Assembly (NCBI RefSeq): GCF_000878135.1
Contig: NZ_JXQZ01000032.1
Location: 1 to 64,000, forward strand
Length of the DNA stretch: 64,000 nucleotides
Direction of reading: 5' to 3'
From: Frigoribacterium sp. MEB024
Lineage (GTDB): Bacteria; Actinomycetota; Actinomycetes; Actinomycetales; Microbacteriaceae
The position numbers and the translations under genes were made by a program. This document shows, one piece after another, positions 1 through 64,000 of the stretch. How positions within the stretch are numbered: the first letter of the stretch is position 1; every line of letters starts with the position of its first letter. A model generated the notes under the pieces. That model saw nothing but the letters and a program-made list of their open reading frames with translations, had not been told where the DNA came from and did not search any database.

Positions 1-1659
1 CTTCGTGGAGGTCGTGCTGGTCGTGAGGGCGGGCTCGGCGGGGGCGGCGGGTGCGGCGTCGGGCGGGCCCGCGGGGTCGCGCCGGAAGACGAGGCGGGGC
101 AGCGTGACCTGCCGACCCGCGCCTCCTGGGCCCGCGTCCGACGACGCACCGGGGCCGGTGGAATCGCCGACGAGCTCGACGGTCTCGGTGTCGTCGCCGA
201 CGACGCCGCGCTCGAGCGCCAGGTCGAGCATGCTGAGGACGAGCGCGAGGCGGCGGAACTCGGGCTCGGTGGCGCGGTACACGTCGACGCTCGTGACCTC
301 GTCGTGGTCGGCGAGCAGCCGGTCGATCGTCGCCGAGACGGCCGCCGTGCTCGTGCCCGAGGTGAGGCGGAGGGCGGCCCGGTCGGCCTCGGGCAGGGTC
401 GCGTCGCCGATCGTCACCTGCACGTCGACCGTCGGCCGTGCGCGGTCGGTGTGCAGCTGCACCTGGCTGACGTCACGGACGTCGAGCGCCCCGAGGCCGA
501 GCCCGTCGCCGTGCTCGACCGGCAGCATGGCGTGGCCCGGCCGGCGCTCGGCCCAGACGCCACCCGCGTGCAGCGCCCGGTCGGCGAGGGTGAGCAGGCG
601 CTGCTGCTGATCGGAGCCCGACCGGCTGAGGAAGCGCCGCAGCGAGGACGTCCAGCGACCGTAGGTCTCTTGCACGCTCTGCTCTTCGGCGAGCAGCGAC
701 GAGATGAGCGACTCGAGCTGCGTGCGCTGTCGCTCGGTGAGCTGTGCGGCGGCGTCGGGTTGCGCGAGGACCTTCTCGATGTCGGCCCGCATCACGTCGA
801 TGCCGCGCGACGACAACATCTGGGCGAAGCCGCGGTAGGCGCGTCCCTCGGGGGTCTGCTCGAGCAGGTCGTTGTCGCGCAGGTACTGGTCGACGAGCGC
901 GCCCTTGCCGACGTGTTCGGACGAGGCCCGGCGCGCGACCTCGCGGTGCCGCTGCTCGACCATGGCGCCGAGCTGCCGGAAGTCCTCGGGCAGCGACGCG
1001 GTCAGACGGACCACCTCGCGCACCTGTCGGCGCAGCACGTCGGGAGCGGTGGGTTCGGTGCCGTGCCGCTCGATCTCGGCCTTGCGGCGCTCGAGCTCGG
1101 CGATCTGCTCGTCGAGTCGCGCGAGCTGCGACTCGCGGCTGGGATCGGCGAGGCCCGCGAGCTGCCCGACGGCGTGGGCGATGCTGCCGAGGCGGGCCTC
1201 GCTGACGGCGTTGTCGCGCTCGACGAGGTCGCGCACGAGACGCAGCGCCTTGAGCGCGTGCGGTGACAGGCGGTACTCGGCACGGGCGTCCGGTCCGGAG
1301 GCGCGGGTGCGGACGAGCCAGCGGCTCTCGACCCAGCTGCGGCAGTACTCGGCCGGGGTGGTCTTCTGCTCGGTGGGGGCAGACGTGGCGACGGGCGTCG
1401 GGGACGCGGGCCGCGCCTCCTCGGGGGACCGCTCGGACGCCGCCTGGTCGGCGGCGTTCTGCTCGAGGGCGTCGGCGACCTGCCGGTGGAACCAGTCGGC
1501 GGACACCGGACCCTCGGCGTGCTCGAGGTGGCGGGAGAAGAGCGGCAGCATCCACCGGGCGTTGTAGCCGCGAAGCAGGGCCCAGGTGGGGTCGTCTTCG
1601 TACGCCGCGCGCACGTCGTCGCGGCTCAGGGCGTCGTCGTGCCCCGACGGGTGGTTCAC
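1..1659 (-). CDS. DUF3375 protein, JetA-like (partial, C-terminus off window)
   Basis: The reading frame starts at GTG 1659, nine bases after a GGAGG, and is still open at base 1, giving 553 residues. The product begins with an alpha-helical region (DDPTWALLRGYNARWMLPLF), has a YCRSWVESRWLVR stretch near residue 110, then a long coiled coil (LDEQIAELERRKAEIE, about residues 180-200) and a SLRRFLSRSG helix. This order and these phrases are those of the DUF3375 family. In type I Wadjet systems DUF3375 is JetA, the kleisin-like partner of an SMC ATPase that acts with the nuclease JetD against plasmids. JetB, JetC and JetD would lie downstream, to the left of the window, so membership of a complete Wadjet locus is inference. 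Family assignment is fairly sure; the gene carries three copies of the GGAGGCGCGG repeat. Confidence 0.75.
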   Translation of the reverse strand, partial: MNHPSGHDDALSRDDVRAAYEDDPTWALLRGYNARWMLPLFSRHLEHAEGPVSADWFHRQVADALEQNAADQAASERSPEEARPASPTPVATSAPTEQKTTPAEYCRSWVESRWLVRTRASGPDARAEYRLSPHALKALRLVRDLVERDNAVSEARLGSIAHAVGQLAGLADPSRESQLARLDEQIAELERRKAEIERHGTEPTAPDVLRRQVREVVRLTASLPEDFRQLGAMVEQRHREVARRASSEHVGKGALVDQYLRDNDLLEQTPEGRAYRGFAQMLSSRGIDVMRADIEKVLAQPDAAAQLTERQRTQLESLISSLLAEEQSVQETYGRWTSSLRRFLSRSGSDQQQRLLTLADRALHAGGVWAERRPGHAMLPVEHGDGLGLGALDVRDVSQVQLHTDRARPTVDVQVTIGDATLPEADRAALRLTSGTSTAAVSATIDRLLADHDEVTSVDVYRATEPEFRRLALVLSMLDLALERGVVGDDTETVELVGDSTGPGASSDAGPGGAGRQVTLPRLVFRRDPAGPPDAAPAAPAEPALTTSTTSTK

Positions 1660-1753
1660 CAAGCAAGACCTCCGGCAATCGTCGGACGACGATACCAACT
1701 GGTGACGCTCCGCTCGGCGACGGTGTCGCTCGTCGTCCGCAGCGGCCAGGATG

Positions 1754-1793
1754 GGGGGATGGGGATGGGGATGGGGATGGGAATGGGGATGGG
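1754..1793 (+). repeat. GGGGAT hexanucleotide tandem repeat over a start codon
   Basis: Six to seven near-perfect copies of GGGGAT run through the start region of the lipoprotein gene. They create six in-frame ATG codons (1759, 1765, 1771, 1777, 1783, 1789), each preceded by a G-rich run. Loss or gain of one unit keeps the frame, so length change would alter only the number of Met-Gly pairs and the choice of start. The G-runs could also form a quadruplex; that is inference. Confidence 0.85.
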
Positions 1794-3270
1794 CATCAGG
1801 TCGAGGCGGGGCGTCGTGGCGACCGTCGTCGTGGCCGTCCTCGCGCTCGCCGCCGGATGTGCCAGCTCGAGTGACCTGCTCCAACGGTTCGAGTCGCTCA
1901 TGGACGGTGTCGGCGGCGTGGTCGAGATCGAGACGGCCGGGACCGACTCTCCCCTCGGCGTCGCGGAGGCCCAGGCCACGGTCGTGGTCGAGGACGACCT
2001 CTCCGACGACGACCTCGAAGCCGTCGCCGAGCGCATCAGGCCGTTCGTGGCCCGCAACGTCGGTGACTCCTCCGGCTGGCGGTTCGTCGACGTCCGGCGA
2101 GGCACCGTCTCGTTCGAGGTGCTCGCCGACGAGGGCGACACGGCGGCCCAGCTCGACCTCGCCCGGCGCGTCGCGGACGACCCGGTCTTCGCCGAGGTGT
2201 CCCTCACCACGCACGCGTTCGGCGAGGGCCGGGCGATCGGAACCGACTCGCCTCGGCAGGGGTTCGGGATCACGGTGGTCCCCTCGGACTCGTCGGACGT
2301 CGTCTCGGCCTGGCAGCGGGCACGGTCCCTGCGGGATGCCGCGGCTCAGCTGGCCGACGTCGACGTGACGGCCTGGAGCCCGGACTCCCGCCGGTTCGTC
2401 ACCGAGAACGTCAGCGGGTTCCCCTCGGTCCTCGACGATCCCGCGACGTCCGACGTCGTCCTCGACGCCGCCGACCAGGCTCGGCTGCTCGACGCCGTGG
2501 GGGCTGCGGATCTCGGGGCCGGGCGGGTCGAAGTCCTGCCGGAGGGCATCCGGGTCGACCTCGACACACCGACCGTCACGGGGTACCACTCGCCGGACGA
2601 GGTGGCGGAGGCGTCCCCGCGAGCTGCCCGGATCGCCGGCGTCCTCGTCGCGATGTCGGAGGTGCCCGGCACGTCGATCGGCTTCGTCGACTCACCGGAC
2701 GAACGGCGGGAGCTCAACGGCGACCTGTCCGCGGCCGAGTCGTTGGTGGACGTCGTCGCACCCGACACGGTCAGCTATTCGGCGATCAGCGCCCGGTCGG
2801 TCGAGGTACGGACGTCGGGGCTCGAGGGCGCCGTGCCCGCGATGCAGGCCATCGGTGGTTCCGGGGCCGTGTCCGGGATGGACGAGATCCGCGTCTCGTC
2901 CGATGCAGCCGACGGTCGGGGACTCTGGTTCTCGGGACGGCCCGAGGCGCTCGCGGTGCTCGCCACCGTCACGGGCGCCATCGTGACCGCACCCCGGATC
3001 GAGGGCGTGGCCGTGACCGCCACGGAAGGCCGCATCAGCATCGAGCTCGACGACGACGACGACGCCGCCACCGACGCCGCCCTGGCGGACGTCGTCGGGG
3101 CGGTTCGGACGGCACCGGCCGGGACCGTCGTGACGTTCCGGCGAGACGGGCGCGGGGCGGCCGACCTCGCCACCGAGACGGTCGGCCAGGGGGAGACGAG
3201 CGACTGCTCGACGCTCGACACCGACGATCGACGTCTGTGCGAGATCGTCGCCTCCGCCTGGGGCGGGTAG
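1759..3270 (+). CDS. Putative lipoprotein of unknown function
   Basis: Starting at the first ATG of the repeat the protein has 503 residues and begins with six Met-Gly pairs, then IRSRRG, a hydrophobic stretch and the lipobox LAAGC (Cys about residue 34). This is a typical lipoprotein signal peptide, so the protein should be anchored on the outer face of the membrane. The mature part is acidic, without membrane segments, and I recognise no domain. Any of six ATGs could be the real start because all keep the arginine-rich n-region. The gene stands alone, divergent from the DUF3375 gene about 100 bases away. Function unknown. Confidence 0.75.
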   Translation: MGMGMGMGMGMGIRSRRGVVATVVVAVLALAAGCASSSDLLQRFESLMDGVGGVVEIETAGTDSPLGVAEAQATVVVEDDLSDDDLEAVAERIRPFVARNVGDSSGWRFVDVRRGTVSFEVLADEGDTAAQLDLARRVADDPVFAEVSLTTHAFGEGRAIGTDSPRQGFGITVVPSDSSDVVSAWQRARSLRDAAAQLADVDVTAWSPDSRRFVTENVSGFPSVLDDPATSDVVLDAADQARLLDAVGAADLGAGRVEVLPEGIRVDLDTPTVTGYHSPDEVAEASPRAARIAGVLVAMSEVPGTSIGFVDSPDERRELNGDLSAAESLVDVVAPDTVSYSAISARSVEVRTSGLEGAVPAMQAIGGSGAVSGMDEIRVSSDAADGRGLWFSGRPEALAVLATVTGAIVTAPRIEGVAVTATEGRISIELDDDDDAATDAALADVVGAVRTAPAGTVVTFRRDGRGAADLATETVGQGETSDCSTLDTDDRRLCEIVASAWGG

Positions 3271-3370
3271 TCGCCGGACGACGAGGCTCCTCACCTCGTC
3301 ACGCCCTGTCGAGGTGGCCGTCGAGGCCTGATCCTGAGATCGCCCTCACCACGTCCGTCGCGAGACACGG

Positions 3371-3400
3371 CGTCACGATCCGTCACGAAACGTCACGTCG
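3371..3400. repeat. Three 10-bp direct repeats CGTCACGNNN
   Basis: CGTCACGATC, CGTCACGAAA and CGTCACGTCG follow one another with an exact 10-base period in the 320-base gene-poor stretch 3271-3590. One-turn spacing on one face of the helix is typical of direct-repeat sites for dimeric regulators. They lie about 130 bases before the next translated frame. Apart from these and a short ORF at 3499, I see nothing else in the stretch. Confidence 0.5.
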
Positions 3401-3498
3401 TTCGTGTGGCGGAAGCACCGGGCCGAAGATGACGGGACGCGGGGTCGTCGCTCGCCGACGCTCCGCTCCGATCCGTCGTCGAGCGCAGGGGAGTCGTC

Positions 3499-3594
3499 GT
3501 GACCAGCAGGAGCACCCGTCCGACCGCGGCCTCCCGCCGGGCGCCGCGCGACCTCGGACGAACGTTGCTGCAGACCGCGGGCGCGGCGTCGTGA
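3499..3594 (+). CDS. Possible 31-residue small ORF coupled to the hydrolase
   Basis: A GTG at 3499 is preceded by AGGGGAG with six bases between, a good ribosome binding site. The 31-codon frame (MTSRSTRPTAASRRAP then DLGRTLLQTAGAAS) ends in a TGA that overlaps the GTG start of the following hydrolase as GTGA. The peptide is basic and alanine-rich with no recognisable domain. It could be a translated leader that couples translation to the hydrolase, or a displaced N-terminus. Existence as a protein is uncertain. Confidence 0.35.
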   Translation: MTSRSTRPTAASRRAPRDLGRTLLQTAGAAS

Positions 3595-4289
3595 GCGGCG
3601 TCGGCGACACGGCAGTCGACTCCGCGGACTCGAGCGCGGTCGGCCAGACCCCGACCGTCGACGTGCGCGGCACCGTGATCGTCCTGCTCGGGGAGGGCGA
3701 GCGAGCGGACGACTTCGCGAGGCTCACCGACCGTCTCGTCTTCGACGGGTACCGGGTCGAGCTGTTCGACGACGTCTCCACAGACGTCCGCGCCGTGCGG
3801 GCGGGCGTCGAGCGGCTCGTGCGTGACCGGGCACTGCCGAGACCCCTCGTGCTGCTCGGCTCCGACGTCGGGGCGACCCTCGCGGCATCCGTCGCGGCCG
3901 ACTCGGTTGCGGCCGTGGACGCGGTCGTGCTGACGGGCGTGCTGACGCCGGCCTCGCGACGGGGGCTCGGGCTCGACCGACGGGACGACCGGCACGGGAG
4001 AGCTCTGCCGACGGGGTTGTCCCTGCCGGCGGCACGGTCGGTGGTGCAGCCCACCCTGGTCTTCCACGGCGACGGGGACCGGGTCACCGAGGTCGCGGAC
4101 GCCGTCGCCTGGGCGGCCCAGCTGCCGCGGGGTTCGGTCCGCCTCGTCGGCCAGGGTGGGCACGACGTGCTGCGGGGCTCCGGTCACCGCACGGTGACGG
4201 CCTCGATCGTGCTCTTCCTCGAACGTCAGCGCAGTGACGATCCCGTGCTCGTCGACGCGTTCGCGGCGCGCACGCCCCGGCCCGCCTGA
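3591..4289 (+). CDS. Alpha/beta hydrolase-fold protein
   Basis: The 232-residue product has the alpha/beta hydrolase order: a first strand (VIVLLGEGE), a nucleophile elbow LLGSDVGA near residue 88, a late acid strand PTLVFHGDGDRV and a histidine in GQGGHDVLRG. At the elbow the residue in the nucleophile position of the small-x-Nu-x-small pattern is Asp rather than Ser, as in haloalkane dehalogenases and epoxide hydrolases, though an inactive or differently aligned elbow is possible. GTG 3591 is chosen because it overlaps the stop of the preceding small ORF; no strong ribosome site is visible. Substrate unknown. Confidence 0.65.
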   Translation: MSGVGDTAVDSADSSAVGQTPTVDVRGTVIVLLGEGERADDFARLTDRLVFDGYRVELFDDVSTDVRAVRAGVERLVRDRALPRPLVLLGSDVGATLAASVAADSVAAVDAVVLTGVLTPASRRGLGLDRRDDRHGRALPTGLSLPAARSVVQPTLVFHGDGDRVTEVADAVAWAAQLPRGSVRLVGQGGHDVLRGSGHRTVTASIVLFLERQRSDDPVLVDAFAARTPRPA

Positions 4290-4355
4290 CGCGACGTGTC
4301 CGCGTGTGTCGGTCGGGCCGACGTGACGCGACGTGTCCGCGTGTGTCGGTCGGGC
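4287..4355. repeat. 32-bp tandem direct repeat
   Basis: A 32-base segment beginning TGACGCGACGTGTCCGCG occurs at 4287-4318 and again at 4324-4355. It spans the stop of the hydrolase and the gap before the ATP-grasp gene. Because it is a direct rather than inverted repeat it is not a terminator; it looks like a local duplication and could hold a protein-binding site. Confidence 0.6.
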
Positions 4356-4390
4356 TGGCACCTCGGGCCCGAACGGTGCACGATCGAACG

Positions 4391-5365
4391 ATGACCTCGC
4401 CGATCGACCACGCCGACCCGACACCCGTCGTGCACGTGCTGCACGACAACGCCGAGTGGCTGCCGCCGCTCGTCGCCGCGCTCGACGCCGCGGGGGTGCC
4501 CCACCGCGAGCACCTGCTCGACGGGACGTCCTTCGACCTCGCGGCCGCGCCTCCTGAGGGGGTGTTCTGGTCGCGGCTGAGCGGATCGGCCCACACGCGC
4601 GGCCGGGGGACCGCGAAAGAGGTCGCCCGGGCGACCCTGCGCTGGGCCGAACGGCACGGGCGCCGGACCATCAACGGCAGCGGTGTCGTCGAACTCGAGG
4701 TGAGCAAGGTGGCGCAGTACCTGGCGCTGGCGTCCGCCGGGTTCGACGTCCCCGCGACGACCGCCGTGTTCGGCACCGCCGACCTCAAGGCGCGGGCCCG
4801 CGAGCAGACGCTGCCGTTCATCACGAAGCACAACCAGGGCGGCAAGGGCCTCGGTGTGCGGCGCTTCGACGACCTCGACTCGTTCGACGCGTACGTCGAC
4901 GGGCCCGACTTCGAGGTGCCGGTCGACGGGATCACCCTGCTGCAGGAGTTCCTGCAGGCCGAGCAACCCTTCAACACGCGCGTCGAGTTCGTCGGCGGGC
5001 GGTTCGTCTACGCGGTGCGCGTCGACACCTCGGCCGGCAGCTTCGAGTTGTGCCCCGCCGACGCGTGCGTCGTGCCCGACGGCGCCGACCCGGCCACCTT
5101 CGCCCCGTTCGCGGTGCGCCCCTCGGTCACCGCCGAGCACCCGCTCGTGAGGCGGCTCGAAGCCTTCGTCGCCGAACAGGGCATCGAGGTCGCGGGCATC
5201 GAGTTCATCGAGACCGTCGACGGTCGCTTCGTGCCCTACGACGTCAACACGAACACCAACTACAACCCCGACGTCGAGCGGTCGTCGTCGGTATCGGCCG
5301 CCGCGACGCTCGCCGCGTGGCTGGGCGAGGTGCTGGCGGCGGAGTACGCCGCGACACCGGCCTAG
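4391..5365 (+). CDS. ATP-grasp ligase (RimK-like)
   Basis: The 324-residue protein shows ATP-grasp features: a lysine strand (LPFITKHNQGGKGLGVRRF, about residues 138-156), a hinge stretch ITLLQEFLQ, and the metal-binding end VAGIEFIETVDGRFVPYDVNTNTNYN. RimK-type enzymes couple ATP hydrolysis to amide bond formation between a carboxylate and an amine. ATG 4391 follows CACGAT with six bases between, a leaderless-type arrangement, and there is no ribosome site. The gene is alone, between the hydrolase and a hairpin. The acceptor substrate cannot be read from the sequence. Confidence 0.75.
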   Translation: MTSPIDHADPTPVVHVLHDNAEWLPPLVAALDAAGVPHREHLLDGTSFDLAAAPPEGVFWSRLSGSAHTRGRGTAKEVARATLRWAERHGRRTINGSGVVELEVSKVAQYLALASAGFDVPATTAVFGTADLKARAREQTLPFITKHNQGGKGLGVRRFDDLDSFDAYVDGPDFEVPVDGITLLQEFLQAEQPFNTRVEFVGGRFVYAVRVDTSAGSFELCPADACVVPDGADPATFAPFAVRPSVTAEHPLVRRLEAFVAEQGIEVAGIEFIETVDGRFVPYDVNTNTNYNPDVERSSSVSAAATLAAWLGEVLAAEYAATPA

Positions 5366-5382
5366 CGCCGGTCGCCTGGACA

Positions 5383-5436
5383 CCGTCGAGTGGACGCCGC
5401 GCCACGTCGTGCCGCGGTTCGTCGTCCACTCGACGG
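5383..5436 (+). terminator. 14-bp perfect inverted repeat after the ATP-grasp gene
   Basis: CCGTCGAGTGGACG (5383-5396) and its exact complement (5423-5436) flank a 26-base loop, 17 bases after the stop codon. No T-run follows. It is a probable terminator for the ATP-grasp gene. The rest of the stretch to 5646 holds no convincing gene. Confidence 0.55.
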
Positions 5437-5646
5437 CGTCCCGGGACGGGGTGTCTCGGGCGGCGGTTGTCAGGGGCCGGCGATCAGGACGACCAGCGGG
5501 CAGCAGCGTCACGGCCATGACCACGTTGGCCACCAGGAGCCCGGTCACGCGGGCCTCGCGCCTGGCGGGCGGTCGTCGCCACGTCGCGTCGACACCGGGT
5601 CCCTTCGATCGTACGGTCGAGCGTTGCAGGCGGACGCCGGGACGGG

Positions 5647-6060
5647 CTAGCGACGCGGAGGCGCGGGTGGCGCCGGCGAGGTCGCGAACGCCACGGCCGC
5701 GAGGCCGGTCAGCACGACCGCACCGATCGTCACGGGTGCGAGCGGCCCGGCGAACGCTGCGGCAAGGCCGACGGGTGTGCCGAGGCCCACGACGAGCTGG
5801 CCCACCACCAGCAGCACGAGGCCGAACGCGGAGCCCAGAAGGCTCACCCGGGCCAGGTCGTGCAGTCGCCGGGAGTCGTCGGCGAGGCGGCGCGTGCCCG
5901 ATGTTCCCGGCAGGCCGGCGGAGAGTCGGCGTCGCATCCGCACGAAGAGCACCAACGCGACCAACGACAGCAGCAGCGGGACGGCACTGCCGATCGTGAG
6001 GGCGGTCTGCACGACGCCGAACAAGGCGTCGGTGCCACCGGGGGAGGGCGGGGTGCTCAT
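5647..6060 (-). CDS. Small membrane protein of unknown function
   Basis: The 137-residue protein has three predicted membrane helices: about residues 14-42 (VVQTALTIGSAVPLLLSLVA), 70-100 and 105-125, with a basic loop (RMRRRLSAG) after the first. It ends in a proline-rich tail (SPAPPAPPRR) encoded partly by a GGAGGCGCGG repeat copy. ATG 6060 is preceded by GGAG five bases upstream. No family is recognised and neighbours give no hint. Confidence 0.65.
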   Translation of the reverse strand: MSTPPSPGGTDALFGVVQTALTIGSAVPLLLSLVALVLFVRMRRRLSAGLPGTSGTRRLADDSRRLHDLARVSLLGSAFGLVLLVVGQLVVGLGTPVGLAAAFAGPLAPVTIGAVVLTGLAAVAFATSPAPPAPPRR

Positions 6061-6105
6061 CGGACTCCGTTCGAACGAGGTGGTGGGTTCACGGGCGAGT
6101 TCGTG

Positions 6106-6154
6106 GTGGACGGGCGCCTCCGGCGGCCCGGGGACCACGAATCCGCCCGTCCAC
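6106..6154 (-). terminator. 11-bp inverted repeat between two minus-strand genes
   Basis: GTGGACGGGCG (6106-6116) pairs with CGCCCGTCCAC (6144-6154). It sits in the space between the helicase end and the start of the small membrane protein and may back up the hairpin at 6196. Confidence 0.4.
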
Positions 6155-6195
6155 GACCATCACGGGCCGAGTCGCCGACGAACCGCCCGGACACG

Positions 6196-6232
6196 ACGAC
6201 GCCGACCAGGCGGAAGGCGAGGTCGGCGTCGT
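6196..6232 (-). terminator. Hairpin terminator of the DEAD-box helicase
   Basis: ACGACGCCGACC (6196-6207) pairs perfectly with GGTCGGCGTCGT (6221-6232) around a 13-base loop, 20 bases beyond the helicase stop in the direction of transcription. There is no U-run, as is common for actinobacterial terminators. Confidence 0.6.
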
Positions 6233-6251
6233 GGGCCGTGCGGCCGGGTGT

Positions 6252-8045
6252 CTAGTAACGGGGCTTGCGGGCGGGCCGCTCGCCACCCTGTGACCGGTCG
6301 GGGCGGTCGTCGCGGCGGGGCGCGCCTCCTCGGCGGTCGGGCTTGATCTCGATGAGCTTGCCGCTGATTCGGGTGTCGCTCAGACGGTCGAGCATGTCGG
6401 TCGAGACGTCCGAGGCGAGCTCGACGACCGAGAAGTCGGGGCGGATCTGGATGGCCCCGAAGTCGTCGCGGCTCAGGCCACCCTCGTTCGCCAGGGCGCC
6501 CACGATCTGACGCGGCTCGACTCGGTGGCGACGACCGACCTCGATGCGGTACGCCGTCATCGGCTTCGACGTGCGCGGTCCGCGCTCGCGGCGCTCGCCC
6601 CGGTCGTCGTCACGGCCGCCGCGCGGGGCGCGGTCGTCGCGCTCGCGCAGCGGACGCTCGTCGCGCTGCGGTCGCTCGTCCTTCGGGTCGAGCAGCAGGG
6701 GAGTCTCGCCCTGGGCGACCACGGCGAGGGCGGCGGCGACGTCGGCTTCGGGCACGTCGTGGTGCTCGACGTAGTGGCTGATGATGTCGCGGAACGCCGA
6801 GATGCGGCTGTCCTGCGACAGGGCCTCGGTGATCGCGTCGTCGAACCGGGTGAGCCGGGTGCTGTTGACGTCCTCGACGGTCGGCAGCTGCATCTGCGTG
6901 AGCGGCTGGCGGGTGGCCTTCTCGATCGCACCCAGCAGACGACGCTCGCGCGGGGTGACGAAGCTGATCGCGGCACCGCTGCGGCCGGCACGGCCGGTGC
7001 GGCCGATGCGGTGCACGTACGACTCGGTGTCGATCGGGATGTCGTAGTTGACGACGTGGCTGATGCGGTCGACGTCGAGACCACGGGCCGCGACGTCGGT
7101 CGCCACGAGGATGTCGAGCTTGCCGCTCTTCAACTGGTTGACCGTGCGCTCGCGCTGGGCCTGGGCGACGTCACCGCTGATGGCCGCGGCCGAGTAACCG
7201 CGGGCGCGCAGCTTCTCGGCGAGGGTCTCGGTCTCGCTCTTGGTGCGGACGAAGATGATCATGCCCTCGAAGTTCTCGACCTCGAGGATGCGCGTCAGGG
7301 CGTCGACCTTCTGCGGGTACGACACCATCAGGTAGCGCTGGGTCGTGTTGACCGAGGTGGTGGTCTTCGCCTTGACCGTGATCTCTTCGGCGTCGTTCAG
7401 GTACTGCTTCGAGATGCGACGGATCTGCGGCGGCATCGTGGCCGAGAACAGCGCCACCTGCTTGTCGTCGGGGGTGTCGGCGAGGATCGTCTCGACGTCC
7501 TCGGCGAAGCCCATCTTCAGCATCTCGTCGGCCTCGTCGAGCACGAGGTACTTGAGCTCGCTGAGGTCGAGGGTGCCCTTGGCGAGGTGGTCCATGATGC
7601 GACCGGGCGTGCCGACGACGACGTGCACGCCGCGGCGCAGGGCGCTCAACTGCACGCCGTAGGCCTGGCCACCGTAGACGGGCAGGACGTGGACGCCACG
7701 CATGCCGGAGGCGAACTGCTCGAACGCCTCGCAGACCTGCAGTGCGAGCTCGCGCGTCGGCGACAGCACGAGCGCCTGCGGCTTCTTGGCCGAGACGTCG
7801 AGGCGCGACAGGATGGGCAGGGCGAAGGCCGCGGTCTTGCCGGTGCCGGTCTGCGCGAGGCCGACGACGTCGCGGCCGTCGAGCAGGGTGGGGATCGTGG
7901 CGGCCTGGATGGCCGAAGGGGTCTCGTAGCCGATCTCACGGATGGCCTTCAGGACCTGGTCGCTCAAGCCCAGATCGGCGAACGTCGGCGTCGTGTCGGC
8001 TTGCTCTGTGGCGTCGCTCGGGGCTTGCTCGGTGGTGTCACTCAT
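6252..8045 (-). CDS. deaD: DEAD-box ATP-dependent RNA helicase (DeaD/CsdA type)
   Basis: The 597-residue protein has all superfamily 2 helicase motifs: Q motif (FADLGL to PSAIQ, residues 22-47), AQTGTGKT (64-71), PTRELALQ, TPGR, DEAD in VLDEADEM, SAT, ARGLD and HRIGRTGR. An arginine/aspartate-rich linker leads to a C-terminal DbpA/CsdA-type RNA-binding domain (about 490-570, starting YRIEVGRRHRVEP). Such enzymes unwind structured RNA in ribosome assembly and mRNA decay, often at low temperature. The start is clear: TACCGT lies exactly six bases before ATG 8045 and there is no ribosome site, so the mRNA is probably leaderless. Confidence 0.93.
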   Translation of the reverse strand: MSDTTEQAPSDATEQADTTPTFADLGLSDQVLKAIREIGYETPSAIQAATIPTLLDGRDVVGLAQTGTGKTAAFALPILSRLDVSAKKPQALVLSPTRELALQVCEAFEQFASGMRGVHVLPVYGGQAYGVQLSALRRGVHVVVGTPGRIMDHLAKGTLDLSELKYLVLDEADEMLKMGFAEDVETILADTPDDKQVALFSATMPPQIRRISKQYLNDAEEITVKAKTTTSVNTTQRYLMVSYPQKVDALTRILEVENFEGMIIFVRTKSETETLAEKLRARGYSAAAISGDVAQAQRERTVNQLKSGKLDILVATDVAARGLDVDRISHVVNYDIPIDTESYVHRIGRTGRAGRSGAAISFVTPRERRLLGAIEKATRQPLTQMQLPTVEDVNSTRLTRFDDAITEALSQDSRISAFRDIISHYVEHHDVPEADVAAALAVVAQGETPLLLDPKDERPQRDERPLRERDDRAPRGGRDDDRGERRERGPRTSKPMTAYRIEVGRRHRVEPRQIVGALANEGGLSRDDFGAIQIRPDFSVVELASDVSTDMLDRLSDTRISGKLIEIKPDRRGGAPRRDDRPDRSQGGERPARKPRY

Positions 8046-8051
8046 GGTGCA

Positions 8052-8057
8052 ACGGTA
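8052..8057 (-). promoter_or_regulatory. -10 box of leaderless deaD
   Basis: TACCGT on the minus strand is followed by TGCACC and then ATG, placing the transcription start at or next to the start codon. Confidence 0.55.
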
Positions 8058-8105
8058 GCTTGTCCGGGGCCTCTGCCGTTGCTTCCGCCCGCGAGGCGGG
8101 TCGAG

Positions 8106-8621
8106 TCATGTCGGTGCGGGGGGCAGCAGCGCCACGGCGAGCGTGGCCACGACGATCGTCGTGGCCAGGACCGAGGTCGTGACGGCGACCCGGCGCAGGG
8201 TCCGCGACCGGCCCGGGCGTGGCCCGACGGTGGCCGACAGCAGGGCCGTCACGGCGAAGGCGGCCGAGGTCAGGCCGACCACGGGCGCCGAGGCCCGTCG
8301 CCCTCGAGCGAGGTCGAGCGGGAACTCGGCGGCTCCCTCGTGCAGTTCGGCCCAGCCCCACGCGACGTACCCGGCGGTGGCCACGGCCGACAGGGCGAGC
8401 GCGAGGGCCGGCCGGTGCGGGATCGGCTCGCGATGGACGTGGACGGCCGGGGGCCCCCGCCGGGGGTGGCGCCTCGGCCGCAGGATCGGGTCGTCGGGGT
8501 CGAGCGTGTCGTCGAGCGGGAGCCGACCCTGCCGGTGGAGCACGATCACCTCGTCGACGGGCCGAGGACGCCTCGAGTACGGCATCTGCTTCTTCGCAGG
8601 GGGCGACACGGTCGTCAGCAT
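8106..8621 (-). CDS. Three-helix membrane protein of unknown function
   Basis: With ATG 8621 the product has 171 residues: a basic, proline-rich cytosolic N-terminus with the phrase EVIVLHRQGRLPLDDTLD, then three hydrophobic segments (about residues 78-97, 115-135, 147-168). The second possible start is ATG 8585, which has AAGAAG upstream; neither start has a strong ribosome site. It lies downstream of nothing and is divergent from the methyltransferase gene. No family is recognised. Confidence 0.6.
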   Translation of the reverse strand: MLTTVSPPAKKQMPYSRRPRPVDEVIVLHRQGRLPLDDTLDPDDPILRPRRHPRRGPPAVHVHREPIPHRPALALALSAVATAGYVAWGWAELHEGAAEFPLDLARGRRASAPVVGLTSAAFAVTALLSATVGPRPGRSRTLRRVAVTTSVLATTIVVATLAVALLPPAPT

Positions 8622-8715
8622 ATCGGTCGTCTGCTCAACGGGGGGCCTCGATGTCGGCGGCCCGAAGTAGTCTTCTCGACGACCGATCCCACCTCGCGAC
8701 ACCCCTAAGGACGAC

Positions 8716-9555
8716 GTGCAACCGACGTACCGCACCGCCAGCGGTCGGCTCTTCCAGGCCGACTGCCTCGAGGTCCTCGCCGAGCTCGACGACGAGTCGG
8801 TCGACCTCGTGTTCGCCGATCCGCCGTTCAACCTGGGCAAGGTCTACGGGGCGGGCATCGACGACTCGCTCGACGAGGACGCCTACCTGGCCTGGTGCCG
8901 CCGGTGGATCGCCGAGTGCGTCCGGGTGCTGAGGCCGGGCGGCTCCTTCTACCTCTTCAACCTCCCCCGCTGGAACATCGAGCTGGGCCACGTGCTCAAC
9001 GGCGAGGGCATGACCTTCCGTCACTGGGTCGCCGTCGACATCAAGTACGGTCTGCCGATCCCGAACAAGCTCTACCCGTCGCACTACTCGCTGCTCTACT
9101 ACAGCAAGGGCAAGCCGTCGCGCTTCGTCCGACCCCGCCTGCCGATCCAGGTCTGCCGTCACTGCGGCCGAGACATCAAGGACTACGGCGGCCACCGCAG
9201 CAAGCTGCACCCCGACGGCATCAACCTGACCGACGTCTGGCTCGACATCCCCCCGGTCCGACACCGGGCGACGAAGACCCGGGGGGCGAACGAGCTCAGC
9301 GAGAAGCTGCTCGAGCGAGTCCTGACCATCAGCTCCGAGCCCGGCGATCTCGTGCTCGACCCCTTCGGCGGGTCGGGCACGACCTACGCCGTGGCCGAGA
9401 AGATGCACCGGCACTGGGTCGGTGCCGAGATCGGCGACGTCCGGCCGATCATCCGTCGTCTCGAGGGCGAGGACGCCCAGGTCGAGCTGCCGGGCCGCGG
9501 AGACACGGGGCGCGGCGACACCGGCCGTGGGGTGACCGCCGGCGCCGAGCGCTAG
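8716..9555 (+). CDS. Orphan DNA adenine methyltransferase (beta class)
   Basis: The 279-residue protein has motif IV DPPF early (FADPPFNLGK, about residues 34-43) and the SAM-binding motif I late (LDPFGGSGTT, about 213-222), the order of beta-class amino-methyltransferases such as CcrM and M.HinfI. DPPF indicates N6-adenine methylation. Between them, in the target-recognition region, CRHCG and GHRSKLH give a C-x2-C-x9-H-x4-H arrangement that could bind zinc. The C-terminus carries GRGDTGRGDTGRG repeats. GTG 8716 follows AAGG. No restriction nuclease is adjacent, so this is an orphan enzyme with a likely regulatory role. Its stop codon is shared with the convergent exporter gene through CTAG. 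Confidence 0.85.
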   Translation: MQPTYRTASGRLFQADCLEVLAELDDESVDLVFADPPFNLGKVYGAGIDDSLDEDAYLAWCRRWIAECVRVLRPGGSFYLFNLPRWNIELGHVLNGEGMTFRHWVAVDIKYGLPIPNKLYPSHYSLLYYSKGKPSRFVRPRLPIQVCRHCGRDIKDYGGHRSKLHPDGINLTDVWLDIPPVRHRATKTRGANELSEKLLERVLTISSEPGDLVLDPFGGSGTTYAVAEKMHRHWVGAEIGDVRPIIRRLEGEDAQVELPGRGDTGRGDTGRGVTAGAER

Positions 9556-11321
9556 CCGCCCGAGGTCCCGGCGTCTGCCGGGGGCTCGGCGGATCGGACC
9601 GGAGTCGAGAGAGCGACCCCGGGGAGGTGCGGTGCCGTGGGGTCCGCGAAGCGCGGGCGCTCCGGGAAGGGTTTCGGCTCCGAGGCCGTCTCGGGGGCGG
9701 ACGGGACCAGGGGGATCGGCGCGGTCACGGGCGTGGGCGCGGCGACCGGCGGCTCCGTGACGGGTGGTGCCGTGACGGGCGCCTCCGCGGCGACCGTCGG
9801 CACGATGACGCTGATCGGCGTCGTGTCCGTGTGCACCGACTGCACGCGCACGCGCTTGGCCCGGCGCAGCCACCGACGGGCGCCCGGGGTTGCGAGCAGG
9901 CTGCCGAGCACGAGTCCGGCGCCGATCGCCAGCGTCGTGAGCATCGAGAACACGAAGTCGACCTCGGCACCGTCGTTGCCGGCCATGAAGTTCAGCAGCG
10001 ACGACGCCACGGCGAGCGACGGCAGCAACGACCCGCAGAAGGCCGGCACCGCGATGACCGTCGCGGCCGTCCGCAGACGTGCCGCGGCCACGGTCGAGAG
10101 CGCACCCAGCAGGGTCGCCGCGACGAAGGTCGCCCCCATCAACGGCAGCCCGAGGTGGCGCAGGGTGAAGAGCGAGACGTTGCCGACCAGGGCGACCCCG
10201 ATCGTGATCGGGATCATGCGGGCGGTCGACCCCTGGGCGATCGAGTTGGCCGACGCCGCGGCGAAGCTCGAGATGAGCGAGAGCCAGAGGGGCAGCGCCT
10301 GCAGCGTGATGTTCGTCGGGTCGACCTCGATGTCCGCGAACCGTGCGGTCACGGCGAGTCCGGCCGGGATGCCGCACACGACCCCGGCGACGATCAGCCC
10401 GATCACCAGGGCGCGGCCGACCGCCATCGACCGGAAGCCCGAGATCGCGTCCTGGGCCCAGGTGACGATCGTGGGGTGCGGCAGGACGAGGACGACCACG
10501 GCCGCGACCAACGCCGCCGCGCCTCCCGGGGTCAGCAGCCCCGCCCAGATGCCGAGCGTTCCGAGTGCGGCGGTGGACGCGGCCTGCAGGCCGATGACGA
10601 AGAACTGGGGGATGCCGCGGGCGCTGAGCCCTCGACCGGACGTCATGATGCCGATCATCACCACGAAGGCGCCGACGGCGGCCTGCCACGTGCCGCCGGC
10701 CTGCAGCGTCACGGAGACGCCCAGCAGACCCATCGCCAGGTCGGTCAGCCACGACGGCCACCGGGGCGGGGACTTCAACACCTCGACGAGGCCGGCCACC
10801 GCCTCGGTCATGTCGCGGTCGTCGTGCAGCAGGTCGTCGACGATCTGGTAGACCCTCGACAGCCGGTGCAGGTTCGAGCCCTCGGCGTAGATGACCCGGG
10901 TCTTGACCAACGGGTTGACGCCGGCCGGGGCGTACTGGATGGTGATCGCCGTGCCCGTGATGTCGAGTTCGAGCGGGGCCAGGTTCCATTTGGTGCTCAC
11001 GGCCACGATCGCGACCTCGGTGCTGCGGACGTCGGCACCCGACGACAGCATGACGTCGCCCAGGTCGAGGCAGAAGTCGACGATCTGTCGGGGCGAGTAG
11101 AGGTCGCCGCCGATGCCGTGCTCGGGCGTCGTGCCCTCGTAGATGGTGCCGCGCAGTCGTGCCCGGACGTCGCGCAGTTCGTGCTGGTTGACCAGTCGCG
11201 ACTGGGCGGGCCCCTTCGGCCTGGCCTTCGGGGCCTTGGGCACCCGAGGAGGCCGAGGCCTCACCGGAGTGGGCCGCTCAGGGCGCCTGGCGTCCGACAC
11301 GCTGACCTCTTCCTCGCTCAT
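9552..11321 (-). CDS. thrE: ThrE-family threonine/serine exporter
   Basis: The 589-residue protein has a cytosolic N-terminal ThrE domain (about residues 60-200, with LCLDLGDVMLSSGAD-like FCLDLGDVMLSSGADVRSTE and a THLYRLSR-like NLHRLSRV stretch), followed by about ten membrane helices (about 200-460) and a long proline/valine-rich C-terminal tail. This single-chain layout is that of Corynebacterium glutamicum ThrE, which exports threonine and serine with proton motive force. ATG 11321 is the only start fitting the domain. A TAGACT box on the minus strand near 11376 may be its promoter. The stop overlaps that of the methyltransferase on the other strand by four bases. Confidence 0.85.
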   Translation of the reverse strand: MSEEEVSVSDARRPERPTPVRPRPPRVPKAPKARPKGPAQSRLVNQHELRDVRARLRGTIYEGTTPEHGIGGDLYSPRQIVDFCLDLGDVMLSSGADVRSTEVAIVAVSTKWNLAPLELDITGTAITIQYAPAGVNPLVKTRVIYAEGSNLHRLSRVYQIVDDLLHDDRDMTEAVAGLVEVLKSPPRWPSWLTDLAMGLLGVSVTLQAGGTWQAAVGAFVVMIGIMTSGRGLSARGIPQFFVIGLQAASTAALGTLGIWAGLLTPGGAAALVAAVVVLVLPHPTIVTWAQDAISGFRSMAVGRALVIGLIVAGVVCGIPAGLAVTARFADIEVDPTNITLQALPLWLSLISSFAAASANSIAQGSTARMIPITIGVALVGNVSLFTLRHLGLPLMGATFVAATLLGALSTVAAARLRTAATVIAVPAFCGSLLPSLAVASSLLNFMAGNDGAEVDFVFSMLTTLAIGAGLVLGSLLATPGARRWLRRAKRVRVQSVHTDTTPISVIVPTVAAEAPVTAPPVTEPPVAAPTPVTAPIPLVPSAPETASEPKPFPERPRFADPTAPHLPGVALSTPVRSAEPPADAGTSGG

Positions 11322-11430
11322 GACCGGTCGGGCCGGGGCGCCGCCGAGGCGGTCCCGCGGACCCGTCCGTCGAGTCTAGGAGGCGCGGCGCCGGGCGTCC
11401 GGGCCCGTCGCGTCGAGCAGGTCGTCGGCC

Positions 11431-11979
11431 CTAGGACGCGTGGTCGGCGTCGTCGTCGTCGCCCCGCTCGGCCCGCGGCTCGCCCGCGTCGCCCCGCTCG
11501 CGTCCGGCGTCGGCCATGTCGCGGTGACCGAGGTCGGTTCGCGTGGGCGCATCGTCCCCGTCGCGCTCGGCGGCATGGGCCCGGGCGTCGCGTTCGGCCT
11601 GCGCGACGAGCTCGGGGTCGTCGTCCATCTCGTCCTGTCCGCCGGCGAAGGGCGACTGCGTCTGGGCCACGATGGCCTGCGAGGTCGAGCCGAGGATCAC
11701 CCCCGGGTCGACTCCCTTCTCGTGGGCGAGGGCGGCGGTGAGGCCGGCCGCGAGGCTGCCTCCGGCGGTGCCGAGGGTCGCCATGACGTCCTCCTGTCGA
11801 GGCGTCAGCGGTTCGTCGGTCAGCTCGGCGACGACCTCGCGGAGGTTCTCGTCGCTGGCCTCGACGGCCTCGGGGTCGCCCTGCGTGATGGCCGCGGCCT
11901 GGGACACGATGGCGAGCGCGAGAGCGGCCGCCTCGTCCTCGGGCGTTCGACCGGTGGGCTCGTTCGTATCCTGATCCAT
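11431..11979 (-). CDS. Acidic protein of unknown function
   Basis: The 182-residue protein starts MDQDTNEPTG and is very acidic. Residues 1-105 hold predicted helices with an alanine-rich stretch (LGTAGGSLAAGLTAALAHEKG); the C-terminal 75 residues are low-complexity Asp/Arg/Glu. No signal peptide or membrane helix is visible. ATG 11979 is supported by TACGGT exactly six bases upstream, a leaderless pattern. It runs in the same direction as the exporter gene, about 110 bases before it. No family recognised. Confidence 0.6.
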   Translation of the reverse strand: MDQDTNEPTGRTPEDEAAALALAIVSQAAAITQGDPEAVEASDENLREVVAELTDEPLTPRQEDVMATLGTAGGSLAAGLTAALAHEKGVDPGVILGSTSQAIVAQTQSPFAGGQDEMDDDPELVAQAERDARAHAAERDGDDAPTRTDLGHRDMADAGRERGDAGEPRAERGDDDDADHAS

Positions 11980-11985
11980 GGGCCG

Positions 11986-11991
11986 ACCGTA
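11986..11991 (-). promoter_or_regulatory. -10 box of leaderless gene at 11979
   Basis: TACGGT on the minus strand is followed by CGGCCC and the ATG at 11979. Confidence 0.5.
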
Positions 11992-12091
11992 CGCCCGCGC
12001 CTCGGGGGTCCTGTCAGACGGGAGGCGCGGGGTACGTCGCGTGGACACGCCGACCGGGAATGCCGGGAGGCGCGAACGGCTTGGACCACGG

Positions 12092-13213
12092 ATGAGCACC
12101 ACCGAGACCCCCCAGACCGACAGCACGCAGTCCGCCGCCGGAACCGTTCCCGGCACCGCCCTCGTGGTGGGCGCCAGCGGCATCACCGGCACCGCCCTCG
12201 TCGAGCAGTTGACGCGCGACGGGTGGGACGTCCTCGCCCTCTCGCGCCGCGCCTCCTCGTCCGCCGGGGTGACGGGCATCGCCGCCGACCTGACGAGCGC
12301 CGAGAGCCTGCGCACCGCGCTGGCCGACGCGAAGCCGACGCACGTGTTCTTCGCCGCGTGGCAGAAGCGCGACACCGAGGCCGAGAACATCGCGGTGAAC
12401 GGCGCGATGGTCCGCGACCTGCTGGCCGCTCTCGACCACGCCCCGGTGCGGCACGTGTCGCTCGTCACGGGGCTGAAGCACTACCTCGGCCCGTTCGAGG
12501 CCTACGGCACGGGGAACATGCCCGACACGCCCTTCCACGAGGACGAGGAGCGCCTGCCCTACCCGAACTTCTACTACGCACAAGAGGACGAACTCTTCGC
12601 CGCCGCCGAGCGCCAGGGGTTCACCTGGTCGGTGCACCGCTCGCACACCGTCATCGGGTTCGCCGTGGGCAACGCCATGAACATGGGGCTGACCATCGCC
12701 GTGCAGGCCGCGCTGAGCAAGCGCCTCGGTCGTCCCTTCGTCTTCCCCGGCAGTGAGACCCAGTGGAACTCGCTCGTCGACGTCACCGACGCGGGCGTCC
12801 TCGCCGAGCAGATGATCTGGGCCGCGACCGACCCGGCGGGTGCCGACGAGCCGTTCAACATCGTCAACGGCGACGTCTTCCGGTGGCGTTGGCTGTGGCC
12901 CCGTCTCGCCGGCCACCTCGGCATCGACCCGGCCCTCGTCGAGGGCTTCGAGGGCGAGCCCCGACCGCTCGAGCAGCAGATGGTCGGCCTTGAGCAGGAG
13001 TGGCGGGACCTCGTCGCCGAGCACGACCTCGCCGAGCCCGAGCTGTCGCGGGTCGCCTCGTGGTGGCACACCGACGGCGACCTCGGCCGTGACATCGAGG
13101 TCGTCACCGACATGGGCAAGGCCCGCGACGCCGGCTTCACCCGGTACCGCCGCACCGAGCAGGCGTTCGTCGACCTGTTCGAGCGCTACCGCGCCGCCCG
13201 CCTCATCCCGTAG
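12092..13213 (+). CDS. PRISE-like SDR oxidoreductase
   Basis: The 373-residue protein has an N-terminal NAD(P)-binding motif GASGITG (about residues 26-32) and phrases typical of the PRISE group of atypical short-chain dehydrogenases: TGLKHYLGPFEAYG, FYYAQEDELF (the YxxxE-type active-site stretch) and SVHRSHTVIGFAVGNAMN. Plant members are progesterone 5-beta-reductases and iridoid synthases that reduce activated C=C bonds; bacterial members have the same enone reductase activity in vitro. The natural substrate here is unknown. ATG 12092 is the first start in frame with the Rossmann fold. An inverted pair of GGAGGCGCGG copies follows the gene. Confidence 0.8.
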   Translation: MSTTETPQTDSTQSAAGTVPGTALVVGASGITGTALVEQLTRDGWDVLALSRRASSSAGVTGIAADLTSAESLRTALADAKPTHVFFAAWQKRDTEAENIAVNGAMVRDLLAALDHAPVRHVSLVTGLKHYLGPFEAYGTGNMPDTPFHEDEERLPYPNFYYAQEDELFAAAERQGFTWSVHRSHTVIGFAVGNAMNMGLTIAVQAALSKRLGRPFVFPGSETQWNSLVDVTDAGVLAEQMIWAATDPAGADEPFNIVNGDVFRWRWLWPRLAGHLGIDPALVEGFEGEPRPLEQQMVGLEQEWRDLVAEHDLAEPELSRVASWWHTDGDLGRDIEVVTDMGKARDAGFTRYRRTEQAFVDLFERYRAARLIP

Positions 13214-13225
13214 GCCGAGGCGCCG

Positions 13226-13267
13226 AGGAGGCGCGGTGCCGGTGACGAGACCGGCGTCGCGCCTCCT
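13226..13267. terminator. Hairpin built from an inverted repeat-family pair
   Basis: AGGAGGCGCG (13226-13235) pairs with CGCGCCTCCT (13258-13267); inside it GCCGGT pairs with ACCGGC. It lies between the convergent reductase and permease genes, so it probably terminates both. Confidence 0.6.
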
Positions 13268-13315
13268 GCGTCCTCGACCCGTGCCTCCCGCACTCCCTTC
13301 GAGGTCGCGGGCCCT

Positions 13316-14788
13316 CTACGCCCCGGGGTCGGCTCGCTCGGCGTCCGCGATCGCGTCGCTCGGCACCGGCCGGCCCCGACGTGACAGGAACGTCACGAGC
13401 CAGAGCACCACCCCGATCGCGAGCAGGCCGCCGGCGATCGTGTACTGCTCGGCGCCGCGTCCGGAGGACACAGGCAGCACGAGCCAGAGGCAGGCCACGA
13501 CGCCGATGATCGGAAGCACCGTGCCCGCCCGGAAGTGGTCGTGCGTCACCGTGTCGCGCCGCAACACGAGGACGACGACGTTGACCAGGGCGAACACCGT
13601 CAGCAGCAGCAGGGACGTCGTGCCGCCGAGCACGGCCACGATCGGGGACTCGGGCGACAGCGAGACGTAGCCGATCAGCACCAGGCTAAGCGCCGTCGTG
13701 AAGACGATCGCCGCCCACGGGGTCTGCCGCTTCCGGTGCACCTTGCCGAGGAAGCCCGGCAGCACGCCCTGCTTGCTCATGCCGTAGAGCAGTCGGCTGG
13801 CCATCATCATGTTGATCAGGGCGCTGTTCGCGACGGCGAACATCGAGATGAACGGCAGCAGCTTCCCGATCGGGAAGTCCGGTGCGGCGGTGTTCACCAC
13901 CGTGACCAACGGAGTCTCGTTGTCGGCCAGCTCGCCGATCGGGACGATCGCCACGGCGCAGATCGAGACGAGCACGTAGATCACCGCGGTGATGCCGAGC
14001 CCGGTCAGCATCACCTTCGGGAAGATGCGGCTCGGGTCCTTCGTCTCCTCCGCCATGTTGACCGAGTCCTCGAAGCCGACCATGGCGAAGAACGCCAGCG
14101 ACGTCGCCGTGCTGACGCTCAGGAGCAGCGACTTGTCACCGGCCGTCTCGAACAGCACGACCTGGCCCCAGTCGGCGTTGCCGCCGGCGATGAACCAGAA
14201 CCCGATCAGGATCACCATGACGAGGCCCGAGAGCTCGATCAGGGTGAGCACGACGTTCGCCTTGACGCTCTCGCTGACCCCGCGGAAGTTCACGGCCATC
14301 ACGAGCAGCATGAACGCCATCGCGATCAGCATCACGGCCGAGTTCGACAGCTCGACGCCGATGCCCGCCGCCAGGTTGGCCGCGAATGCCCGGGACGCCG
14401 TCGACGCGCTCGTGATGCCCGAACACATCACCACGAAGCAGACGATGAACGTCACGAAGTGGATGCCGAACGCCTTGTGCACGTAGAGGGCCGCGCCCGC
14501 GGTCTGCGGGTACTTCGTCACGAGCTCGAGGTACGAGAACGCCGTCATCAGCGCCACGGCGAACGCGATCAGGAACGGCAGCCAGGCCGCACCGCCGACC
14601 TCGGCCGCGACCTGCCCGGTCAGGGCGTAGACCCCCGTGCCCAGGATGTCGCCGACGATGAAGAGCAGCAGCAGCTTCGGGCCGATGGCCCGCTTCAGCT
14701 CGGTAGGACTCTCACCCGTGTCGGTCGTGGGGGGCTGGGCCTGGTTCGCGGACCGTGGGTTCGGGGGCTGCTGGTTCGTCGTCGACAT
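13316..14788 (-). CDS. APC-family amino acid permease
   Basis: The 490-residue protein starts at ATG 14788 behind GGAGGT with four bases between. After a hydrophilic Pro/Gln-rich N-terminus it opens with the APC signature region LLLLFIVGDILGTGVYALTG (about residues 35-55; the GTG break of helix 1) and has about 12-13 membrane helices. MVGFEDSVNMAEETKDPSR in the middle is the helix 6 region of the family. These carriers import amino acids or related amines with protons. The exact substrate cannot be read. Convergent with the reductase gene. Confidence 0.85.
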   Translation of the reverse strand: MSTTNQQPPNPRSANQAQPPTTDTGESPTELKRAIGPKLLLLFIVGDILGTGVYALTGQVAAEVGGAAWLPFLIAFAVALMTAFSYLELVTKYPQTAGAALYVHKAFGIHFVTFIVCFVVMCSGITSASTASRAFAANLAAGIGVELSNSAVMLIAMAFMLLVMAVNFRGVSESVKANVVLTLIELSGLVMVILIGFWFIAGGNADWGQVVLFETAGDKSLLLSVSTATSLAFFAMVGFEDSVNMAEETKDPSRIFPKVMLTGLGITAVIYVLVSICAVAIVPIGELADNETPLVTVVNTAAPDFPIGKLLPFISMFAVANSALINMMMASRLLYGMSKQGVLPGFLGKVHRKRQTPWAAIVFTTALSLVLIGYVSLSPESPIVAVLGGTTSLLLLTVFALVNVVVLVLRRDTVTHDHFRAGTVLPIIGVVACLWLVLPVSSGRGAEQYTIAGGLLAIGVVLWLVTFLSRRGRPVPSDAIADAERADPGA

Positions 14789-14969
14789 GCTGACCTCCGG
14801 GGCGCATCGGTGTGTCTCGGGCGTTCCGGTCATCCTGCTCCGGTCGTCGTGGCGAAGGAAGAGGCGGCCGCACATCGTCACGGCCCCGAAACGTGGGAGG
14901 GCGTCCACACGACGGCGAGGAGGCGCGGCCGGCACCCGGGGACGCAGGCCGTTCCCGAGCCACGCGTCG

Positions 14970-14975
14970 TACCCT
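14970..14975 (+). promoter_or_regulatory. -10 box of leaderless molybdo-oxidoreductase gene
   Basis: TACCCT is followed by GAGCCC and ATG 14982, with no ribosome binding site. Confidence 0.5.
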
Positions 14976-14981
14976 GAGCCC

Positions 14982-16637
14982 ATGTCGGTCCGCCTGTCCC
15001 CACCCGAGTCGGCGACGCCCGGCCCCGTCCCCTCGCCCGGGCCCGGCGACCCGATGACCCCCCGCGCCGCCGGACTGTGGGCCGCACTCGCCGGAGTCGT
15101 GTCGATGGCCGCGTTCCTCGCCGCCGCCGAGGTCGTCGCCCTCGTCACCGGACCCACCGGCAGCCCGCTCTTCGCCGTCGGCTCCGCCGTCATCGACCTC
15201 GCCCCCGCCGGCGTCAAGGACACGATGGTGTCGCTGTTCGGCACCGGCGACAAGGTCGCCCTCTTCGTGCTGATGGGCGTGCTGCTCGTCGTCATCACCG
15301 GCGCGGCCGGCTACGGCGAGTACCGCCGTCAGCCGATCGGCAAGATCGCCTTCGTGGCGGGCGGGGCGCTCGCCGTGATCGCGGTCCTGACCCGCGCGGA
15401 CGCCGGCCAGGTGGACGCCATCCCGAGCCTCGTCGGCACCTTCGCGGCCGTGCTGCTCGTCGACAAGGTCGCCTCGCGCCTCCGTCGGTGGGTCCGTTCG
15501 ACGTCGCCCGGGTGGGCCGAGCAGACGCAGCCCGTCCCGCCGCTGCGCGGGCCCGGACTCGAGCGCCGGTCGTTCCTGACCTACACGGTGGTGGCCGGCG
15601 TGGCCGCGGTCGTCGTCGGCACGGGGGCGCGCGTGGTGAACGCGGGCCGCGCGAACGCGGCGGCGCTGCGACGTGCCCTGACGCTGCCCCGCGCGAGCGT
15701 GACCGAGGCCGCGGTGCCGGCCGGCGCCTCCTTGGACGTCGACGGCATCACCCCGTACGTGACGCCCAACGCCGACTTCTACCGCATCGACACGGCCCTG
15801 CAGGTGCCCTCGATCGACCCGGCCGACTGGAGCCTGCGCATCCACGGTCTGGTCGACCGCGAGGTGTCGATCACGTTCGACGAGCTGCTGGCCCTGCCGC
15901 TCGAGGAGCACATGGCGACCCTCAGCTGCGTCTCGAACGACGTCGGCGGCGACCTCATCGGCAACGCGCTCTGGCTCGGTTACCCGATCCGCTCGCTGCT
16001 CGAGCGCGCGGGCCCGAACGGCGGCGCCGACATGGTGCTCTCGCGCAGCATCGACGGCTTCTCGGCGGGCACCCCGCTCGACGTGCTGCAGGACGAGGGC
16101 ACGGACGCGCTGCTCGCGGTCGGCATGAACGGCCAGCCGCTGCCGATCGAGCACGGCTTCCCGGTGCGGATGGTCGTGCCCGGCCTGTTCGGCTACGTGT
16201 CGGCGACCAAGTGGGTCGTCGAGATGGAGGTCACCCGTTTCGCGGACGCCGAGGGCTACTGGACGCCCCGCGGTTGGGACGCCCTGGGGCCGGTCAAGCT
16301 CGAGTCGCGCATCGACGTGCCCCGTGACGGGGGATCGGTGGACGCGGGGACGGTGTCGATCGCGGGCGTGGCCTGGCAGCCGCACACCGGGGTCGAGGCG
16401 GTCCAGGTGCGCGTCGACGGCGGCTCGTGGCTCGACGCGACGCTGGCCGACTCGGTGTCGGCCGACACCTGGCGCCAGTGGGTCTACCGCTGGGACGCCG
16501 GGTCGGCCGGATCGGGGTCGCACACCATCGACGTGCGGGCGCAGGGCGCGGACGGCACCTGGCAGCCCGAGGCGTACGTCCAGCCGGCTCCGAACGGGGC
16601 CGAGGGGTGGCACCGCGTGACCGTCGACGTCGCCTGA
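14982..16637 (+). CDS. Membrane-anchored molybdopterin oxidoreductase (sulfite oxidase family)
   Basis: The 551-residue protein has an N-terminal part with about four membrane helices (residues 25-180), then an internal Tat-like sequence ERRSFLTYTVVAG before a further hydrophobic helix, and an outer domain from about residue 240. That domain has the oxidoreductase molybdopterin-binding fold: TPNADFYRIDTAL, then LSCVSNDVGG whose Cys is the expected molybdenum ligand, and GFPVRMVVPGLFGY. A C-terminal Mo-co dimerisation (immunoglobulin-like) domain follows (SIAGVAWQPHTGVEAVQV). The catalytic part should lie outside the cell, tethered by its own membrane domain. The physiological substrate is unknown. 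Start fixed by the promoter spacing at 14970. Confidence 0.85.
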   Translation: MSVRLSPPESATPGPVPSPGPGDPMTPRAAGLWAALAGVVSMAAFLAAAEVVALVTGPTGSPLFAVGSAVIDLAPAGVKDTMVSLFGTGDKVALFVLMGVLLVVITGAAGYGEYRRQPIGKIAFVAGGALAVIAVLTRADAGQVDAIPSLVGTFAAVLLVDKVASRLRRWVRSTSPGWAEQTQPVPPLRGPGLERRSFLTYTVVAGVAAVVVGTGARVVNAGRANAAALRRALTLPRASVTEAAVPAGASLDVDGITPYVTPNADFYRIDTALQVPSIDPADWSLRIHGLVDREVSITFDELLALPLEEHMATLSCVSNDVGGDLIGNALWLGYPIRSLLERAGPNGGADMVLSRSIDGFSAGTPLDVLQDEGTDALLAVGMNGQPLPIEHGFPVRMVVPGLFGYVSATKWVVEMEVTRFADAEGYWTPRGWDALGPVKLESRIDVPRDGGSVDAGTVSIAGVAWQPHTGVEAVQVRVDGGSWLDATLADSVSADTWRQWVYRWDAGSAGSGSHTIDVRAQGADGTWQPEAYVQPAPNGAEGWHRVTVDVA

Positions 16638-16735
16638 CCCGGCGGACGAGGAGGCGCGGGTGCCAGGGTGGGAGGTCGCGGCCCGTCCGCCGCGCGACCC
16701 GCTCCCGGGGTCGCCGCCCGATCGAAGGAACCACC

Positions 16736-17035
16736 ATGCCCACCACCGTCCACCTCGAGATCCACGTCGACCCCGCCCGGCTCGACCTCGCCCACGAGAT
16801 CGCTCGCGAGACCCTCGTCGCCACGCGCGCCTGGCCCGGCTGCGAAGGGCTCGAGGTGCTGATCGACGACGCCGACCCGTCGGTCATGATCGTCGTCGAG
16901 ACCTGGGCGTCGTCGGCCGACCACGACGCCTACGTCGCGTGGCGGGCCACTCCCGAGGGGGCCAACCGCCTGCCCGAGGTGCTGCTCGCCCCGCCGACCA
17001 CCCGCACCTTCGCCGAGACGGTGCCGCTGGCCTGA
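16736..17035 (+). CDS. Antibiotic biosynthesis monooxygenase (ABM) domain protein
   Basis: The 99-residue protein is a single ABM-type ferredoxin-like domain: first strand TVHLEIHVDP, helix, ARLDLAHEIARETLVATRAWPGCEGLEVLID and then VMIVVETWASSADHDAYVAWR, the WxSxxxHxxY pattern of the family. Members are cofactor-free monooxygenases, haem-degrading enzymes or YgiN-like quinone enzymes; the haem-ligand features of IsdG are not evident. GAAGGAA seven bases upstream supports ATG 16736. Nearest neighbour is the molybdo-oxidoreductase, about 100 bases upstream in the same direction. Confidence 0.8.
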   Translation: MPTTVHLEIHVDPARLDLAHEIARETLVATRAWPGCEGLEVLIDDADPSVMIVVETWASSADHDAYVAWRATPEGANRLPEVLLAPPTTRTFAETVPLA

Positions 17036-17054
17036 CGCCCGTCCTCCCGCGACG

Positions 17055-17094
17055 ACGGGCGCGTTCGACGGGCGCGGTCGTCGAACTCGCCCGT
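17055..17094. terminator. 15-bp bidirectional hairpin
   Basis: ACGGGCGCGTTCGAC (17055-17069) pairs with GTCGAACTCGCCCGT (17080-17094) with one mismatch. It lies between the convergent ABM gene and the SNF2 helicase gene. Confidence 0.65.
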
Positions 17095-17124
17095 CCCCGT
17101 CGGGCGACACGACACCGACCCGCG

Positions 17125-20100
17125 TCAGGCGTCGAGCAGGCCGCGGATGTCGTCGGCGGTGAGCGCCGCGCTGAACACGGCGTCGTCGTCCATCACGGCG
17201 TCGAACAGCTGCGACTTCTGGGCCTGGAGGGCCAGCACCTTCTCTTCGATGGTGTCGTTGGCGATCATCCGGTAGACCATCACGTTGTCGGTCTGGCCGA
17301 TGCGGTGCGTGCGGTCGACCGCCTGGGCCTCGGTGGCCGGGTTCCACCACGGGTCGAGGATGAACACGTAGTCCGCCTCGGTGAGGTTGAGCCCGAACCC
17401 GCCCGCCTTGAGGCTGATGAGGAACGCGGGTGCGGTGCCGGTCTTGAACCGGTCGATCACCTCGGCCCGACGTCGGGTCGACCCGTCGAGGTACTCGAAC
17501 GCGACTCCACGCTGTTCGAGCCGGGCGGCGACCTTGTGCAAGAACGTCGTGAACTGGCTGAAGATCAAGGCGCGGTGCCCCTCGGCGACCACGTCCTCGA
17601 GTTCGTCGAGCAGCTGGTCGAGCTTCGCCGAGGGGATGTCGGCGTAGGCCTCGTCGACGAGCGAGGCGTCGAGCGACAGCAGGCGCAGCAGGGTGAGAGA
17701 CCGGAAGACGATGAACCGGTTGCGGTCGAGGTCGTCCATCAGGCCGAGCAGCTTCTGCCGCTCACGCTGCAGGAAGGCGTCGTAGAGGTCGCGGTGCGCG
17801 GGGTCGAGGTCGACGCGCAACACCTGCTCTTGCTTGGTCGGCAGGTCGGAGGCGACCTGCTCTTTCGTGCGGCGCATCATCAACGGTCGGATGCGCTTGC
17901 GGAGCTTCTGCAGGAGCTCGGGTGCCTCACCCGTCGCGATCGGCTTGACGTAGTCGTCGGCGAACCGGACTCCGCTGCCGAGCAGGCCGGGCGCCACCAC
18001 GTGCAGCAGCGACCACAGGTCGGTGAGGCTGTTCTCGAGCGGCGTGCCGGTGATCGCGAGCTTGAACGGCACGTCGAGGTCGACCGCGCACCGGTGGGCC
18101 TGCGACGCACGGTTCTTGACGAACTGCGCCTCGTCCAGGATCAACCCGGCCCAGCCCTCGGTCTGGTACGCGGCGAAGTCGAGGCGGAAGAGCGCGTACG
18201 AGGTCACGACGACGTCGGCACCCTGCGCGAGGTCGTGCACCGACCCGCGCCCGCCCTTCGCCTGGGTGGCGGTCACGGCCCGGACGGCCAGCCCCGGGGT
18301 GAAACGAGCGGCCTCGGCCACCCAGTTCGACACGACCGACGTCGGGGCGACGACGAGGAAGGGCGCGGGCGCGGTGCTCGGAGCGTCCGACGTCGCCGTG
18401 TCGGCGGCGACGTCGGCGGCCCTGGCTCGTTCGGTCTCGCGAACGTGCGCGACGAGCGCGAGCGTCTGCAGCGTCTTGCCGAGCCCCATGTCGTCGGCCA
18501 GGACGCCGCCGAGCCCCTGGTCGTGGAGGAAGGCGAGCCAGGCGAACCCCTCGTGCTGGTACGGGCGCAGGGTCGCGTCGACCGCGCTCGGCACGGGGAT
18601 CGCCGTGGCGGCCTCGAGCCCACCGGCGTCGGCGAGGGCCAGCAGCCCGCCGACCGCCTGCTGCCACTCGGCGGCGGGGACGGTCTCGTCCGCGAGTTCG
18701 TCGAGCTCGGACCAGAGGCTCGCCTGGTAGCGATTGATGCGCGGAGCCACCTGCCATTCGTCGAGCGCCGACGCCTCGTCGATCAGTCTCTTGAGCTCGT
18801 CGAAGGCCGGGTGGTCGAGGGACAGGTACGAGTGGTCGACCAGCAGCAGCTTCTTCCGCCCCTTCGCGAGGGCGGTGATGAGCGGCGTGAAGGGGACGGT
18901 CCGTCCCTCGACGGTCACCAGCACGCCGAGGTCGAACCAGTCGCGCTTGTCGGTCGGCATCGTGGTGATGGTCAGGCGTGGCTCGTCGGTCAGCTCGCGA
19001 TAGTCGGGCCGGGTGCCGACGAGGTCGACCTGCAGGTCGGTTCGCGCCTCGAGGGCGGGCAGCGTGCCGGTCGCGAACTCGGCTGCGGTCACCCCCTTGA
19101 GCACCTGATCGCGCGGGACGACGTCGAGCTCGCCCAGGTCGGGGACGGGGGAGTGCGCCGTCAGCGGCCGGAGCGTGCCGTCGATGGTCCACCCCCACGT
19201 CAGGCGGATCGCCTGCCCCTTCTCGAAGGCGACCGTGAGGGTCAGCACGGGCGGCACGATCGTCGGGAACTCGATCGAGGCGTCCGAGCTGACGACGTCG
19301 ACGCGTCGGCGAAGGGTGGGGTAGTAGTCGCGCAGGAACTCGGCTGAGTCGGCGGCCGGCACGACCACCTCGGGCGTGACGGTCAACAGTCGGCGCTGCT
19401 CGTCGTCGAGCGGAGCCGCGGTCGGCGCGAGGGTGAAGGTCAGCGCGGGTTCGTGGGCGACGCACCACACCCCGTGGTCGGCGATGACGCCGGTCGACTC
19501 CGCGCGACGGGCCACTCCGTCGACGGTGACCCCGGCGGTCAGCAGCATCGAGCCGTCGTCGCCGAGCACGGCGTCGACGGTCACCCGGGCCTCGTCGCCG
19601 ACGACGACGTCGGTCGAACGCTTGCCCGTCACGAGAGCGATGCCGAGGCGCTCGGCTTCGGCCAACAACGGCCAGAGCAGGGGGCTGCCGAAGTCGTCGA
19701 CGAACAGCCAGTCGGCGTCGCCCGGCGTGTAGGTCGAGACGGCCGACCGGTGCAGCGCCGCGAACTGGCCGAACCAGGCGTGCTGCTCGGGCTCGATGGC
19801 GAGCCGGTTCAGTTGGTACGGCAACGACGACCACGTGAGGTTGCCCCGCACCCAGTTGCCCGTGCCGCTCAGGGTGACGGGCCGCACGCCGAGTCGCTGC
19901 ACCGTCGGTCCGCCTCGTCGCCGGGCGGAGGGCGCGACCGCGCGTCCTCGGGTCGAGTGAGCCCGGTCGCGCAGTTCGAACAGCAGCCCCATGCGCGTCG
20001 TCCGGACCGAGGAGGCGCGGGTCGGCTGCCCGATCGCCCCCACCGTCGACCGCCAGTCGCTCCCGCCCGTGCCGGGCCGTGCAGCACCCAGCGCGGTCAC

Positions 20101-20559
20101 GCCCCCGGTCGTCAGGTCGTCGACGGTGGGTGTCGCAGTGCTGCGATCGGCCACGGCTCGGGAGTTGCTCTGCAACAGCGTCGCCGCGACGTGCTTGCAG
20201 TCGCTGCCGATCGGGCAGGTGCAGCGGCTGCGGACAGGTCGGCTGTACTCGCCGCGGGTCGCCCGCAGGTCGACGACGACCCGGTAGGGCGTCGACTCGG
20301 CACCTCGGACGGTGCCCTCGAGGCGCTCGTCCGCGGGGTGCCAGACGGTGTCGAGCACGGCTCCGTCGCGGACGTATTCTTTCGCCCGGTTGAAGGCGCG
20401 CGGCCCGACGAGCCGGATGACGTCGACGGCGTCGACCAGCGGCACGGCCGCGGAGTGGACGGGGCCGTCGGCGTCGCCGTCGCCGGCCGGGAAGCCGCCG
20501 TGCACGTCGAACTCGTCGCCCAGGTCCATGCCGCCCATGATGTCAGCCGCCGCCGACAC
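17125..20559 (-). CDS. SWIM zinc-finger SNF2-family helicase
   Basis: GTG 20559 lies six bases behind GGAAGGAG and gives 1144 residues. A SWIM zinc-binding motif (CTCPIGSDCKH, about residues 115-125) comes first, then a long middle region, then the SNF2 ATPase: DDMGLGKTLQTLAL (about 687), LILDEAQFVKN (about 809), LFSQFTTFL and QAVDRTHRIGQ (about 1080). This layout is the SWIM/RapA-like helicase group of actinobacteria and other bacteria. They use ATP to move along duplex DNA; a role in transcription recycling or repair is suspected for relatives but not shown here. No partner gene is adjacent. Confidence 0.88.
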   Translation of the reverse strand: MSAAADIMGGMDLGDEFDVHGGFPAGDGDADGPVHSAAVPLVDAVDVIRLVGPRAFNRAKEYVRDGAVLDTVWHPADERLEGTVRGAESTPYRVVVDLRATRGEYSRPVRSRCTCPIGSDCKHVAATLLQSNSRAVADRSTATPTVDDLTTGGVTALGAARPGTGGSDWRSTVGAIGQPTRASSVRTTRMGLLFELRDRAHSTRGRAVAPSARRRGGPTVQRLGVRPVTLSGTGNWVRGNLTWSSLPYQLNRLAIEPEQHAWFGQFAALHRSAVSTYTPGDADWLFVDDFGSPLLWPLLAEAERLGIALVTGKRSTDVVVGDEARVTVDAVLGDDGSMLLTAGVTVDGVARRAESTGVIADHGVWCVAHEPALTFTLAPTAAPLDDEQRRLLTVTPEVVVPAADSAEFLRDYYPTLRRRVDVVSSDASIEFPTIVPPVLTLTVAFEKGQAIRLTWGWTIDGTLRPLTAHSPVPDLGELDVVPRDQVLKGVTAAEFATGTLPALEARTDLQVDLVGTRPDYRELTDEPRLTITTMPTDKRDWFDLGVLVTVEGRTVPFTPLITALAKGRKKLLLVDHSYLSLDHPAFDELKRLIDEASALDEWQVAPRINRYQASLWSELDELADETVPAAEWQQAVGGLLALADAGGLEAATAIPVPSAVDATLRPYQHEGFAWLAFLHDQGLGGVLADDMGLGKTLQTLALVAHVRETERARAADVAADTATSDAPSTAPAPFLVVAPTSVVSNWVAEAARFTPGLAVRAVTATQAKGGRGSVHDLAQGADVVVTSYALFRLDFAAYQTEGWAGLILDEAQFVKNRASQAHRCAVDLDVPFKLAITGTPLENSLTDLWSLLHVVAPGLLGSGVRFADDYVKPIATGEAPELLQKLRKRIRPLMMRRTKEQVASDLPTKQEQVLRVDLDPAHRDLYDAFLQRERQKLLGLMDDLDRNRFIVFRSLTLLRLLSLDASLVDEAYADIPSAKLDQLLDELEDVVAEGHRALIFSQFTTFLHKVAARLEQRGVAFEYLDGSTRRRAEVIDRFKTGTAPAFLISLKAGGFGLNLTEADYVFILDPWWNPATEAQAVDRTHRIGQTDNVMVYRMIANDTIEEKVLALQAQKSQLFDAVMDDDAVFSAALTADDIRGLLDA

Positions 20560-20872
20560 CTCGGGCTCCTTCCCCAGGTGGTGGCGCCGTCCACAGGGCC
20601 GGGTGACCCGTCCCGTCGTCCCGTCCCCAGGGCTCGGCTGCTCCACACCCCGGTCGGGTGGCTAGGTGTCCGGGCGGAGCGGTGCCACACTTGAGCCGTG
20701 CGGTACTTCCCGCACCACCTCGTCGGCGCAGCAGCTGGCTCGCATCACCCCCGCTCGTCCCGTTGCCCCGCACCATCGCCCTGCCCCGAAACGTTCCCGC
20801 CTCACCGGCACCGGGCCGTCGTCGCCCCGGTGCCGCTCACCCTGCCCCCACGCTCGAAGGGATCGGCACCCC

Positions 20873-21715
20873 GTGTCCTCCGCCATGCCCCGCGACGCCT
20901 CGCGCCTCTCGCACCTCCGCGCCCTGCTCTTCGACCTGGACGGCGTCCTGACGCCGACCGCCGAGGTCCACATGCGCGCGTGGGCCCGCCTCTTCGGCGA
21001 CTACTTCGCCGCGCACGACCTCGCGCCCTACACCGAGGCCGACTACTTCGAGCACGTCGACGGTCGGCCCCGTTACGACGGTGTCCGGGCGATGCTCGCC
21101 GCCCGCGACGTCGTCCTGCCCGAGGGGTCACCCGACGACGACCCCGAGGCCGAGACCGTCTGCGGACTCGGCAACCGCAAGAACGCGGCCTTCGCCGCCG
21201 AGCTCGCCGAGAACGGCGTCACGCCGTACCCGGGGTCGGTGGCCTTCCTCGACCGGGCCGTCGCCGAGGGAGTCCGCGTCGCCGTGGTCTCCAGCTCGCG
21301 CAACGCCGTGCCCGTGCTCGAGGCCGCCGGTCTCCGTGACCGGTTCGACGTGATCGTCGACGGCGTCGTGGCCGCGGACGAGGGCATCGCCGGCAAACCG
21401 GCCCCCGACACGTACCTCGAGGGCGCCCGCCGCCTCGGCCTCACCGCCGACGACTGCGTGGTCGTCGAAGACGCGCAGTCCGGTGTCGAAGCCGGTCGTC
21501 GTGGTGCCTTCGGCCTCGTGCTCGGGGTCGACCGCGGCACGGGCGCGCAGACCCTGCTCGACTTCGGCGCCGACCTCGTCGTGGACGACCTCGGCACGCT
21601 GGTCGGTGCGCTCGACCGAACCCGCGCCTCCTCGGCTCCGAATCCCGACCAGGCGACACCGGACACCCCCTCGACCAGCAGCAGCACCACCGGCACCACG
21701 GAGGCACAGTCGTGA
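20873..21715 (+). CDS. HAD phosphatase, beta-phosphoglucomutase-like
   Basis: GTG 20873 lies behind GAAGGGA; ATG 20885 is the alternative start. The 280-residue product has the HAD motifs LLFDLDGVLT (motif I with both Asp), VVSSSRN (motif II Ser), GKPAPDTYLEGARRLG (motif III Lys) and VVEDAQSGVEAGRRG (motif IV). The cap domain contains RPRYDGVRAML, as in beta-phosphoglucomutases that convert beta-glucose-1-phosphate to glucose-6-phosphate. Its stop overlaps the start of the GH65 phosphorylase gene as GTGA, which fits: that enzyme makes beta-glucose-1-phosphate. A C-terminal Ser/Thr-rich tail includes a TRASS peptide coded by the dispersed repeat. Confidence 0.85.
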   Translation: MSSAMPRDASRLSHLRALLFDLDGVLTPTAEVHMRAWARLFGDYFAAHDLAPYTEADYFEHVDGRPRYDGVRAMLAARDVVLPEGSPDDDPEAETVCGLGNRKNAAFAAELAENGVTPYPGSVAFLDRAVAEGVRVAVVSSSRNAVPVLEAAGLRDRFDVIVDGVVAADEGIAGKPAPDTYLEGARRLGLTADDCVVVEDAQSGVEAGRRGAFGLVLGVDRGTGAQTLLDFGADLVVDDLGTLVGALDRTRASSAPNPDQATPDTPSTSSSTTGTTEAQS

Positions 21716-24219
21716 ACCACATCACGTCCGACCCGCTCGACCGCTCGCGGTTCCCCGTCGACGAATGGGCCTTCGTCGAGGACGAGTACGTCCAGGGCGA
21801 CGAGGGCCTCACCGAGACCGTGTTCGCGGTCGGCAACGGGTACCTCGGCCTCCGCGGCAACCCCGACGAGGGTCGCGGCGGCCACGCGTTCGGCACCTTC
21901 GTCAACGGGTTCCACGAGACCTGGCCCATCCGGCACGCCGAGGAGGCCTTCGGGTTCGCCCGGGTCGGCCAGACGATCGTCAACGTGCCCGACGCGAAGG
22001 TCATCCGCCTCTACGTCGACGACGAGCCGTTCGTGCTGTTCGAGGCCGACATCCTCCGCCACACGCGACGCCTCGACTTCCGCGACGGCGTCCTCACCCG
22101 CGAGATCGACTGGCGCACCCCCTCGGGCAAGCGGGTCCTGGTCACCAGTCGTCGCCTGGTCAGCTTCGAGGACCGCCACCTCGTCGTCATCGAGTACGAG
22201 GTCACGATGCTCGACTCGTCGGCGTCGCTGCTGATCTCGAGCCAGATCCTCAACCGTCAGGACATGGGCGATCAATACCACGCCGGCATGCGCGCCGCGG
22301 CCGAGGCGTTCGACCCGCGCAAGGCCGAGTCGTTCGACGACCGGGTCCTTCAGCCCGTGCTCAACCGCAACGGCGGCGCGCGGGCCGTGCTCGGCTACCG
22401 CACGACGAACTCGGGCATGACGATCGCGGTCGGTGCCGAGCACCGCATCGAGACCGACGCCGAGTGGGACCAGTCGTCGCAGATCGACGACGACATCGCC
22501 AAGCACGTCTACCGCGTCAAGGCGCAGGCCGGCCAGAAGGTCCGCCTGACCAAGACGATCACCTACCACACGAGTCGGGGCGTGCCGCCTCGCGAACTGG
22601 CCGACCGGTGTGACCGCACCCTCGACCGGGCGGCCGAGACGCCCACGGCCGAGATCTTCGAGCACCAGCGCGCCTGGCTCGACGACTTCTGGCAGCGCAG
22701 CGACGTCCAGGTCGCCGGCCAACCCGAGATCCAGCAGGCCATCCGCTGGAACCTCTTCCAGCTCGCCCAGGCCACGGCCCGCACCGACGGTCAGGGCGTC
22801 GCGGCCAAGGGCGTCACGGGGTCGGGCTACGGTGGGCACTACTTCTGGGACACCGAGATCTACGTCCTGCCGTTCCTCACCTACACGTCGCCGAACGTCG
22901 CCCGCAACGCCCTGCGCTTCCGTCTCGGCATGCTGGACGCCGCTCGCGACCGGGCCGTCGAGTTGAACCAGCGAGGTGCCCTCTTCCCGTGGCGCACCAT
23001 CAACGGGCTCGAGTCGAGCGCCTACTACGCGGCCGGAACGGCTCAGTACCACATCGACGCCGACATCAGCCATGCCCTGAGCCAGTACGTCCAGGCGACG
23101 GGCGACGAGGACTTCCTGCAGCGGGGTGCCGTCGACATCCTCGTCGAGACCGCGCGCCTGTGGGCCGACCTCGGCTTCTGGCGCTCGAACGGCGACCAGC
23201 GGTTCCACATCGACGGCGTCACCGGGCCGGACGAGTACACGACGGTCGTCGACGACAACCTCTACACGAACGTCATGGCGCGGGCGAACCTGCGGGCGGC
23301 CGTCCGGGCGGTCACCCGTCTGAAGGACGACGCTCCCGTCGCGTTCGACCGGATGGTCGACCGCCTCGGCCTCGAAGAGCACGAGATCACGGGCTGGCAG
23401 CTCGCCGCCGAGGCGATGCACATCCCGTACGACGACCACCGGGGCATCCACCCGCAGGACGCCCAGTTCCTCGACAAAGAGCTGTGGGACCTCGAGGCCA
23501 CCCCGGCGAACAAGCGTCCGCTGCTGTTGCACTACCACCCGCTGGTCATCTACCGCTTCCAGGTGCTCAAGCAAGCCGACGTCGTGCTCGCGCTGTACCT
23601 GCAGGGCGACGAGTTCACGCCCGAGCAGAAGCTGCGCAACTTCGAGTACTACGACGCGCTGACGACGGGCGACTCGACCCTGTCCGGCGTCGTGCAGTCG
23701 ATCATCGCGGCCGAGGTCGGCCACCACCAGCTGTCGCAGCAGTACTTCCTGTCGTCCCTGTACGTCGACCTGGCCGACCTGCACAAGAACACCTCGGACG
23801 GCGTGCACGTCGCGTCGACCGGTGGCATCTGGAGTGCACTCGTCAACGGCTACGGCGGCATGCGCGACTGGCTCGGCTCGATCACCTTCGACCCGCGCCT
23901 GCCGGCCGACTGGGAAGAACTCTCGTTCCGCGTCGCGATCAAGGGCAGCCGGGTGCGCGTCGACCTCGCCCAGCACGAGATCGTCTTCACCGTCGAGACG
24001 GGCGACGCCGTGACGTTGTCCGTCCGCGGTGACGAGTTCCGGGTCACCCCCGAGGCTCCGGTGCGGGTGGCCCTCGAGGGTCAGGGGCCGCGCATCACGA
24101 CCCGCGTCCCCACGACGAGTGACCTGCGCGGGCTCATGCGAGCCGACGGCTCGGTCATCACGGCGTCGATCCCGACGATCAGCGTCGACCGCTACGACGA
24201 GGACGAAGCCGCGTCCTGA
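21712..24219 (+). CDS. GH65 disaccharide phosphorylase (maltose/trehalose/kojibiose type)
   Basis: GTG 21712 follows GGAGG by seven bases. The 835-residue protein has the GH65 N-terminal beta-sandwich (FAVGNGYLGLRGNPDEG), the (alpha/alpha)6 barrel (GYGGHYFWDTEIYVLPFL and GVTGPDEYTTVVDDNLYTN, whose Glu is the expected general acid) and a C-terminal jelly-roll. KQADVVLALYL and STHSAVVAA-like regions complete the phosphate site. The enzyme splits an alpha-linked glucobiose with phosphate to glucose plus beta-glucose-1-phosphate, which the co-transcribed HAD mutase then uses. Which disaccharide cannot be decided by eye. Confidence 0.88.
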   Translation: MNHITSDPLDRSRFPVDEWAFVEDEYVQGDEGLTETVFAVGNGYLGLRGNPDEGRGGHAFGTFVNGFHETWPIRHAEEAFGFARVGQTIVNVPDAKVIRLYVDDEPFVLFEADILRHTRRLDFRDGVLTREIDWRTPSGKRVLVTSRRLVSFEDRHLVVIEYEVTMLDSSASLLISSQILNRQDMGDQYHAGMRAAAEAFDPRKAESFDDRVLQPVLNRNGGARAVLGYRTTNSGMTIAVGAEHRIETDAEWDQSSQIDDDIAKHVYRVKAQAGQKVRLTKTITYHTSRGVPPRELADRCDRTLDRAAETPTAEIFEHQRAWLDDFWQRSDVQVAGQPEIQQAIRWNLFQLAQATARTDGQGVAAKGVTGSGYGGHYFWDTEIYVLPFLTYTSPNVARNALRFRLGMLDAARDRAVELNQRGALFPWRTINGLESSAYYAAGTAQYHIDADISHALSQYVQATGDEDFLQRGAVDILVETARLWADLGFWRSNGDQRFHIDGVTGPDEYTTVVDDNLYTNVMARANLRAAVRAVTRLKDDAPVAFDRMVDRLGLEEHEITGWQLAAEAMHIPYDDHRGIHPQDAQFLDKELWDLEATPANKRPLLLHYHPLVIYRFQVLKQADVVLALYLQGDEFTPEQKLRNFEYYDALTTGDSTLSGVVQSIIAAEVGHHQLSQQYFLSSLYVDLADLHKNTSDGVHVASTGGIWSALVNGYGGMRDWLGSITFDPRLPADWEELSFRVAIKGSRVRVDLAQHEIVFTVETGDAVTLSVRGDEFRVTPEAPVRVALEGQGPRITTRVPTTSDLRGLMRADGSVITASIPTISVDRYDEDEAAS

Positions 24220-24241
24220 CCGACGCGACGTCCGTCGCGCA

Positions 24242-24291
24242 GACGACCCGCGCCTCCCCGGCCCCCGAGGGCTGAGGAGGCGCGGGTCGTC
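24242..24291. terminator. 16-bp perfect hairpin made of two repeat-family copies
   Basis: GACGACCCGCGCCTCC (24242-24257) pairs perfectly with GGAGGCGCGGGTCGTC (24276-24291). It lies between the convergent GH65 and MFS genes. Both arms are the extended dispersed repeat, so a repeat pair serves as the terminator stem. Confidence 0.75.
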
Positions 24292-24308
24292 CGTGCGAGG
24301 GGGTCGCG

Positions 24309-25841
24309 TCAGTGCACGGGGACCGGTGCGTCGACGGCGGGCGAGGTCGTCGCGTCCACGTCGTCCGACTGCGGGACGCGGCGACGGAACAGCAGGGCCG
24401 CGATGACCGCGCCGACGGCGAAGAATCCGGCTCCCCACCAGTACGCCGTGGCGTAGCCGGTGACGGCGGCCTCGGCCGCGACGGCTCCGGTCGCCGGCAG
24501 GTGATCGGCGACGTAGTTCGCCGCGGCGGTCGCCGCCAACGTGTTGAGCAGTGCCGTGCCGATCGACCCGCCGACCTGCTGGCTCGTGTTGACCATGGCC
24601 GAGGCGACGCCCGCGTGGCCGCGGTCGACGCCGAGCGTGGCGGTCTGGATCGACGCGGGCATGATCGAACCCATGCCGAAGCCGAGCACCATCAAGGCCG
24701 GCAGCACGTTGGCGGCGTACAGGCTCTCGAGGTCGAGCCGGGTCAGCAGCAGCATGCCGATTACGCCGAGGGTCATGCCGAACGGCACCATGATCTTGGG
24801 GCCGAAACGCGGCACGAAGATGTTCGTCGACAACTGGGCCGCGAGCACGAGCATCGCGATCATCGGCAGGAAGGCCAGGCCGGTCTTCGTCGGCGTGTAG
24901 CCGAGCGACGTCTGCAGGTAATACGTCACGAACAGGAAGATGCCGAACATGCCGGCGCCCGCGATCGTCACCGAGGCGTAGGCGGCCCCGCGGTTGCGGT
25001 CGAGCACGATGGACAGGGGCAGCAGCGGGTGCTCGGCACGGCGCTGCCACGCCACGAACGAGGTCAGCAGCACGACGGCCGCCGCCAGGAAGCCCCAGGT
25101 CAAGGGCGAGTCCCAGCCCTGGGTCTCGGCGTTCGAGAAGCCGTAGACGAGCGAGAAGAGCGCGCCGGAGACGAGCAGCGTGCCGGGCACGTCGAGCTTC
25201 GGGCGCGGGCCGGTGCGGGTGACGTGCGACACGAAGATCGCGGCGCCGACGATCGCCACGGCGGCGATGACGACGTTGATGTAGAGGTTCCAGCGCCACG
25301 AGGCGTACTGGGTGAGGAACCCGCCGAGCAGCAGGCCGATGGCCCCGCCGGCGCCGGCGATCGCGCCGAAGACGCCGAAGGCGCGGGCGCGCTCCTTCGG
25401 GATCGTGAAGGTCGTGGTCAGCACGGCCAGGGCGGTCGGAGCGAGCAGCGCGCCGAACGCACCCTGCAGGGCGCGCGCGAAGACGAGCAGCCCGAAGGTG
25501 CCGGCCGCGCCGCCCAGGGCCGAGGCCAGGGCGAAGCCGATCAGGCCGATGATGAACGTGCGCTTGCGGCCGATCAGGTCGCTGACGCGGCCGCCGACGA
25601 GCAGCAGGCTGCCGAAGGCGAGCGAGTAGGCGGTGATGATCCACTGCCGGTCGCCGTCCGAGAAGCCGAGGTCGGTCTGGGCGGCGGGTAGCGCGATGTT
25701 CACGACGGTCGAGTCGAGGACGACCATCAGTTGGGCGAGGGCGACGGTGGTCAGGGTCAACCAGCGCCGGGACGGCGGCGGGGTGGGGGAGGACGAGGAG
25801 GCGCGGGTCGCGCCGTCAGGGGAGGTGGAGGCCTGAGACAT
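24309..25841 (-). CDS. DHA2-family MFS drug-type exporter
   Basis: With ATG 25841 the product has 510 residues and about 14 membrane helices. Helix 1 contains the DHA2 signature LMVVLDSTVVNIALP; GGRVSDLIGRKRTF is motif A of the loop between helices 2 and 3; GGAIGLLLGGFL matches motif C of proton antiporters. These carriers export hydrophobic drugs or metabolites. ATG 25853 is another possible start, but it overlaps a TATATG -10-like box that would drive a near-leaderless message from 25841. The divergent TetR gene and its operator copies suggest substrate-inducible expression. The N-terminal TRASSSS stretch is coded by the dispersed repeat. Confidence 0.85.
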   Translation of the reverse strand: MSQASTSPDGATRASSSSPTPPPSRRWLTLTTVALAQLMVVLDSTVVNIALPAAQTDLGFSDGDRQWIITAYSLAFGSLLLVGGRVSDLIGRKRTFIIGLIGFALASALGGAAGTFGLLVFARALQGAFGALLAPTALAVLTTTFTIPKERARAFGVFGAIAGAGGAIGLLLGGFLTQYASWRWNLYINVVIAAVAIVGAAIFVSHVTRTGPRPKLDVPGTLLVSGALFSLVYGFSNAETQGWDSPLTWGFLAAAVVLLTSFVAWQRRAEHPLLPLSIVLDRNRGAAYASVTIAGAGMFGIFLFVTYYLQTSLGYTPTKTGLAFLPMIAMLVLAAQLSTNIFVPRFGPKIMVPFGMTLGVIGMLLLTRLDLESLYAANVLPALMVLGFGMGSIMPASIQTATLGVDRGHAGVASAMVNTSQQVGGSIGTALLNTLAATAAANYVADHLPATGAVAAEAAVTGYATAYWWGAGFFAVGAVIAALLFRRRVPQSDDVDATTSPAVDAPVPVH

Positions 25842-25868
25842 GAGCGCGAGCATATACGAGTCCCGCTA

Positions 25869-25901
25869 GTTTCGGATACAGGCAGTTTCGTAAACATCCG
25901 A
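25869..25901. promoter_or_regulatory. Probable TetR operator between exporter and regulator
   Basis: GTTTCGGATAC (25869-25879) and GTTTCGTAAAC (25885-25895) are 16 bases apart; the second is a palindrome (GTTT-CGT-AAAC). TCGGAT (25872) and ATCCGA (25896) form an outer inverted repeat. The element lies between divergent genes. Confidence 0.55.
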
Positions 25902-25916
25902 TGTAGAGTCACCCCC

Positions 25917-26573
25917 ATGACCGACAGGGAAGGCGCGGCGACGACGCCCGCCGAGACCGGCCCCGCGACCCCCTCGCGACCGGGTCGCAAGCGCGACCAC
26001 AGTCGCGACCCCGAGATCCTCCGCTGCACCATCGACGTGCTCGCCGAGACCGGCTTCGAGGGCATGACCATCGAGATGGTCGCCGCCCGTGCCAAGGCCG
26101 GCAAGGCCACGCTCTACCGCCGCTGGGCGTCCAAGGGTGAGCTCGTCGTCGACGCGGTGGCCTGCCTGAAGCAGGGAGCCGTCGACCTCGACGGACTGCC
26201 CGACACGGGCACGCTGCGCGGTGACCTCGTGGCGATGATCAAGCCGCACAGCATCGACGACGCCGAGAAGAAGATGCGGGTCATGGCGGGTGTCGTCACG
26301 ATGCTCTCGACCACGCCCGAGCTCGCCGAGGCCGTGGACGCCGCGATCGTCCAGCCCCGCGCCGAGGCCAACCGGCTGCTGCTGCGCCGGGCCCTCGAGC
26401 GAGGCGAGATCGCGGCCGACACCGACATCGAGGCGCTCGCCCTCGTCACCCCGTCGATGGTGTCGTACCGCGTGCTCGTCCTGCGGAAGCCCGTCGACCG
26501 CGACTACCTCGTCGGGCTCATCGACGGTGTGCTGCTGCCCGCTGCGGGGGTGCGCCAGACCACCCGGGTCTGA
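25917..26573 (+). CDS. TetR-family transcriptional regulator
   Basis: The 218-residue protein has an N-terminal TetR helix-turn-helix (about residues 25-75: ILRCTIDVLAETGFEGMTIEMVAARAKAGKATLYRRW) with the family signature KATLYRRW, and a helical ligand-binding part with a C-terminal TetR_C-like domain. It is divergent from the MFS exporter gene with the operator-like repeats between, so it most likely represses both until a ligand binds. ATG 25917 has no ribosome site and may be leaderless. A hairpin and T-run follow the gene. Confidence 0.88.
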   Translation: MTDREGAATTPAETGPATPSRPGRKRDHSRDPEILRCTIDVLAETGFEGMTIEMVAARAKAGKATLYRRWASKGELVVDAVACLKQGAVDLDGLPDTGTLRGDLVAMIKPHSIDDAEKKMRVMAGVVTMLSTTPELAEAVDAAIVQPRAEANRLLLRRALERGEIAADTDIEALALVTPSMVSYRVLVLRKPVDRDYLVGLIDGVLLPAAGVRQTTRV

Positions 26574-26576
26574 TTC

Positions 26577-26608
26577 CGCGGCCGACCGGGGCCGCGCCTC
26601 CTCGTTTT
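26577..26608 (+). terminator. Hairpin with T-run after tetR
   Basis: CGCGGCC (26577-26583) pairs with GGCCGCG (26590-26596) and a TTTT run follows at 26605-26608. The right arm runs into a copy of the dispersed repeat. Confidence 0.6.
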
Positions 26609-26659
26609 CCGTTCATGTGAAATCCTCATGAAGAGGCGGGCAGAACCGGGACGCGCCCG

Positions 26660-26665
26660 TACTGT
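26660..26665 (+). promoter_or_regulatory. -10 box of leaderless GCS2/ATP-grasp gene
   Basis: TACTGT is followed by GCAGGC and ATG 26672. Confidence 0.55.
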
Positions 26666-26671
26666 GCAGGC

Positions 26672-29206
26672 ATGAGCGCAGAGCTGACGCTGGGGGCCGA
26701 AGAAGAGCTGCACCTGATCGACCTCGAGACGGGGCGTCTGTCGGCTCGGGCACCGCACCTCCTGACCCGGCTGCCCGCCGACCGTTACGGGGCGGAGCTG
26801 CAGCGCACCACGATCGAGACCAACGTGCCCGTCGTGACCACGCTCGACGACCTGCGGCGCGAGATCCTCACCCTCCGTCGCGACCTGGTCGAGGTGACCA
26901 CCGCCGAGGGGCTCGCCATCGGCGCCGTCGGCACGGCCCCGCGCAGCGAGTTCGCCGACTTCGAACTGACGACGACCGGACGCTACGGGCGCATGCACGA
27001 GCAGTACCGCCTGCTCGTCGACGAGCAGCTGATCTGCGGACTGCAGATCCACGTGGGGGTGTCCGACCGCGACCTCGCCGTGCAGATCGCCGGGCGCATC
27101 GCCCCCGTGCTGCCGGCTCTGCTCGCCCTGAGCGCCAGCTCGCCCTACTGGAACGGGCAGGACACCGGCTACGCGAGCATCCGTTCGCTCATCTGGCAGC
27201 GGTGGCCGAGCGCCGGGGCGACCGGGCCGCTGGCCGACGCCGCCGAGTACGACCGGCTGCTCGCCGACCTGATCGGATCGGGCGTGATCGCCGACAGCGG
27301 GATGGCCTACTTCGACGTCCGACCGTCGAGCCACGCGCCCACCCTCGAGCTGCGCACCTGCGACGCCTGCCCCCTGGTCGACGACGCCGTGCTGATCGCC
27401 GGCCTCTACCGTGCCGCGGTGCGTCGGGCCGAGACGGACGTCGAGGCCGGTCGCCCCGCCGAGCACCGGGCGGCCCCGCTGCACCGCGCCGCGATGTGGC
27501 AGGCGGCGCGCAGCGGGCTCGGCGGCGAGTTGCTCGACCTCGAACCGCATCCGTCGCGGCTGCCGGCGGCCGAGGCCGTCCGGCAGCTCGTGACCCGGTT
27601 GCGTCCCCAGCTCGAGGAGTTCGGCGACTGGCAGACCGTGAGCGACCTCGCCGAGGCCACGCTCGCCCGCGGCAACTCCGCCGACCGGCAGCGCGCCGCC
27701 TTCGCCGAGCGGGGACGGCTCGACGACGTGGTCGACCTGGTCGTCCGCGAGACGCACGGCCCCGCCGCCGGTCTCGACGCCCCCACGCCGACCCTCGTGG
27801 GGTACCGGTTCCGCGCCGGCGACGAGGCGATCGGCCCGGGACTGCACCCGCGCCCGGCCTACCGCGACGTCGCCGGGTTCTTCCAGGAGCTCGGCGCGAC
27901 CGAGGCGCACGCCCGATCCGTCGCGCGAGACGCCTGGTGCGAGCGGGCCGGTCTCGGGTTCGGCGTGGGCGGCGACCACCGGGCGTTCCACTGCGACCTC
28001 GTGCCCCGCATCGTCACACGGCACGAGTGGAGCCGGCTCGAGGCGGGTCTGACACAGCGGGCCCGGGCGATCGAGGCGTTCCTGCGCGACGCCTACGGCG
28101 AGCGTCGGGTCGTGGCGGACGGCGTGCTGACCCACGAGCAGGTCGTCGGGGCGGCGGGCTGGCGGGACGAGGCCACCCGGCTGCCCGCGGACGCCGTGCG
28201 GGCGGCGGTGCAGGGCTTCGACCTGGTGCGCGACGAGCTGGGTGGCTGGCGGGTGCTCGAGGACAACGTCCGGGCGCCGAGCGGGGCCGCGTTCTCGCTC
28301 GCGGTGCGGCGGCTGCTCGACGAGGTGGTGCCGGACGCTCCGCGGCCGGCGGGGCTGCTCGACCCGACGAGCGTGTTCGCGGTGCTGCGGGCGACGCTCC
28401 TGGCGCACGCCGCGCCTCCTCGGGGCGGAGGCGACTCGGTCGGCGCGGTCCTCAGCGAGGGCCCGACGAGCCCCGCCTGGTACGAGCACCGCACCCTCGC
28501 CGAGGGCGCGGGACTGCTGCTGCTGCGGGCCGACGACGTCGAGGTGCAGGAGGCGCGGGTCGTCGACCGCAGGACCGGCGCCGTCGTCGACGCCCTCTAC
28601 CTGCGGCTCGACCGCGAGTTGGTCGACGTCCACGCGCCGCACGACCCGTTGCTCGGCGAACACCTGATGGACGTGGCGGCGGCGGGCGGCGTCGTGCTGG
28701 CCAACGCCCCCGGCAACGGGCTCGCCGACGACAAGGCGATGTACTGCGCCGTGCCCGACCTCATCTGGTACTACCTGGGCGAGCGTCCGCTGCTCGAGTC
28801 GGTCCCGACCTACCGGACGGGTGATCCGGCCGAGCGGCTCGCGGTGCTCGACCGGGTGGGCGAGCTCGTCACGAAGCCGGTCGACGGAGAGGGCGGCCGG
28901 GGCGTCCTGATCGGGCCCTCGGCGAGTGCGGCGGTCGTGGCCGAGCGGCGGGCCGAGATCGCCCGCGATCCGTCCGGCTGGGTCGCGCAGGAGGTGGTGA
29001 GGCTGTCGTCGCACCCGACCCTGACGGCGACCGGCCTGCAGCCCCGGCACGTCGACCTGCGCTGCTTCGTCTACCTCACCGGCACCGGGGCGGGCGAGAG
29101 CGTGCTGGCGGACCTGGGGCTCACCCGCGTGGCACCCGAGGGCAGCATGATCGTCAACTCGTCGCAGGGCGGGGGCGCGAAGGACACCTGGATCGTCGGC
29201 GACTGA
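26672..29206 (+). CDS. Fusion of GCS2 carboxylate-amine ligase and circularly permuted ATP-grasp
   Basis: The 844-residue protein has two complete ligase modules. Residues 1-370 match the YbdK/GCS2 family: LGAEEELHLID at the N-terminus, CGLQIHVGV, the YFDVRPSSHAPTLELRTCDACP stretch and MWQAARSGLGGELLD. Residues about 390-844 match circularly permuted ATP-grasp proteins (DUF404/DUF407): FHCDLVPRIVTRHEW, GWRVLEDNVRAPSG, DDKAMYCAVPDLIWYYLGE, TKPVDGEGGRGVLIGPSA and LDRELVDVHAPHDPLL. GCS2 enzymes join glutamate to amines; permuted ATP-grasp proteins usually cluster with alpha-E and transglutaminase-like genes, which are absent here. The start is fixed by the promoter spacing. Product unknown. Confidence 0.85.
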   Translation: MSAELTLGAEEELHLIDLETGRLSARAPHLLTRLPADRYGAELQRTTIETNVPVVTTLDDLRREILTLRRDLVEVTTAEGLAIGAVGTAPRSEFADFELTTTGRYGRMHEQYRLLVDEQLICGLQIHVGVSDRDLAVQIAGRIAPVLPALLALSASSPYWNGQDTGYASIRSLIWQRWPSAGATGPLADAAEYDRLLADLIGSGVIADSGMAYFDVRPSSHAPTLELRTCDACPLVDDAVLIAGLYRAAVRRAETDVEAGRPAEHRAAPLHRAAMWQAARSGLGGELLDLEPHPSRLPAAEAVRQLVTRLRPQLEEFGDWQTVSDLAEATLARGNSADRQRAAFAERGRLDDVVDLVVRETHGPAAGLDAPTPTLVGYRFRAGDEAIGPGLHPRPAYRDVAGFFQELGATEAHARSVARDAWCERAGLGFGVGGDHRAFHCDLVPRIVTRHEWSRLEAGLTQRARAIEAFLRDAYGERRVVADGVLTHEQVVGAAGWRDEATRLPADAVRAAVQGFDLVRDELGGWRVLEDNVRAPSGAAFSLAVRRLLDEVVPDAPRPAGLLDPTSVFAVLRATLLAHAAPPRGGGDSVGAVLSEGPTSPAWYEHRTLAEGAGLLLLRADDVEVQEARVVDRRTGAVVDALYLRLDRELVDVHAPHDPLLGEHLMDVAAAGGVVLANAPGNGLADDKAMYCAVPDLIWYYLGERPLLESVPTYRTGDPAERLAVLDRVGELVTKPVDGEGGRGVLIGPSASAAVVAERRAEIARDPSGWVAQEVVRLSSHPTLTATGLQPRHVDLRCFVYLTGTGAGESVLADLGLTRVAPEGSMIVNSSQGGGAKDTWIVGD

Positions 29207-29241
29207 GTCGCCGGGAAGACATCGGAAGACGTCGGGAGGCG

Positions 29242-29267
29242 CGGTGCCGTCCCGTGCTCCGGCACCG
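29242..29267. terminator. Short hairpin between convergent genes
   Basis: CGGTGCC (29242-29248) pairs with GGCACCG (29261-29267); the left arm overlaps a dispersed repeat copy at 29235. Confidence 0.45.
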
Positions 29268-29268
29268 G

Positions 29269-29625
29269 TCAGAAAGGTCCGGCGGCCTTCGCGATCGCCT
29301 CGAACAGGGCGGTGGTGTCGTCGTCGCGGCGCTTGACCGACGTGCCGATCGTGCCGCCGGGGGAGTGGACCTCGGCCGAGACCCGGCTGCCCTTTTCGGA
29401 CGCGGTGAAGTCGAGGCGGACGGCGTCCGCGCCACCCGCCGAGGCCGACCGGCGCAGGAGCGTGGCCCCCGTCTCGTCGGCGTCGCCCAACGAGAACGTC
29501 GGGCTCGCCTGCAGTGCCCGGCGCACGAGACCGGGCAGCATCGCCACCGGCAGCTTGAGGTCGAGCGTCGCCCGGGTCACCTCGGGGTCGCCTCGGACGA
29601 TCTGGGGTCCACGCGTGTCGGCCAT
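29269..29625 (-). CDS. Small protein of unknown function
   Basis: The 118-residue protein (starting MADTRGPQIVRGD) alternates predicted strands and one long helix (LPVAMLPGLVRRALQASPT), followed by VRLDFTASEKGSRVSAEVHS. The profile could fit a small START-like or lipid-binding fold but no family is recognised. ATG 29625 is supported by TACGCT exactly six bases upstream. It is divergent from the SseB-like membrane gene at 29725, whose promoter has the same TACGCT box. Confidence 0.65.
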   Translation of the reverse strand: MADTRGPQIVRGDPEVTRATLDLKLPVAMLPGLVRRALQASPTFSLGDADETGATLLRRSASAGGADAVRLDFTASEKGSRVSAEVHSPGGTIGTSVKRRDDDTTALFEAIAKAAGPF

Positions 29626-29631
29626 GGTCGG

Positions 29632-29637
29632 AGCGTA
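29632..29637 (-). promoter_or_regulatory. -10 box of leaderless gene at 29625
   Basis: TACGCT on the minus strand is followed by CCGACC and ATG. Confidence 0.5.
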
Positions 29638-29712
29638 ACGCCGACTCGCGGCTCCGTCGATCACCCGGAGCGGTAGGCCATGAGGATCTCTCGCCCACCT
29701 GCGTCGTTCCCC

Positions 29713-29718
29713 TACGCT
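29713..29718 (+). promoter_or_regulatory. -10 box of leaderless gene at 29725
   Basis: TACGCT is followed by GGGCCC and GTG 29725. Confidence 0.55.
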
Positions 29719-29724
29719 GGGCCC

Positions 29725-30930
29725 GTGAGTGAACAGACCCTTCCGCCTGACTCGAGCGGCGTCCCGATGACCCCGCCACCCTCGGCAGACGAGATGCGGG
29801 TGACGAGCGAATGGATCGACGAGCTGACCCGCGTGTCCGAACTGCGGGGCATCGACGACACCGACGCCCAGGCCGACCTTTGGGACGCGCTCTTCGCCCT
29901 CGACCGCTGGTGGTTCATCGCCCGGGGCGAACTGCCCGACGTGCAGCCCCTGGTGACCGACGTCGACGGACGTCCGATGGTCCTGGCCTTCACGTCGCCC
30001 GAGCGGGCGCGGCAGCACGGCCTCGCGCGAGGCCTGTCGGACGAGGAGGCGGGCAGGCTCCTCGCGCTGCCGTCGGGCGGATTCGTCGACGATGCCGTCG
30101 TGCGGGAGCGCACCGGCGTGTTCGGCGTCCTCTTCGACGTCGAGGGGAAGGGGCCCTACGCACCCCTGGGTGCACTCGACGCCATGCGGAGGTTCGGCGC
30201 GGACCGGCGGGCGCGGCGCGCAGCGGACGCGAACGGCTCGACAGCCACGCCGCCGGCCGGTCCGGATCGCTTCGCCCGCCCGACGGACGCGCCGGTGCTC
30301 GTCGTCGCCCACGACGGCCGGCGGCTCCGGCGTCAGCTGGTCGGTTCGGGCATCGGGGTCCTCCTCGCCCTCGCCCTGCTCGCCGTCCTCGTGACGTGGG
30401 CCGTCACCAGCACCGCGCTGCTCTGGTTCGTGGTCGCCCTCTGGGTCCTGCCGACGCTGTTGCCGATCGCGACGTTCTCCGAGTACGTCGGAGCCCTGCG
30501 TCGCCGTGGTCGGCCGTCCTTGTCGGTCCACGCGTCCGCCGTCGTCATCGACGGCAGCGTCGTCGTGCCGTGGGACTCGGTCACCCGGGTGAGCTGGGTC
30601 GACGGGCCGGCCGGCCCCCTGGCCGGTGCCGGCGGGAGGTCTGTTCGGCGGCTGTCGATCGTCGCCCGTCTGTTCGCGATCGGCGACGGGAAGCGGCTCG
30701 TCAACTTCCACCTGCGCGACCACGACGAGGTGCGTCGTCACGCCGGCAGCGAGGGGACGACCCGCCTGGTCGACCCGACCCGCGCGACGCCGTCGTCGCC
30801 GGCGGACGCCGCGCACGCCTACGTGGTCCTCACCGACGCCCTCGGGTCGAAGGACTTCGCCGCCATGACCGTGGTGCTGCGCCGCCTGGTCGAGGACCGC
30901 GGACTCGGCTGGTCCCGCGCGGCCGAGTGA
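29725..30930 (+). CDS. Membrane protein with N-terminal SseB-like domain
   Basis: The 401-residue protein starts at GTG 29725 (no ribosome site). Residues about 35-120 contain LWDALFALDRWWFIARGELP then MVLAFTSPERARQHGLARGLSDEEAG, which resembles the SseB N-terminal domain and is clearly related to the C-terminal part of the next gene. Two membrane helices follow (about 190-235), then a cytosolic region with SLSVHASAVVIDGSVVVPWDSVTRV. Function is unknown. The paired gene at 31022 has the same domain on the other side of its membrane helices. Confidence 0.65.
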   Translation: MSEQTLPPDSSGVPMTPPPSADEMRVTSEWIDELTRVSELRGIDDTDAQADLWDALFALDRWWFIARGELPDVQPLVTDVDGRPMVLAFTSPERARQHGLARGLSDEEAGRLLALPSGGFVDDAVVRERTGVFGVLFDVEGKGPYAPLGALDAMRRFGADRRARRAADANGSTATPPAGPDRFARPTDAPVLVVAHDGRRLRRQLVGSGIGVLLALALLAVLVTWAVTSTALLWFVVALWVLPTLLPIATFSEYVGALRRRGRPSLSVHASAVVIDGSVVVPWDSVTRVSWVDGPAGPLAGAGGRSVRRLSIVARLFAIGDGKRLVNFHLRDHDEVRRHAGSEGTTRLVDPTRATPSSPADAAHAYVVLTDALGSKDFAAMTVVLRRLVEDRGLGWSRAAE

Positions 30931-31009
30931 ACGGAAGGCCATCGCGGAGCCGCGGCGGGGTCGCATCGGGCACCGCCGCCGCACCCGGGCCTCACCCGGC
31001 CGGCCGCCC

Positions 31010-31015
31010 TACGCT
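31010..31015 (+). promoter_or_regulatory. -10 box of leaderless gene at 31022
   Basis: TACGCT is followed by GGGGCG and ATG 31022. Confidence 0.55.
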
Positions 31016-31021
31016 GGGGCG

Positions 31022-31789
31022 ATGCCGAGCCCCGACCCGTCCGACCCCCGCCGTCCGTCGAGCCGTCGCGGCCCGTCGGGCACCGCAGCACTCACCTGGG
31101 GAGTCGTGCTGCTCGCGATCGCCGTCGTCGGGTCGCCGATCGGGGCGTCGGTGCTGCTCGTCGGGCTCGTGGCGCCCGGCCGGCAGTCGTCCGTCGACGT
31201 CGTGGTCGCCCTCGCCGTCGTCGCCGTCCTGGTCGCCGGCGGCGTCGTGCTCGTGAGGATCGGGCTGGGGCAGCGCCGTCGAGCCCGGCTCGAGAAGGTC
31301 GTCGACCGGGCCGCCCCGCCGGCGGCACCGATGCCGGTGACGCGGCCCGCGCCTCCTCGGGTGGCTCCCGGCAGCACGGCACCGCTCGTCGTCCCGCCTC
31401 CCGTGGTCGACGCGACGCCGGAGCGGACCACGGCCGTCGTGGTCGAAGACCCGGTCGCCCTGTGGCGCTCGGCGTTCCGGCTCGAGGCCTGGTGGTTCGT
31501 GGACCGCGGCACGGCCGGGGCCTCGAGGCCCTTCGCCGTCGTGGACGAGGGCACACCCACCCTGCTCGCCTTCACCTCGCCCGACCGCGCCCGGGACGCG
31601 GCCCTCGCCCGGGGCCTCGACGCGTCGTCCGCCGACCGGCTGGTCTGGCGCGCGCCCGCGGACTTCGTGGCCGACGTCGGCACGTACACCCGAGCCGGGC
31701 TGAAGCGGCTCGCACTCGACCCCGACCAGCACGGCGCATCGGGCACCCTCGCGGCGTTGCCCGAGATCGCACGGCTCGTCCGGCGCTGA
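31022..31789 (+). CDS. Membrane protein with C-terminal SseB-like domain
   Basis: The 255-residue protein has two N-terminal membrane helices (about residues 22-45 and 55-78), a proline/alanine linker that includes a dispersed-repeat copy (PAPPRV), and a C-terminal domain with LWRSAFRLEAWWFVDRG and LLAFTSPDRARDAALARGLDASSADR. This domain is paralogous to residues 35-120 of the preceding protein. Each gene has its own leaderless-type promoter, so they need not be one operon. Function unknown. Confidence 0.65.
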   Translation: MPSPDPSDPRRPSSRRGPSGTAALTWGVVLLAIAVVGSPIGASVLLVGLVAPGRQSSVDVVVALAVVAVLVAGGVVLVRIGLGQRRRARLEKVVDRAAPPAAPMPVTRPAPPRVAPGSTAPLVVPPPVVDATPERTTAVVVEDPVALWRSAFRLEAWWFVDRGTAGASRPFAVVDEGTPTLLAFTSPDRARDAALARGLDASSADRLVWRAPADFVADVGTYTRAGLKRLALDPDQHGASGTLAALPEIARLVRR

Positions 31790-31826
31790 GCTCAGGGCGT
31801 CGGCCCGTCGAGACCGTCGGGCATCC

Positions 31827-31884
31827 CGGGCGAGTTCGGCGAGAACGGTCCGTGACGACCGTCCGGTTCCCCCGAACCCGCCCG
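31827..31884. terminator. 13-bp hairpin between convergent genes
   Basis: CGGGCGAGTTCGG (31827-31839) pairs with CCGAACCCGCCCG (31872-31884) with one mismatch, and ACGGTC/GACCGT pair inside. It lies between the SseB-like gene and the response regulator gene. Confidence 0.6.
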
Positions 31885-31930
31885 GTGTGGCCGAACCCTC
31901 TCGTCCTCGGGCGATCCGCACGGCATCCGG

Positions 31931-32644
31931 TCAGTTCCAGCGGTAGCCGTGTTCGGGTCGGCCGGGGCTGCCGTACCGGGGTTCGCGGGTCGCCGCCCCC
32001 GTGTCGGCGAGGTGTTCGAGGTACCGGCGCGCGGTCACCCGCGACACCCCGGCGACGTCGGCCACCTCGCCCGCCGACGGCGACCCGCCTCGACGCAGCA
32101 CCGCGACGACCTGCTCGAGCGTGGCCGGGGCGAGGCCCTTGGCCAACGCGGGTGCCGGTGCCTGTCGCAGGGTGGCGAACCCCGAGTCGACGTCCGACTG
32201 GGTCACCTGACCCTGCCCGGCCGCGAGCGACTCACGGAACGACCGGTAGGCCCCGAGCCGGTCGGCGAAGGTCGCGAAGGTGAACGGCTTGATGAGGTAC
32301 TGGACGATGCCGAGCGACACCGCCGTCCGCACGACGGCGGCGTCGCGCACGGCCGTGATCGCGATGACGTCCACCGTCGACCCCGCCGCGCGCAGGGCCC
32401 GGCAGAGCTGCAGGCCGTGCGTGTCGGGCAGGTTCATGTCGAGCAGGACGAGGTCGAGACCGCGCCCGTGAGGACCGCCGAGCGTGCGGACCGCGTCGAG
32501 GGTCTCGCGTCCGTCCCGTGCCCGACCGACCACCTCGAAGCCGTCCAGCCGATCGAGGTACGCGACGTGCGCCTCCGCGGTCAGGGGCTCGTCCTCGACG
32601 ACGAGCACGCGAACCCGGTCGACGGACGAGGAGGCGCCGGTCAC
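31931..32644 (-). CDS. CitB/DcuR-type response regulator
   Basis: The 237-residue protein has a receiver domain (VRVLVVEDEP, phospho-acceptor Asp about residue 69 in LVLLDMNLP, Lys in YLIKPF) and a C-terminal helix-turn-helix (about 175-225: SAGEVADVAGVSRVTARRYLEHL). This layout is the CitB/DcuR/DctR class. GTG 32644 overlaps the stop of the sensor kinase gene, so the two are co-translated. By family precedent and by the divergent DctA gene, its likely target is the C4-dicarboxylate symporter promoter. Confidence 0.88.
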   Translation of the reverse strand: MTGASSSVDRVRVLVVEDEPLTAEAHVAYLDRLDGFEVVGRARDGRETLDAVRTLGGPHGRGLDLVLLDMNLPDTHGLQLCRALRAAGSTVDVIAITAVRDAAVVRTAVSLGIVQYLIKPFTFATFADRLGAYRSFRESLAAGQGQVTQSDVDSGFATLRQAPAPALAKGLAPATLEQVVAVLRRGGSPSAGEVADVAGVSRVTARRYLEHLADTGAATREPRYGSPGRPEHGYRWN

Positions 32645-34437
32645 GACCGCACCCCACCACGACGTCGGGCGGCGGTGTCGACGTCGTCCGGCCGCCGGTC
32701 GGGCAGCAGCACCGAGAAGGTGGTCCCGTCGGTTCCCGTGGCGACGTCGAGTCGACCTCCGACCCGCCCCACGGCCTGACGGACGAGCGCGAGGCCGATG
32801 CCGCGTCCGCCCGGCGCCGCGGGCTTCGTGCTGAACCCCCGGCGGAAGGCGAGCTCGACGTCGTCCAGCCCCGGACCGTCGTCCTCGACGTCGAACTGGA
32901 CGCCGCCCTCGACCCGGGCGACGGTCACCTCGACCCGCGGCGGCCGGGCCGGGCGGCCGGTGGGATCGAGAGCGGCGGCGTCGAGCGTCGGCGCGACCGC
33001 GTCGAAGGCGTTGTCGACGAGGTTGCCCAGGATCGTGACGAGGTCCCCGGGCTCGACGTCGATCGTCCCGAGGTCGGGCTCGACGTCGACGCGCAGCTCG
33101 ATCGACCGTTCGCGGGCCTGCGCCGCCTTGCCGAGCAGGAGGGCGGCGAGCGTCGGCTCGTCGATCGAGGCCACGACCCGGTCGACGAGGCGCTGACCGA
33201 GCTCGAGCTCGTCGGCCGCGAAGCGGAGGGCCTCGTCGCCGCGCCCGAGCTCGATCAGCGACACGATCGTGTGCAACCGGTTCGAGAACTCGTGGGTCTG
33301 CGAGCGCAGCGCGTCCGAGAGGGTGCGCATGGTCTCGACCTCGCCCGTCAGATGGGTGAGCTCGGTGTGGTCGCGCAGCGTCGTCACCGTCCCGAGCGTT
33401 CGGCGGGAGTGCGGGCGGGCCGCGCCGGTCACCGGCACCGCGATTCCTGACGGCACCGCGCCTCCTGACGGCACCGCGCCTCCTGGGGGGACGACGCGTC
33501 CTCGTCCGGTCGCCGGCGACGGGCGGGGCGGGCCGTCGGTGGGCTCGGTGAGCTCCTGGTTGACGACCAGCACTCGGTCGTCGGTCACGTGCACCTCGTC
33601 GGAGGCGCGGCGTCCGGAGGCGAGCAGCTCGCCCAGCGAGGAGGGCAGCTGCAGTTCGGCGAGCGGGACGGGAGCGGCGATGCCCCCGGTGGGCAGGTCG
33701 AGCAGTTCGGCCGCCTGGTCGTTGTAGAGCGTCAGGCGGCCTCGATCGTCGACGAGCACGAGCCCCTCACGCACCGAGTGCAGCACCCCCTCGTAGTAGG
33801 AGAACATCCGCGCGAGCTCCTCGGGGCCGCGGCCCCAGGTCACCCGCCGCAGGTACCGGCTGAGCAGCCACGAGACGACGCCGCCGAGCAGCACGGTCGC
33901 CCCCGCGGCGGCGAACACGAGGGGCAGACGCTCACCGACGGACTGCGTGATGGTGTCGACCGTGACCCCGGCCGAGACGAGGGCGACGACCTCGCCGTCG
34001 CTCTCGATCGGCACGACCGCGCGCACCGACGGGCCGAGGGTGCCGGCGTAGGTCTCGGTGAACGACTGCCCGCGGAGGGCCGGGGCGATGGTGCCGACGA
34101 ACGGGCGGCCGATCTCGTCGGGGTCGGGGTGCGTCAGACGGGTGCGGTCGGGTCGCATGATCGTGACGAAGTCGGTCGACGTGTCGCTCATCAGGGCCAC
34201 GGCGTAGGGCTGCAGACGGGCGCTCGGGTCGGACGTCCCGAGCGCGTCGACGACGTAGGGGTTGTCGGCGATCGAGGTGGCGAGCGCCAGGCAGGCCCGC
34301 GCGGCCGAGCGGTCGGCGTCGTCGCGGGCCGACCGGATCGTCCAGGCCGTCGCCAGCAGGGTCACGGCGACGACGAAGACCACGAGAAGGGCGAAGAGCC
34401 GCGTGGCGATGCTCCACCGGGTGGGGTCGACGGTCAT
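32641..34437 (-). CDS. CitA/DcuS-type sensor histidine kinase
   Basis: From ATG 34437 (AGGAG nine bases upstream) the protein has 598 residues: membrane helix about 12-33, an extracytoplasmic PAS-like sensor domain to about 170 (ending VVALVSAGVTVDTI), a second membrane helix about 175-195, a cytosolic PAS domain (YYEGVLHSVREGLVLVDDRGR), the H-box QTHEFSNRLHTI (about 382) characteristic of CitA/DcuS kinases, and the ATPase boxes GNLVDNAFDAV, DDGPGLD and GGRGIGLALV. Between PAS and H-box lies a Gly/Pro/Val stretch (PPGGAVPSGGAVPSGIAVP) encoded by tandem copies of the dispersed repeat. Probably senses C4-dicarboxylates or citrate. Confidence 0.88.
   Translation of the reverse strand: MTVDPTRWSIATRLFALLVVFVVAVTLLATAWTIRSARDDADRSAARACLALATSIADNPYVVDALGTSDPSARLQPYAVALMSDTSTDFVTIMRPDRTRLTHPDPDEIGRPFVGTIAPALRGQSFTETYAGTLGPSVRAVVPIESDGEVVALVSAGVTVDTITQSVGERLPLVFAAAGATVLLGGVVSWLLSRYLRRVTWGRGPEELARMFSYYEGVLHSVREGLVLVDDRGRLTLYNDQAAELLDLPTGGIAAPVPLAELQLPSSLGELLASGRRASDEVHVTDDRVLVVNQELTEPTDGPPRPSPATGRGRVVPPGGAVPSGGAVPSGIAVPVTGAARPHSRRTLGTVTTLRDHTELTHLTGEVETMRTLSDALRSQTHEFSNRLHTIVSLIELGRGDEALRFAADELELGQRLVDRVVASIDEPTLAALLLGKAAQARERSIELRVDVEPDLGTIDVEPGDLVTILGNLVDNAFDAVAPTLDAAALDPTGRPARPPRVEVTVARVEGGVQFDVEDDGPGLDDVELAFRRGFSTKPAAPGGRGIGLALVRQAVGRVGGRLDVATGTDGTTFSVLLPDRRPDDVDTAARRRGGVRS
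33438..33484. repeat. Tandem dispersed-repeat copies inside the kinase gene
   Basis: CCGCGCCTCCT occurs at 33456 and 33474, 18 bases apart, with a degenerate copy (CCGCGATTCCT) at 33438. In frame on the minus strand these give three GGAVPS-like units in the linker before the H-box. Confidence 0.7.
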
Positions 34438-34610
34438 CTCGGGCGGGCTCCTCGCTGCGCTGCGGCCGGGGTCCATCATGACGCACCATCGGCGCGACCA
34501 GTATGACCACAACGTCGACGCCCACCCGGCGACCGGCGAGAGTCACGGCGACGAACCCCGCACGACCGTCGACGACGACGCCGCCGGTCACGAGCTCGAG
34601 GAAGACCCCC

Positions 34611-36182
34611 ATGGCAAAGACGCACAAGGGCCCGCAGACCCCCACCCCCGGCGGAACGACGACGACGGGCGGCGTCCGCGCCCGGCGCCGGATCGACCGC
34701 TCGCACTGGCTCTACATCGCGGTGATCGTGGCCGTCGCGGCCGGCATCGTCGTCGGCCTCACGGCACCCGAGGTCGCCGTGCAGCTGAAACCGATCGGCA
34801 CCGCCTTCGTGTCGCTCATCTCGATGATGATCGCGCCGGTGATCTTCTGCACGATCGTGCTCGGCGTCGGCTCCATCGCCAAGGCGGCGACCGTCGGCAA
34901 GGTGGGCGGGCTCGCGCTCGGCTACTTCATCGCGATGTCGACCTTCGCCCTGGCCATCGGCCTCGTGGTCGGCAACCTGATCCACCCGGGCGAGGGCCTG
35001 ATGATCGGCTCGACCGGATACGAGGCCCCCGCCGCCGAGGAGGCCGGTGGCACGGCAGGGTTCCTGCTCGGCATCATCCCCGAGACGCTCGTGTCGTCGC
35101 TGACCAGCGGCTCCATCCTGCAGACGCTGTTCGTGGCGCTGCTCGTCGGCTTCGCCCTGCAGCGCATGGGCGACCGCGGCACGACGATCCTCGAGGGGGT
35201 CCGCAACCTGCAGGTGCTGGTGTTCCGCATCCTCGCGATGATCATGTGGGTCGCCCCGATCGGTGCCTTCGGTGCCATCGCGGCGGTCGTCGGCGAGACG
35301 GGCGTCGCCGCCATCGTCGCGCTCGGCACCCTGATGGTCGCCTTCTACATCACCTGCATCCTGTTCGTCGCCGTCGTGCTCGGCACGATCCTCAAGCTCG
35401 TCACGGGCGTCAACATCTTCCGGGTGATGAAGTACCTCGGCCGCGAGTACCTGCTCATCGTCTCGACCTCGTCGAGCGAGGTCGCGCTGCCCCGGCTCAT
35501 CGCCAAGATGGAGCACCTCGGCGTCTCGAAGCCGGTCGTCGGCATCACCGTGCCCACCGGCTACTCGTTCAACCTCGACGGCACGGCGATCTACCTGACC
35601 ATGGCGTCGCTGTTCATCGCCAACGCCATGGGCACGCCGCTCAACGTCGGCGAGCAGGTCTCGCTGTTGCTGTTCATGATGATCGCCTCGAAGGGCGCCG
35701 CCGGCGTCACCGGAGCCGGCATCGCCACCCTGGCCGGAGGCCTGCAGGCACACCGCCCCGACCTGGTCGACGGCGTCGGCGTCATCGTCGGCATCGACCG
35801 GTTCATGTCCGAGGCGCGCGCCCTGACCAACTTCACGGGCAACGCCGTCGCGACGATCCTCGTCGGCACCTGGACGAAGCAGATCGACAAGGACCGCGTC
35901 GAGACCGTGCTGTCGGGCCGCGCGCCCTTCGACGAGGCGACCATGAACGCGGACGATCACGGCGCCTCCTCGGGCTCGGGCTCGGACACGAGCGCCGGCT
36001 CGGCCGACCCGGCCGCCGCGCGTCTGCTCGACGGCCGCACGGGTGGGCTGGGCTCGCTCGAGGGCACCTCGCCCGACCGCATCTCGACCGGCTCGCTGCA
36101 CGCCATGGTCGGCACCGACGGGCGCCGCGCCGACGAGCACCTCGCCGACGCCGCCGCGGACGACGAGCCCCGTCGGGGTTAG
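34611..36182 (+). CDS. dctA: C4-dicarboxylate/cation symporter DctA
   Basis: ATG 34611 follows GAGGAAG by seven bases. The 523-residue protein belongs to the DAACS (glutamate transporter fold) family: SLISMMIAPVIFCTIVLGVG, the serine-rich STSSSEVALPRLI hairpin, TGYSFNLDGTAIYLT and the GVTGAGIATL and IDRFMSEARALTNFTGN stretches that line the substrate site. It has eight membrane helices plus two re-entrant loops. The Ser/Gly/Asp-rich C-terminal tail is longer than in E. coli DctA. It imports succinate, fumarate and malate with cations. The divergent CitAB-type kinase/regulator pair is its likely controller. Confidence 0.88.
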   Translation: MAKTHKGPQTPTPGGTTTTGGVRARRRIDRSHWLYIAVIVAVAAGIVVGLTAPEVAVQLKPIGTAFVSLISMMIAPVIFCTIVLGVGSIAKAATVGKVGGLALGYFIAMSTFALAIGLVVGNLIHPGEGLMIGSTGYEAPAAEEAGGTAGFLLGIIPETLVSSLTSGSILQTLFVALLVGFALQRMGDRGTTILEGVRNLQVLVFRILAMIMWVAPIGAFGAIAAVVGETGVAAIVALGTLMVAFYITCILFVAVVLGTILKLVTGVNIFRVMKYLGREYLLIVSTSSSEVALPRLIAKMEHLGVSKPVVGITVPTGYSFNLDGTAIYLTMASLFIANAMGTPLNVGEQVSLLLFMMIASKGAAGVTGAGIATLAGGLQAHRPDLVDGVGVIVGIDRFMSEARALTNFTGNAVATILVGTWTKQIDKDRVETVLSGRAPFDEATMNADDHGASSGSGSDTSAGSADPAAARLLDGRTGGLGSLEGTSPDRISTGSLHAMVGTDGRRADEHLADAAADDEPRRG

Positions 36183-36200
36183 CACCTCCGTCGGACCCCA

Positions 36201-36248
36201 GGAAGTCGCCGAGACCCCCGTACGCGTGTGGGGGTCTCGGCGACTTCC
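36201..36248 (+). terminator. 19-bp perfect hairpin after dctA
   Basis: GGAAGTCGCCGAGACCCCC (36201-36219) is exactly complementary to 36230-36248, around a 10-base loop containing ACGCGT, 18 bases after the dctA stop. Confidence 0.8.
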
Positions 36249-36387
36249 GAGGGTCTCGCCGCCCGCCCACCGACCCGCGGCGGGTGCAGCGTGCAACATC
36301 CGCGTCGGAGGCGTACCGTCGCACCCGATGTGCGGTCACGCCCCACGGTCAGAGCCGACCGACCGGGCCCCGCAGGACGGAGCCACC

Positions 36388-37389
36388 ATGCTCGCCGGAC
36401 GCCTCGACGTCAGCACCCGCCACTTCTCGGTCACCGAGGTGCCCACTCCCGACGCCGGCCCGGGGCAGGTGCGCATCGCCGTCGCCGCCGCCGGCGTGTG
36501 CCTCAGCGACGTGCACCTGATCCAGGGCTCGCTCACGCCGCTCAACCTGCCCGGTGACACCGTCACCCTCGGCCACGAGGTCGCGGGCACCGTCGACCAG
36601 GTGGGCGAGGGCGTCACGCACGTCGCCGTCGGTGACCGTGTGCTGTTGCAGGCCGGTGAGGAGCGCGACGGACAGGTCTTCACCCGCGGCGTCGACTACG
36701 ACGGCGGCTGGGCCGAGTTCGCCGTGGCCCGCGCCGACACGGTCGTGCCGATCCCCGACTCCCTGCCGTTCGAGCAGGCCTGCTTCATCCCGGACGCGGT
36801 GTCGACACCGTGGGCGGCGCTCACCACGACGGCCGACACCCGGCCCGGCACCGCGGTCGGCGTCTGGGGCATCGGCGGACTCGGTGCCCACGCCGTGCAG
36901 TTGCTCGCCCTGCTCGGGGCCGCACCGATCATCGCGGTCGACCCCTTGCCGGGGGCCCGGGACCGGGCCCTCGACTTCGGTGCCGACCTCGCGCTCGATC
37001 CCGCCGACCCGGACTTCGCCACGGCGCTCGGCCGCGCGACCGGTGGCCGAGGGCTCGCCCGGGCCTTCGACTTCGCGGGCGTGCCCGCCGTGCGCGAGCA
37101 GGCGATCGCCTGCCTCGGCTACCGGGGACGGTTGACGCTCGTCGGCCTGTCGGACCAGCCGATCACGATCACGGACGGCACGAAGTTCAGCTTCCTGCAG
37201 CAGCAGGTCCTCGGCCACTACGGTTCCGAGCCCGCCGATGTCACCACGCTCGTCGCGCTGGCGGCCCGGGGGAGGCTCGACTTCGCGAAGTCGGTCAGCG
37301 CGACCGTGCCGCTGGCCGAGGCCGAGCGGGCGGTTCAGATGCTCGAGCGCAAGGAAGGCGACCCGATCCGGATCGTGCTGGTCCCGTGA
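36388..37389 (+). CDS. Zinc-type alcohol dehydrogenase (MDR superfamily)
   Basis: The 333-residue protein has the MDR layout: catalytic domain with CLSDVH (zinc-ligand Cys about residue 38) and GHEVAGTVDQVGEGV, then a Rossmann fold with VWGIGGLGAHAVQLLALLG. The four-cysteine structural zinc lobe is absent; that loop is short (LLQAGEERDGQVF). GGACGGAG precedes ATG 36388. The stop overlaps the monooxygenase start as GTGA, so the two form an operon. An alcohol to ketone oxidation here would supply the kind of substrate that a Baeyer-Villiger enzyme uses. Confidence 0.85.
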   Translation: MLAGRLDVSTRHFSVTEVPTPDAGPGQVRIAVAAAGVCLSDVHLIQGSLTPLNLPGDTVTLGHEVAGTVDQVGEGVTHVAVGDRVLLQAGEERDGQVFTRGVDYDGGWAEFAVARADTVVPIPDSLPFEQACFIPDAVSTPWAALTTTADTRPGTAVGVWGIGGLGAHAVQLLALLGAAPIIAVDPLPGARDRALDFGADLALDPADPDFATALGRATGGRGLARAFDFAGVPAVREQAIACLGYRGRLTLVGLSDQPITITDGTKFSFLQQQVLGHYGSEPADVTTLVALAARGRLDFAKSVSATVPLAEAERAVQMLERKEGDPIRIVLVP

Positions 37390-39026
37390 GCGACGCGACC
37401 CGCGCCTCCTCGGCTCCGCACGAGGGCGACGACCGCCCCGCGGGGGTCCACGACCGCCCTGCCGGCGCCAACGACCGCCCCGCCGGGGGAGACGTCGAGC
37501 ACGTCGACCTGCTCGTCGTCGGCGCCGGCCTGTCCGGAGTCGGCGTGGCGGCCCGGCTCCGCCGCGACTTCCCCGGTCGCAGCCTGGCCGTCGTCGAGGC
37601 ACGTGCGGCGATCGGCGGCACCTGGGACCTCTTCCGGTACCCGGGCGTCCGCTCGGACAGCGACATGTTCACCCTCGGCTACGGGTTCCGGCCCTGGCGG
37701 GACGCCCGTGCGATCGCCCCGGGTGCGGCGATCCGGGACTACGTCCGCGACACGGCCGACGAGACGGGCATCACGGGGCTGATCCGGTTCGGGCACCGGG
37801 TCGTCGCCGCCGACTGGTCGTCGGCCGACGCCCGGTGGACCGTGACGATCGAGGTCGCGAGCTCGCCCGGGCCGGGCGGGTCGCCCGCCGCCACCGACGC
37901 GTCAAGCGAAGGAGGCGCGGGTGCCACCCCGGCGACGCGTCGCGTCACGATCACGTGCGCGTTCTTGTTCGTCTGCTCGGGCTACTACCGCTACGACGAG
38001 GGCTGGTCACCCGCGTTCCCGGGGCAGGACTCGTTCGCCGGACGCGTCGTGCACCCCCAGCACTGGCCCGAGGACCTCGACGTGAGCGGGAAGCGCGTCG
38101 TCGTGATCGGATCGGGGGCGACGGCGGTGACCCTGGTGCCCGCCCTCGCCGAGAGCGCCGAGCAGGTCACCATGCTGCAGCGCTCGCCGACCTACGTGCT
38201 GTCGCTTCCCTCGCGTCGGAAGGAGCCCCGCGCATGGCGTCGGCTGCTGCCGCGGGCCGTCGACGACCGGCTGATCAGGTGGCGCAGCATCGGCATGGCG
38301 CTGCTCAGCTTCCAGACGAGCCGGCGTTCGCCCCAGAAGATGAAGGCGTTCCTCCGGGCGCAGGTGGCCCGGCGCCTGCCGGACGACTTCGACGTCGACC
38401 GGCACTTCCAGCCGAGCTACGACCCGTGGGACCAGCGCCTCTGCATCACTCCGGACGGCGCCCTGTTCCGGGCGCTGCGCTCGCGGTCGGCGTCGATCGT
38501 GACCGACGACATCGACTCGTTCACGCCGGGTGGCGTCCGGGTCGCGGGCCGCGACGGCCAGCGGGCGCACGAGCTGCCCGCGGACGTCGTCGTCACGGCG
38601 ACCGGGCTCAACCTGCTGCTGTTCGGCGGCATGCGGATGTCGGTCGACGGAGTGGAGATCGACCCGGCGACCCGTCTGACCTACAAGGGGTTCATGCTCT
38701 CGGGGGTGCCGAACCTGGCCTTCGCGATCGGGTACACCAACGCCTCGTGGACGCTGAAGATCGACCTCGTCGTGCACTACGTCGCCCGGATGCTCCGTCA
38801 CGCCGATCGTCACGGGTACCGATCGGCCGTGCCGGTCGCGCCGGAGCGGCCGGGGCCGACGAGCCCGCTGATCGACCTGACGAGCGGCTACGTGTCGCGC
38901 GGGGTGCACCTGATGCCCCGGCAGGGAGCGCGGTCACCGTGGCGGATGCACCAGAACTACCCGCGCGACGTCTGGCTGATGCGGCACAGCACGCTGACCC
39001 GGGACGGCATGCGGTTCGAGCGCTGA
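37386..39026 (+). CDS. Flavin monooxygenase, Baeyer-Villiger type
   Basis: The 546-residue protein has an FAD-binding motif (VVGAGLSGVGVAARL, about residues 42-56), the Baeyer-Villiger fingerprint FAGRVVHPQHWP, and a second, NADPH-binding, Rossmann motif (VVVIGSGATAVTL). GTWDLFRYPGVRSDSDMFTLGY is typical of this class. It inserts oxygen next to a ketone to form an ester or lactone. The N-terminus carries a TRASSAP peptide from the dispersed repeat and three heptad repeats ending DRPAG(V/A/G) from a 21-base tandem repeat (37428-37490), which look dispensable. Operon with the alcohol dehydrogenase. Confidence 0.85.
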   Translation: MSDATRASSAPHEGDDRPAGVHDRPAGANDRPAGGDVEHVDLLVVGAGLSGVGVAARLRRDFPGRSLAVVEARAAIGGTWDLFRYPGVRSDSDMFTLGYGFRPWRDARAIAPGAAIRDYVRDTADETGITGLIRFGHRVVAADWSSADARWTVTIEVASSPGPGGSPAATDASSEGGAGATPATRRVTITCAFLFVCSGYYRYDEGWSPAFPGQDSFAGRVVHPQHWPEDLDVSGKRVVVIGSGATAVTLVPALAESAEQVTMLQRSPTYVLSLPSRRKEPRAWRRLLPRAVDDRLIRWRSIGMALLSFQTSRRSPQKMKAFLRAQVARRLPDDFDVDRHFQPSYDPWDQRLCITPDGALFRALRSRSASIVTDDIDSFTPGGVRVAGRDGQRAHELPADVVVTATGLNLLLFGGMRMSVDGVEIDPATRLTYKGFMLSGVPNLAFAIGYTNASWTLKIDLVVHYVARMLRHADRHGYRSAVPVAPERPGPTSPLIDLTSGYVSRGVHLMPRQGARSPWRMHQNYPRDVWLMRHSTLTRDGMRFER

Positions 39027-39078
39027 GCGAGCCCCGCCGGTCTCGGGTCGGACGACGCGGTGGCCCGCCGTGGACGAC

Positions 39079-41202
39079 TCAGCCGACCACCGCGAGGGCG
39101 AAGGGCAGCACGGCGGGGGCCCCGGCGCGGCGCAGTTCGCGTCCGGCCACCGTGATCGTCCAGCGGCTGTCGACCAGGTCGTCGACGAGCAGCACCGGCC
39201 CGGACACCTCGGAGAGGGCCGTGGCCAGCTCGGGGCCGACCTGGAAGGACTGCCAGACGTCGGCCAGGCGGTAGACGCTGTTGCCGCCCTGGCCGCGGCC
39301 GGCCGAGGGGCGGGCGCTGCCGAGCGTGCCGAGCAGCGGCAGTCGCCCGACGGTGCTGATCGCCTCGGCGAGCGACCCGACGAGTTGCGGCCGCGACGTG
39401 GACGGCATCGCGACGACGCCCACGGGCCGTTCGGCCCACGGCCACTCCTTCAGGACGCGCACGACCCCGTCGAGCAGGTGCTTCGACAGGGGGGCGTCGG
39501 GGGCGTTCGCCGCGAAGACCTCGCGCAGCGTGTTGCCCCATCCGAGGTCGGTCAGTCGGGCGAGCGCCCGACCCGGCTCGACCCGTTCGCCCTCGGGGAT
39601 CTTGCCCTTGACGGACACTCCGGCCCGGTCGGCCCCCGTGGGCCACTGGGCCCGGGGGTCGATCTCGACGCCGACCCGGTCGAGGGTGCTCGCTGCCGAG
39701 GTCGCCGCCTCGCCGGCGATGTCGGTCGGGTACCAGGTGCCCGCGCAGACGTCGCACCGCCCGCAGGGCTCGGCGGCCGGGTCGTCGAGGTCGACCTGCA
39801 GCATCTGCATGCGACAGGTCTCGCCGCGCTCGAACGCGAGCATGGACTCCTGCTCGGCGACCCGGGCCGCGGCGATGCGGTCGTAGCGTTCGGCGTCGTA
39901 GACCCAGGGCTCGCCCGTGCTGACCCAGCCGCCCTGCACCCGGCGGACGGCACCGTCGACGTCGAGCACCTTGAGCATGAGCTCGAGGGGGGTGCGCTTG
40001 ACGTCGACCCGCGCCTCGAGGGCGGGCGTCGACAGTGGCGTCTCGCCCAGCTCGGCCAGCACGGCCGCCGCCCGCGCCTCGGACGGCATCGAGGCCGTGG
40101 CGAAGTACTGCCAGATCTCGGCGTCCTCGGTGCCGGGCAGCAGCAGCACGTCGGCGTTGTCGGTGGCGCGACCCGCGCGGCCGATCTGCTGGTAGTACGC
40201 GACGGGCGACGACGGCGCACCGAGGTGGATCACGAAGCCGAGGTCGGGTTTGTCGAAGCCCATGCCGAGGGCGCTCGTGGCGACCAGGGCCTTGAGGTCG
40301 TTGCCCTTGAGGCGCTGTTCGAGCTGTTCGCGTTCTTCGGGGTCGGTGCGGCCCGAGTACGACTGCACGTCGTGACCGGCCTCACGGAGCAGCCGGGCGG
40401 TGTCGTCGGCCGCCGAGATGGTGAGCGTGTAGATGATGCCGCTGCCGGGCAGGTCGGCGAGGTGGCTGAGCAGCCAGCCGAGTCGGTCGCGCGAGGTCGG
40501 CAGCTGCAACACCCCGAGACGCAGGGAGGCGCGCGCCAGCGACCCCCGGATCGTCAGCACCTCGTCGCCCGGCCCCACGGCGAGTTGCTCGGCGACGTCG
40601 GCCACGACGCGGGCGTTGGCCGTGGCGGTGGTGGCGAGGACGGGGACGCCCGCGGGCAGGGTGCGGATGAGGTCGGCGAGGCGACGGTAGTCGGGTCGGA
40701 AGTCGTGGCCCCAGTCGGAGATGCAGTGCGCCTCGTCGACGACGAGCATGCCGAGCCGGGCGATGAGGACGGGCAGCTGCTCGTCGCGGAAGCGCGGGTT
40801 GTTGAGTCGTTCGGGGGAGACGAGCAGCACGTCGATCTCGTCGTCGACGAGTTGCTGCTGGACGTCGGACCACTCGTGGGCGTTCGCCGAGTTGACCGCG
40901 ACGGCCCGCACCCCGGCCCGGGCGGCGGCGGCCACCTGGTCGCGCATCAGGGCGAGCAGGGGGGAGACGAGCAGCGTCGGGCCGGTGCCGCGTCGACGCA
41001 GCAGCAGGGTGGCGATGAAGTACACCGCGGACTTGCCCCAGCCGGTGCGCTGGACGACGAGGGCCCGGCGACGGTCGGCGACGAGGGCCCGGATGGCCTC
41101 GAGCTGTCCGTCGTGGAAGACGGCGTCGTCGCGCCCGGTGAGCGCCCGCAGCAGGTCGAGTGCCTCGGCGTCGATGTCGGTCGCGGTGCTCGTCGGTGTC
41201 AT
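39079..41202 (-). CDS. RecQ-family helicase fused to a phosphoribosyltransferase-like domain
   Basis: The 707-residue protein starts with RecQ helicase motifs: QLEAIRAL, VVQRTGWGKS (Walker A about residues 50-60), VVDEAHCISDWGHDFRPDYRRL, TTATAN, and GMGFDKPDLGFVIHLGAPSS with YYQQIGRAGR. A zinc-binding region (CRMQMLQVDL then CGRCDVC) follows near residue 470. The last 200 residues hold a phosphoribosyltransferase-like domain ending with GPVLLVDDLVDSRWTI, the PRPP-binding loop pattern seen in ComF and PRTases. The winged-helix and HRDC domains of classical RecQ are not evident. ATG 41202 follows GAGCAT by six bases. Acts in DNA repair; the role of the C-terminal domain is unknown. Confidence 0.85.
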   Translation of the reverse strand: MTPTSTATDIDAEALDLLRALTGRDDAVFHDGQLEAIRALVADRRRALVVQRTGWGKSAVYFIATLLLRRRGTGPTLLVSPLLALMRDQVAAAARAGVRAVAVNSANAHEWSDVQQQLVDDEIDVLLVSPERLNNPRFRDEQLPVLIARLGMLVVDEAHCISDWGHDFRPDYRRLADLIRTLPAGVPVLATTATANARVVADVAEQLAVGPGDEVLTIRGSLARASLRLGVLQLPTSRDRLGWLLSHLADLPGSGIIYTLTISAADDTARLLREAGHDVQSYSGRTDPEEREQLEQRLKGNDLKALVATSALGMGFDKPDLGFVIHLGAPSSPVAYYQQIGRAGRATDNADVLLLPGTEDAEIWQYFATASMPSEARAAAVLAELGETPLSTPALEARVDVKRTPLELMLKVLDVDGAVRRVQGGWVSTGEPWVYDAERYDRIAAARVAEQESMLAFERGETCRMQMLQVDLDDPAAEPCGRCDVCAGTWYPTDIAGEAATSAASTLDRVGVEIDPRAQWPTGADRAGVSVKGKIPEGERVEPGRALARLTDLGWGNTLREVFAANAPDAPLSKHLLDGVVRVLKEWPWAERPVGVVAMPSTSRPQLVGSLAEAISTVGRLPLLGTLGSARPSAGRGQGGNSVYRLADVWQSFQVGPELATALSEVSGPVLLVDDLVDSRWTITVAGRELRRAGAPAVLPFALAVVG

Positions 41203-41305
41203 GGACCCATGCTCGCAGAGGCCACCGTCACCCGCCGGACGGACGAAGGGCGCGACCGCCCGTCACCGGGTGGTCGCGCCCCGGGGACGAGACGAGGGAG
41301 GTGGG

Positions 41306-41827
41306 TCAGCCCGCCGAGGAGTCCGAGCCCGGCTCGGCCGGGGGAGTGGCACGCTTGCCCAGTTCGACCGCGACGAACGAGGCGACGACGCCGGCGACGA
41401 GCGCGAAGACCGTTCCGCCGGCGCCCCACGACTTCTTGCCGAACAGCTGGTCGACCGACGGGCCGCCGGGGCCGGAGGCCAGGGCTGCGGCCGCGGCGAT
41501 CAGGACGGCGTTGTACTCGTAGCCACCCTCGGTCACCCACGGGCCCTTGGCGAGGTGGACCTTGCGGACGGCCGTGACCATCGTGCCGACGATGCCGGCG
41601 GCGGCGAGCGGGGTCGCCGCGCCCAGGGCGAGGGCGGCGCCGCCGGCGGTCTCGGTGACGGCGACGAGACGGGCGTTGCGGGCGGCGGGGTGCATGCCCG
41701 TGCCGGCCATCATCTGCTCGGTGCCGGCCAGGCCCGGGCCGTCGAAGGCGCCGGTCAGCTTCTGGAGTCCGTGGCCGACGAAGAAGCCGCCGACGGTCAG
41801 GCGGAGGAGGGTGGATGCGAGGCTCAT
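41306..41827 (-). CDS. DoxX-family membrane protein
   Basis: The 173-residue protein has four hydrophobic segments and the DoxX family opening LLRLTVGGFFVGHGLQKL, with GTEQMMAGTGMHPA and AVTETAGGAALALGAATPLAA. DoxX proteins are small membrane subunits linked to redox or respiratory complexes, often with unknown role. ATG 41827 follows TAGGAA by exactly six bases, suggesting a leaderless message. The C-terminus (TPPAEPGSDSSAG) is soluble. Confidence 0.85.
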   Translation of the reverse strand: MSLASTLLRLTVGGFFVGHGLQKLTGAFDGPGLAGTEQMMAGTGMHPAARNARLVAVTETAGGAALALGAATPLAAAGIVGTMVTAVRKVHLAKGPWVTEGGYEYNAVLIAAAAALASGPGGPSVDQLFGKKSWGAGGTVFALVAGVVASFVAVELGKRATPPAEPGSDSSAG

Positions 41828-41906
41828 GCACCGTTCCTACCCGGTGTGGGCCGTCGCCGTCCGCGGAGGAGCGCGTCCGGTCCGCCGCCCGTGTCAGGAT
41901 CGGGGG

Positions 41907-42938
41907 ATGCGCGCCGTCCAGTACGACCAGTTCGGGTCGATTCCGACCATCGTCGACCTCGCGGTACCAGTGCCGCCCGCCCACGGCGTCGTGGTCCGCG
42001 TCGCGGCCACCGGGGTGTGCCGGAGCGACTGGCACGCCTGGAAGGGCCACGACGACTCGGTGCGCCTTCCCCACGTGCCGGGCCACGAGTTCGCGGGCGT
42101 GGTGACGGCGGTGGGCGCCGACGTCACCCGGGTCGTCGTCGGCACCCGCGTGACCGCCCCGTTCGTCTTCGCCTGTGGCACGTGCGACGAGTGCCGTGCC
42201 GGTGCCACCCAGGTGTGCTCCCGTCAGCAGCAGCCCGGGTTCACCCTTCCCGGCTCATACGCCGAGTCGCTGGTCGTCCCGCACGCCGACGTGAACGTCA
42301 TCGCCCTGCCGGACGAGGTCGGCTTCGTCGAGGCGGCGGCGCTCGGCTGCCGCTTCGGCACGGCGTACCACGCCCTGCACGCCCGGGCCCGCGTGCGGGC
42401 GGGTGAGTGGGTCGCCGTCTTCGGCTGCGGCGGAGTGGGGCTCTCGGCGGTCGCCGTGGCGGTGGCCGCCGGTGCTCGCGTCGTCGCGTCGGACATCTCG
42501 CCCGCCGCCCTCGAACGGGCCGCCGACCTGGGTGCCGAGGTCGTCCCGATGGACGACCTCGCCGTCGAGCGGGTCCGAGCCCTCACCGGAGGAGGTGCCG
42601 ACGTCGCCCTCGACGCGTTCGGCAGTCGGGTGACGTCCGCGGCGTCCGTCGCGTCCCTCCGTCCGCGGGGTCGACACGTCCAGGTGGGCCTGCTGCTCGA
42701 CGACGAGGCCGCCCCGGTGATCGCGATGGGCCGGGTGATCGCCGACGAGCTCGAGTTGCTGGGCAGTCACGGCATCTCGGTCGGCGAGTACGCCGCGATG
42801 CTCGACGACGTCGTCGCGGGCCGACTGCGTCCGCAGGAGTCCATCGGCCGGACGATCGCCTTCGACGACCTGCCCGACGCCTTGGCCGCCATGGACCGAC
42901 CGGCGGTCACGGCCGGCATGACGGTGGCCGTGTTCTGA
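41907..42938 (+). CDS. Zinc-dependent alcohol dehydrogenase with structural zinc site
   Basis: The 343-residue protein has the catalytic zinc region CRSDWHAWKGH and GHEFAG, a full structural zinc lobe CGTCDECRAGATQVC, and a Rossmann motif VFGCGGVGLSAVAVA. It differs from the dehydrogenase at 36388 by having this lobe. ATG 41907 follows CAGGAT with six bases between, so it may be leaderless. It stands alone; substrate unknown. Confidence 0.87.
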   Translation: MRAVQYDQFGSIPTIVDLAVPVPPAHGVVVRVAATGVCRSDWHAWKGHDDSVRLPHVPGHEFAGVVTAVGADVTRVVVGTRVTAPFVFACGTCDECRAGATQVCSRQQQPGFTLPGSYAESLVVPHADVNVIALPDEVGFVEAAALGCRFGTAYHALHARARVRAGEWVAVFGCGGVGLSAVAVAVAAGARVVASDISPAALERAADLGAEVVPMDDLAVERVRALTGGGADVALDAFGSRVTSAASVASLRPRGRHVQVGLLLDDEAAPVIAMGRVIADELELLGSHGISVGEYAAMLDDVVAGRLRPQESIGRTIAFDDLPDALAAMDRPAVTAGMTVAVF

Positions 42939-42944
42939 CCCGAC

Positions 42945-43136
42945 CTACCTCGGTCGTCGAAGGTTGGTGATGCTCAGCCAGATCAGGCAGAGCATGCCGA
43001 TCAGCGTGAAGTACGAGCCCGACTTCCCGGGATCGAGGACGATCAGGACGATCGAGGCCGCCGCGAGCGTCACGGCGACGGCGAGGAGGACGGACCAGGT
43101 CGTGCGACCCGTCGTGGGCGGGGGGTTCGACGTCAT
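42945..43136 (-). CDS. Small two-helix membrane protein
   Basis: From ATG 43136 the protein has 63 residues with two hydrophobic segments (WSVLLAVAVTLAAASIVLIVL and YFTLIGMLCLIWLSI). An in-frame ATG at 43151 would add five residues; GGAGGG sits directly before it and is too close to act well. It is convergent with the dehydrogenase gene, seven bases away, and divergent from the cupin gene. No family recognised. Confidence 0.55.
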   Translation of the reverse strand: MTSNPPPTTGRTTWSVLLAVAVTLAAASIVLIVLDPGKSGSYFTLIGMLCLIWLSITNLRRPR

Positions 43137-43196
43137 GCTCCATGCTGTCATCCCTCCACGGCGTCCGCGACGTGTCCGACACGGGAGGATGGCTCC

Positions 43197-43580
43197 ATGA
43201 CTGCACTCCTGGGAATCGACGTCGCGGCCGAACTCCGACAGGTGACCGAGCACTGGACGCCGCGGGTCGTCGGGCGGGTGAACGACCAGTACGTGAAGGT
43301 CGCGAAGCTGCTCGGCGAGCTCGTCTGGCACGCGCACGACGCCGAGGACGAGATGTTCCTCGTCGTCTCGGGCACCTTGCGCATCCAGCTCCCCGACGAC
43401 CACGAGGTGGTGCTCACCCCCGGGCAGTTCCACGTCGTGCCGCGGGGGGTGCCGCACAACCCCGTGGCCGACGACGAGGTCGAGATCGTGCTGATCGAGA
43501 CCACCACGACGGCCCACACCGGTGACGTCGTCGTCGACCGCACCGTGCCCCTCGACCGTCAGGTCGGCGACTTCCGCTGA
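43197..43580 (+). CDS. Cupin-domain protein
   Basis: The 127-residue protein is one cupin barrel: ELVWHAHDAEDEMFLVVSGTLRIQL carries motif 1 (HxH and E), and GQFHVVPRGVPHNPVADD carries motif 2 (final His). This is a full metal-binding set. GGGAGG upstream supports ATG 43197. Many such proteins are small isomerases or oxygenases acting on sugars or phenolics; none can be singled out. Confidence 0.8.
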   Translation: MTALLGIDVAAELRQVTEHWTPRVVGRVNDQYVKVAKLLGELVWHAHDAEDEMFLVVSGTLRIQLPDDHEVVLTPGQFHVVPRGVPHNPVADDEVEIVLIETTTTAHTGDVVVDRTVPLDRQVGDFR

Positions 43581-43589
43581 CGACGACGC

Positions 43590-43617
43590 CCGGGAGGCGC
43601 GGGGCGCGTTCCCGGGG
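43590..43617. terminator. Hairpin containing a dispersed-repeat copy
   Basis: CCCGGGA (43590-43596) pairs with TCCCGGG (43611-43617) between the convergent cupin and esterase genes; the loop is a GGAGGCGCGG copy. Confidence 0.5.
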
Positions 43618-43627
43618 GCCGGGCAGG

Positions 43628-44437
43628 CTAGCCGCCGCGGGTCCATTCCGCGACGAGCGAGACGGCGTGCGCGTACTCGGCCAGCCGGGGCCGGTTCAGG
43701 AAGGCATGGCGGGTGCCCGGCAGGATGTCGTGCCGCACGTCGACCCCCGCGTCGGCGAGCTCCCCGGCGAACAGGTCGCCCGAGGCCCGCATGTTGTCGC
43801 GCTCGGCGTTCACCACGAGCGTCCGGGGGAACTCCGAGAGGGCGTGACCCCCGGGGAAGGCGAGACGGTCGCCCAGCGCGGTCGGCGAGCCGGCGTAGTT
43901 GCGGTTCATCACGTCGAGCGCCCACCTCGCGTGGCTGAGTCCCCGGTGGCCGCCCGACCGGTGGCGTGCCTCCGCCATCCGGGGGTGCGCGGCGTGGAAG
44001 AAGCCGTAGGCGAAGACGGCGCCGGCCGGAGGGCGACCCTCGTCGATCGTGCGGAGGGTGGCCGCCGCGACGAGGCACGCCCCCGCGCTCGCGCCTCCCA
44101 CGATGACGCCCTCGGGGGACCGGTCGCCCACCTCGCCGTAGGCCGTCACCACGTCGTCGAGTGCCCCCGGGTACCGGGTGCGCGACGGCATCAGTCGCCC
44201 GGCCACGAGACCGAGGCCCGGGGGAGGCGCGAGACGGTAGTCCACCGTGGCGACCCTCACCCCGCGTGCGGCGAGCGACCGTGCCACGTCGTGCGCCTCC
44301 GGCTGGTCGAGTCCACCGCGGAAGAATCCGCCGCCGTGCAGCCAGAGCAGCGTCGGGCCTGCCGGGGCCGACGTCCCCGGCCAGGGCTCGTACCAGCGGA
44401 CGATGACGTCGGGGCGGACGGGCACGGTACCGCTCAC
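43628..44437 (-). CDS. HSL-type alpha/beta hydrolase (esterase)
   Basis: The 269-residue protein has the hormone-sensitive lipase group motif LWLHGGGFF (oxyanion hole), nucleophile elbow GGASAGA, VDYRLAPP, the acid Asp in VVNAERDNMR and the His in GTRHAF. GTG 44437 overlaps the TetR stop as GTGA, so it is translated with the regulator. Likely hydrolyses a small ester whose presence the TetR protein may sense; that link is inference from gene order. Confidence 0.85.
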   Translation of the reverse strand: MSGTVPVRPDVIVRWYEPWPGTSAPAGPTLLWLHGGGFFRGGLDQPEAHDVARSLAARGVRVATVDYRLAPPPGLGLVAGRLMPSRTRYPGALDDVVTAYGEVGDRSPEGVIVGGASAGACLVAAATLRTIDEGRPPAGAVFAYGFFHAAHPRMAEARHRSGGHRGLSHARWALDVMNRNYAGSPTALGDRLAFPGGHALSEFPRTLVVNAERDNMRASGDLFAGELADAGVDVRHDILPGTRHAFLNRPRLAEYAHAVSLVAEWTRGG

Positions 44438-45105
44438 GTCCGATCCACCGCGTCGTCGGGCAGGACCAGCAGGTCGAGGTGGTCCTGCAACTGCTGCACC
44501 ACGTCGATGCGGTCCGGGTCGAGGAGCCACTGCAGCTGGATGCCGTCCCACAGGGCCACGAGCCCGGACGCCGCCCGGTCGGGGTCGACCCCGGGGCGCA
44601 ACCGACCCCGCGCCTCCAGCGCTCGCAGAGCGTCGCCGTACTCGGCACGCAGACGCTCGAAGCGCTCGCGCACGTAGTCGCTGCCGGGGTTGCCGGTCGT
44701 GACCGCCTCGCCCGCCAGCACCGCGTAGAGCGCGATGAGCCCGGGGACCGTCTCGTTGTGTCGCGCCTGTCCGAGGACGGTCCCGATCAGGTCACCCGGG
44801 TCGGGAGGCTCGGCCGAGCGGTCCGAGACCGTGTCGCGACGTTCGAGCACCGCGAGCAGCAGCGCGCTCTTCGACGGGAAGTAGTGCAGCAGGCTCGTCT
44901 GACTCATGCCGACGACGTCCGCCACGTCTCGGAGCGACCCGCCGACGTAGCCCTTGGTCGAGAACACCTCGAAGGCCGCCTCGACGATCGCGAGCCGGCG
45001 TTCGGCCGACTTCGCGTACGGGCCGCGACGCGCGGGACGAGAACCGTCGGCGGCACCGGTGGGCACGCCGCCTGGGTCGCTCGTCGTCGAGCCGGTCGTC
45101 GTCAT
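44434..45105 (-). CDS. TetR-family transcriptional regulator
   Basis: The 223-residue protein has a TetR helix-turn-helix (about residues 35-80: EAAFEVFSTKGYVGGSLRDVADVVGMSQTSLLHYFPSK) and a C-terminal helical domain of the TetR_C_6/BetI type (GLIALYAVLAGEA). It overlaps the esterase gene and is divergent from the ABC sugar operon. A 24-base palindrome lies between the two transcription units, about 40 bases from the regulator start, and is its probable operator. Confidence 0.87.
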   Translation of the reverse strand: MTTTGSTTSDPGGVPTGAADGSRPARRGPYAKSAERRLAIVEAAFEVFSTKGYVGGSLRDVADVVGMSQTSLLHYFPSKSALLLAVLERRDTVSDRSAEPPDPGDLIGTVLGQARHNETVPGLIALYAVLAGEAVTTGNPGSDYVRERFERLRAEYGDALRALEARGRLRPGVDPDRAASGLVALWDGIQLQWLLDPDRIDVVQQLQDHLDLLVLPDDAVDRT

Positions 45106-45144
45106 GATCGGCCACTCTACGACCTCCCGAACACCTCGCCCGTG

Positions 45145-45178
45145 AAATTCGAGCGACCACTCGAATTTGTGTTAGCGT
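45145..45178 (+). promoter_or_regulatory. Operator palindrome and -10 box of the sugar operon
   Basis: AAATTCGAG (45145-45153) and CTCGAATTT (45160-45168) form a perfect inverted repeat with a six-base centre. A TAGCGT -10 box follows at 45173-45178, so a bound regulator would cover the -35 region of the operon that starts at 45210. Confidence 0.65.
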
Positions 45179-45209
45179 CGCTGACGCCACGGCCCCACGA
45201 CGAAGTGAG

Positions 45210-46549
45210 ATGAACATGAGCCCGATGTCCCGACGGCAGTTGCTCGGCCTGGGGGTGACCGCCGGCGCCACTGCCATGCTCGCCGGCTGCGCCACACCCG
45301 GGACGGCCTCGGTCAACACCCTGCCGACCATCCCCGCGGCCGACGGCCCGGTCAAGCTCCAGTACTGGGCCTGGCTCAAGGGCCTCGACCAGGTCACCGC
45401 GCTCTACAACGAGAGCCAGTCGCGAGTGCAGGTCGAGACCGTCTTCATCCCCGGCGGCAACGCGGGCGGCTACCAGAAGCTGTACTCGGCGCTCGCCGCG
45501 GGTGCCGGCCCCGACATCGCCCAGGTCGAGCTGCGCTCGCTGCCCGAGTTCCTGCTCGCCAACGGCGTCGTCGACCTCAAGCGCTACGGCGCCGACAAGT
45601 ACGCCGACCTCTACGACCCCACGCTCTGGAACCAGGTCAGCTACACCGACGGCATCTACGCGATCCCGCAGGACAGCGGCCCGATGGGCATGTTCTACCA
45701 GCCCGCCGTCTTCGACACGGTCGGCGCCGCCGTCCCCACCACGTGGGACGAGTGGGCCGCGGTCGGCACCGAGCTGAAGGGGGCCGGCGTGCTGATGGAC
45801 TCCTTCCCGCTCGCCGACGCCTCGCTCTTCGCCGCCTACGCCACCCAGGCCGGTGCGTCGTGGTTGCGCGCCGAGGACGACGGCTGGGTCATCGACATGA
45901 CCGACGAGGCGACGCTCACCGTCGCCCGCTTCTTCGACAAGGCGATCGACGACGGCATCGTCACGACCGCCTACGGCGCCTACACGCCGGCCTGGTTCTC
46001 GGCCGCCAGCGCGGGCACCATCGCGTCGGTCGCGACCGGCTCGTGGGGCGACGCCCTGATCGAGGGCGTCAGCGGCGCCGAGGGCAAGTGGAAGTGCGCC
46101 CCGCTGCCCACCTGGCAGACCGGCTACGCCTCGAGCTTCCTCGGCGGCTCGACCGCCGCCATCCTCGCGAACAGCAAGCACCCCCGGGAGGCGCTCGACT
46201 TCGCCGTCTGGATGACCACGACCCCCGAGGGCATCAACGCCCTCATCGAGTTCTGCGGCATCGGTTGGTCGCCGGCGCGCGACGTCGTCGGCTCGCTGCG
46301 CGAGCAGCCCAGCCCGTTCTTCAGCGGTCAGAACTACAACCAGGAGGTCTTCGTGCCCGCCACGAAGGAGTCCTCGCAGAACCAGGACTGGAGCTGGTGG
46401 CCCATCACCCAGCAGTCCTTCAACATCTTGAGCGACGGCTTCCGGGGCAAGGCGTCGGGCGGCACGCTCGTCGACGCCGTGGCGCAGGCCGAGAAGGACA
46501 TCATGGCCGTCTTCCAGAACAAGGGCCTCACCATCCGGAAGGCGAACGC

Positions 46550-46553
<4 letters not shown>
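45210..46553 (+). CDS. ABC sugar transporter substrate-binding lipoprotein
   Basis: The 447-residue protein begins with a Tat-lipoprotein signal: SRRQLLGLGVTAGATAMLAGC, read here as twin-arginine SRRQLLG and lipobox LAGC. The mature part is a family 1 solute-binding protein (LQYWAWLKGLDQVTALYNES, GPMGMFYQPAVFDTVG, TWDEWAAVGTELK, SFLGGSTAAILANSKHPREALDF). GAAGTGAG precedes ATG 45210. It delivers a sugar to the two permeases that follow with overlapping starts; the downstream beta-galactosidase suggests a beta-galactoside. No ATPase gene is in the operon, so a shared MsiK-type ATPase elsewhere is likely. Confidence 0.9.
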
Positions 46554-51620
<5,067 letters not shown>

Positions 51621-51640
51621 CAGGCTGCCGCCGCCGAGAA

Positions 51641-51698
51641 CGGGCGGGTCCGTGTCGGACGGGCGTCTCTGGACGCCCGTGCCGGCCGGACCCGCCCG
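51641..51698 (+). terminator. Nested hairpin at the end of the sugar operon
   Basis: CGGGCGGGTCCG (51641-51652) pairs with CGGACCCGCCCG (51687-51698), and inside ACGGGCGTC (51659-51667) pairs with GACGCCCGT (51672-51680). It lies between the beta-galactosidase and the convergent methyltransferase. Confidence 0.75.
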
Positions 51699-51727
51699 TC
51701 CTGCGTGCTGCCGCCTCCCGACCGGTG

Positions 51728-52426
51728 TCAGCCGTCGCGGCGGGTGGCACGCACGACCACGTCGGCCACGTGCCAGACGTCGCCGGCGGGTCCCGTCATG
51801 TCGCGCGGTCGCGTCTCGGCGACCTCGACCTGCCACGCGTCGGGGGAGAGCCGACCGACCACCTCGTCGACGGTGAACAGCATGCCCGGATCGCCGTGCC
51901 TCCCGGCCCCACCCGGCAGGGCGTCGGCGTCGTGCCCGACGACCAACAGCGTGCCGCCCGGCGCCACGCCCTCGGCCAGCGCCGGGAAGAGCCGCTCACG
52001 GTCGACGAGCGGGAGGTGCATGAAGTGCGCCGTGACGAGGTCGAAGGAGGCGCGGGTCGGGCTCCACGTCGTGAGGTCCGCCTGCTGCCACGAGAGCTGC
52101 TCGGGGTCGACGTCCTCCCGCTCACGGGCCGAGGCGGCCGCCTTGTCGAGGGCGTTCTGCGAGATGTCGACGCCGGTGACCTGCCAGCCCCGCGCGGCGA
52201 GCCAGAGGGCGTCGCCGCCTTCTCCGCTGCCGACGTCGAGCGCACGGCCGGGGGTCAGGGCCGTGGCCTCGGCGACGAGGGCGGCGTTGGGGCGGCCGCT
52301 CCAGGCGCGGCCGGGCTGCCCGTAGCGGTCCTCCCAGTAGTCGCGGTCGAAGACGGGGTGGGCGTGCCCGTGTCGCTCCTGCTCCCGGTGGTCCTGGGGC
52401 TGCTGCCCTCGCTCTGCCTCGCTCAT
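51728..52426 (-). CDS. Class I SAM-dependent methyltransferase
   Basis: The 232-residue protein has FDRDYWEDRYGQPGRAWSGRPNAAL, then motif I ALDVGSGEGGDALWLAARG, the acidic strand VTGVDISQNAL, and FDLVTAHFMHLP with a later VAPGGTLLVVGHD. The opening resembles small methyltransferases of the TehB/thiopurine type. ATG 52426 overlaps the stop of the reductase-like gene, so they are one operon. Substrate unknown. Confidence 0.82.
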   Translation of the reverse strand: MSEAERGQQPQDHREQERHGHAHPVFDRDYWEDRYGQPGRAWSGRPNAALVAEATALTPGRALDVGSGEGGDALWLAARGWQVTGVDISQNALDKAAASAREREDVDPEQLSWQQADLTTWSPTRASFDLVTAHFMHLPLVDRERLFPALAEGVAPGGTLLVVGHDADALPGGAGRHGDPGMLFTVDEVVGRLSPDAWQVEVAETRPRDMTGPAGDVWHVADVVVRATRRDG

Positions 52427-53442
52427 GCGTCGATCCTCTCTCCGGTGCGCAGGGTGGCGACGGCCGCCGCGACCTCTGCCGTGACCAGGTCCATGTTGAT
52501 CGCGGCGCCGGCCATCGTGCCCGCGGCGGCCACAGCGACGACCTGCGCCATCGGCTCGGTGACGTTGCCCGCCACCCACACCCCCGGGACGGCCGACCGG
52601 CCGGTGAACGGTTCGACGGTGGGCAGATGCGTGCCGACGCCGGCGGGGTGCTCGGTCGCCTCGAGTCCGAGGTCGGCGAGGAAGTCCGCCCGGGAGCGCA
52701 CCCGGGCCATGACGGCCAGGGCGCCGACGGCGACCGTGCGACCGTCGGCGAGCGTGACGCCGGTCAGGGCGTCGTCCTCGACCCGCACCCGCGCGACCGG
52801 GCCGTCGACCACCGTGACCCCGCGGGCCCGCAGTTGCTCGGCTTGCTCGTCGTCGGGTGCGAACGAGTCGTTCGTGAACAGCACGATGTCGCGGCTCCAC
52901 TGCCCGAAGAGGATGGCCTGGTGCATCGCGAACGGGCTCGTGGCCAGCACGCCGATCACGCGGTCCTGCACCTCCCAGCCGTGGCAGTACGGGCAGTGCA
53001 CGGCGTCGCGGCCCCAGCGCTCGGCGAGGCCGTCGACGGCGGGCAGCTCGTCGACGAGCCCGGAGGTGACGAGGAGGCGCCGGGCACGCACCGCGGACGC
53101 GTCACCGCCCGGGCTCGTGACGGTCACGACGAAGGGGGCGTCGGGGTCGTCGTCGCGGCGGACGCCGGTCACGGTGCCCGACGCGATCGCGCCTCCGTAC
53201 GCTTCGACCTCGGCGCGACCGAGGCGGGTGAGCTCGCGCGGGGCGACCCCGTCGCGGGTGAGGAACGCGTGGACGCCCTCGGCGGGGGCGTTGCGGGGCC
53301 GGTCGTCGTCGACGACGAGCACGGTGCGGCGGGCGCGGACGAGCGACAGGGCGCCGCTGAGTCCGGCGGCACCGCCGCCGATCACGACGACGTCGTGGAC
53401 GGTGTCGTGGACGGTGTCGACCGGGTGGGTGTTCTGGTTCAT
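52423..53442 (-). CDS. Thioredoxin-reductase-like FAD oxidoreductase
   Basis: The 339-residue protein has an FAD motif (VVIGGGAAGLSGALSLVRA), the redox-active HCPYCHG (about residue 150), an NAD(P) region and a final FAD contact GVWVAGNVTEPMAQVVAVAAAG. CPYC rather than CATC is typical of the ferredoxin/flavin thioredoxin reductase-like group found with cupin regulators. AGGAGGT lies close before ATG 53442. Its N-terminus contains a DTVH repeat from a duplicated 12-base unit at 53392-53415. Divergent from an XRE-cupin regulator that probably controls it. Confidence 0.87.
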   Translation of the reverse strand: MNQNTHPVDTVHDTVHDVVVIGGGAAGLSGALSLVRARRTVLVVDDDRPRNAPAEGVHAFLTRDGVAPRELTRLGRAEVEAYGGAIASGTVTGVRRDDDPDAPFVVTVTSPGGDASAVRARRLLVTSGLVDELPAVDGLAERWGRDAVHCPYCHGWEVQDRVIGVLATSPFAMHQAILFGQWSRDIVLFTNDSFAPDDEQAEQLRARGVTVVDGPVARVRVEDDALTGVTLADGRTVAVGALAVMARVRSRADFLADLGLEATEHPAGVGTHLPTVEPFTGRSAVPGVWVAGNVTEPMAQVVAVAAAGTMAGAAINMDLVTAEVAAAVATLRTGERIDA

Positions 53443-53485
53443 GGTGTGACCTCCTGACCCGATCCTGCGACGTCGAACGTCAGTC

Positions 53486-53513
53486 TGGCAATCTGCGTTG
53501 CCGGAATGGCAAG
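53486..53513. promoter_or_regulatory. GGCAA/TTGCC operator-like repeats
   Basis: GGCAA (53487) and TTGCC (53498) form an inverted repeat with six bases between; TGGCAA recurs at 53507 just before the regulator start. It lies between the divergent reductase and regulator genes. Confidence 0.45.
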
Positions 53514-54146
53514 ATGACGGACATGAGCCATCCGACGAACACCCCCGGTGCCGACACCGCGAGCACCGACGACGTCCTCGCCGCGGTCGGCCCGCGCCTC
53601 CGTGCCCTGCGTGCGCGGCGGGGCGTGACCCTCGCCGAGCTGGGGGAGCGCACCGGCATCTCGGTCAGCACCCTGTCCCGGCTCGAGTCGGGGCTCCGGC
53701 GGCCGACCCTCGAACAGCTGCTGCCGCTCGCCCGCGAGCACGGGGTGCCGCTCGACGACCTGGTCGGGGCGCCCGAGACCGGTGACCCCCGCGTGCACCT
53801 CAAGCCGCGGCAGCAGCACGGCATGACGGTCGTGCCGCTGTCGCGCGGCGGCGGTGCGATCCAGGCCTTCAAGATGGTCATTCCTGCGGACTCGCCTCGG
53901 AGCGAACCCGTGCTCCGCACCCACGAGGGCTACGACTGGCTGTACGTGCTGCGGGGGCGCGTCCGGCTCGTGCTGGGCGACCTCGACCTCGTCCTGCCGG
54001 CAGGCGAGGCGGCCGAGTTCGACACGCGCACGCCGCACTGGTTCGGTCGCGCCGACGACCGGGCCGTCGAGGTGCTCAGCCTGTTCGGCCGCCAGGGCGA
54101 GCGGCTGCACCTGCGCACCGCGCCCGCCTCGCCCGGGACCGACTGA
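53514..54146 (+). CDS. XRE-family regulator with cupin domain
   Basis: The 210-residue protein has an N-terminal helix-turn-helix (LRALRARRGVTLAELGERTGISVSTLSRLESGLRRPTLEQLLPLA, here about residues 28-75) and a C-terminal cupin (HEGYDWLYVLRGRVRLVLGD and RTPHWFGRADD). Such HTH-cupin proteins sense small ligands and often control neighbouring metabolic genes; here the divergent reductase is the likely target. ATG 53514 or ATG 53523 could be the start. Confidence 0.85.
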   Translation: MTDMSHPTNTPGADTASTDDVLAAVGPRLRALRARRGVTLAELGERTGISVSTLSRLESGLRRPTLEQLLPLAREHGVPLDDLVGAPETGDPRVHLKPRQQHGMTVVPLSRGGGAIQAFKMVIPADSPRSEPVLRTHEGYDWLYVLRGRVRLVLGDLDLVLPAGEAAEFDTRTPHWFGRADDRAVEVLSLFGRQGERLHLRTAPASPGTD

Positions 54147-54153
54147 CGTCACC

Positions 54154-54183
54154 GGTGCCGGTGCCGGTGCCGGTGCCGGTGCC
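54154..54183 (+). repeat. Five tandem GGTGCC hexamers
   Basis: GGTGCC is repeated five times without interruption just after the XRE-cupin stop. Confidence 0.85.
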
Positions 54184-54290
54184 GTTCCCGGGCGGGTTCG
54201 CCGGAGCAGGGCGTCCCCGACGGCCCGGGGCCGCCGAACACGCCCGCCGGTCGGGTGACGGTGCCCGGTTCGCCCGGCTCGTGAGGTGTG

Positions 54291-54414
54291 CCGAACCCGA
54301 CTCCCGAGCCGCCGCGGGGCGTACCGAACCCGACTCCCGAGCCGCCGCGGGGCGTACCGAACCCGACAACGGGCGGCGCCGCGGGGCGTACCGAACCCGA
54401 CAACGGGCGGCGCC
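54291..54414. repeat. Four tandem 33/34-bp repeats
   Basis: CCGAACCCGAC recurs at 54291, 54324, 54357 and 54391 with 33, 33 and 34 bases between starts. Copies 1-2 continue TCCCGAGCCGCCGCGGGGC and copies 3-4 AACGGGCGGCGCCG. The 433-base stretch 54147-54579 has no convincing gene; besides these repeats it holds a TAGGCT -10 box at 54532. Confidence 0.75.
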
Positions 54415-54579
54415 GACGACGCTTCCGACCGGAGATGAGCGGCGTGTCGGCCGTCGGGTGTCGCGAAGTGCACAGCGGGGGCGCGCCCGCCTCGCCCGGG
54501 TGAGGCGTCCCGGGGTGTCGGTGGCGCCTCCTAGGCTCGGGGCGGGCGTCCAGGCCGCGTCCCGACAGAAGGAGTCCGC

Positions 54580-57500
54580 GTGTACCTCGACGACGACCGG
54601 GTGGTCACCAGCCCGTCCGACCTGACGACCTGGGCCGCGTGCGAGTGGTCGTTCCTCCGACGGCTCGACGCGAAGCTCGGCCGGGTCGACGCCGTCGCCG
54701 ACGCGTCCGACGACATGCTCGACCGCACGGCCCGGCTTGGCGACGCCCACGAGCTGCGGTACCTCGAGGCGCTGCGGGCGACCCGTGACGTCGTCGAGTT
54801 CGACCGTCCGGCCCCGTCGGGCTACGCGGCGGCCGCCGAGGAGGCACGGCTCGCCATGGCCTCCGGGGCCGACGTGCTCTTCCAGGCGACGTTCTTCGAC
54901 GGATCGTTCATCGGCTTCAGCGACTTCGTGGTGCGCACCGACGACGGCACCTACGAGGTCTACGACACCAAGCTCGCCCGCCACGCGAAGATCCCCGCCC
55001 TGCTGCAGGTGGCCGCCTACACCGACCAGATCCGTGCGCTCGGGCTGCCCTCGGCCGACACCGTGCGCCTCGTGCTCGGCGACGGCAGCGAGAGCGTCCA
55101 CGACGTCGCCGACGTGTTGCCGGTCTACCGGGTCCAGCGCGACCGGCTGCGGGCCGCCCTCGCCGAGCGGCTCGCCGCCGACGGGCCGCTCGCCTGGGGC
55201 GACTCGGGCGTCACCGCCTGCGGGCGCTGCACGGCCTGCCAGGCCCAGGTCGACGAGCACCGCGACCTCGTGCTCGTCGCCGGCCTGCGCGGCGAACAAC
55301 GTCAGCGGCTGCATCTGGCCGGGGTCGCCACGATCGACGAGCTCGCCGGGTCGGACGGGCCCGTCGCCGGCATCGGGGCGACGGCCCTTGCCCGGCTGCG
55401 GGGGCAGGCCCGGGTGCAGCTCGCCACCGAGCGCGACCACACCGGTGTGCCCGCGGTCGAGGTCGTCGACGCCGACGCCCTGCGGACGATCCCTCGGCCC
55501 GACGCCGGCGACGTCTTCTTCGACTTCGAGGGCGACCCGCTCTACACCGAGGGCGACGGGCGAGCCTGGGGCCTCGACTACCTCTTCGGGCTGGTCGAGG
55601 CCGACGGCACCTTCCGGGCCTTCTGGGCGCACGACTTCGCGGGCGAGCGGCAGGCGCTGATGGACTTCCTCGACTACCTCGCCGAGCGCCGCCGACGCTT
55701 CCCCGACCTGCACGTGTACCACTACGCCTCGTACGAGCGCAGCCACCTGCTCTCGCTCGCGGCGCGCCACGGCGTCGGCGAGGACGCGGTCGACGACCTC
55801 CTCCGCGACGGCCTGCTCGTCGACCTCTACCCGGTCGTGCGGCAGGCGTTGCTGGTCGGGTCGCACAGCTACTCGCTCAAGAAGCTCGAGCCGCTCTACA
55901 TGGGCGACGACCTGCGGCAGAGCGACGTCAAGACGGCCACCGCCAGCATCACGATGTACGTCGACGCCATCGCCGAACGCACCACGGGCGACGCGGCGCG
56001 GGGTGACCTGATGCTCGACGAGGTCCGCGACTACAACGAGTACGACTGCCGGTCGACCCTGCGGCTGCGCGACTGGTTGCTCGAGCTGGCCGACCGGCAC
56101 GGCACCCGGGGCGACGACCCCGAGGGCCCGACCGCGCCCGACCCGCTCGAACTCGCCCGCGTGCCCCGCGAGCCGAACCCGGTCGCCGTGGGCCTCGCGG
56201 CGCACGTGGCGGACGTCGACCCGCTCGACCGCACCCCCGACCAGACCGCGATCGCCCTCGCGGCGTCGGCCATCGACTACCACCGCCGCGAGGCCAAGAC
56301 GTTCTGGCAAGAGCACTTCGACCGCCTCCGCAACCCGGTCGACGACTGGGCCGACACCCGCGACGTGTTCGTCGTCGAGACGGCCTCGGTCGAGCGCGAA
56401 TGGCAGAAGCTGCCCCGGGCCCGCAAGCTCAGCCGCGAGGTGCGGCTGCGCGGTCGCCTCGCGCCCGGTAGCCGCCTCACCGAAGGAGGCGCGCCCTACG
56501 CGGTCTACGACGCCCCCGTCCCGCCCGGGGTCGCCTCGCTCGGCCCCGGACTGCGTGGTGCCGTCGGGTCGACGGTGGTCGAGGCCGGCCCGAACGGCGA
56601 CCGGCACGAGGTCGTGCTTCTCGAGCGCGTCACCGGCGACGACGACCGGCACGACGCGTTCCCGGTCGCGCTGACGCCCGCCGCGCCTCCCCGGGCCACC
56701 CCGCAGCCCGAGGCGATCGCCGAATGGGGTGGGCACGTGCTCGACGCCCTGCCCGAGATGCTGCCCGATCCGGCATTCGACCTGCTGCGGCGGCAGCCGC
56801 CGCGTCGGCGGTCGGGCGGCGGGCCCGCACCCGTGGTCGGCAACGACACCGTCTCGGCCGTCGTCGAGACCATGCTCGACCTCGACCGGTCGTACCTGGC
56901 GGTGCAGGGCCCGCCCGGCACGGGCAAGACCTACGTCGGTTCGCGGGTCATCGCCCGGCTGGTGCGTGAGCACGGCTGGCGCGTCGGCGTCGTGGGGCAG
57001 TCGCACGCGGTGGTCGAGAACGTGTTGCGTGCGGCGATCACGGCCGGGGTCGATCCCGAACGGGTGGGCAAGGTGCCGAAGTCGGGCACGACCGCCGTAC
57101 AGGCCGACGAGCAGCCCTGGCGCACCCTGAGGTCCGGCGGCGAGGCCGCGTTCCTCGCCGAGGCCGACGGTGGGGCGGGCGGTACCGGGGTCGACGGCGG
57201 CGGGCAGGCCGTGGGGGCCGTGTTCGGGGCCACCGCCTGGGGGTTCGCCAACGCCGACAAGGTGGCCCGCGCCTCCCTCGACCTGCTGGTCGTCGACGAG
57301 GCCGGGCAGTTCTCGCTCGCCTCGACCGTGGCGGCGTCGGTCGCCGCGACGCGGTTGCTGCTGCTCGGCGACCCTCAGCAGCTGCCGCAGGTCAGCCAGG
57401 GCAGCCACCCCGAGCCGGTCGACGAGTCGGCCCTCGGCTGGCTGGCCGACGGCCACGACGTGCTGCCCGCCGAGTACGGCTACTTCCTCGCCACGACCTG

Positions 57501-58095
57501 GCGCATGCATCCGGCCTTGTGCGCCCCGGTCAGTGAGCTGTCCTACGGCGGGGCCCTGACCGCCCATGCGTCCGACCGCCGACTCGACGGCGTGAGGCCC
57601 GGGCTCCACGTCGAACCGGTGACGCACGTCGGCAACACGACCTCGTCGGTCGAGGAGGCCCGGGCGGTCGTCGAGATCGTGCGGTCGGTCGTCGGGCTCG
57701 ACTGGTCGGACGCCGACGGCATCCGGCCCCTGACCGCGGCCGACGTCATCGTCGTCGCGCCGTACAACGCCCACGGGGCCGTGCTGCGCGAGCACCTCGA
57801 CGCGGCCGGCTTCGACGAGACGCCCGTCGGCACGGTCGACCTGTTCCAGGGTCAAGAGGCCGTCGTGGCCGTCGTCTCGCTGGCGGCGTCGAGTGCCGCC
57901 GACATCCCGCGCGGGCTGGACTTCCTGCTGATGCCGAACCGGTTGAACGTGGCCTTGTCGCGGGCGAAGTGGGCGGCCTTCCTGGTGCACTCCCCGCTGC
58001 TCGCGACGGGGTTGCCCACCTCGATCGCGGGGCTCGGGCTGCTGAGCGGATTCTTGCGGCTGACCGGGCAGGGCCAACCGGCCGTCGAGGGCTGA
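54580..58095 (+). CDS. TM0106-type RecB-like nuclease fused to a UPF1-like helicase
   Basis: GTG 54580 lies five bases behind AGAAGGAG. The 1171-residue protein has three parts. A RecB-like nuclease comes first (SDFVVRTDDGTYEVYDTKLARHAKIPALLQVAAY, read as SDF...YDTK, about residues 108-145, with a CGRCTACQ cysteine cluster). An RNase H-like exonuclease fold follows (VFFDFEGDP about 310, EYDCRSTL about 487). A superfamily 1 helicase ends it: QGPPGTGKT (about 777), VVDEAGQFSLAS, GDPQQLPQV, FQGQEAVVAVVSLA and NRLNVALSRAK. Such proteins are annotated TM0106-family putative nucleases; a role in DNA repair or degradation is expected but not established. TAGGCT at 54532 is a likely -10 box. Confidence 0.88.
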   Translation: MYLDDDRVVTSPSDLTTWAACEWSFLRRLDAKLGRVDAVADASDDMLDRTARLGDAHELRYLEALRATRDVVEFDRPAPSGYAAAAEEARLAMASGADVLFQATFFDGSFIGFSDFVVRTDDGTYEVYDTKLARHAKIPALLQVAAYTDQIRALGLPSADTVRLVLGDGSESVHDVADVLPVYRVQRDRLRAALAERLAADGPLAWGDSGVTACGRCTACQAQVDEHRDLVLVAGLRGEQRQRLHLAGVATIDELAGSDGPVAGIGATALARLRGQARVQLATERDHTGVPAVEVVDADALRTIPRPDAGDVFFDFEGDPLYTEGDGRAWGLDYLFGLVEADGTFRAFWAHDFAGERQALMDFLDYLAERRRRFPDLHVYHYASYERSHLLSLAARHGVGEDAVDDLLRDGLLVDLYPVVRQALLVGSHSYSLKKLEPLYMGDDLRQSDVKTATASITMYVDAIAERTTGDAARGDLMLDEVRDYNEYDCRSTLRLRDWLLELADRHGTRGDDPEGPTAPDPLELARVPREPNPVAVGLAAHVADVDPLDRTPDQTAIALAASAIDYHRREAKTFWQEHFDRLRNPVDDWADTRDVFVVETASVEREWQKLPRARKLSREVRLRGRLAPGSRLTEGGAPYAVYDAPVPPGVASLGPGLRGAVGSTVVEAGPNGDRHEVVLLERVTGDDDRHDAFPVALTPAAPPRATPQPEAIAEWGGHVLDALPEMLPDPAFDLLRRQPPRRRSGGGPAPVVGNDTVSAVVETMLDLDRSYLAVQGPPGTGKTYVGSRVIARLVREHGWRVGVVGQSHAVVENVLRAAITAGVDPERVGKVPKSGTTAVQADEQPWRTLRSGGEAAFLAEADGGAGGTGVDGGGQAVGAVFGATAWGFANADKVARASLDLLVVDEAGQFSLASTVAASVAATRLLLLGDPQQLPQVSQGSHPEPVDESALGWLADGHDVLPAEYGYFLATTWRMHPALCAPVSELSYGGALTAHASDRRLDGVRPGLHVEPVTHVGNTTSSVEEARAVVEIVRSVVGLDWSDADGIRPLTAADVIVVAPYNAHGAVLREHLDAAGFDETPVGTVDLFQGQEAVVAVVSLAASSAADIPRGLDFLLMPNRLNVALSRAKWAAFLVHSPLLATGLPTSIAGLGLLSGFLRLTGQGQPAVEG

Positions 58096-58126
58096 GCCGG
58101 TCCGTGCGGTCGAGCTAGCGGTCGAG

Positions 58127-58903
58127 CTAGCGGACGGGGCGCCGCGTCAACACCTCGGCGCCGTCCTCGGTGATGGCGATCGTGTGCTCGCTGTGGGCCG
58201 TGCGGCAGCCCGTCGCGCTGCGCAGCGTCCACCCGTCGGCGTCCGTGACGAGCTCGTCGGTGTCGGTCATCACCCACGGTTCGAGCGCGAGCAACAACCC
58301 GGGCCGCAGCCGGTAGCCCCGCCCCGGGCGCCCGGTGTTCGACACGTGCGGGTCCTGGTGCATGGTCGAGCCGATGCCGTGGCCGCCGAACTCGACGTTG
58401 ATCGGGTAGCCCGCGTCCGACAGCACCGAGCCGATCGCGTGCGACAGGTCGCCGATGCGGGCCCCGGGCCCGGCCGCCGCGATGCCGGCCTCGAGCGCCC
58501 GCTCGGTCGTCTCGATCAGACGGACGCTCTCGGCCGGACGCGAGTCGCCCACGACGAAGCTCACGGCCGAGTCGGCGGCCACCCCGTCGAGCACGACGGC
58601 GAGGTCGAGCGTCAGCAGGTCGCCGTCGACGAGTCGTCGGTCGTGCGGCAGCCCGTGCAGCACGGCGTCGTTCACGGCCGTGCAGACGTAGTGGCCGAAC
58701 GGGCCTCGGCCGAAGGACGGTGCGTAGTCGACGTAGCACGAGACCGCCCCGGCCTCGTCGATCATCGTCTTGGTCCACGAGTCGACGTCGAGCAGGTTCG
58801 TGCCGACGGTCACCCGGTCGCGCAGCGTCTGCAGGATGGTGCCGACGAGTGCGCCCGTCGCCCGGGCCCGCTCGATCTCGGAGGGGTTCAAGATCTCGAT
58901 CAT
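58127..58903 (-). CDS. map: Type I methionine aminopeptidase
   Basis: The 258-residue protein has the pita-bread metal ligands: two Asp in LTLDLAVVLDGVAADSAVSFV, His in GGHGIGSTMHQDP, Glu in LLALEPWVMT and Glu in AHSEHTIAITEDG. The VNDAVLHGLP stretch is the family signature. It removes the initiator methionine from new proteins. ATG 58903 is chosen because family members begin a few residues before the IEIL strand; AGGACA lies upstream. The Asp-Ala-Ala-Asp spacing is normal, though the usual GYxxD is GVAAD. Confidence 0.9.
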   Translation of the reverse strand: MIEILNPSEIERARATGALVGTILQTLRDRVTVGTNLLDVDSWTKTMIDEAGAVSCYVDYAPSFGRGPFGHYVCTAVNDAVLHGLPHDRRLVDGDLLTLDLAVVLDGVAADSAVSFVVGDSRPAESVRLIETTERALEAGIAAAGPGARIGDLSHAIGSVLSDAGYPINVEFGGHGIGSTMHQDPHVSNTGRPGRGYRLRPGLLLALEPWVMTDTDELVTDADGWTLRSATGCRTAHSEHTIAITEDGAEVLTRRPVR

Positions 58904-58971
58904 GGGTGTCCTGCCGTTCGCGTGCCGAAGATCATCCCGGTAAAGGTATCCCACTCGGGCCTCCGGCGCAC

Positions 58972-58977
58972 TACGCT
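58972..58977 (+). promoter_or_regulatory. -10 box of leaderless XRE gene
   Basis: TACGCT is followed by CGGGGC and ATG 58984. Confidence 0.55.
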
Positions 58978-58983
58978 CGGGGC

Positions 58984-59283
58984 ATGGTCCGTCTGCCGCT
59001 CACGCCCGCCGAGATCGAACGCGGTCGCCGCCTCGGGGTGCTGCTGAGGCGGGCCAGGGGCTCCCGGCCGATGCTGCAGGTCGCCCTCGACGCCGGGCTG
59101 TCGCCCGAGACCCTGCGCAAGATCGAGACCGGTCGAGTCGCGACGCCGGCCTTTCCGACCATCGCCGCGATCGCCGCCGTCGTCGGCGTCTCGCTCGACG
59201 ACGTCTGGGCCGAGATCACGCGCGACGGGGCCGGGGGAGCAGCGGACGCACCGTCCGTCGTCGACGCGGCCCGCGCCTCCTGA
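58984..59283 (+). CDS. Small XRE-family DNA-binding protein
   Basis: The 99-residue protein is one helix-turn-helix domain (about residues 15-75): RRLGVLLRRARG, LQVALDAGLSPETLRKIETGR and FPTIAAIAAVVGVSLDDVW. It has no sensor domain. The stop TGA sits directly after a CCGCGCCTCC repeat copy that codes the final ARAS. Divergent from map. Its targets are unknown. Confidence 0.8.
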   Translation: MVRLPLTPAEIERGRRLGVLLRRARGSRPMLQVALDAGLSPETLRKIETGRVATPAFPTIAAIAAVVGVSLDDVWAEITRDGAGGAADAPSVVDAARAS

Positions 59284-59357
59284 CCCCGTCGAGGTGTCGC
59301 TCACCTGTCGGGGCGACAGGCACGTCGTGACGCCTCGGTCACCCGAGGAGGCGCGGT
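59270..59357. terminator. Inverted dispersed-repeat pair between convergent genes
   Basis: CCCGCGCCTCCT (59270-59281) and GAGGAGGCGCGG (59345-59356) face each other across the XRE and tmk gene ends. A smaller palindrome (CCTGTCG and CGACAGG) lies between them. It probably acts as terminator for both directions. Confidence 0.5.
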
Positions 59358-59358
59358 G

Positions 59359-60015
59359 TCAGCCCTGCGGACGCGCCAGCGACCCGAGGTCGAGCCGGGT
59401 CGACACCTCGTGCCAGACGGCCTCGGCGAGTTCGTCGGTCGACCGGTCGGCGTCGACCGTGACGACGACCTCGTCGGCCCGCTCGATCGCCTCGGCGTAG
59501 CGTTCGCGGGCTGCCCGGAGCCGCTCGTCGACCTCGAACCGGTCGGTCGTCGTGCGTCCGCTGGCGAGGCGCTCGAGGGCGACCTCGGGCGAGACGTCGA
59601 GGTAGATCGTCAGGTCGGGCAGCATCAGGTCGGTGCTGATGGAGTTCGACGAGGCGATCCACTCGCTGCCCACGTCGGACGCCTGGTAGGCCTGTGACGA
59701 CAGGTGGTACCGGTCGCAGAGGACGGTCGTGCCCCGCTCGACGATGCCGAGCATGCCGTCGTGGGCGTTGGTGATGTGGTCGAGGCGGTCGGCGACGAAG
59801 AGCGACGCGATGACGCGGTCGTCGAGGTCGATCCGGCGGTTGAAGCCGTTGCGGATCAACGTGCCGACGGGGCCGTTGGTCGGCTCGGCCGTCTGGTGCA
59901 CGGGCACCCCGGCGTCCTGGAGGCGGGCGGCGAGCAGGCGTGCCTGCGTCGACTTGCCCGACCCGTCGATGCCCTCGAACACGATGAACGCCCCACGGGC
60001 TGCCTGTTCCGTCAC
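59359..60015 (-). CDS. tmk: Thymidylate kinase
   Basis: The 218-residue protein has the P-loop FEGIDGSGKSTQA (about residues 13-25), the DR(Y/H) motif in LCDRYHLSSQAYQ and a LID region with ERLASGR. It phosphorylates dTMP to dTDP. GTG 60015 is the start: TAGGCT lies exactly six bases upstream and there is no ribosome site. It is not next to the usual holB gene. Confidence 0.92.
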   Translation of the reverse strand: MTEQAARGAFIVFEGIDGSGKSTQARLLAARLQDAGVPVHQTAEPTNGPVGTLIRNGFNRRIDLDDRVIASLFVADRLDHITNAHDGMLGIVERGTTVLCDRYHLSSQAYQASDVGSEWIASSNSISTDLMLPDLTIYLDVSPEVALERLASGRTTTDRFEVDERLRAARERYAEAIERADEVVVTVDADRSTDELAEAVWHEVSTRLDLGSLARPQG

Positions 60016-60331
60016 CCGACGAGCCTACCGATCGCCGGACCGGCCGAGGCGACGGCCGCGTCGCACGACGAGGTCGTGCTGCGGTTCGGTGCGTCCGCCC
60101 GACGGGCGACACCCCAGGAGGCGCGGTGAGGTCCCCGATCCCGCCCTCGACGTCTCCGGTCAGCACACGGTGGTGAACGATGCAGGGTGCGCGGTCACCG
60201 GTGATCGGTGCGGGGCTGAGTGGTGACGACGTGAGTCGTGGCGCTGCCCTCCGCGCCTGCAGGGTGACCGGGATGACCGCCGGTCTCGGTTCGTGCTCGC
60301 CCCGGTGACGTCTACCGACTCACCGCGCAGG
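60016..60331. other. 316-base intergenic stretch
   Basis: No convincing gene. It holds the leaderless tmk promoter (TAGGCT on the minus strand at 60022-60027), a dispersed-repeat copy (60116-60126) and a 10-base palindrome TCACCGGTGA (60195-60204). Confidence 0.5.
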
Positions 60332-60796
60332 TCAGTTCTGCAGCTCGGCCTCCCAGTTGGTCTTCTGGATCTCGACGTCGAGCTCGCGGAGGTCCTTGGC
60401 GACGGCGTCGGCACGGTCCCGCAGCTCGGCGACCGGAAGGGCCGAGAACATCCGCAGCTCGCTGCGCAGCTGGCGGTAGCCGCCGGAGGCGCCGCGGGCC
60501 GCGTCGGAGGCGTTCGCGAGCAGGGCGTGGGTGGCGCGCAGGGTCTCGCGGCGGGCCAGGGCAGCGGTCATCGTGCTGCCGTCGGCGAGGGTCGTGCGCG
60601 CGTTGGTGAGGTTGATGCGCACGACGAGCGACTCGAGGGCGGCGAGGGTGTCGACCGCCTGGCGCAGCAGCTCGGCGGCGTCCTCGGTGGGCTCCTCGCC
60701 CTCCTGGTAGCGGGCGTTCGCGGTGACGCGATCACGCAGCTGGTCGACCCGGCGCTGGGCGTCGGACCGTTGCAGGAGGGCTTCGGCGAGCTTCAT
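60332..60796 (-). CDS. DIP1984-family protein
   Basis: The 154-residue helical protein starts MKLAEALLQRSDAQRRVDQLRDRV, with NARYQEGEEP and VRINLTNARTTLADGSTMTAALARRETLR, which match the DIP1984 family of actinobacteria and others. It is predicted to be an antiparallel coiled coil with no membrane part. Function unknown. TAGGAT on the minus strand lies eight bases before ATG 60796. Confidence 0.8.
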   Translation of the reverse strand: MKLAEALLQRSDAQRRVDQLRDRVTANARYQEGEEPTEDAAELLRQAVDTLAALESLVVRINLTNARTTLADGSTMTAALARRETLRATHALLANASDAARGASGGYRQLRSELRMFSALPVAELRDRADAVAKDLRELDVEIQKTNWEAELQN

Positions 60797-60954
60797 GGTG
60801 AGCGATCCTACGCAGGCCGGGTGAGTCGGGCGTCTTGCGAGTCGCCGGCGCCCGGTCGCCGGTCGTTCATCGGGACACCTTTTCTGGCCCGTCTTGCCCT
60901 GCTGAGGCCAAGTAGGGCCTGGCCTGCGGATTCGCGTATGCCTGTCCCGCAAAA

Positions 60955-61550
60955 ATGCCCGGTGACGGGGGTCTGAACGCTACAGCCGTTCGGGCTTATC
61001 GGATGCGCCCTCGGGGCAAGATCTCGCAGCACAACGTGACGGTCTGGCAGCGTTCTGTGTTGACGATCAACACGTGCGTGTTGACCACGGCTTGACGGGG
61101 ACGACTCGAGCGCGGCCTGGCCTCCGCGAGGCGCTGGCTGCGTGCCGTGCCAGCGACGTCCTCGTGGTCACGAAGCTCGACCGTCTCGCCCGCTCGCTGC
61201 GTGACGCGACCGACATCGCGGACGAGCTGACAAAGAAGGGCGTTGCCCTGAACCTCGGGGGAGCGGTCTACGACCCCACCAATCCCGTCGGCCGGCTCCT
61301 ATTCAATATCCTCGGCATGGTCGCCGAATTCGAAGCCGACCTCATTCGCGCCCGAACGCGCGAGGGCATGGCCATCGCGAAGGCTGCCGGCAAGCTCCGC
61401 GGCCGCAAGCCCAAGCTCACCGCCTCGCAGGAGAAGCACCTCGTGCAGCTGTACCGCACGGGTGCCCACACCACGAGCGAGATCGCCGAACTCTTCGGCG
61501 TCGCTCGCTCGACGGTTTATCGTGCGATCCAACGAGGGGAACAATCATGA
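60955..61550 (+). pseudogene. Broken serine resolvase/invertase gene
   Basis: From ATG 60955 the frame reads MPGDGGLNATAVRAYRMR, the expected resolvase N-terminus up to the catalytic block. The following sequence continues in another frame as PSGQDLAAQRDGLAAFCVDDQHVRVDHGLTG. Intact relatives have xRVST between the AY and the xxQDL; here 11 bases replace the expected 15, so a 4-base deletion has removed the catalytic serine and shifted the frame. The rest (TKLDRLARSLRDATDI, GRLLFNILGMVAEFEADLIR and the C-terminal helix-turn-helix ending RSTVYRAIQRG) is intact. Translation from GTG 61074 would give a 158-residue protein without the serine. No terminal repeats of a transposon were found. Confidence 0.75.
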
Positions 61551-61933
61551 ACGAGTATCAAGGCCGGGCTGATTCCGACTTAGTCCATGTCGAGCTGACG
61601 GACTACGAGCGGCGTGTGCTCCAGCAAGGGCTCTTCCAGTGGGGCGGCCCGGCGAGTCTGAAAGACCCGATGGCCATCGCGATGGGTTTCTCAAGCAAGG
61701 CCGACTTCTTCGCTGAAGCCCAGGAGCTACAGGCTCGTTTGGAGCAAAAGGCTCCGTTGCGCCGAATCGACTGGAAACGGGTTCTCCTCGCCACAGAGAT
61801 CGTGTTCATGTCCGACGTCGTGGGCGCCGGCTACGAATGGGAGACGGTCACCAGCTTGGACGATTGCAAAACCCTCTGCACCCTTCGCAGCCTCCAAGCC
61901 CGTCTCATAAAGGCCTACGCCGTGCCCAGGTGA
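61547..61933 (+). CDS. Hypothetical protein coupled to the resolvase gene
   Basis: ATG 61547 overlaps the resolvase stop as ATGA, so the two were one unit. The 128-residue protein (starting MNEYQGRADSDLVHVELTDYERRV, here cut in mid-phrase) is mixed charge with no membrane helix and contains ERRVLQQGLFQWGG and WETVTSLDDCKTLCTLRSLQ. Base composition is lower in GC than most of the window. No family recognised; it may be a recombinase companion. Confidence 0.6.
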   Translation: MNEYQGRADSDLVHVELTDYERRVLQQGLFQWGGPASLKDPMAIAMGFSSKADFFAEAQELQARLEQKAPLRRIDWKRVLLATEIVFMSDVVGAGYEWETVTSLDDCKTLCTLRSLQARLIKAYAVPR

Positions 61934-61989
61934 CAGGCCTGACCCGGTAGGGGATCGTCTGGAGGGCGGCACGCTTCCGAGATCGACGT

Positions 61990-62436
61990 CTAGTCAGTCC
62001 TGATGGCGTCCCATACCTCGCCAAGAGACCTGCTGGCCTTCGCTGCTGATGTCCGCCAGACGGCGTTCCGTTCGGATTCGGTGGCCTGGACTTCATCAAG
62101 GAAAAGCTCCAGGCTTCGTCCTGTCACGTACTTGAACGGAAGTGCTCGCTTACGCTCAGCAGGGGCGTTCTGATGCCCACTGATGTACTCCTCGTTAGCG
62201 AGTCCGGCGATCGCAAGCTGGTCGAGAAAGGCTCGTGGCAGGTCTCTGTTCAGGGCCAGGATGTCGTGTATTCGGTGATCGTCGACCTCGAGCAACGCAC
62301 CGAATGTGCCTTTGTCAAGACCCTGACGTGACGCGAGCTCCCAGCGCGCCTCGTAGGTACCATTTTGCGCAACCCACAGGGCTGCCGCCGGCGGCAATCT
62401 CGTATCGTCGAGCCGGTCTCGCCAGGCATCCCACAT
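61990..62436 (-). CDS. Hypothetical protein
   Basis: ATG 62436 follows GGAGG by seven bases. The 148-residue protein (starting MWDAWRDRLDDTRLPPAAAL) is soluble and mostly helical. LALNRDLPRAFLDQLAIAGL faintly recalls variant leucine-rich repeats, but one unit is not enough for a call. Lower GC than the core genes. It lies in a row of orphan minus-strand genes after the broken resolvase. Confidence 0.6.
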   Translation of the reverse strand: MWDAWRDRLDDTRLPPAAALWVAQNGTYEARWELASRQGLDKGTFGALLEVDDHRIHDILALNRDLPRAFLDQLAIAGLANEEYISGHQNAPAERKRALPFKYVTGRSLELFLDEVQATESERNAVWRTSAAKASRSLGEVWDAIRTD

Positions 62437-62527
62437 GGTGTTGCCTCCAGAGTCGTTGTTCCGTTGAGGCAGACGTTAGCTGGATCGGCATCTGTCGAGC
62501 GGTGCCATCCGCCCGATAAGCGATGGC

Positions 62528-63037
62528 TTACCAGGGCTCAGCGAGGCCTGTTTCCAAACAGCGCAGCGACGAACGCAGCATTTTCTGGAGCTGGCCGAGT
62601 TCCTGCGAGCTCCATCTGTTCAGCGCGTCCGAGCGGCTGTCATCGGTGAGGTACGGGAACTGTCGTTCGACCAATTTGTCGTAGACGGCTTGGGCGGCTC
62701 TGGATCGCGACCGGGGGAGGTGCAGTGAGTGGCGGACATCGTCGGCCAAGTTCACGCAGGTGAGGGCTGCCTCCTCGTCGAGCGTGTTCACCTTGCGATC
62801 GAGGTAGTCCTTGACCCCACGCACGTCGACGATGCTGAGGGCCTCCGGCGGGCCGCTCGGCCAGGACTGCTGCTCCGCATGGCGACGTGCCGCGTCTTCG
62901 GTGGGAAAGGTCTCGACGAGGGTGCCCTGGGTCGCGATGGCATCACGTGTCTCGTCGTCGACGTCCTGTCCCCACCAGATGAAGTGGGGGCGAGGGCCGA
63001 GATCGACCCGGACAGGCCGCCCGTCATCTATGCGCAT
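62528..63037 (-). CDS. Hypothetical protein
   Basis: The 169-residue protein starts MRIDDGRPVRVDLGPRP and contains FIWWGQDVDDETRDAI, VDVRGVKDYLDRKVNTLDEEAAL and a C-terminal helical region with SLRCLETGL. The stop is TAA, rare in this window. No signal peptide, membrane helix or known domain is seen. The size and company would suit an accessory or immunity-type protein, but nothing shows it. Confidence 0.55.
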   Translation of the reverse strand: MRIDDGRPVRVDLGPRPHFIWWGQDVDDETRDAIATQGTLVETFPTEDAARRHAEQQSWPSGPPEALSIVDVRGVKDYLDRKVNTLDEEAALTCVNLADDVRHSLHLPRSRSRAAQAVYDKLVERQFPYLTDDSRSDALNRWSSQELGQLQKMLRSSLRCLETGLAEPW

Positions 63038-63198
63038 GTCCTTGGTCTACAGGTGTTGAGGCAGCGCTGCCGAATGCTGCAGGGGGTGTTCGCGCATCTT
63101 CGTAGAGGGAGAAGGAGCGCCTCGGCTTCCGCAGAGTGTCGTTGTCTCGATAGGGGATCGGTCAGCGGAGCAGCAGCAACCCACACGCGGAGCTTCGC

Positions 63199-63642
63199 CT
63201 ACGGGGCAGTCTCAACGCCATCGAAGGGCGAGAGCGTTTGGAACGTCCCATCATCGTCCTCGATCAGGTACAGGCGGAGGGGCCCCTCCCTATCGATTTG
63301 GTCACCTTCTGGGTAGAAGGTCGCGCCGCAGGAGTCTGGGGTGGAGATGACTCGGATCGTCGTACCCGGCGCGACCGAACCCTTTTCCACCTCGGCGACC
63401 CTGATGTCGTAGGCAGTGGCTTCGACTCCGAGCATCACCTCGGTGCCACTGGTCCGCACGGAGTCGCTCACGACCACGTCGGTGGCGGCTTCCTGCATCT
63501 CGGCGCTCGTCGTGTAGTCCGGCCAAGACGCGCACGCAACTGGAGGGGGGCTGGCGCACGCTGTCATCCCTACCGCGACCAAGAGAGCCGTCGTCGATGG
63601 CGCCATGAGATGGAACACGACCGGTGCTGTCTCGTGGCGCAT
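63199..63642 (-). CDS. Putative lipoprotein
   Basis: From ATG 63642 the 147-residue protein has an n-region with Arg and His, a hydrophobic stretch and the lipobox VGMTAC (Cys about residue 29). The mature part is acidic with one further Cys pair (VACASW and DSCGATFY) and a beta-rich stretch (DIRVAEVEKGSVAPGTTIRVIS), compatible with a small OB- or Ig-like fold. ATG 63606 would remove the positive n-region and is less likely. GACACT lies six bases before ATG 63642. Function unknown. Confidence 0.6.
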   Translation of the reverse strand: MRHETAPVVFHLMAPSTTALLVAVGMTACASPPPVACASWPDYTTSAEMQEAATDVVVSDSVRTSGTEVMLGVEATAYDIRVAEVEKGSVAPGTTIRVISTPDSCGATFYPEGDQIDREGPLRLYLIEDDDGTFQTLSPFDGVETAP

Positions 63643-63721
63643 CTCTAGAGTGTCGTCTGAGACGGGCGCCTTGACCAGCGCCCGATAGACGATGGGCTGC
63701 CGGACTCCTAGGGTGGGACGC

Positions 63722-63847
63722 ATGCGACCCGAGAGAGAGCGACGACAAGGCAACGTGCCCCTTGTTGCGGCTCTCGTCGTCCTCGCGGCCGGGGCCGCTA
63801 TTTTAGTTTGGTTCGTCAATTCGACCGGTGGGATCAGCGCGCTCTGA
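63722..63847 (+). CDS. 41-residue single-helix membrane protein
   Basis: The frame codes for MRPERERRQGNV, a hydrophobic helix (PLVAALVVLAAGAAILVWFV) and a short polar tail. TAGGGT at 63709-63714 lies seven bases before the ATG, as in the leaderless genes of this window, and supports expression. It is divergent from the lipoprotein gene. Function unknown. Confidence 0.45.
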   Translation: MRPERERRQGNVPLVAALVVLAAGAAILVWFVNSTGGISAL

Positions 63848-63948
63848 GTCAGCTCGCGTTCCCCGGTATCTCAGTCCCGAACGCACCCGGTAGCGGATTG
63901 GGAAACGAGACGCTTGGCCAAGGCACGGGGTAGGAGCACACTGAGGCG

Positions 63949-64000
63949 GTGATCTATTACGTCGCACCCTTGGTGCTCGGGGCATCGTTCGTGGGGCTCT
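63949..64000 (+). CDS. Start of a possible membrane protein (partial)
   Basis: GTG 63949 opens a frame (VIYYVAPLVLGASFVG) that runs off the window. CACACT lies six bases upstream. The hydrophobic start suggests a membrane protein or signal sequence; only 17 codons are visible. Confidence 0.35.
   Translation, partial: MIYYVAPLVLGASFVGL

Follow-up and report, generated by a model that had tools for sequence, protein, structure and literature searches.

Sequence-tagged DNA uptake is placed in two bacterial families, the Pasteurellaceae and the Neisseriaceae, in the available text of PMC5031613. The DNA uptake sequence (DUS) of the Neisseriaceae is a non-palindromic word of 10–12 bp in hundreds to several thousands of copies, which lie both in genes and between them, form inverted pairs, and vary between lineages as dialects round a short core (available parts of PMC3630211 and PMC5031613), and the word described here from Frigoribacterium resembles it in these features, in the dialects perhaps only in part. 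However, Frigoribacterium belongs to another phylum, its word is a different, GC-rich sequence that is kept in species without PilT, and the words of the Microbacteriaceae share GGA(T/G)GC only in part. Known uptake sequences have 65% or 35% of their copies in open reading frames, with an excess in non-coding DNA; the Pasteurellaceae USS has 65% of its copies there in Haemophilus influenzae, compared with 61% in Frigoribacterium, shows the same lack of orientation bias, and has about 10% of its copies in inverted repeats, compared with 14% (all in the available portion of PMC1939737). The USS is an unrelated word with more near-miss copies.

The actinobacterium Micrococcus luteus, like Frigoribacterium, has ComEA/ComEC, and its transformation requires a type IV-like filament; its pili are of the Flp/Tad kind, whereas Frigoribacterium carries PilT within an operon for a type IV pilus, and the available sections of PMC6370729, on which this comparison rests, mention no uptake sequence. 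A very frequent dispersed word is also found in cyanobacteria, listed as GGCGATCGCC in a table of PMC1939737 (consulted in part). This word is palindromic and the Frigoribacterium word is not. We take GGCGATCGCC to be HIP1. The preliminary description stated that no such system was known to have been described in this group, and our literature search, which covered few subscription journals, likewise found no report of such a motif in the Microbacteriaceae among the papers listed; in the part of a Clavibacter review available (PMC12089995), CGGATGCCG occurs once, within a probe sequence of a table.

The window, i.e., the whole stretch of 64 kb that was analysed, contains 40 exact copies of the 10-letter word GGAGGCGCGG (19 on the plus and 21 on the minus strand), close to the roughly 39 (19 and 20 by strand) counted earlier against about two expected, and 100 dinucleotide shuffles of the window gave a mean of 1.89 copies and a maximum of 5. 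Genes were predicted with a custom codon-usage script rather than a standard gene finder, and 27 or 28 of the 40 copies are genic, depending on which of two gene model sets is used. The copies, and the motif-poor stretch that follows them, are given below; locus L113 was among those used in the comparisons with relatives:

117–126, minus: inside predicted gene 1–1659 (minus)
1297–1306, plus: genic
1411–1420, minus: genic
4545–4554, minus: genic
5657–5666, plus: genic
10517–10526, minus: genic
11379–11388, plus: intergenic
12021–12030, plus: intergenic (divergent)
12247–12256, minus: genic
13227–13236, plus: intergenic (convergent)
14919–14928, plus: intergenic (divergent)
16650–16659, plus: intergenic, 12 bp past a stop codon; kept in 4/4 close relatives compared
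20011–20020, plus: genic; one mismatch in 1/4 close relatives
21622–21631, minus: genic
24248–24257, minus: left hairpin arm, between convergent genes
24276–24285, plus: right arm of the same hairpin
25797–25806, plus: intergenic or gene 5' end, by gene model set; kept in 4/4 close relatives compared
26592–26601, minus: intergenic, 18 bp past a stop codon
28410–28419, minus: genic; kept in 4/4 close relatives compared
28549–28558, plus: genic; also found in 5/7 more distant Frigoribacterium genomes
29235–29244, plus: intergenic (convergent)
31347–31356, minus: genic
33456–33465, minus: genic; tandem with the next copy at 18 bp
33474–33483, minus: genic; tandem with the previous copy
33601–33610, plus: genic
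37400–37409, minus: genic
37911–37920, plus: genic
43593–43602, plus: intergenic (convergent)
44608–44617, minus: genic
46597–46606, minus: genic (transport permease gene)
49206–49215, plus: genic (family 2 glycoside hydrolase gene)
49620–49629, minus: genic (same glycoside hydrolase gene)
50720–50729, minus: genic (same glycoside hydrolase gene)
52046–52055, plus: genic
53592–53601, minus: genic
56681–56690, minus: genic
57267–57276, minus: genic
59271–59280, minus: gene 3' end; forms an inverted pair with the following copy, 76 bp on
59347–59356, plus: intergenic (convergent)
60117–60126, plus: intergenic; last copy ahead of a 17.9-kb motif-free stretch
60200–64000, no strand: start of a low-GC, motif-poor stretch, continuing beyond the window to ~98 kb of the contig

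The dispersed over-representation of the word in the window is confirmed as a real observation, and it extends to the rest of the genome (3.41 Mb), where GGAGGCGCGG occurs 1,576 times (814 plus/762 minus), compared with 54 occurrences (27 on each strand) of the same word read backwards. The enrichment also withstood a codon-aware null model: within predicted genes of a 612-kb sample of the same genome, 138 copies were observed, while 30 synonymous-codon shuffles gave a mean of 16.8 and a maximum of 24, and the read-backwards word had 8 genic copies against 22.2 expected. The DNA between genes, 11% of the sample, holds a further 87 copies, and in a 224-kb sample 29 copies lie between genes versus 0.8 in dinucleotide shuffles. 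The copies thus occur both within and between genes, as first described, with an intergenic excess. All 16 Frigoribacterium genomes searched carry GGAGGCGCGG, with 842–1,725 copies each. The fuller word is AGGAGGCGCGG(G/T), with a core of about GGAGGCGC.

The genic copies make up 61% of those in the sample (138/225), and every reading phase and either orientation is represented among them. The strands are balanced on three contigs of 80–282 kb (55/48, 32/33, and 22/24), and a 75:25 split is rejected on each (p = 1.7e-6, 2.2e-5, and 7e-4, respectively). Binning atypical genes by GC3 revealed no clear depletion of the word, with a caller that misses low-GC genes (the 11 genes below 0.80 GC3 contain zero copies, subject to the same bias), and the low-GC stretch at the end of the window was therefore used instead; to ~98 kb it holds 2 copies versus 14.7 expected, with borders set after the gap was seen. 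One-mismatch copies, summed over the counts of the three contigs, number 321 versus 176 expected (1.8-fold), and 84% of this excess falls at the last two positions of the word, leaving little excess at the first eight (173 vs. 150). For a known uptake sequence, the available part of PMC1939737 gives 438 perfect copies versus 3 and 947 one-mismatch copies versus 86, compared with which the fall-off in Frigoribacterium is sharper.

It was also suggested that inverted pairs of the word form hairpins at convergent gene ends. This holds for the pair at 24248/24276, which lies in a clear hairpin (24236–24297, −58.7 kcal/mol, z −9.2), but it is the only clear one in the window: a second inverted pair, 59271/59347, is 76 bp apart, and 33456/33474 are same-strand copies within a gene rather than an inverted pair. 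In the 612-kb sample, 22 adjacent pairs are less than 60 bp apart, versus 5.2 under a uniform placement that disregards the intergenic preference. Sixteen of the 22 are inverted, 13 of these in tandem or convergent gaps, and close inverted pairs hold 31/225 copies (14%), two pairs having one copy in common. A promoter and terminator scan of 20–30 kb gave nothing clear, with 2 terminator-like sites versus 1.2 in shuffles.

The copies are maintained at the DNA level. Between PilT-positive Frigoribacterium genomes, 154/175 orthologous copies were kept, compared with 37% of GC-matched 10-mers (locus L113 was left out of this and the other retention counts below), and where a copy was lost in an ungapped alignment, 26/38 differ by one base (ordered, non-independent pairs, with L113 included and taken as PilT-positive). 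The comparison with related genera brought up distinct words. Many genera have a CGGATGCC-type word (CGGATGCC[G/T] counts of 2,619 vs. 82 in G077, 2,554 vs. 138 in G040, and 1,716 vs. 68 in G016), Curtobacterium has GGAGGC types, and Frondihabitans has GCGCAGGAACTCG. The core GGA(T/G)GC is common to Frigoribacterium, Curtobacterium, and the CGGATGC genera, but is not in the Frondihabitans word. All nine other genomes tested with codon shuffles show a genic excess. In a separate count, the Curtobacterium words barely exceed expectation within genes (1 vs. 0.6, 2 vs. 0.6, and 3 vs. 1.2), and about 10 of 36 genomes showed no clear word.

A search for com and pil genes, as proposed in the preliminary description, located an operon of the same genome that carries pilT, pilM, and pilC together with a pilin gene, minor-pilin-like genes, and a gene for prepilin peptidase, and also ComEA adjoining ComEC. 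However, PilT was not found in 3/16 Frigoribacterium genomes (G002, G006, and G014), which still hold 1,415, 1,421, and 1,562 copies and are mutually nearest relatives in the compared stretch (L113 included and taken as PilT-positive). Among this trio, 29/39 motif cells are kept versus a background of 20–28%, so that decay is not seen; by identity class, 19/26 and 10/13 are kept, compared with 22/54 and 154/175 in PilT-positive pairs. Neither PilM nor PilT was found in Agromyces soli (G206), yet its own word occurs 1,590 times there, so that the machinery is not present in all word carriers; G041 and G026 are likewise word-rich, to a lesser degree. Conversely, no clear word was found in 40 kb of the PilT-positive G031 and G048. 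Tad pili found no support as the machine of the PilT-less species: TadE matches 34/51 genomes but 0/3 PilT-less Frigoribacterium; within Frigoribacterium it is weak, in 6/16 genomes. Across the family, the CGGATGCC[G/T] ratio is higher in PilT-positive genomes (15 vs. 15 genomes, p = 0.028 with no correction for kinship), and PilT is associated with motif strength (13/14 vs. 8/22, Fisher p = 0.0013, or 14/17 vs. 7/19, p = 0.008, with three more genomes classed as strong; both with post hoc classes and relatedness ignored).

Taken together, we rank first, and give an even chance, the explanation that AGGAGGCGCGG(G/T) is a putative tag for recognition of self DNA, comparable to a DNA uptake sequence. 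Fragments that bear the word would be favoured by a DNA receptor at the cell surface, for which a minor pilin of the type IV pilus, ahead of ComEA/ComEC, is the likeliest candidate; tagged alleles would therefore enter and recombine more often, and copies would arise by point substitution and spread across genes and intergenic DNA alike. Copies may gather and be retained at tolerant sites, such as intergenic DNA and inverted pairs that could fold into hairpins where genes end. If the specificity of the receptor shifted, a new word might take over, leading to one dialect per lineage. The uptake hypothesis put forward at first is partly supported, and is consistent with the density, the absence of orientation bias, the intergenic excess, the ~14% of copies in inverted pairs, the few copies in one low-GC stretch, the maintenance, the dialect-like words, and the pilus and ComEA/ComEC genes. 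Its pilus-driven version fared worse, since PilT-less Frigoribacterium and Agromyces soli keep their words. Near-miss copies are scarcer than those printed for a known uptake sequence (PMC1939737, seen in part).

Alternatively, the word might be bound inside the cell by a protein with a role on the chromosome, e.g., in nucleoid organisation, replication, or repair, with copies held by purifying selection independently of uptake, and with the protein and its site shifting in step from genus to genus. We consider this unlikely, but the strongest of the alternatives: the retention in the PilT-less trio, the lack of strand preference, and the small excess of one-mismatch copies over the first eight positions all agree with it, whereas it would need ~1,600 sites, 61% of them genic in the 612-kb sample, to switch word between related genera, and it leaves the inverted-pair hairpins unexplained. 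We know of no nucleoid protein in actinobacteria that binds a site of this sort.

It is improbable that the word is an intergenic repeat, either REP-like or a terminator stem, and merely seems dispersed. In favour of this, the related Curtobacterium words are mostly intergenic (5/7, 9/10, and 13/16, and 15/19 for the same word in G119) and often palindromic hairpins, the Rathayibacter repeat is purely intergenic (28/28), and hairpins occur in Frigoribacterium as well. For Frigoribacterium, this explanation is largely refuted because the copies are mostly genic, in both orientations and all phases, with few in close inverted pairs, and an origin by REP/RAYT was rejected, since Y1_Tnp had no match in its own genome (and a match in only 1/36 genomes).

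A Chi-like recombination hotspot, recognised by AdnAB, RecBCD, or another helicase-nuclease, would likewise be over-represented, taxon-specific, and scarce in a low-GC stretch. We regard this as very improbable. Recognition of Chi is strand-specific, and in E. coli its orientation is biased along the replichore, but the expected strand bias was absent on the three contigs, taken wherever they lie relative to the origin, and the explanation was rejected; 100 plus-strand copies among the matches listed for G001 span 515 kb, where the genome mean gives ~102 if those matches are complete there, and neither the hairpins nor the excess between genes would be expected of Chi. Finally, codon use, composition, and mutation bias as the source of the word are ruled out by the dinucleotide and codon-preserving shuffles and the read-backwards control, even though word and genome are both GC-rich, and family genomes of similar GC (G031, G040, G077, and Agromyces soli) have the Frigoribacterium word at or below control.

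Returning to the self-recognition tag, we tentatively extend it, at slightly less than an even chance, to uptake-type words with lineage dialects that would run through the Microbacteriaceae, AGGAGGCGCGG in Frigoribacterium and GCGGATGCC-, GCGGATGCGC-, and GCGCAGGAACTCG-type words elsewhere, with at least one clade keeping its word without a type IV pilus. This persistence points to a non-pilus receptor or to a second, retaining role of the word. Should the words serve no uptake, ~1,600 sites per genome, kept beyond background where compared, would still need explaining. If they do, this would be, as far as we know and our literature search shows, the first such system in the Actinomycetota and in any Gram-positive group, and a third independent case, with dialects, implying that uptake tags evolve repeatedly. 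It would provide a new system in which to test why such tags spread, with a natural experiment in the pilus-less species that have retained the word, and would predict natural transformation, and with it a route to genetics, in these genera.

In the window, GGAGGCGCGG occurs 40 times without mismatch (plus strand 19, minus strand 21), agreeing closely with the approximately 39 copies (19 and 20 by strand) given in the preliminary description, whereas 100 dinucleotide shuffles of the window yielded a mean of 1.9 copies and at most 5, as against the two or so that had been predicted. The enrichment extends to the whole assembly (3,406,371 bases in 136 contigs), in which we found 814 plus-strand and 762 minus-strand copies, compared with 27 and 27 for the control, the same letters read backwards. 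A 612 kb sample of the genome, used for the tests of codon use, anatomy and pairing, holds 225 copies where a fourth-order Markov model expects 5.8.

Genes in this sample were modeled with a simple script of our own, and synonymous codons were permuted inside each predicted gene, leaving protein and codon use unchanged. The excess withstands this codon-aware null: 138 genic copies were found, compared with a mean of 16.8 and a maximum of 24 in 30 such shuffles, and AGGAGGCGCGG has 88 compared with 4.7, whereas the backwards word is not enriched in genes (8 compared with 22.2). It is therefore unlikely that the word is a by-product of composition. The other 87 copies fall within the 11% of the DNA that is extragenic (29 compared with 0.8 in dinucleotide shuffles of a 224 kb part), so that copies do occur both within and between genes, as had been proposed; a REP repeat is unlikely given the 138 genic copies. 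These are oriented with the gene in 61 cases and against it in 77, with all phases represented. The two strands carry similar numbers of copies on all three longer contigs (55/48, 32/33, and 22/24), which argues against a Chi site, likewise an unlikely identity; the short contig C2 has 8/3.

The base preceding GGAGGCGCGG is A in 163 of the 225 copies, and the following bases are mostly G, then T or C. One-base variants at positions 1–8 are near expectation (173 vs. 150), while the word is more permissive at positions 9 and 10 (148 vs. 26), indicating a core of approximately GGAGGCGC within a word of 11–12 bp. Spacing averages 2.7 kb and is near random except for a surplus of close pairs, with 22 adjacent pairs less than 60 bp apart compared with 5.2 expected under uniform placement. 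Sixteen of the 22 are inverted, comprising 31 of the 225 copies, and the inverted pair at 24248/24276 of the window folds at −58.7 kcal/mol (z = −9.2). Thirteen of the 16 inverted pairs lie between tandem or convergent genes. Intergenic density is 1.75 copies per kb in convergent, 1.19 in tandem and 0.99 in divergent gaps. Separately, two same-strand copies 18 bp apart within one gene (33456–33483) belong to a short in-frame tandem repeat.

The longest gap free of GGAGGCGCGG in the sample spans 17.9 kb from position 60,117, starting in the window, where GC drops to about 64%. Between 60.2 and 98 kb there are 2 copies compared with 14.7 expected, with borders drawn after the gap was seen. Adjoining this low-GC stretch, which continues past the end of the window, is:

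61074–61550, plus strand, resolvase-family ORF, its Pfam match beginning only at model position 38

The Pfam genes of the stretch are mixed (a kinase, regulators, and thiamine genes), so that it is no more than a possible acquired island, of which this ORF may be the border.

All 16 Frigoribacterium genomes searched carry 842–1,725 copies (controls 41–148). In a sample of 150 genomes from the family, covering 85 genera including its own, g32 and g55 were the sole additional genera with at least 50 copies and a clear rise over the control. A second count covered 44 genomes, obtained from 45 of 80 named loci matching one protein of the window:

21712–24219, glycosyl hydrolase family 65 protein (Pfam), matched by Frigoribacterium records at 86–99%, which assigns the window to Frigoribacterium (Microbacteriaceae)

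Copies in Curtobacterium species range from under the control up to 716 (control 91). In the 44-genome count, the word is under the control in Frondihabitans, Agromyces, and Arthrobacter, and close to or under it in Rathayibacter. One contig (L104), recorded as Vibrio cholerae strain 35D, encodes a family 65 enzyme that shares 72% identity with the window's glycosyl hydrolase; the record is probably mislabelled or contaminated. At 45210–51620 the window has an ordinary set of sugar-use genes, for a solute-binding protein, a permease, and a beta-galactosidase-like protein of family 2.

To compare related genera, we searched 36 genomes for words of their own, sampling 19.7 kb to 612 kb of each, and other dispersed words emerged. 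Curtobacterium has CTGGAGGCGCGG and ACGGGAGGC(G/C)CGG, Frondihabitans has GCGCAGGAACTCG, and words of the CGGATGCC, CGGATGCGC, and CGGATGCCTC types occur in further genera. In our judgement, about 10 of the 36 lack a clear word and a similar number have only a weak one. A core GGA(T/G)GC is common to Frigoribacterium, Curtobacterium, and the CGGATGC genera, but not Frondihabitans. In nine of nine other genomes tested, genic copies of the genome's own word exceed codon-preserving shuffles, part of this excess being selection because the words were chosen from the same samples.

Genic copies of the own word, observed/codon-preserving shuffles
G077, 25/2.2
G040, 20/3.2
G067, 17/4.7
G016, 11/1.1
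G092, 12/2.7
G043, 11/1.4
G041, 14/2.0
Agromyces soli, 24/0.8
Frondihabitans, 18/1.8

By contrast, CGGATGCC[G/T] was counted over whole genomes, with 2,619 copies in G077 (control 82), 2,554 in G040 (138), 1,716 in G016 (68), 1,590 in Agromyces soli (139), and 251 in Rathayibacter (224). The Curtobacterium words are largely intergenic and frequently palindromic, with a small genic excess (1 vs. 0.6, 2 vs. 0.6, and 3 vs. 1.2); the G119 word has 4 vs. 0.7.

Other repeats were also seen. In Rathayibacter sp. VKM Ac-2857 (L158–L162), a repeat built around GGTCTCGATACGCCCC and CTACTCGACCAGCATG is confined to intergenic DNA, with 28 of 28 copies of its 11-mer in 100 kb lying between genes, and that genome had no Y1_Tnp match. 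CTCGGCGAGC, GCTCGGCGAG, and TGCTCGGCG words are several-fold above expectation in the G041, G069, and G016 samples, perhaps reflecting codon pairs or else another dispersed word, and the Agromyces soli sample (L163–L167) has a second over-represented word, AAGTCGGGCAA (11-mer, 8 copies in 100 kb).

Conservation was scored on a 14.5 kb orthologous stretch, between ordered pairs of related genomes, which are not independent. Among PilT-positive species of at least 88% identity, 154 of 175 motif cells were kept compared with 37% of GC-matched 10-mers; below 88%, 22 of 54 were kept compared with 17%, and in mixed pairs 104 of 156 compared with 17%. The more distant species have 4 to 12 copies, with many positions differing. 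Lost ungapped copies differ by one base in 26 of 38 cases (including locus L113), which fits substitution as the route of copy gain and loss; certain intergenic sites differ by gaps.

The com and pil genes are present. One type IV pilus operon lies on contig C106, with PilM, PilC (T2SSF), a pilin, and a prepilin peptidase identified by Pfam and PilT also matched; pilB, pilN, pilO, and three minor-pilin-like genes were assigned by position or N-terminal inspection. The pilB match falls under the cut-off of the PilT model, and only one of the three minor-pilin-like genes matches N_methyl, barely above cut-off. ComEA adjoins ComEC on contig C92. All 36 genomes have matches to ComEC and HHH_3; PilM and PilT are each matched in 21 of the 36, and these are the same genomes for both. 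When genomes with a word of the Frigoribacterium, Curtobacterium, or Frondihabitans type are set aside, 30 remain, and the CGGATGCC[G/T] ratio is higher in the 15 of these that are PilT-positive (p = 0.028, uncorrected for kinship). Neither PilT nor TadE was matched in F. faeni NBRC 103066, Leaf263, and CFBP 13712 (named through identical copy numbers in the genus and 44-genome counts), which have 1,415, 1,421, and 1,562 copies of GGAGGCGCGG, respectively; among these three, 29 of 39 motif cells were kept compared with 20–28% background. Neither PilM nor PilT was found in Agromyces soli.

Copies kept in PilT-less Frigoribacterium imply persistence without the pilus, unless pilus losses were recent and separate. 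Since these three genomes keep GGAGGCGCGG without PilT, and Agromyces soli carries its own word without PilM or PilT, we do not class GGAGGCGCGG as a DUS, although it resembles one in build and distribution. Three papers (PMC5031613, PMC3630211, PMC1939737), from which our benchmarks were taken, place uptake sequences in Neisseriaceae and Pasteurellaceae. In the actinobacterium Micrococcus luteus, which has ComEA/ComEC, transformation depends on Flp/Tad pili (PMC6370729). Among the papers listed by literature searches that covered few subscription journals, none described a motif of this kind from Microbacteriaceae or from any other actinobacterial group, consistent with the earlier statement that none had been described in this group.

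A site of a chromosome-binding protein would account for persistence without the pilus, but would leave the change of word at about 1,600 sites unexplained, and we regard it as rather improbable. We give about an even chance that GGAGGCGCGG is an uptake-type tag. We know of no other described system that accounts for all five of its properties jointly, and such a tag would explain together the density, strand balance, placement, pairs, and dialects of the word.
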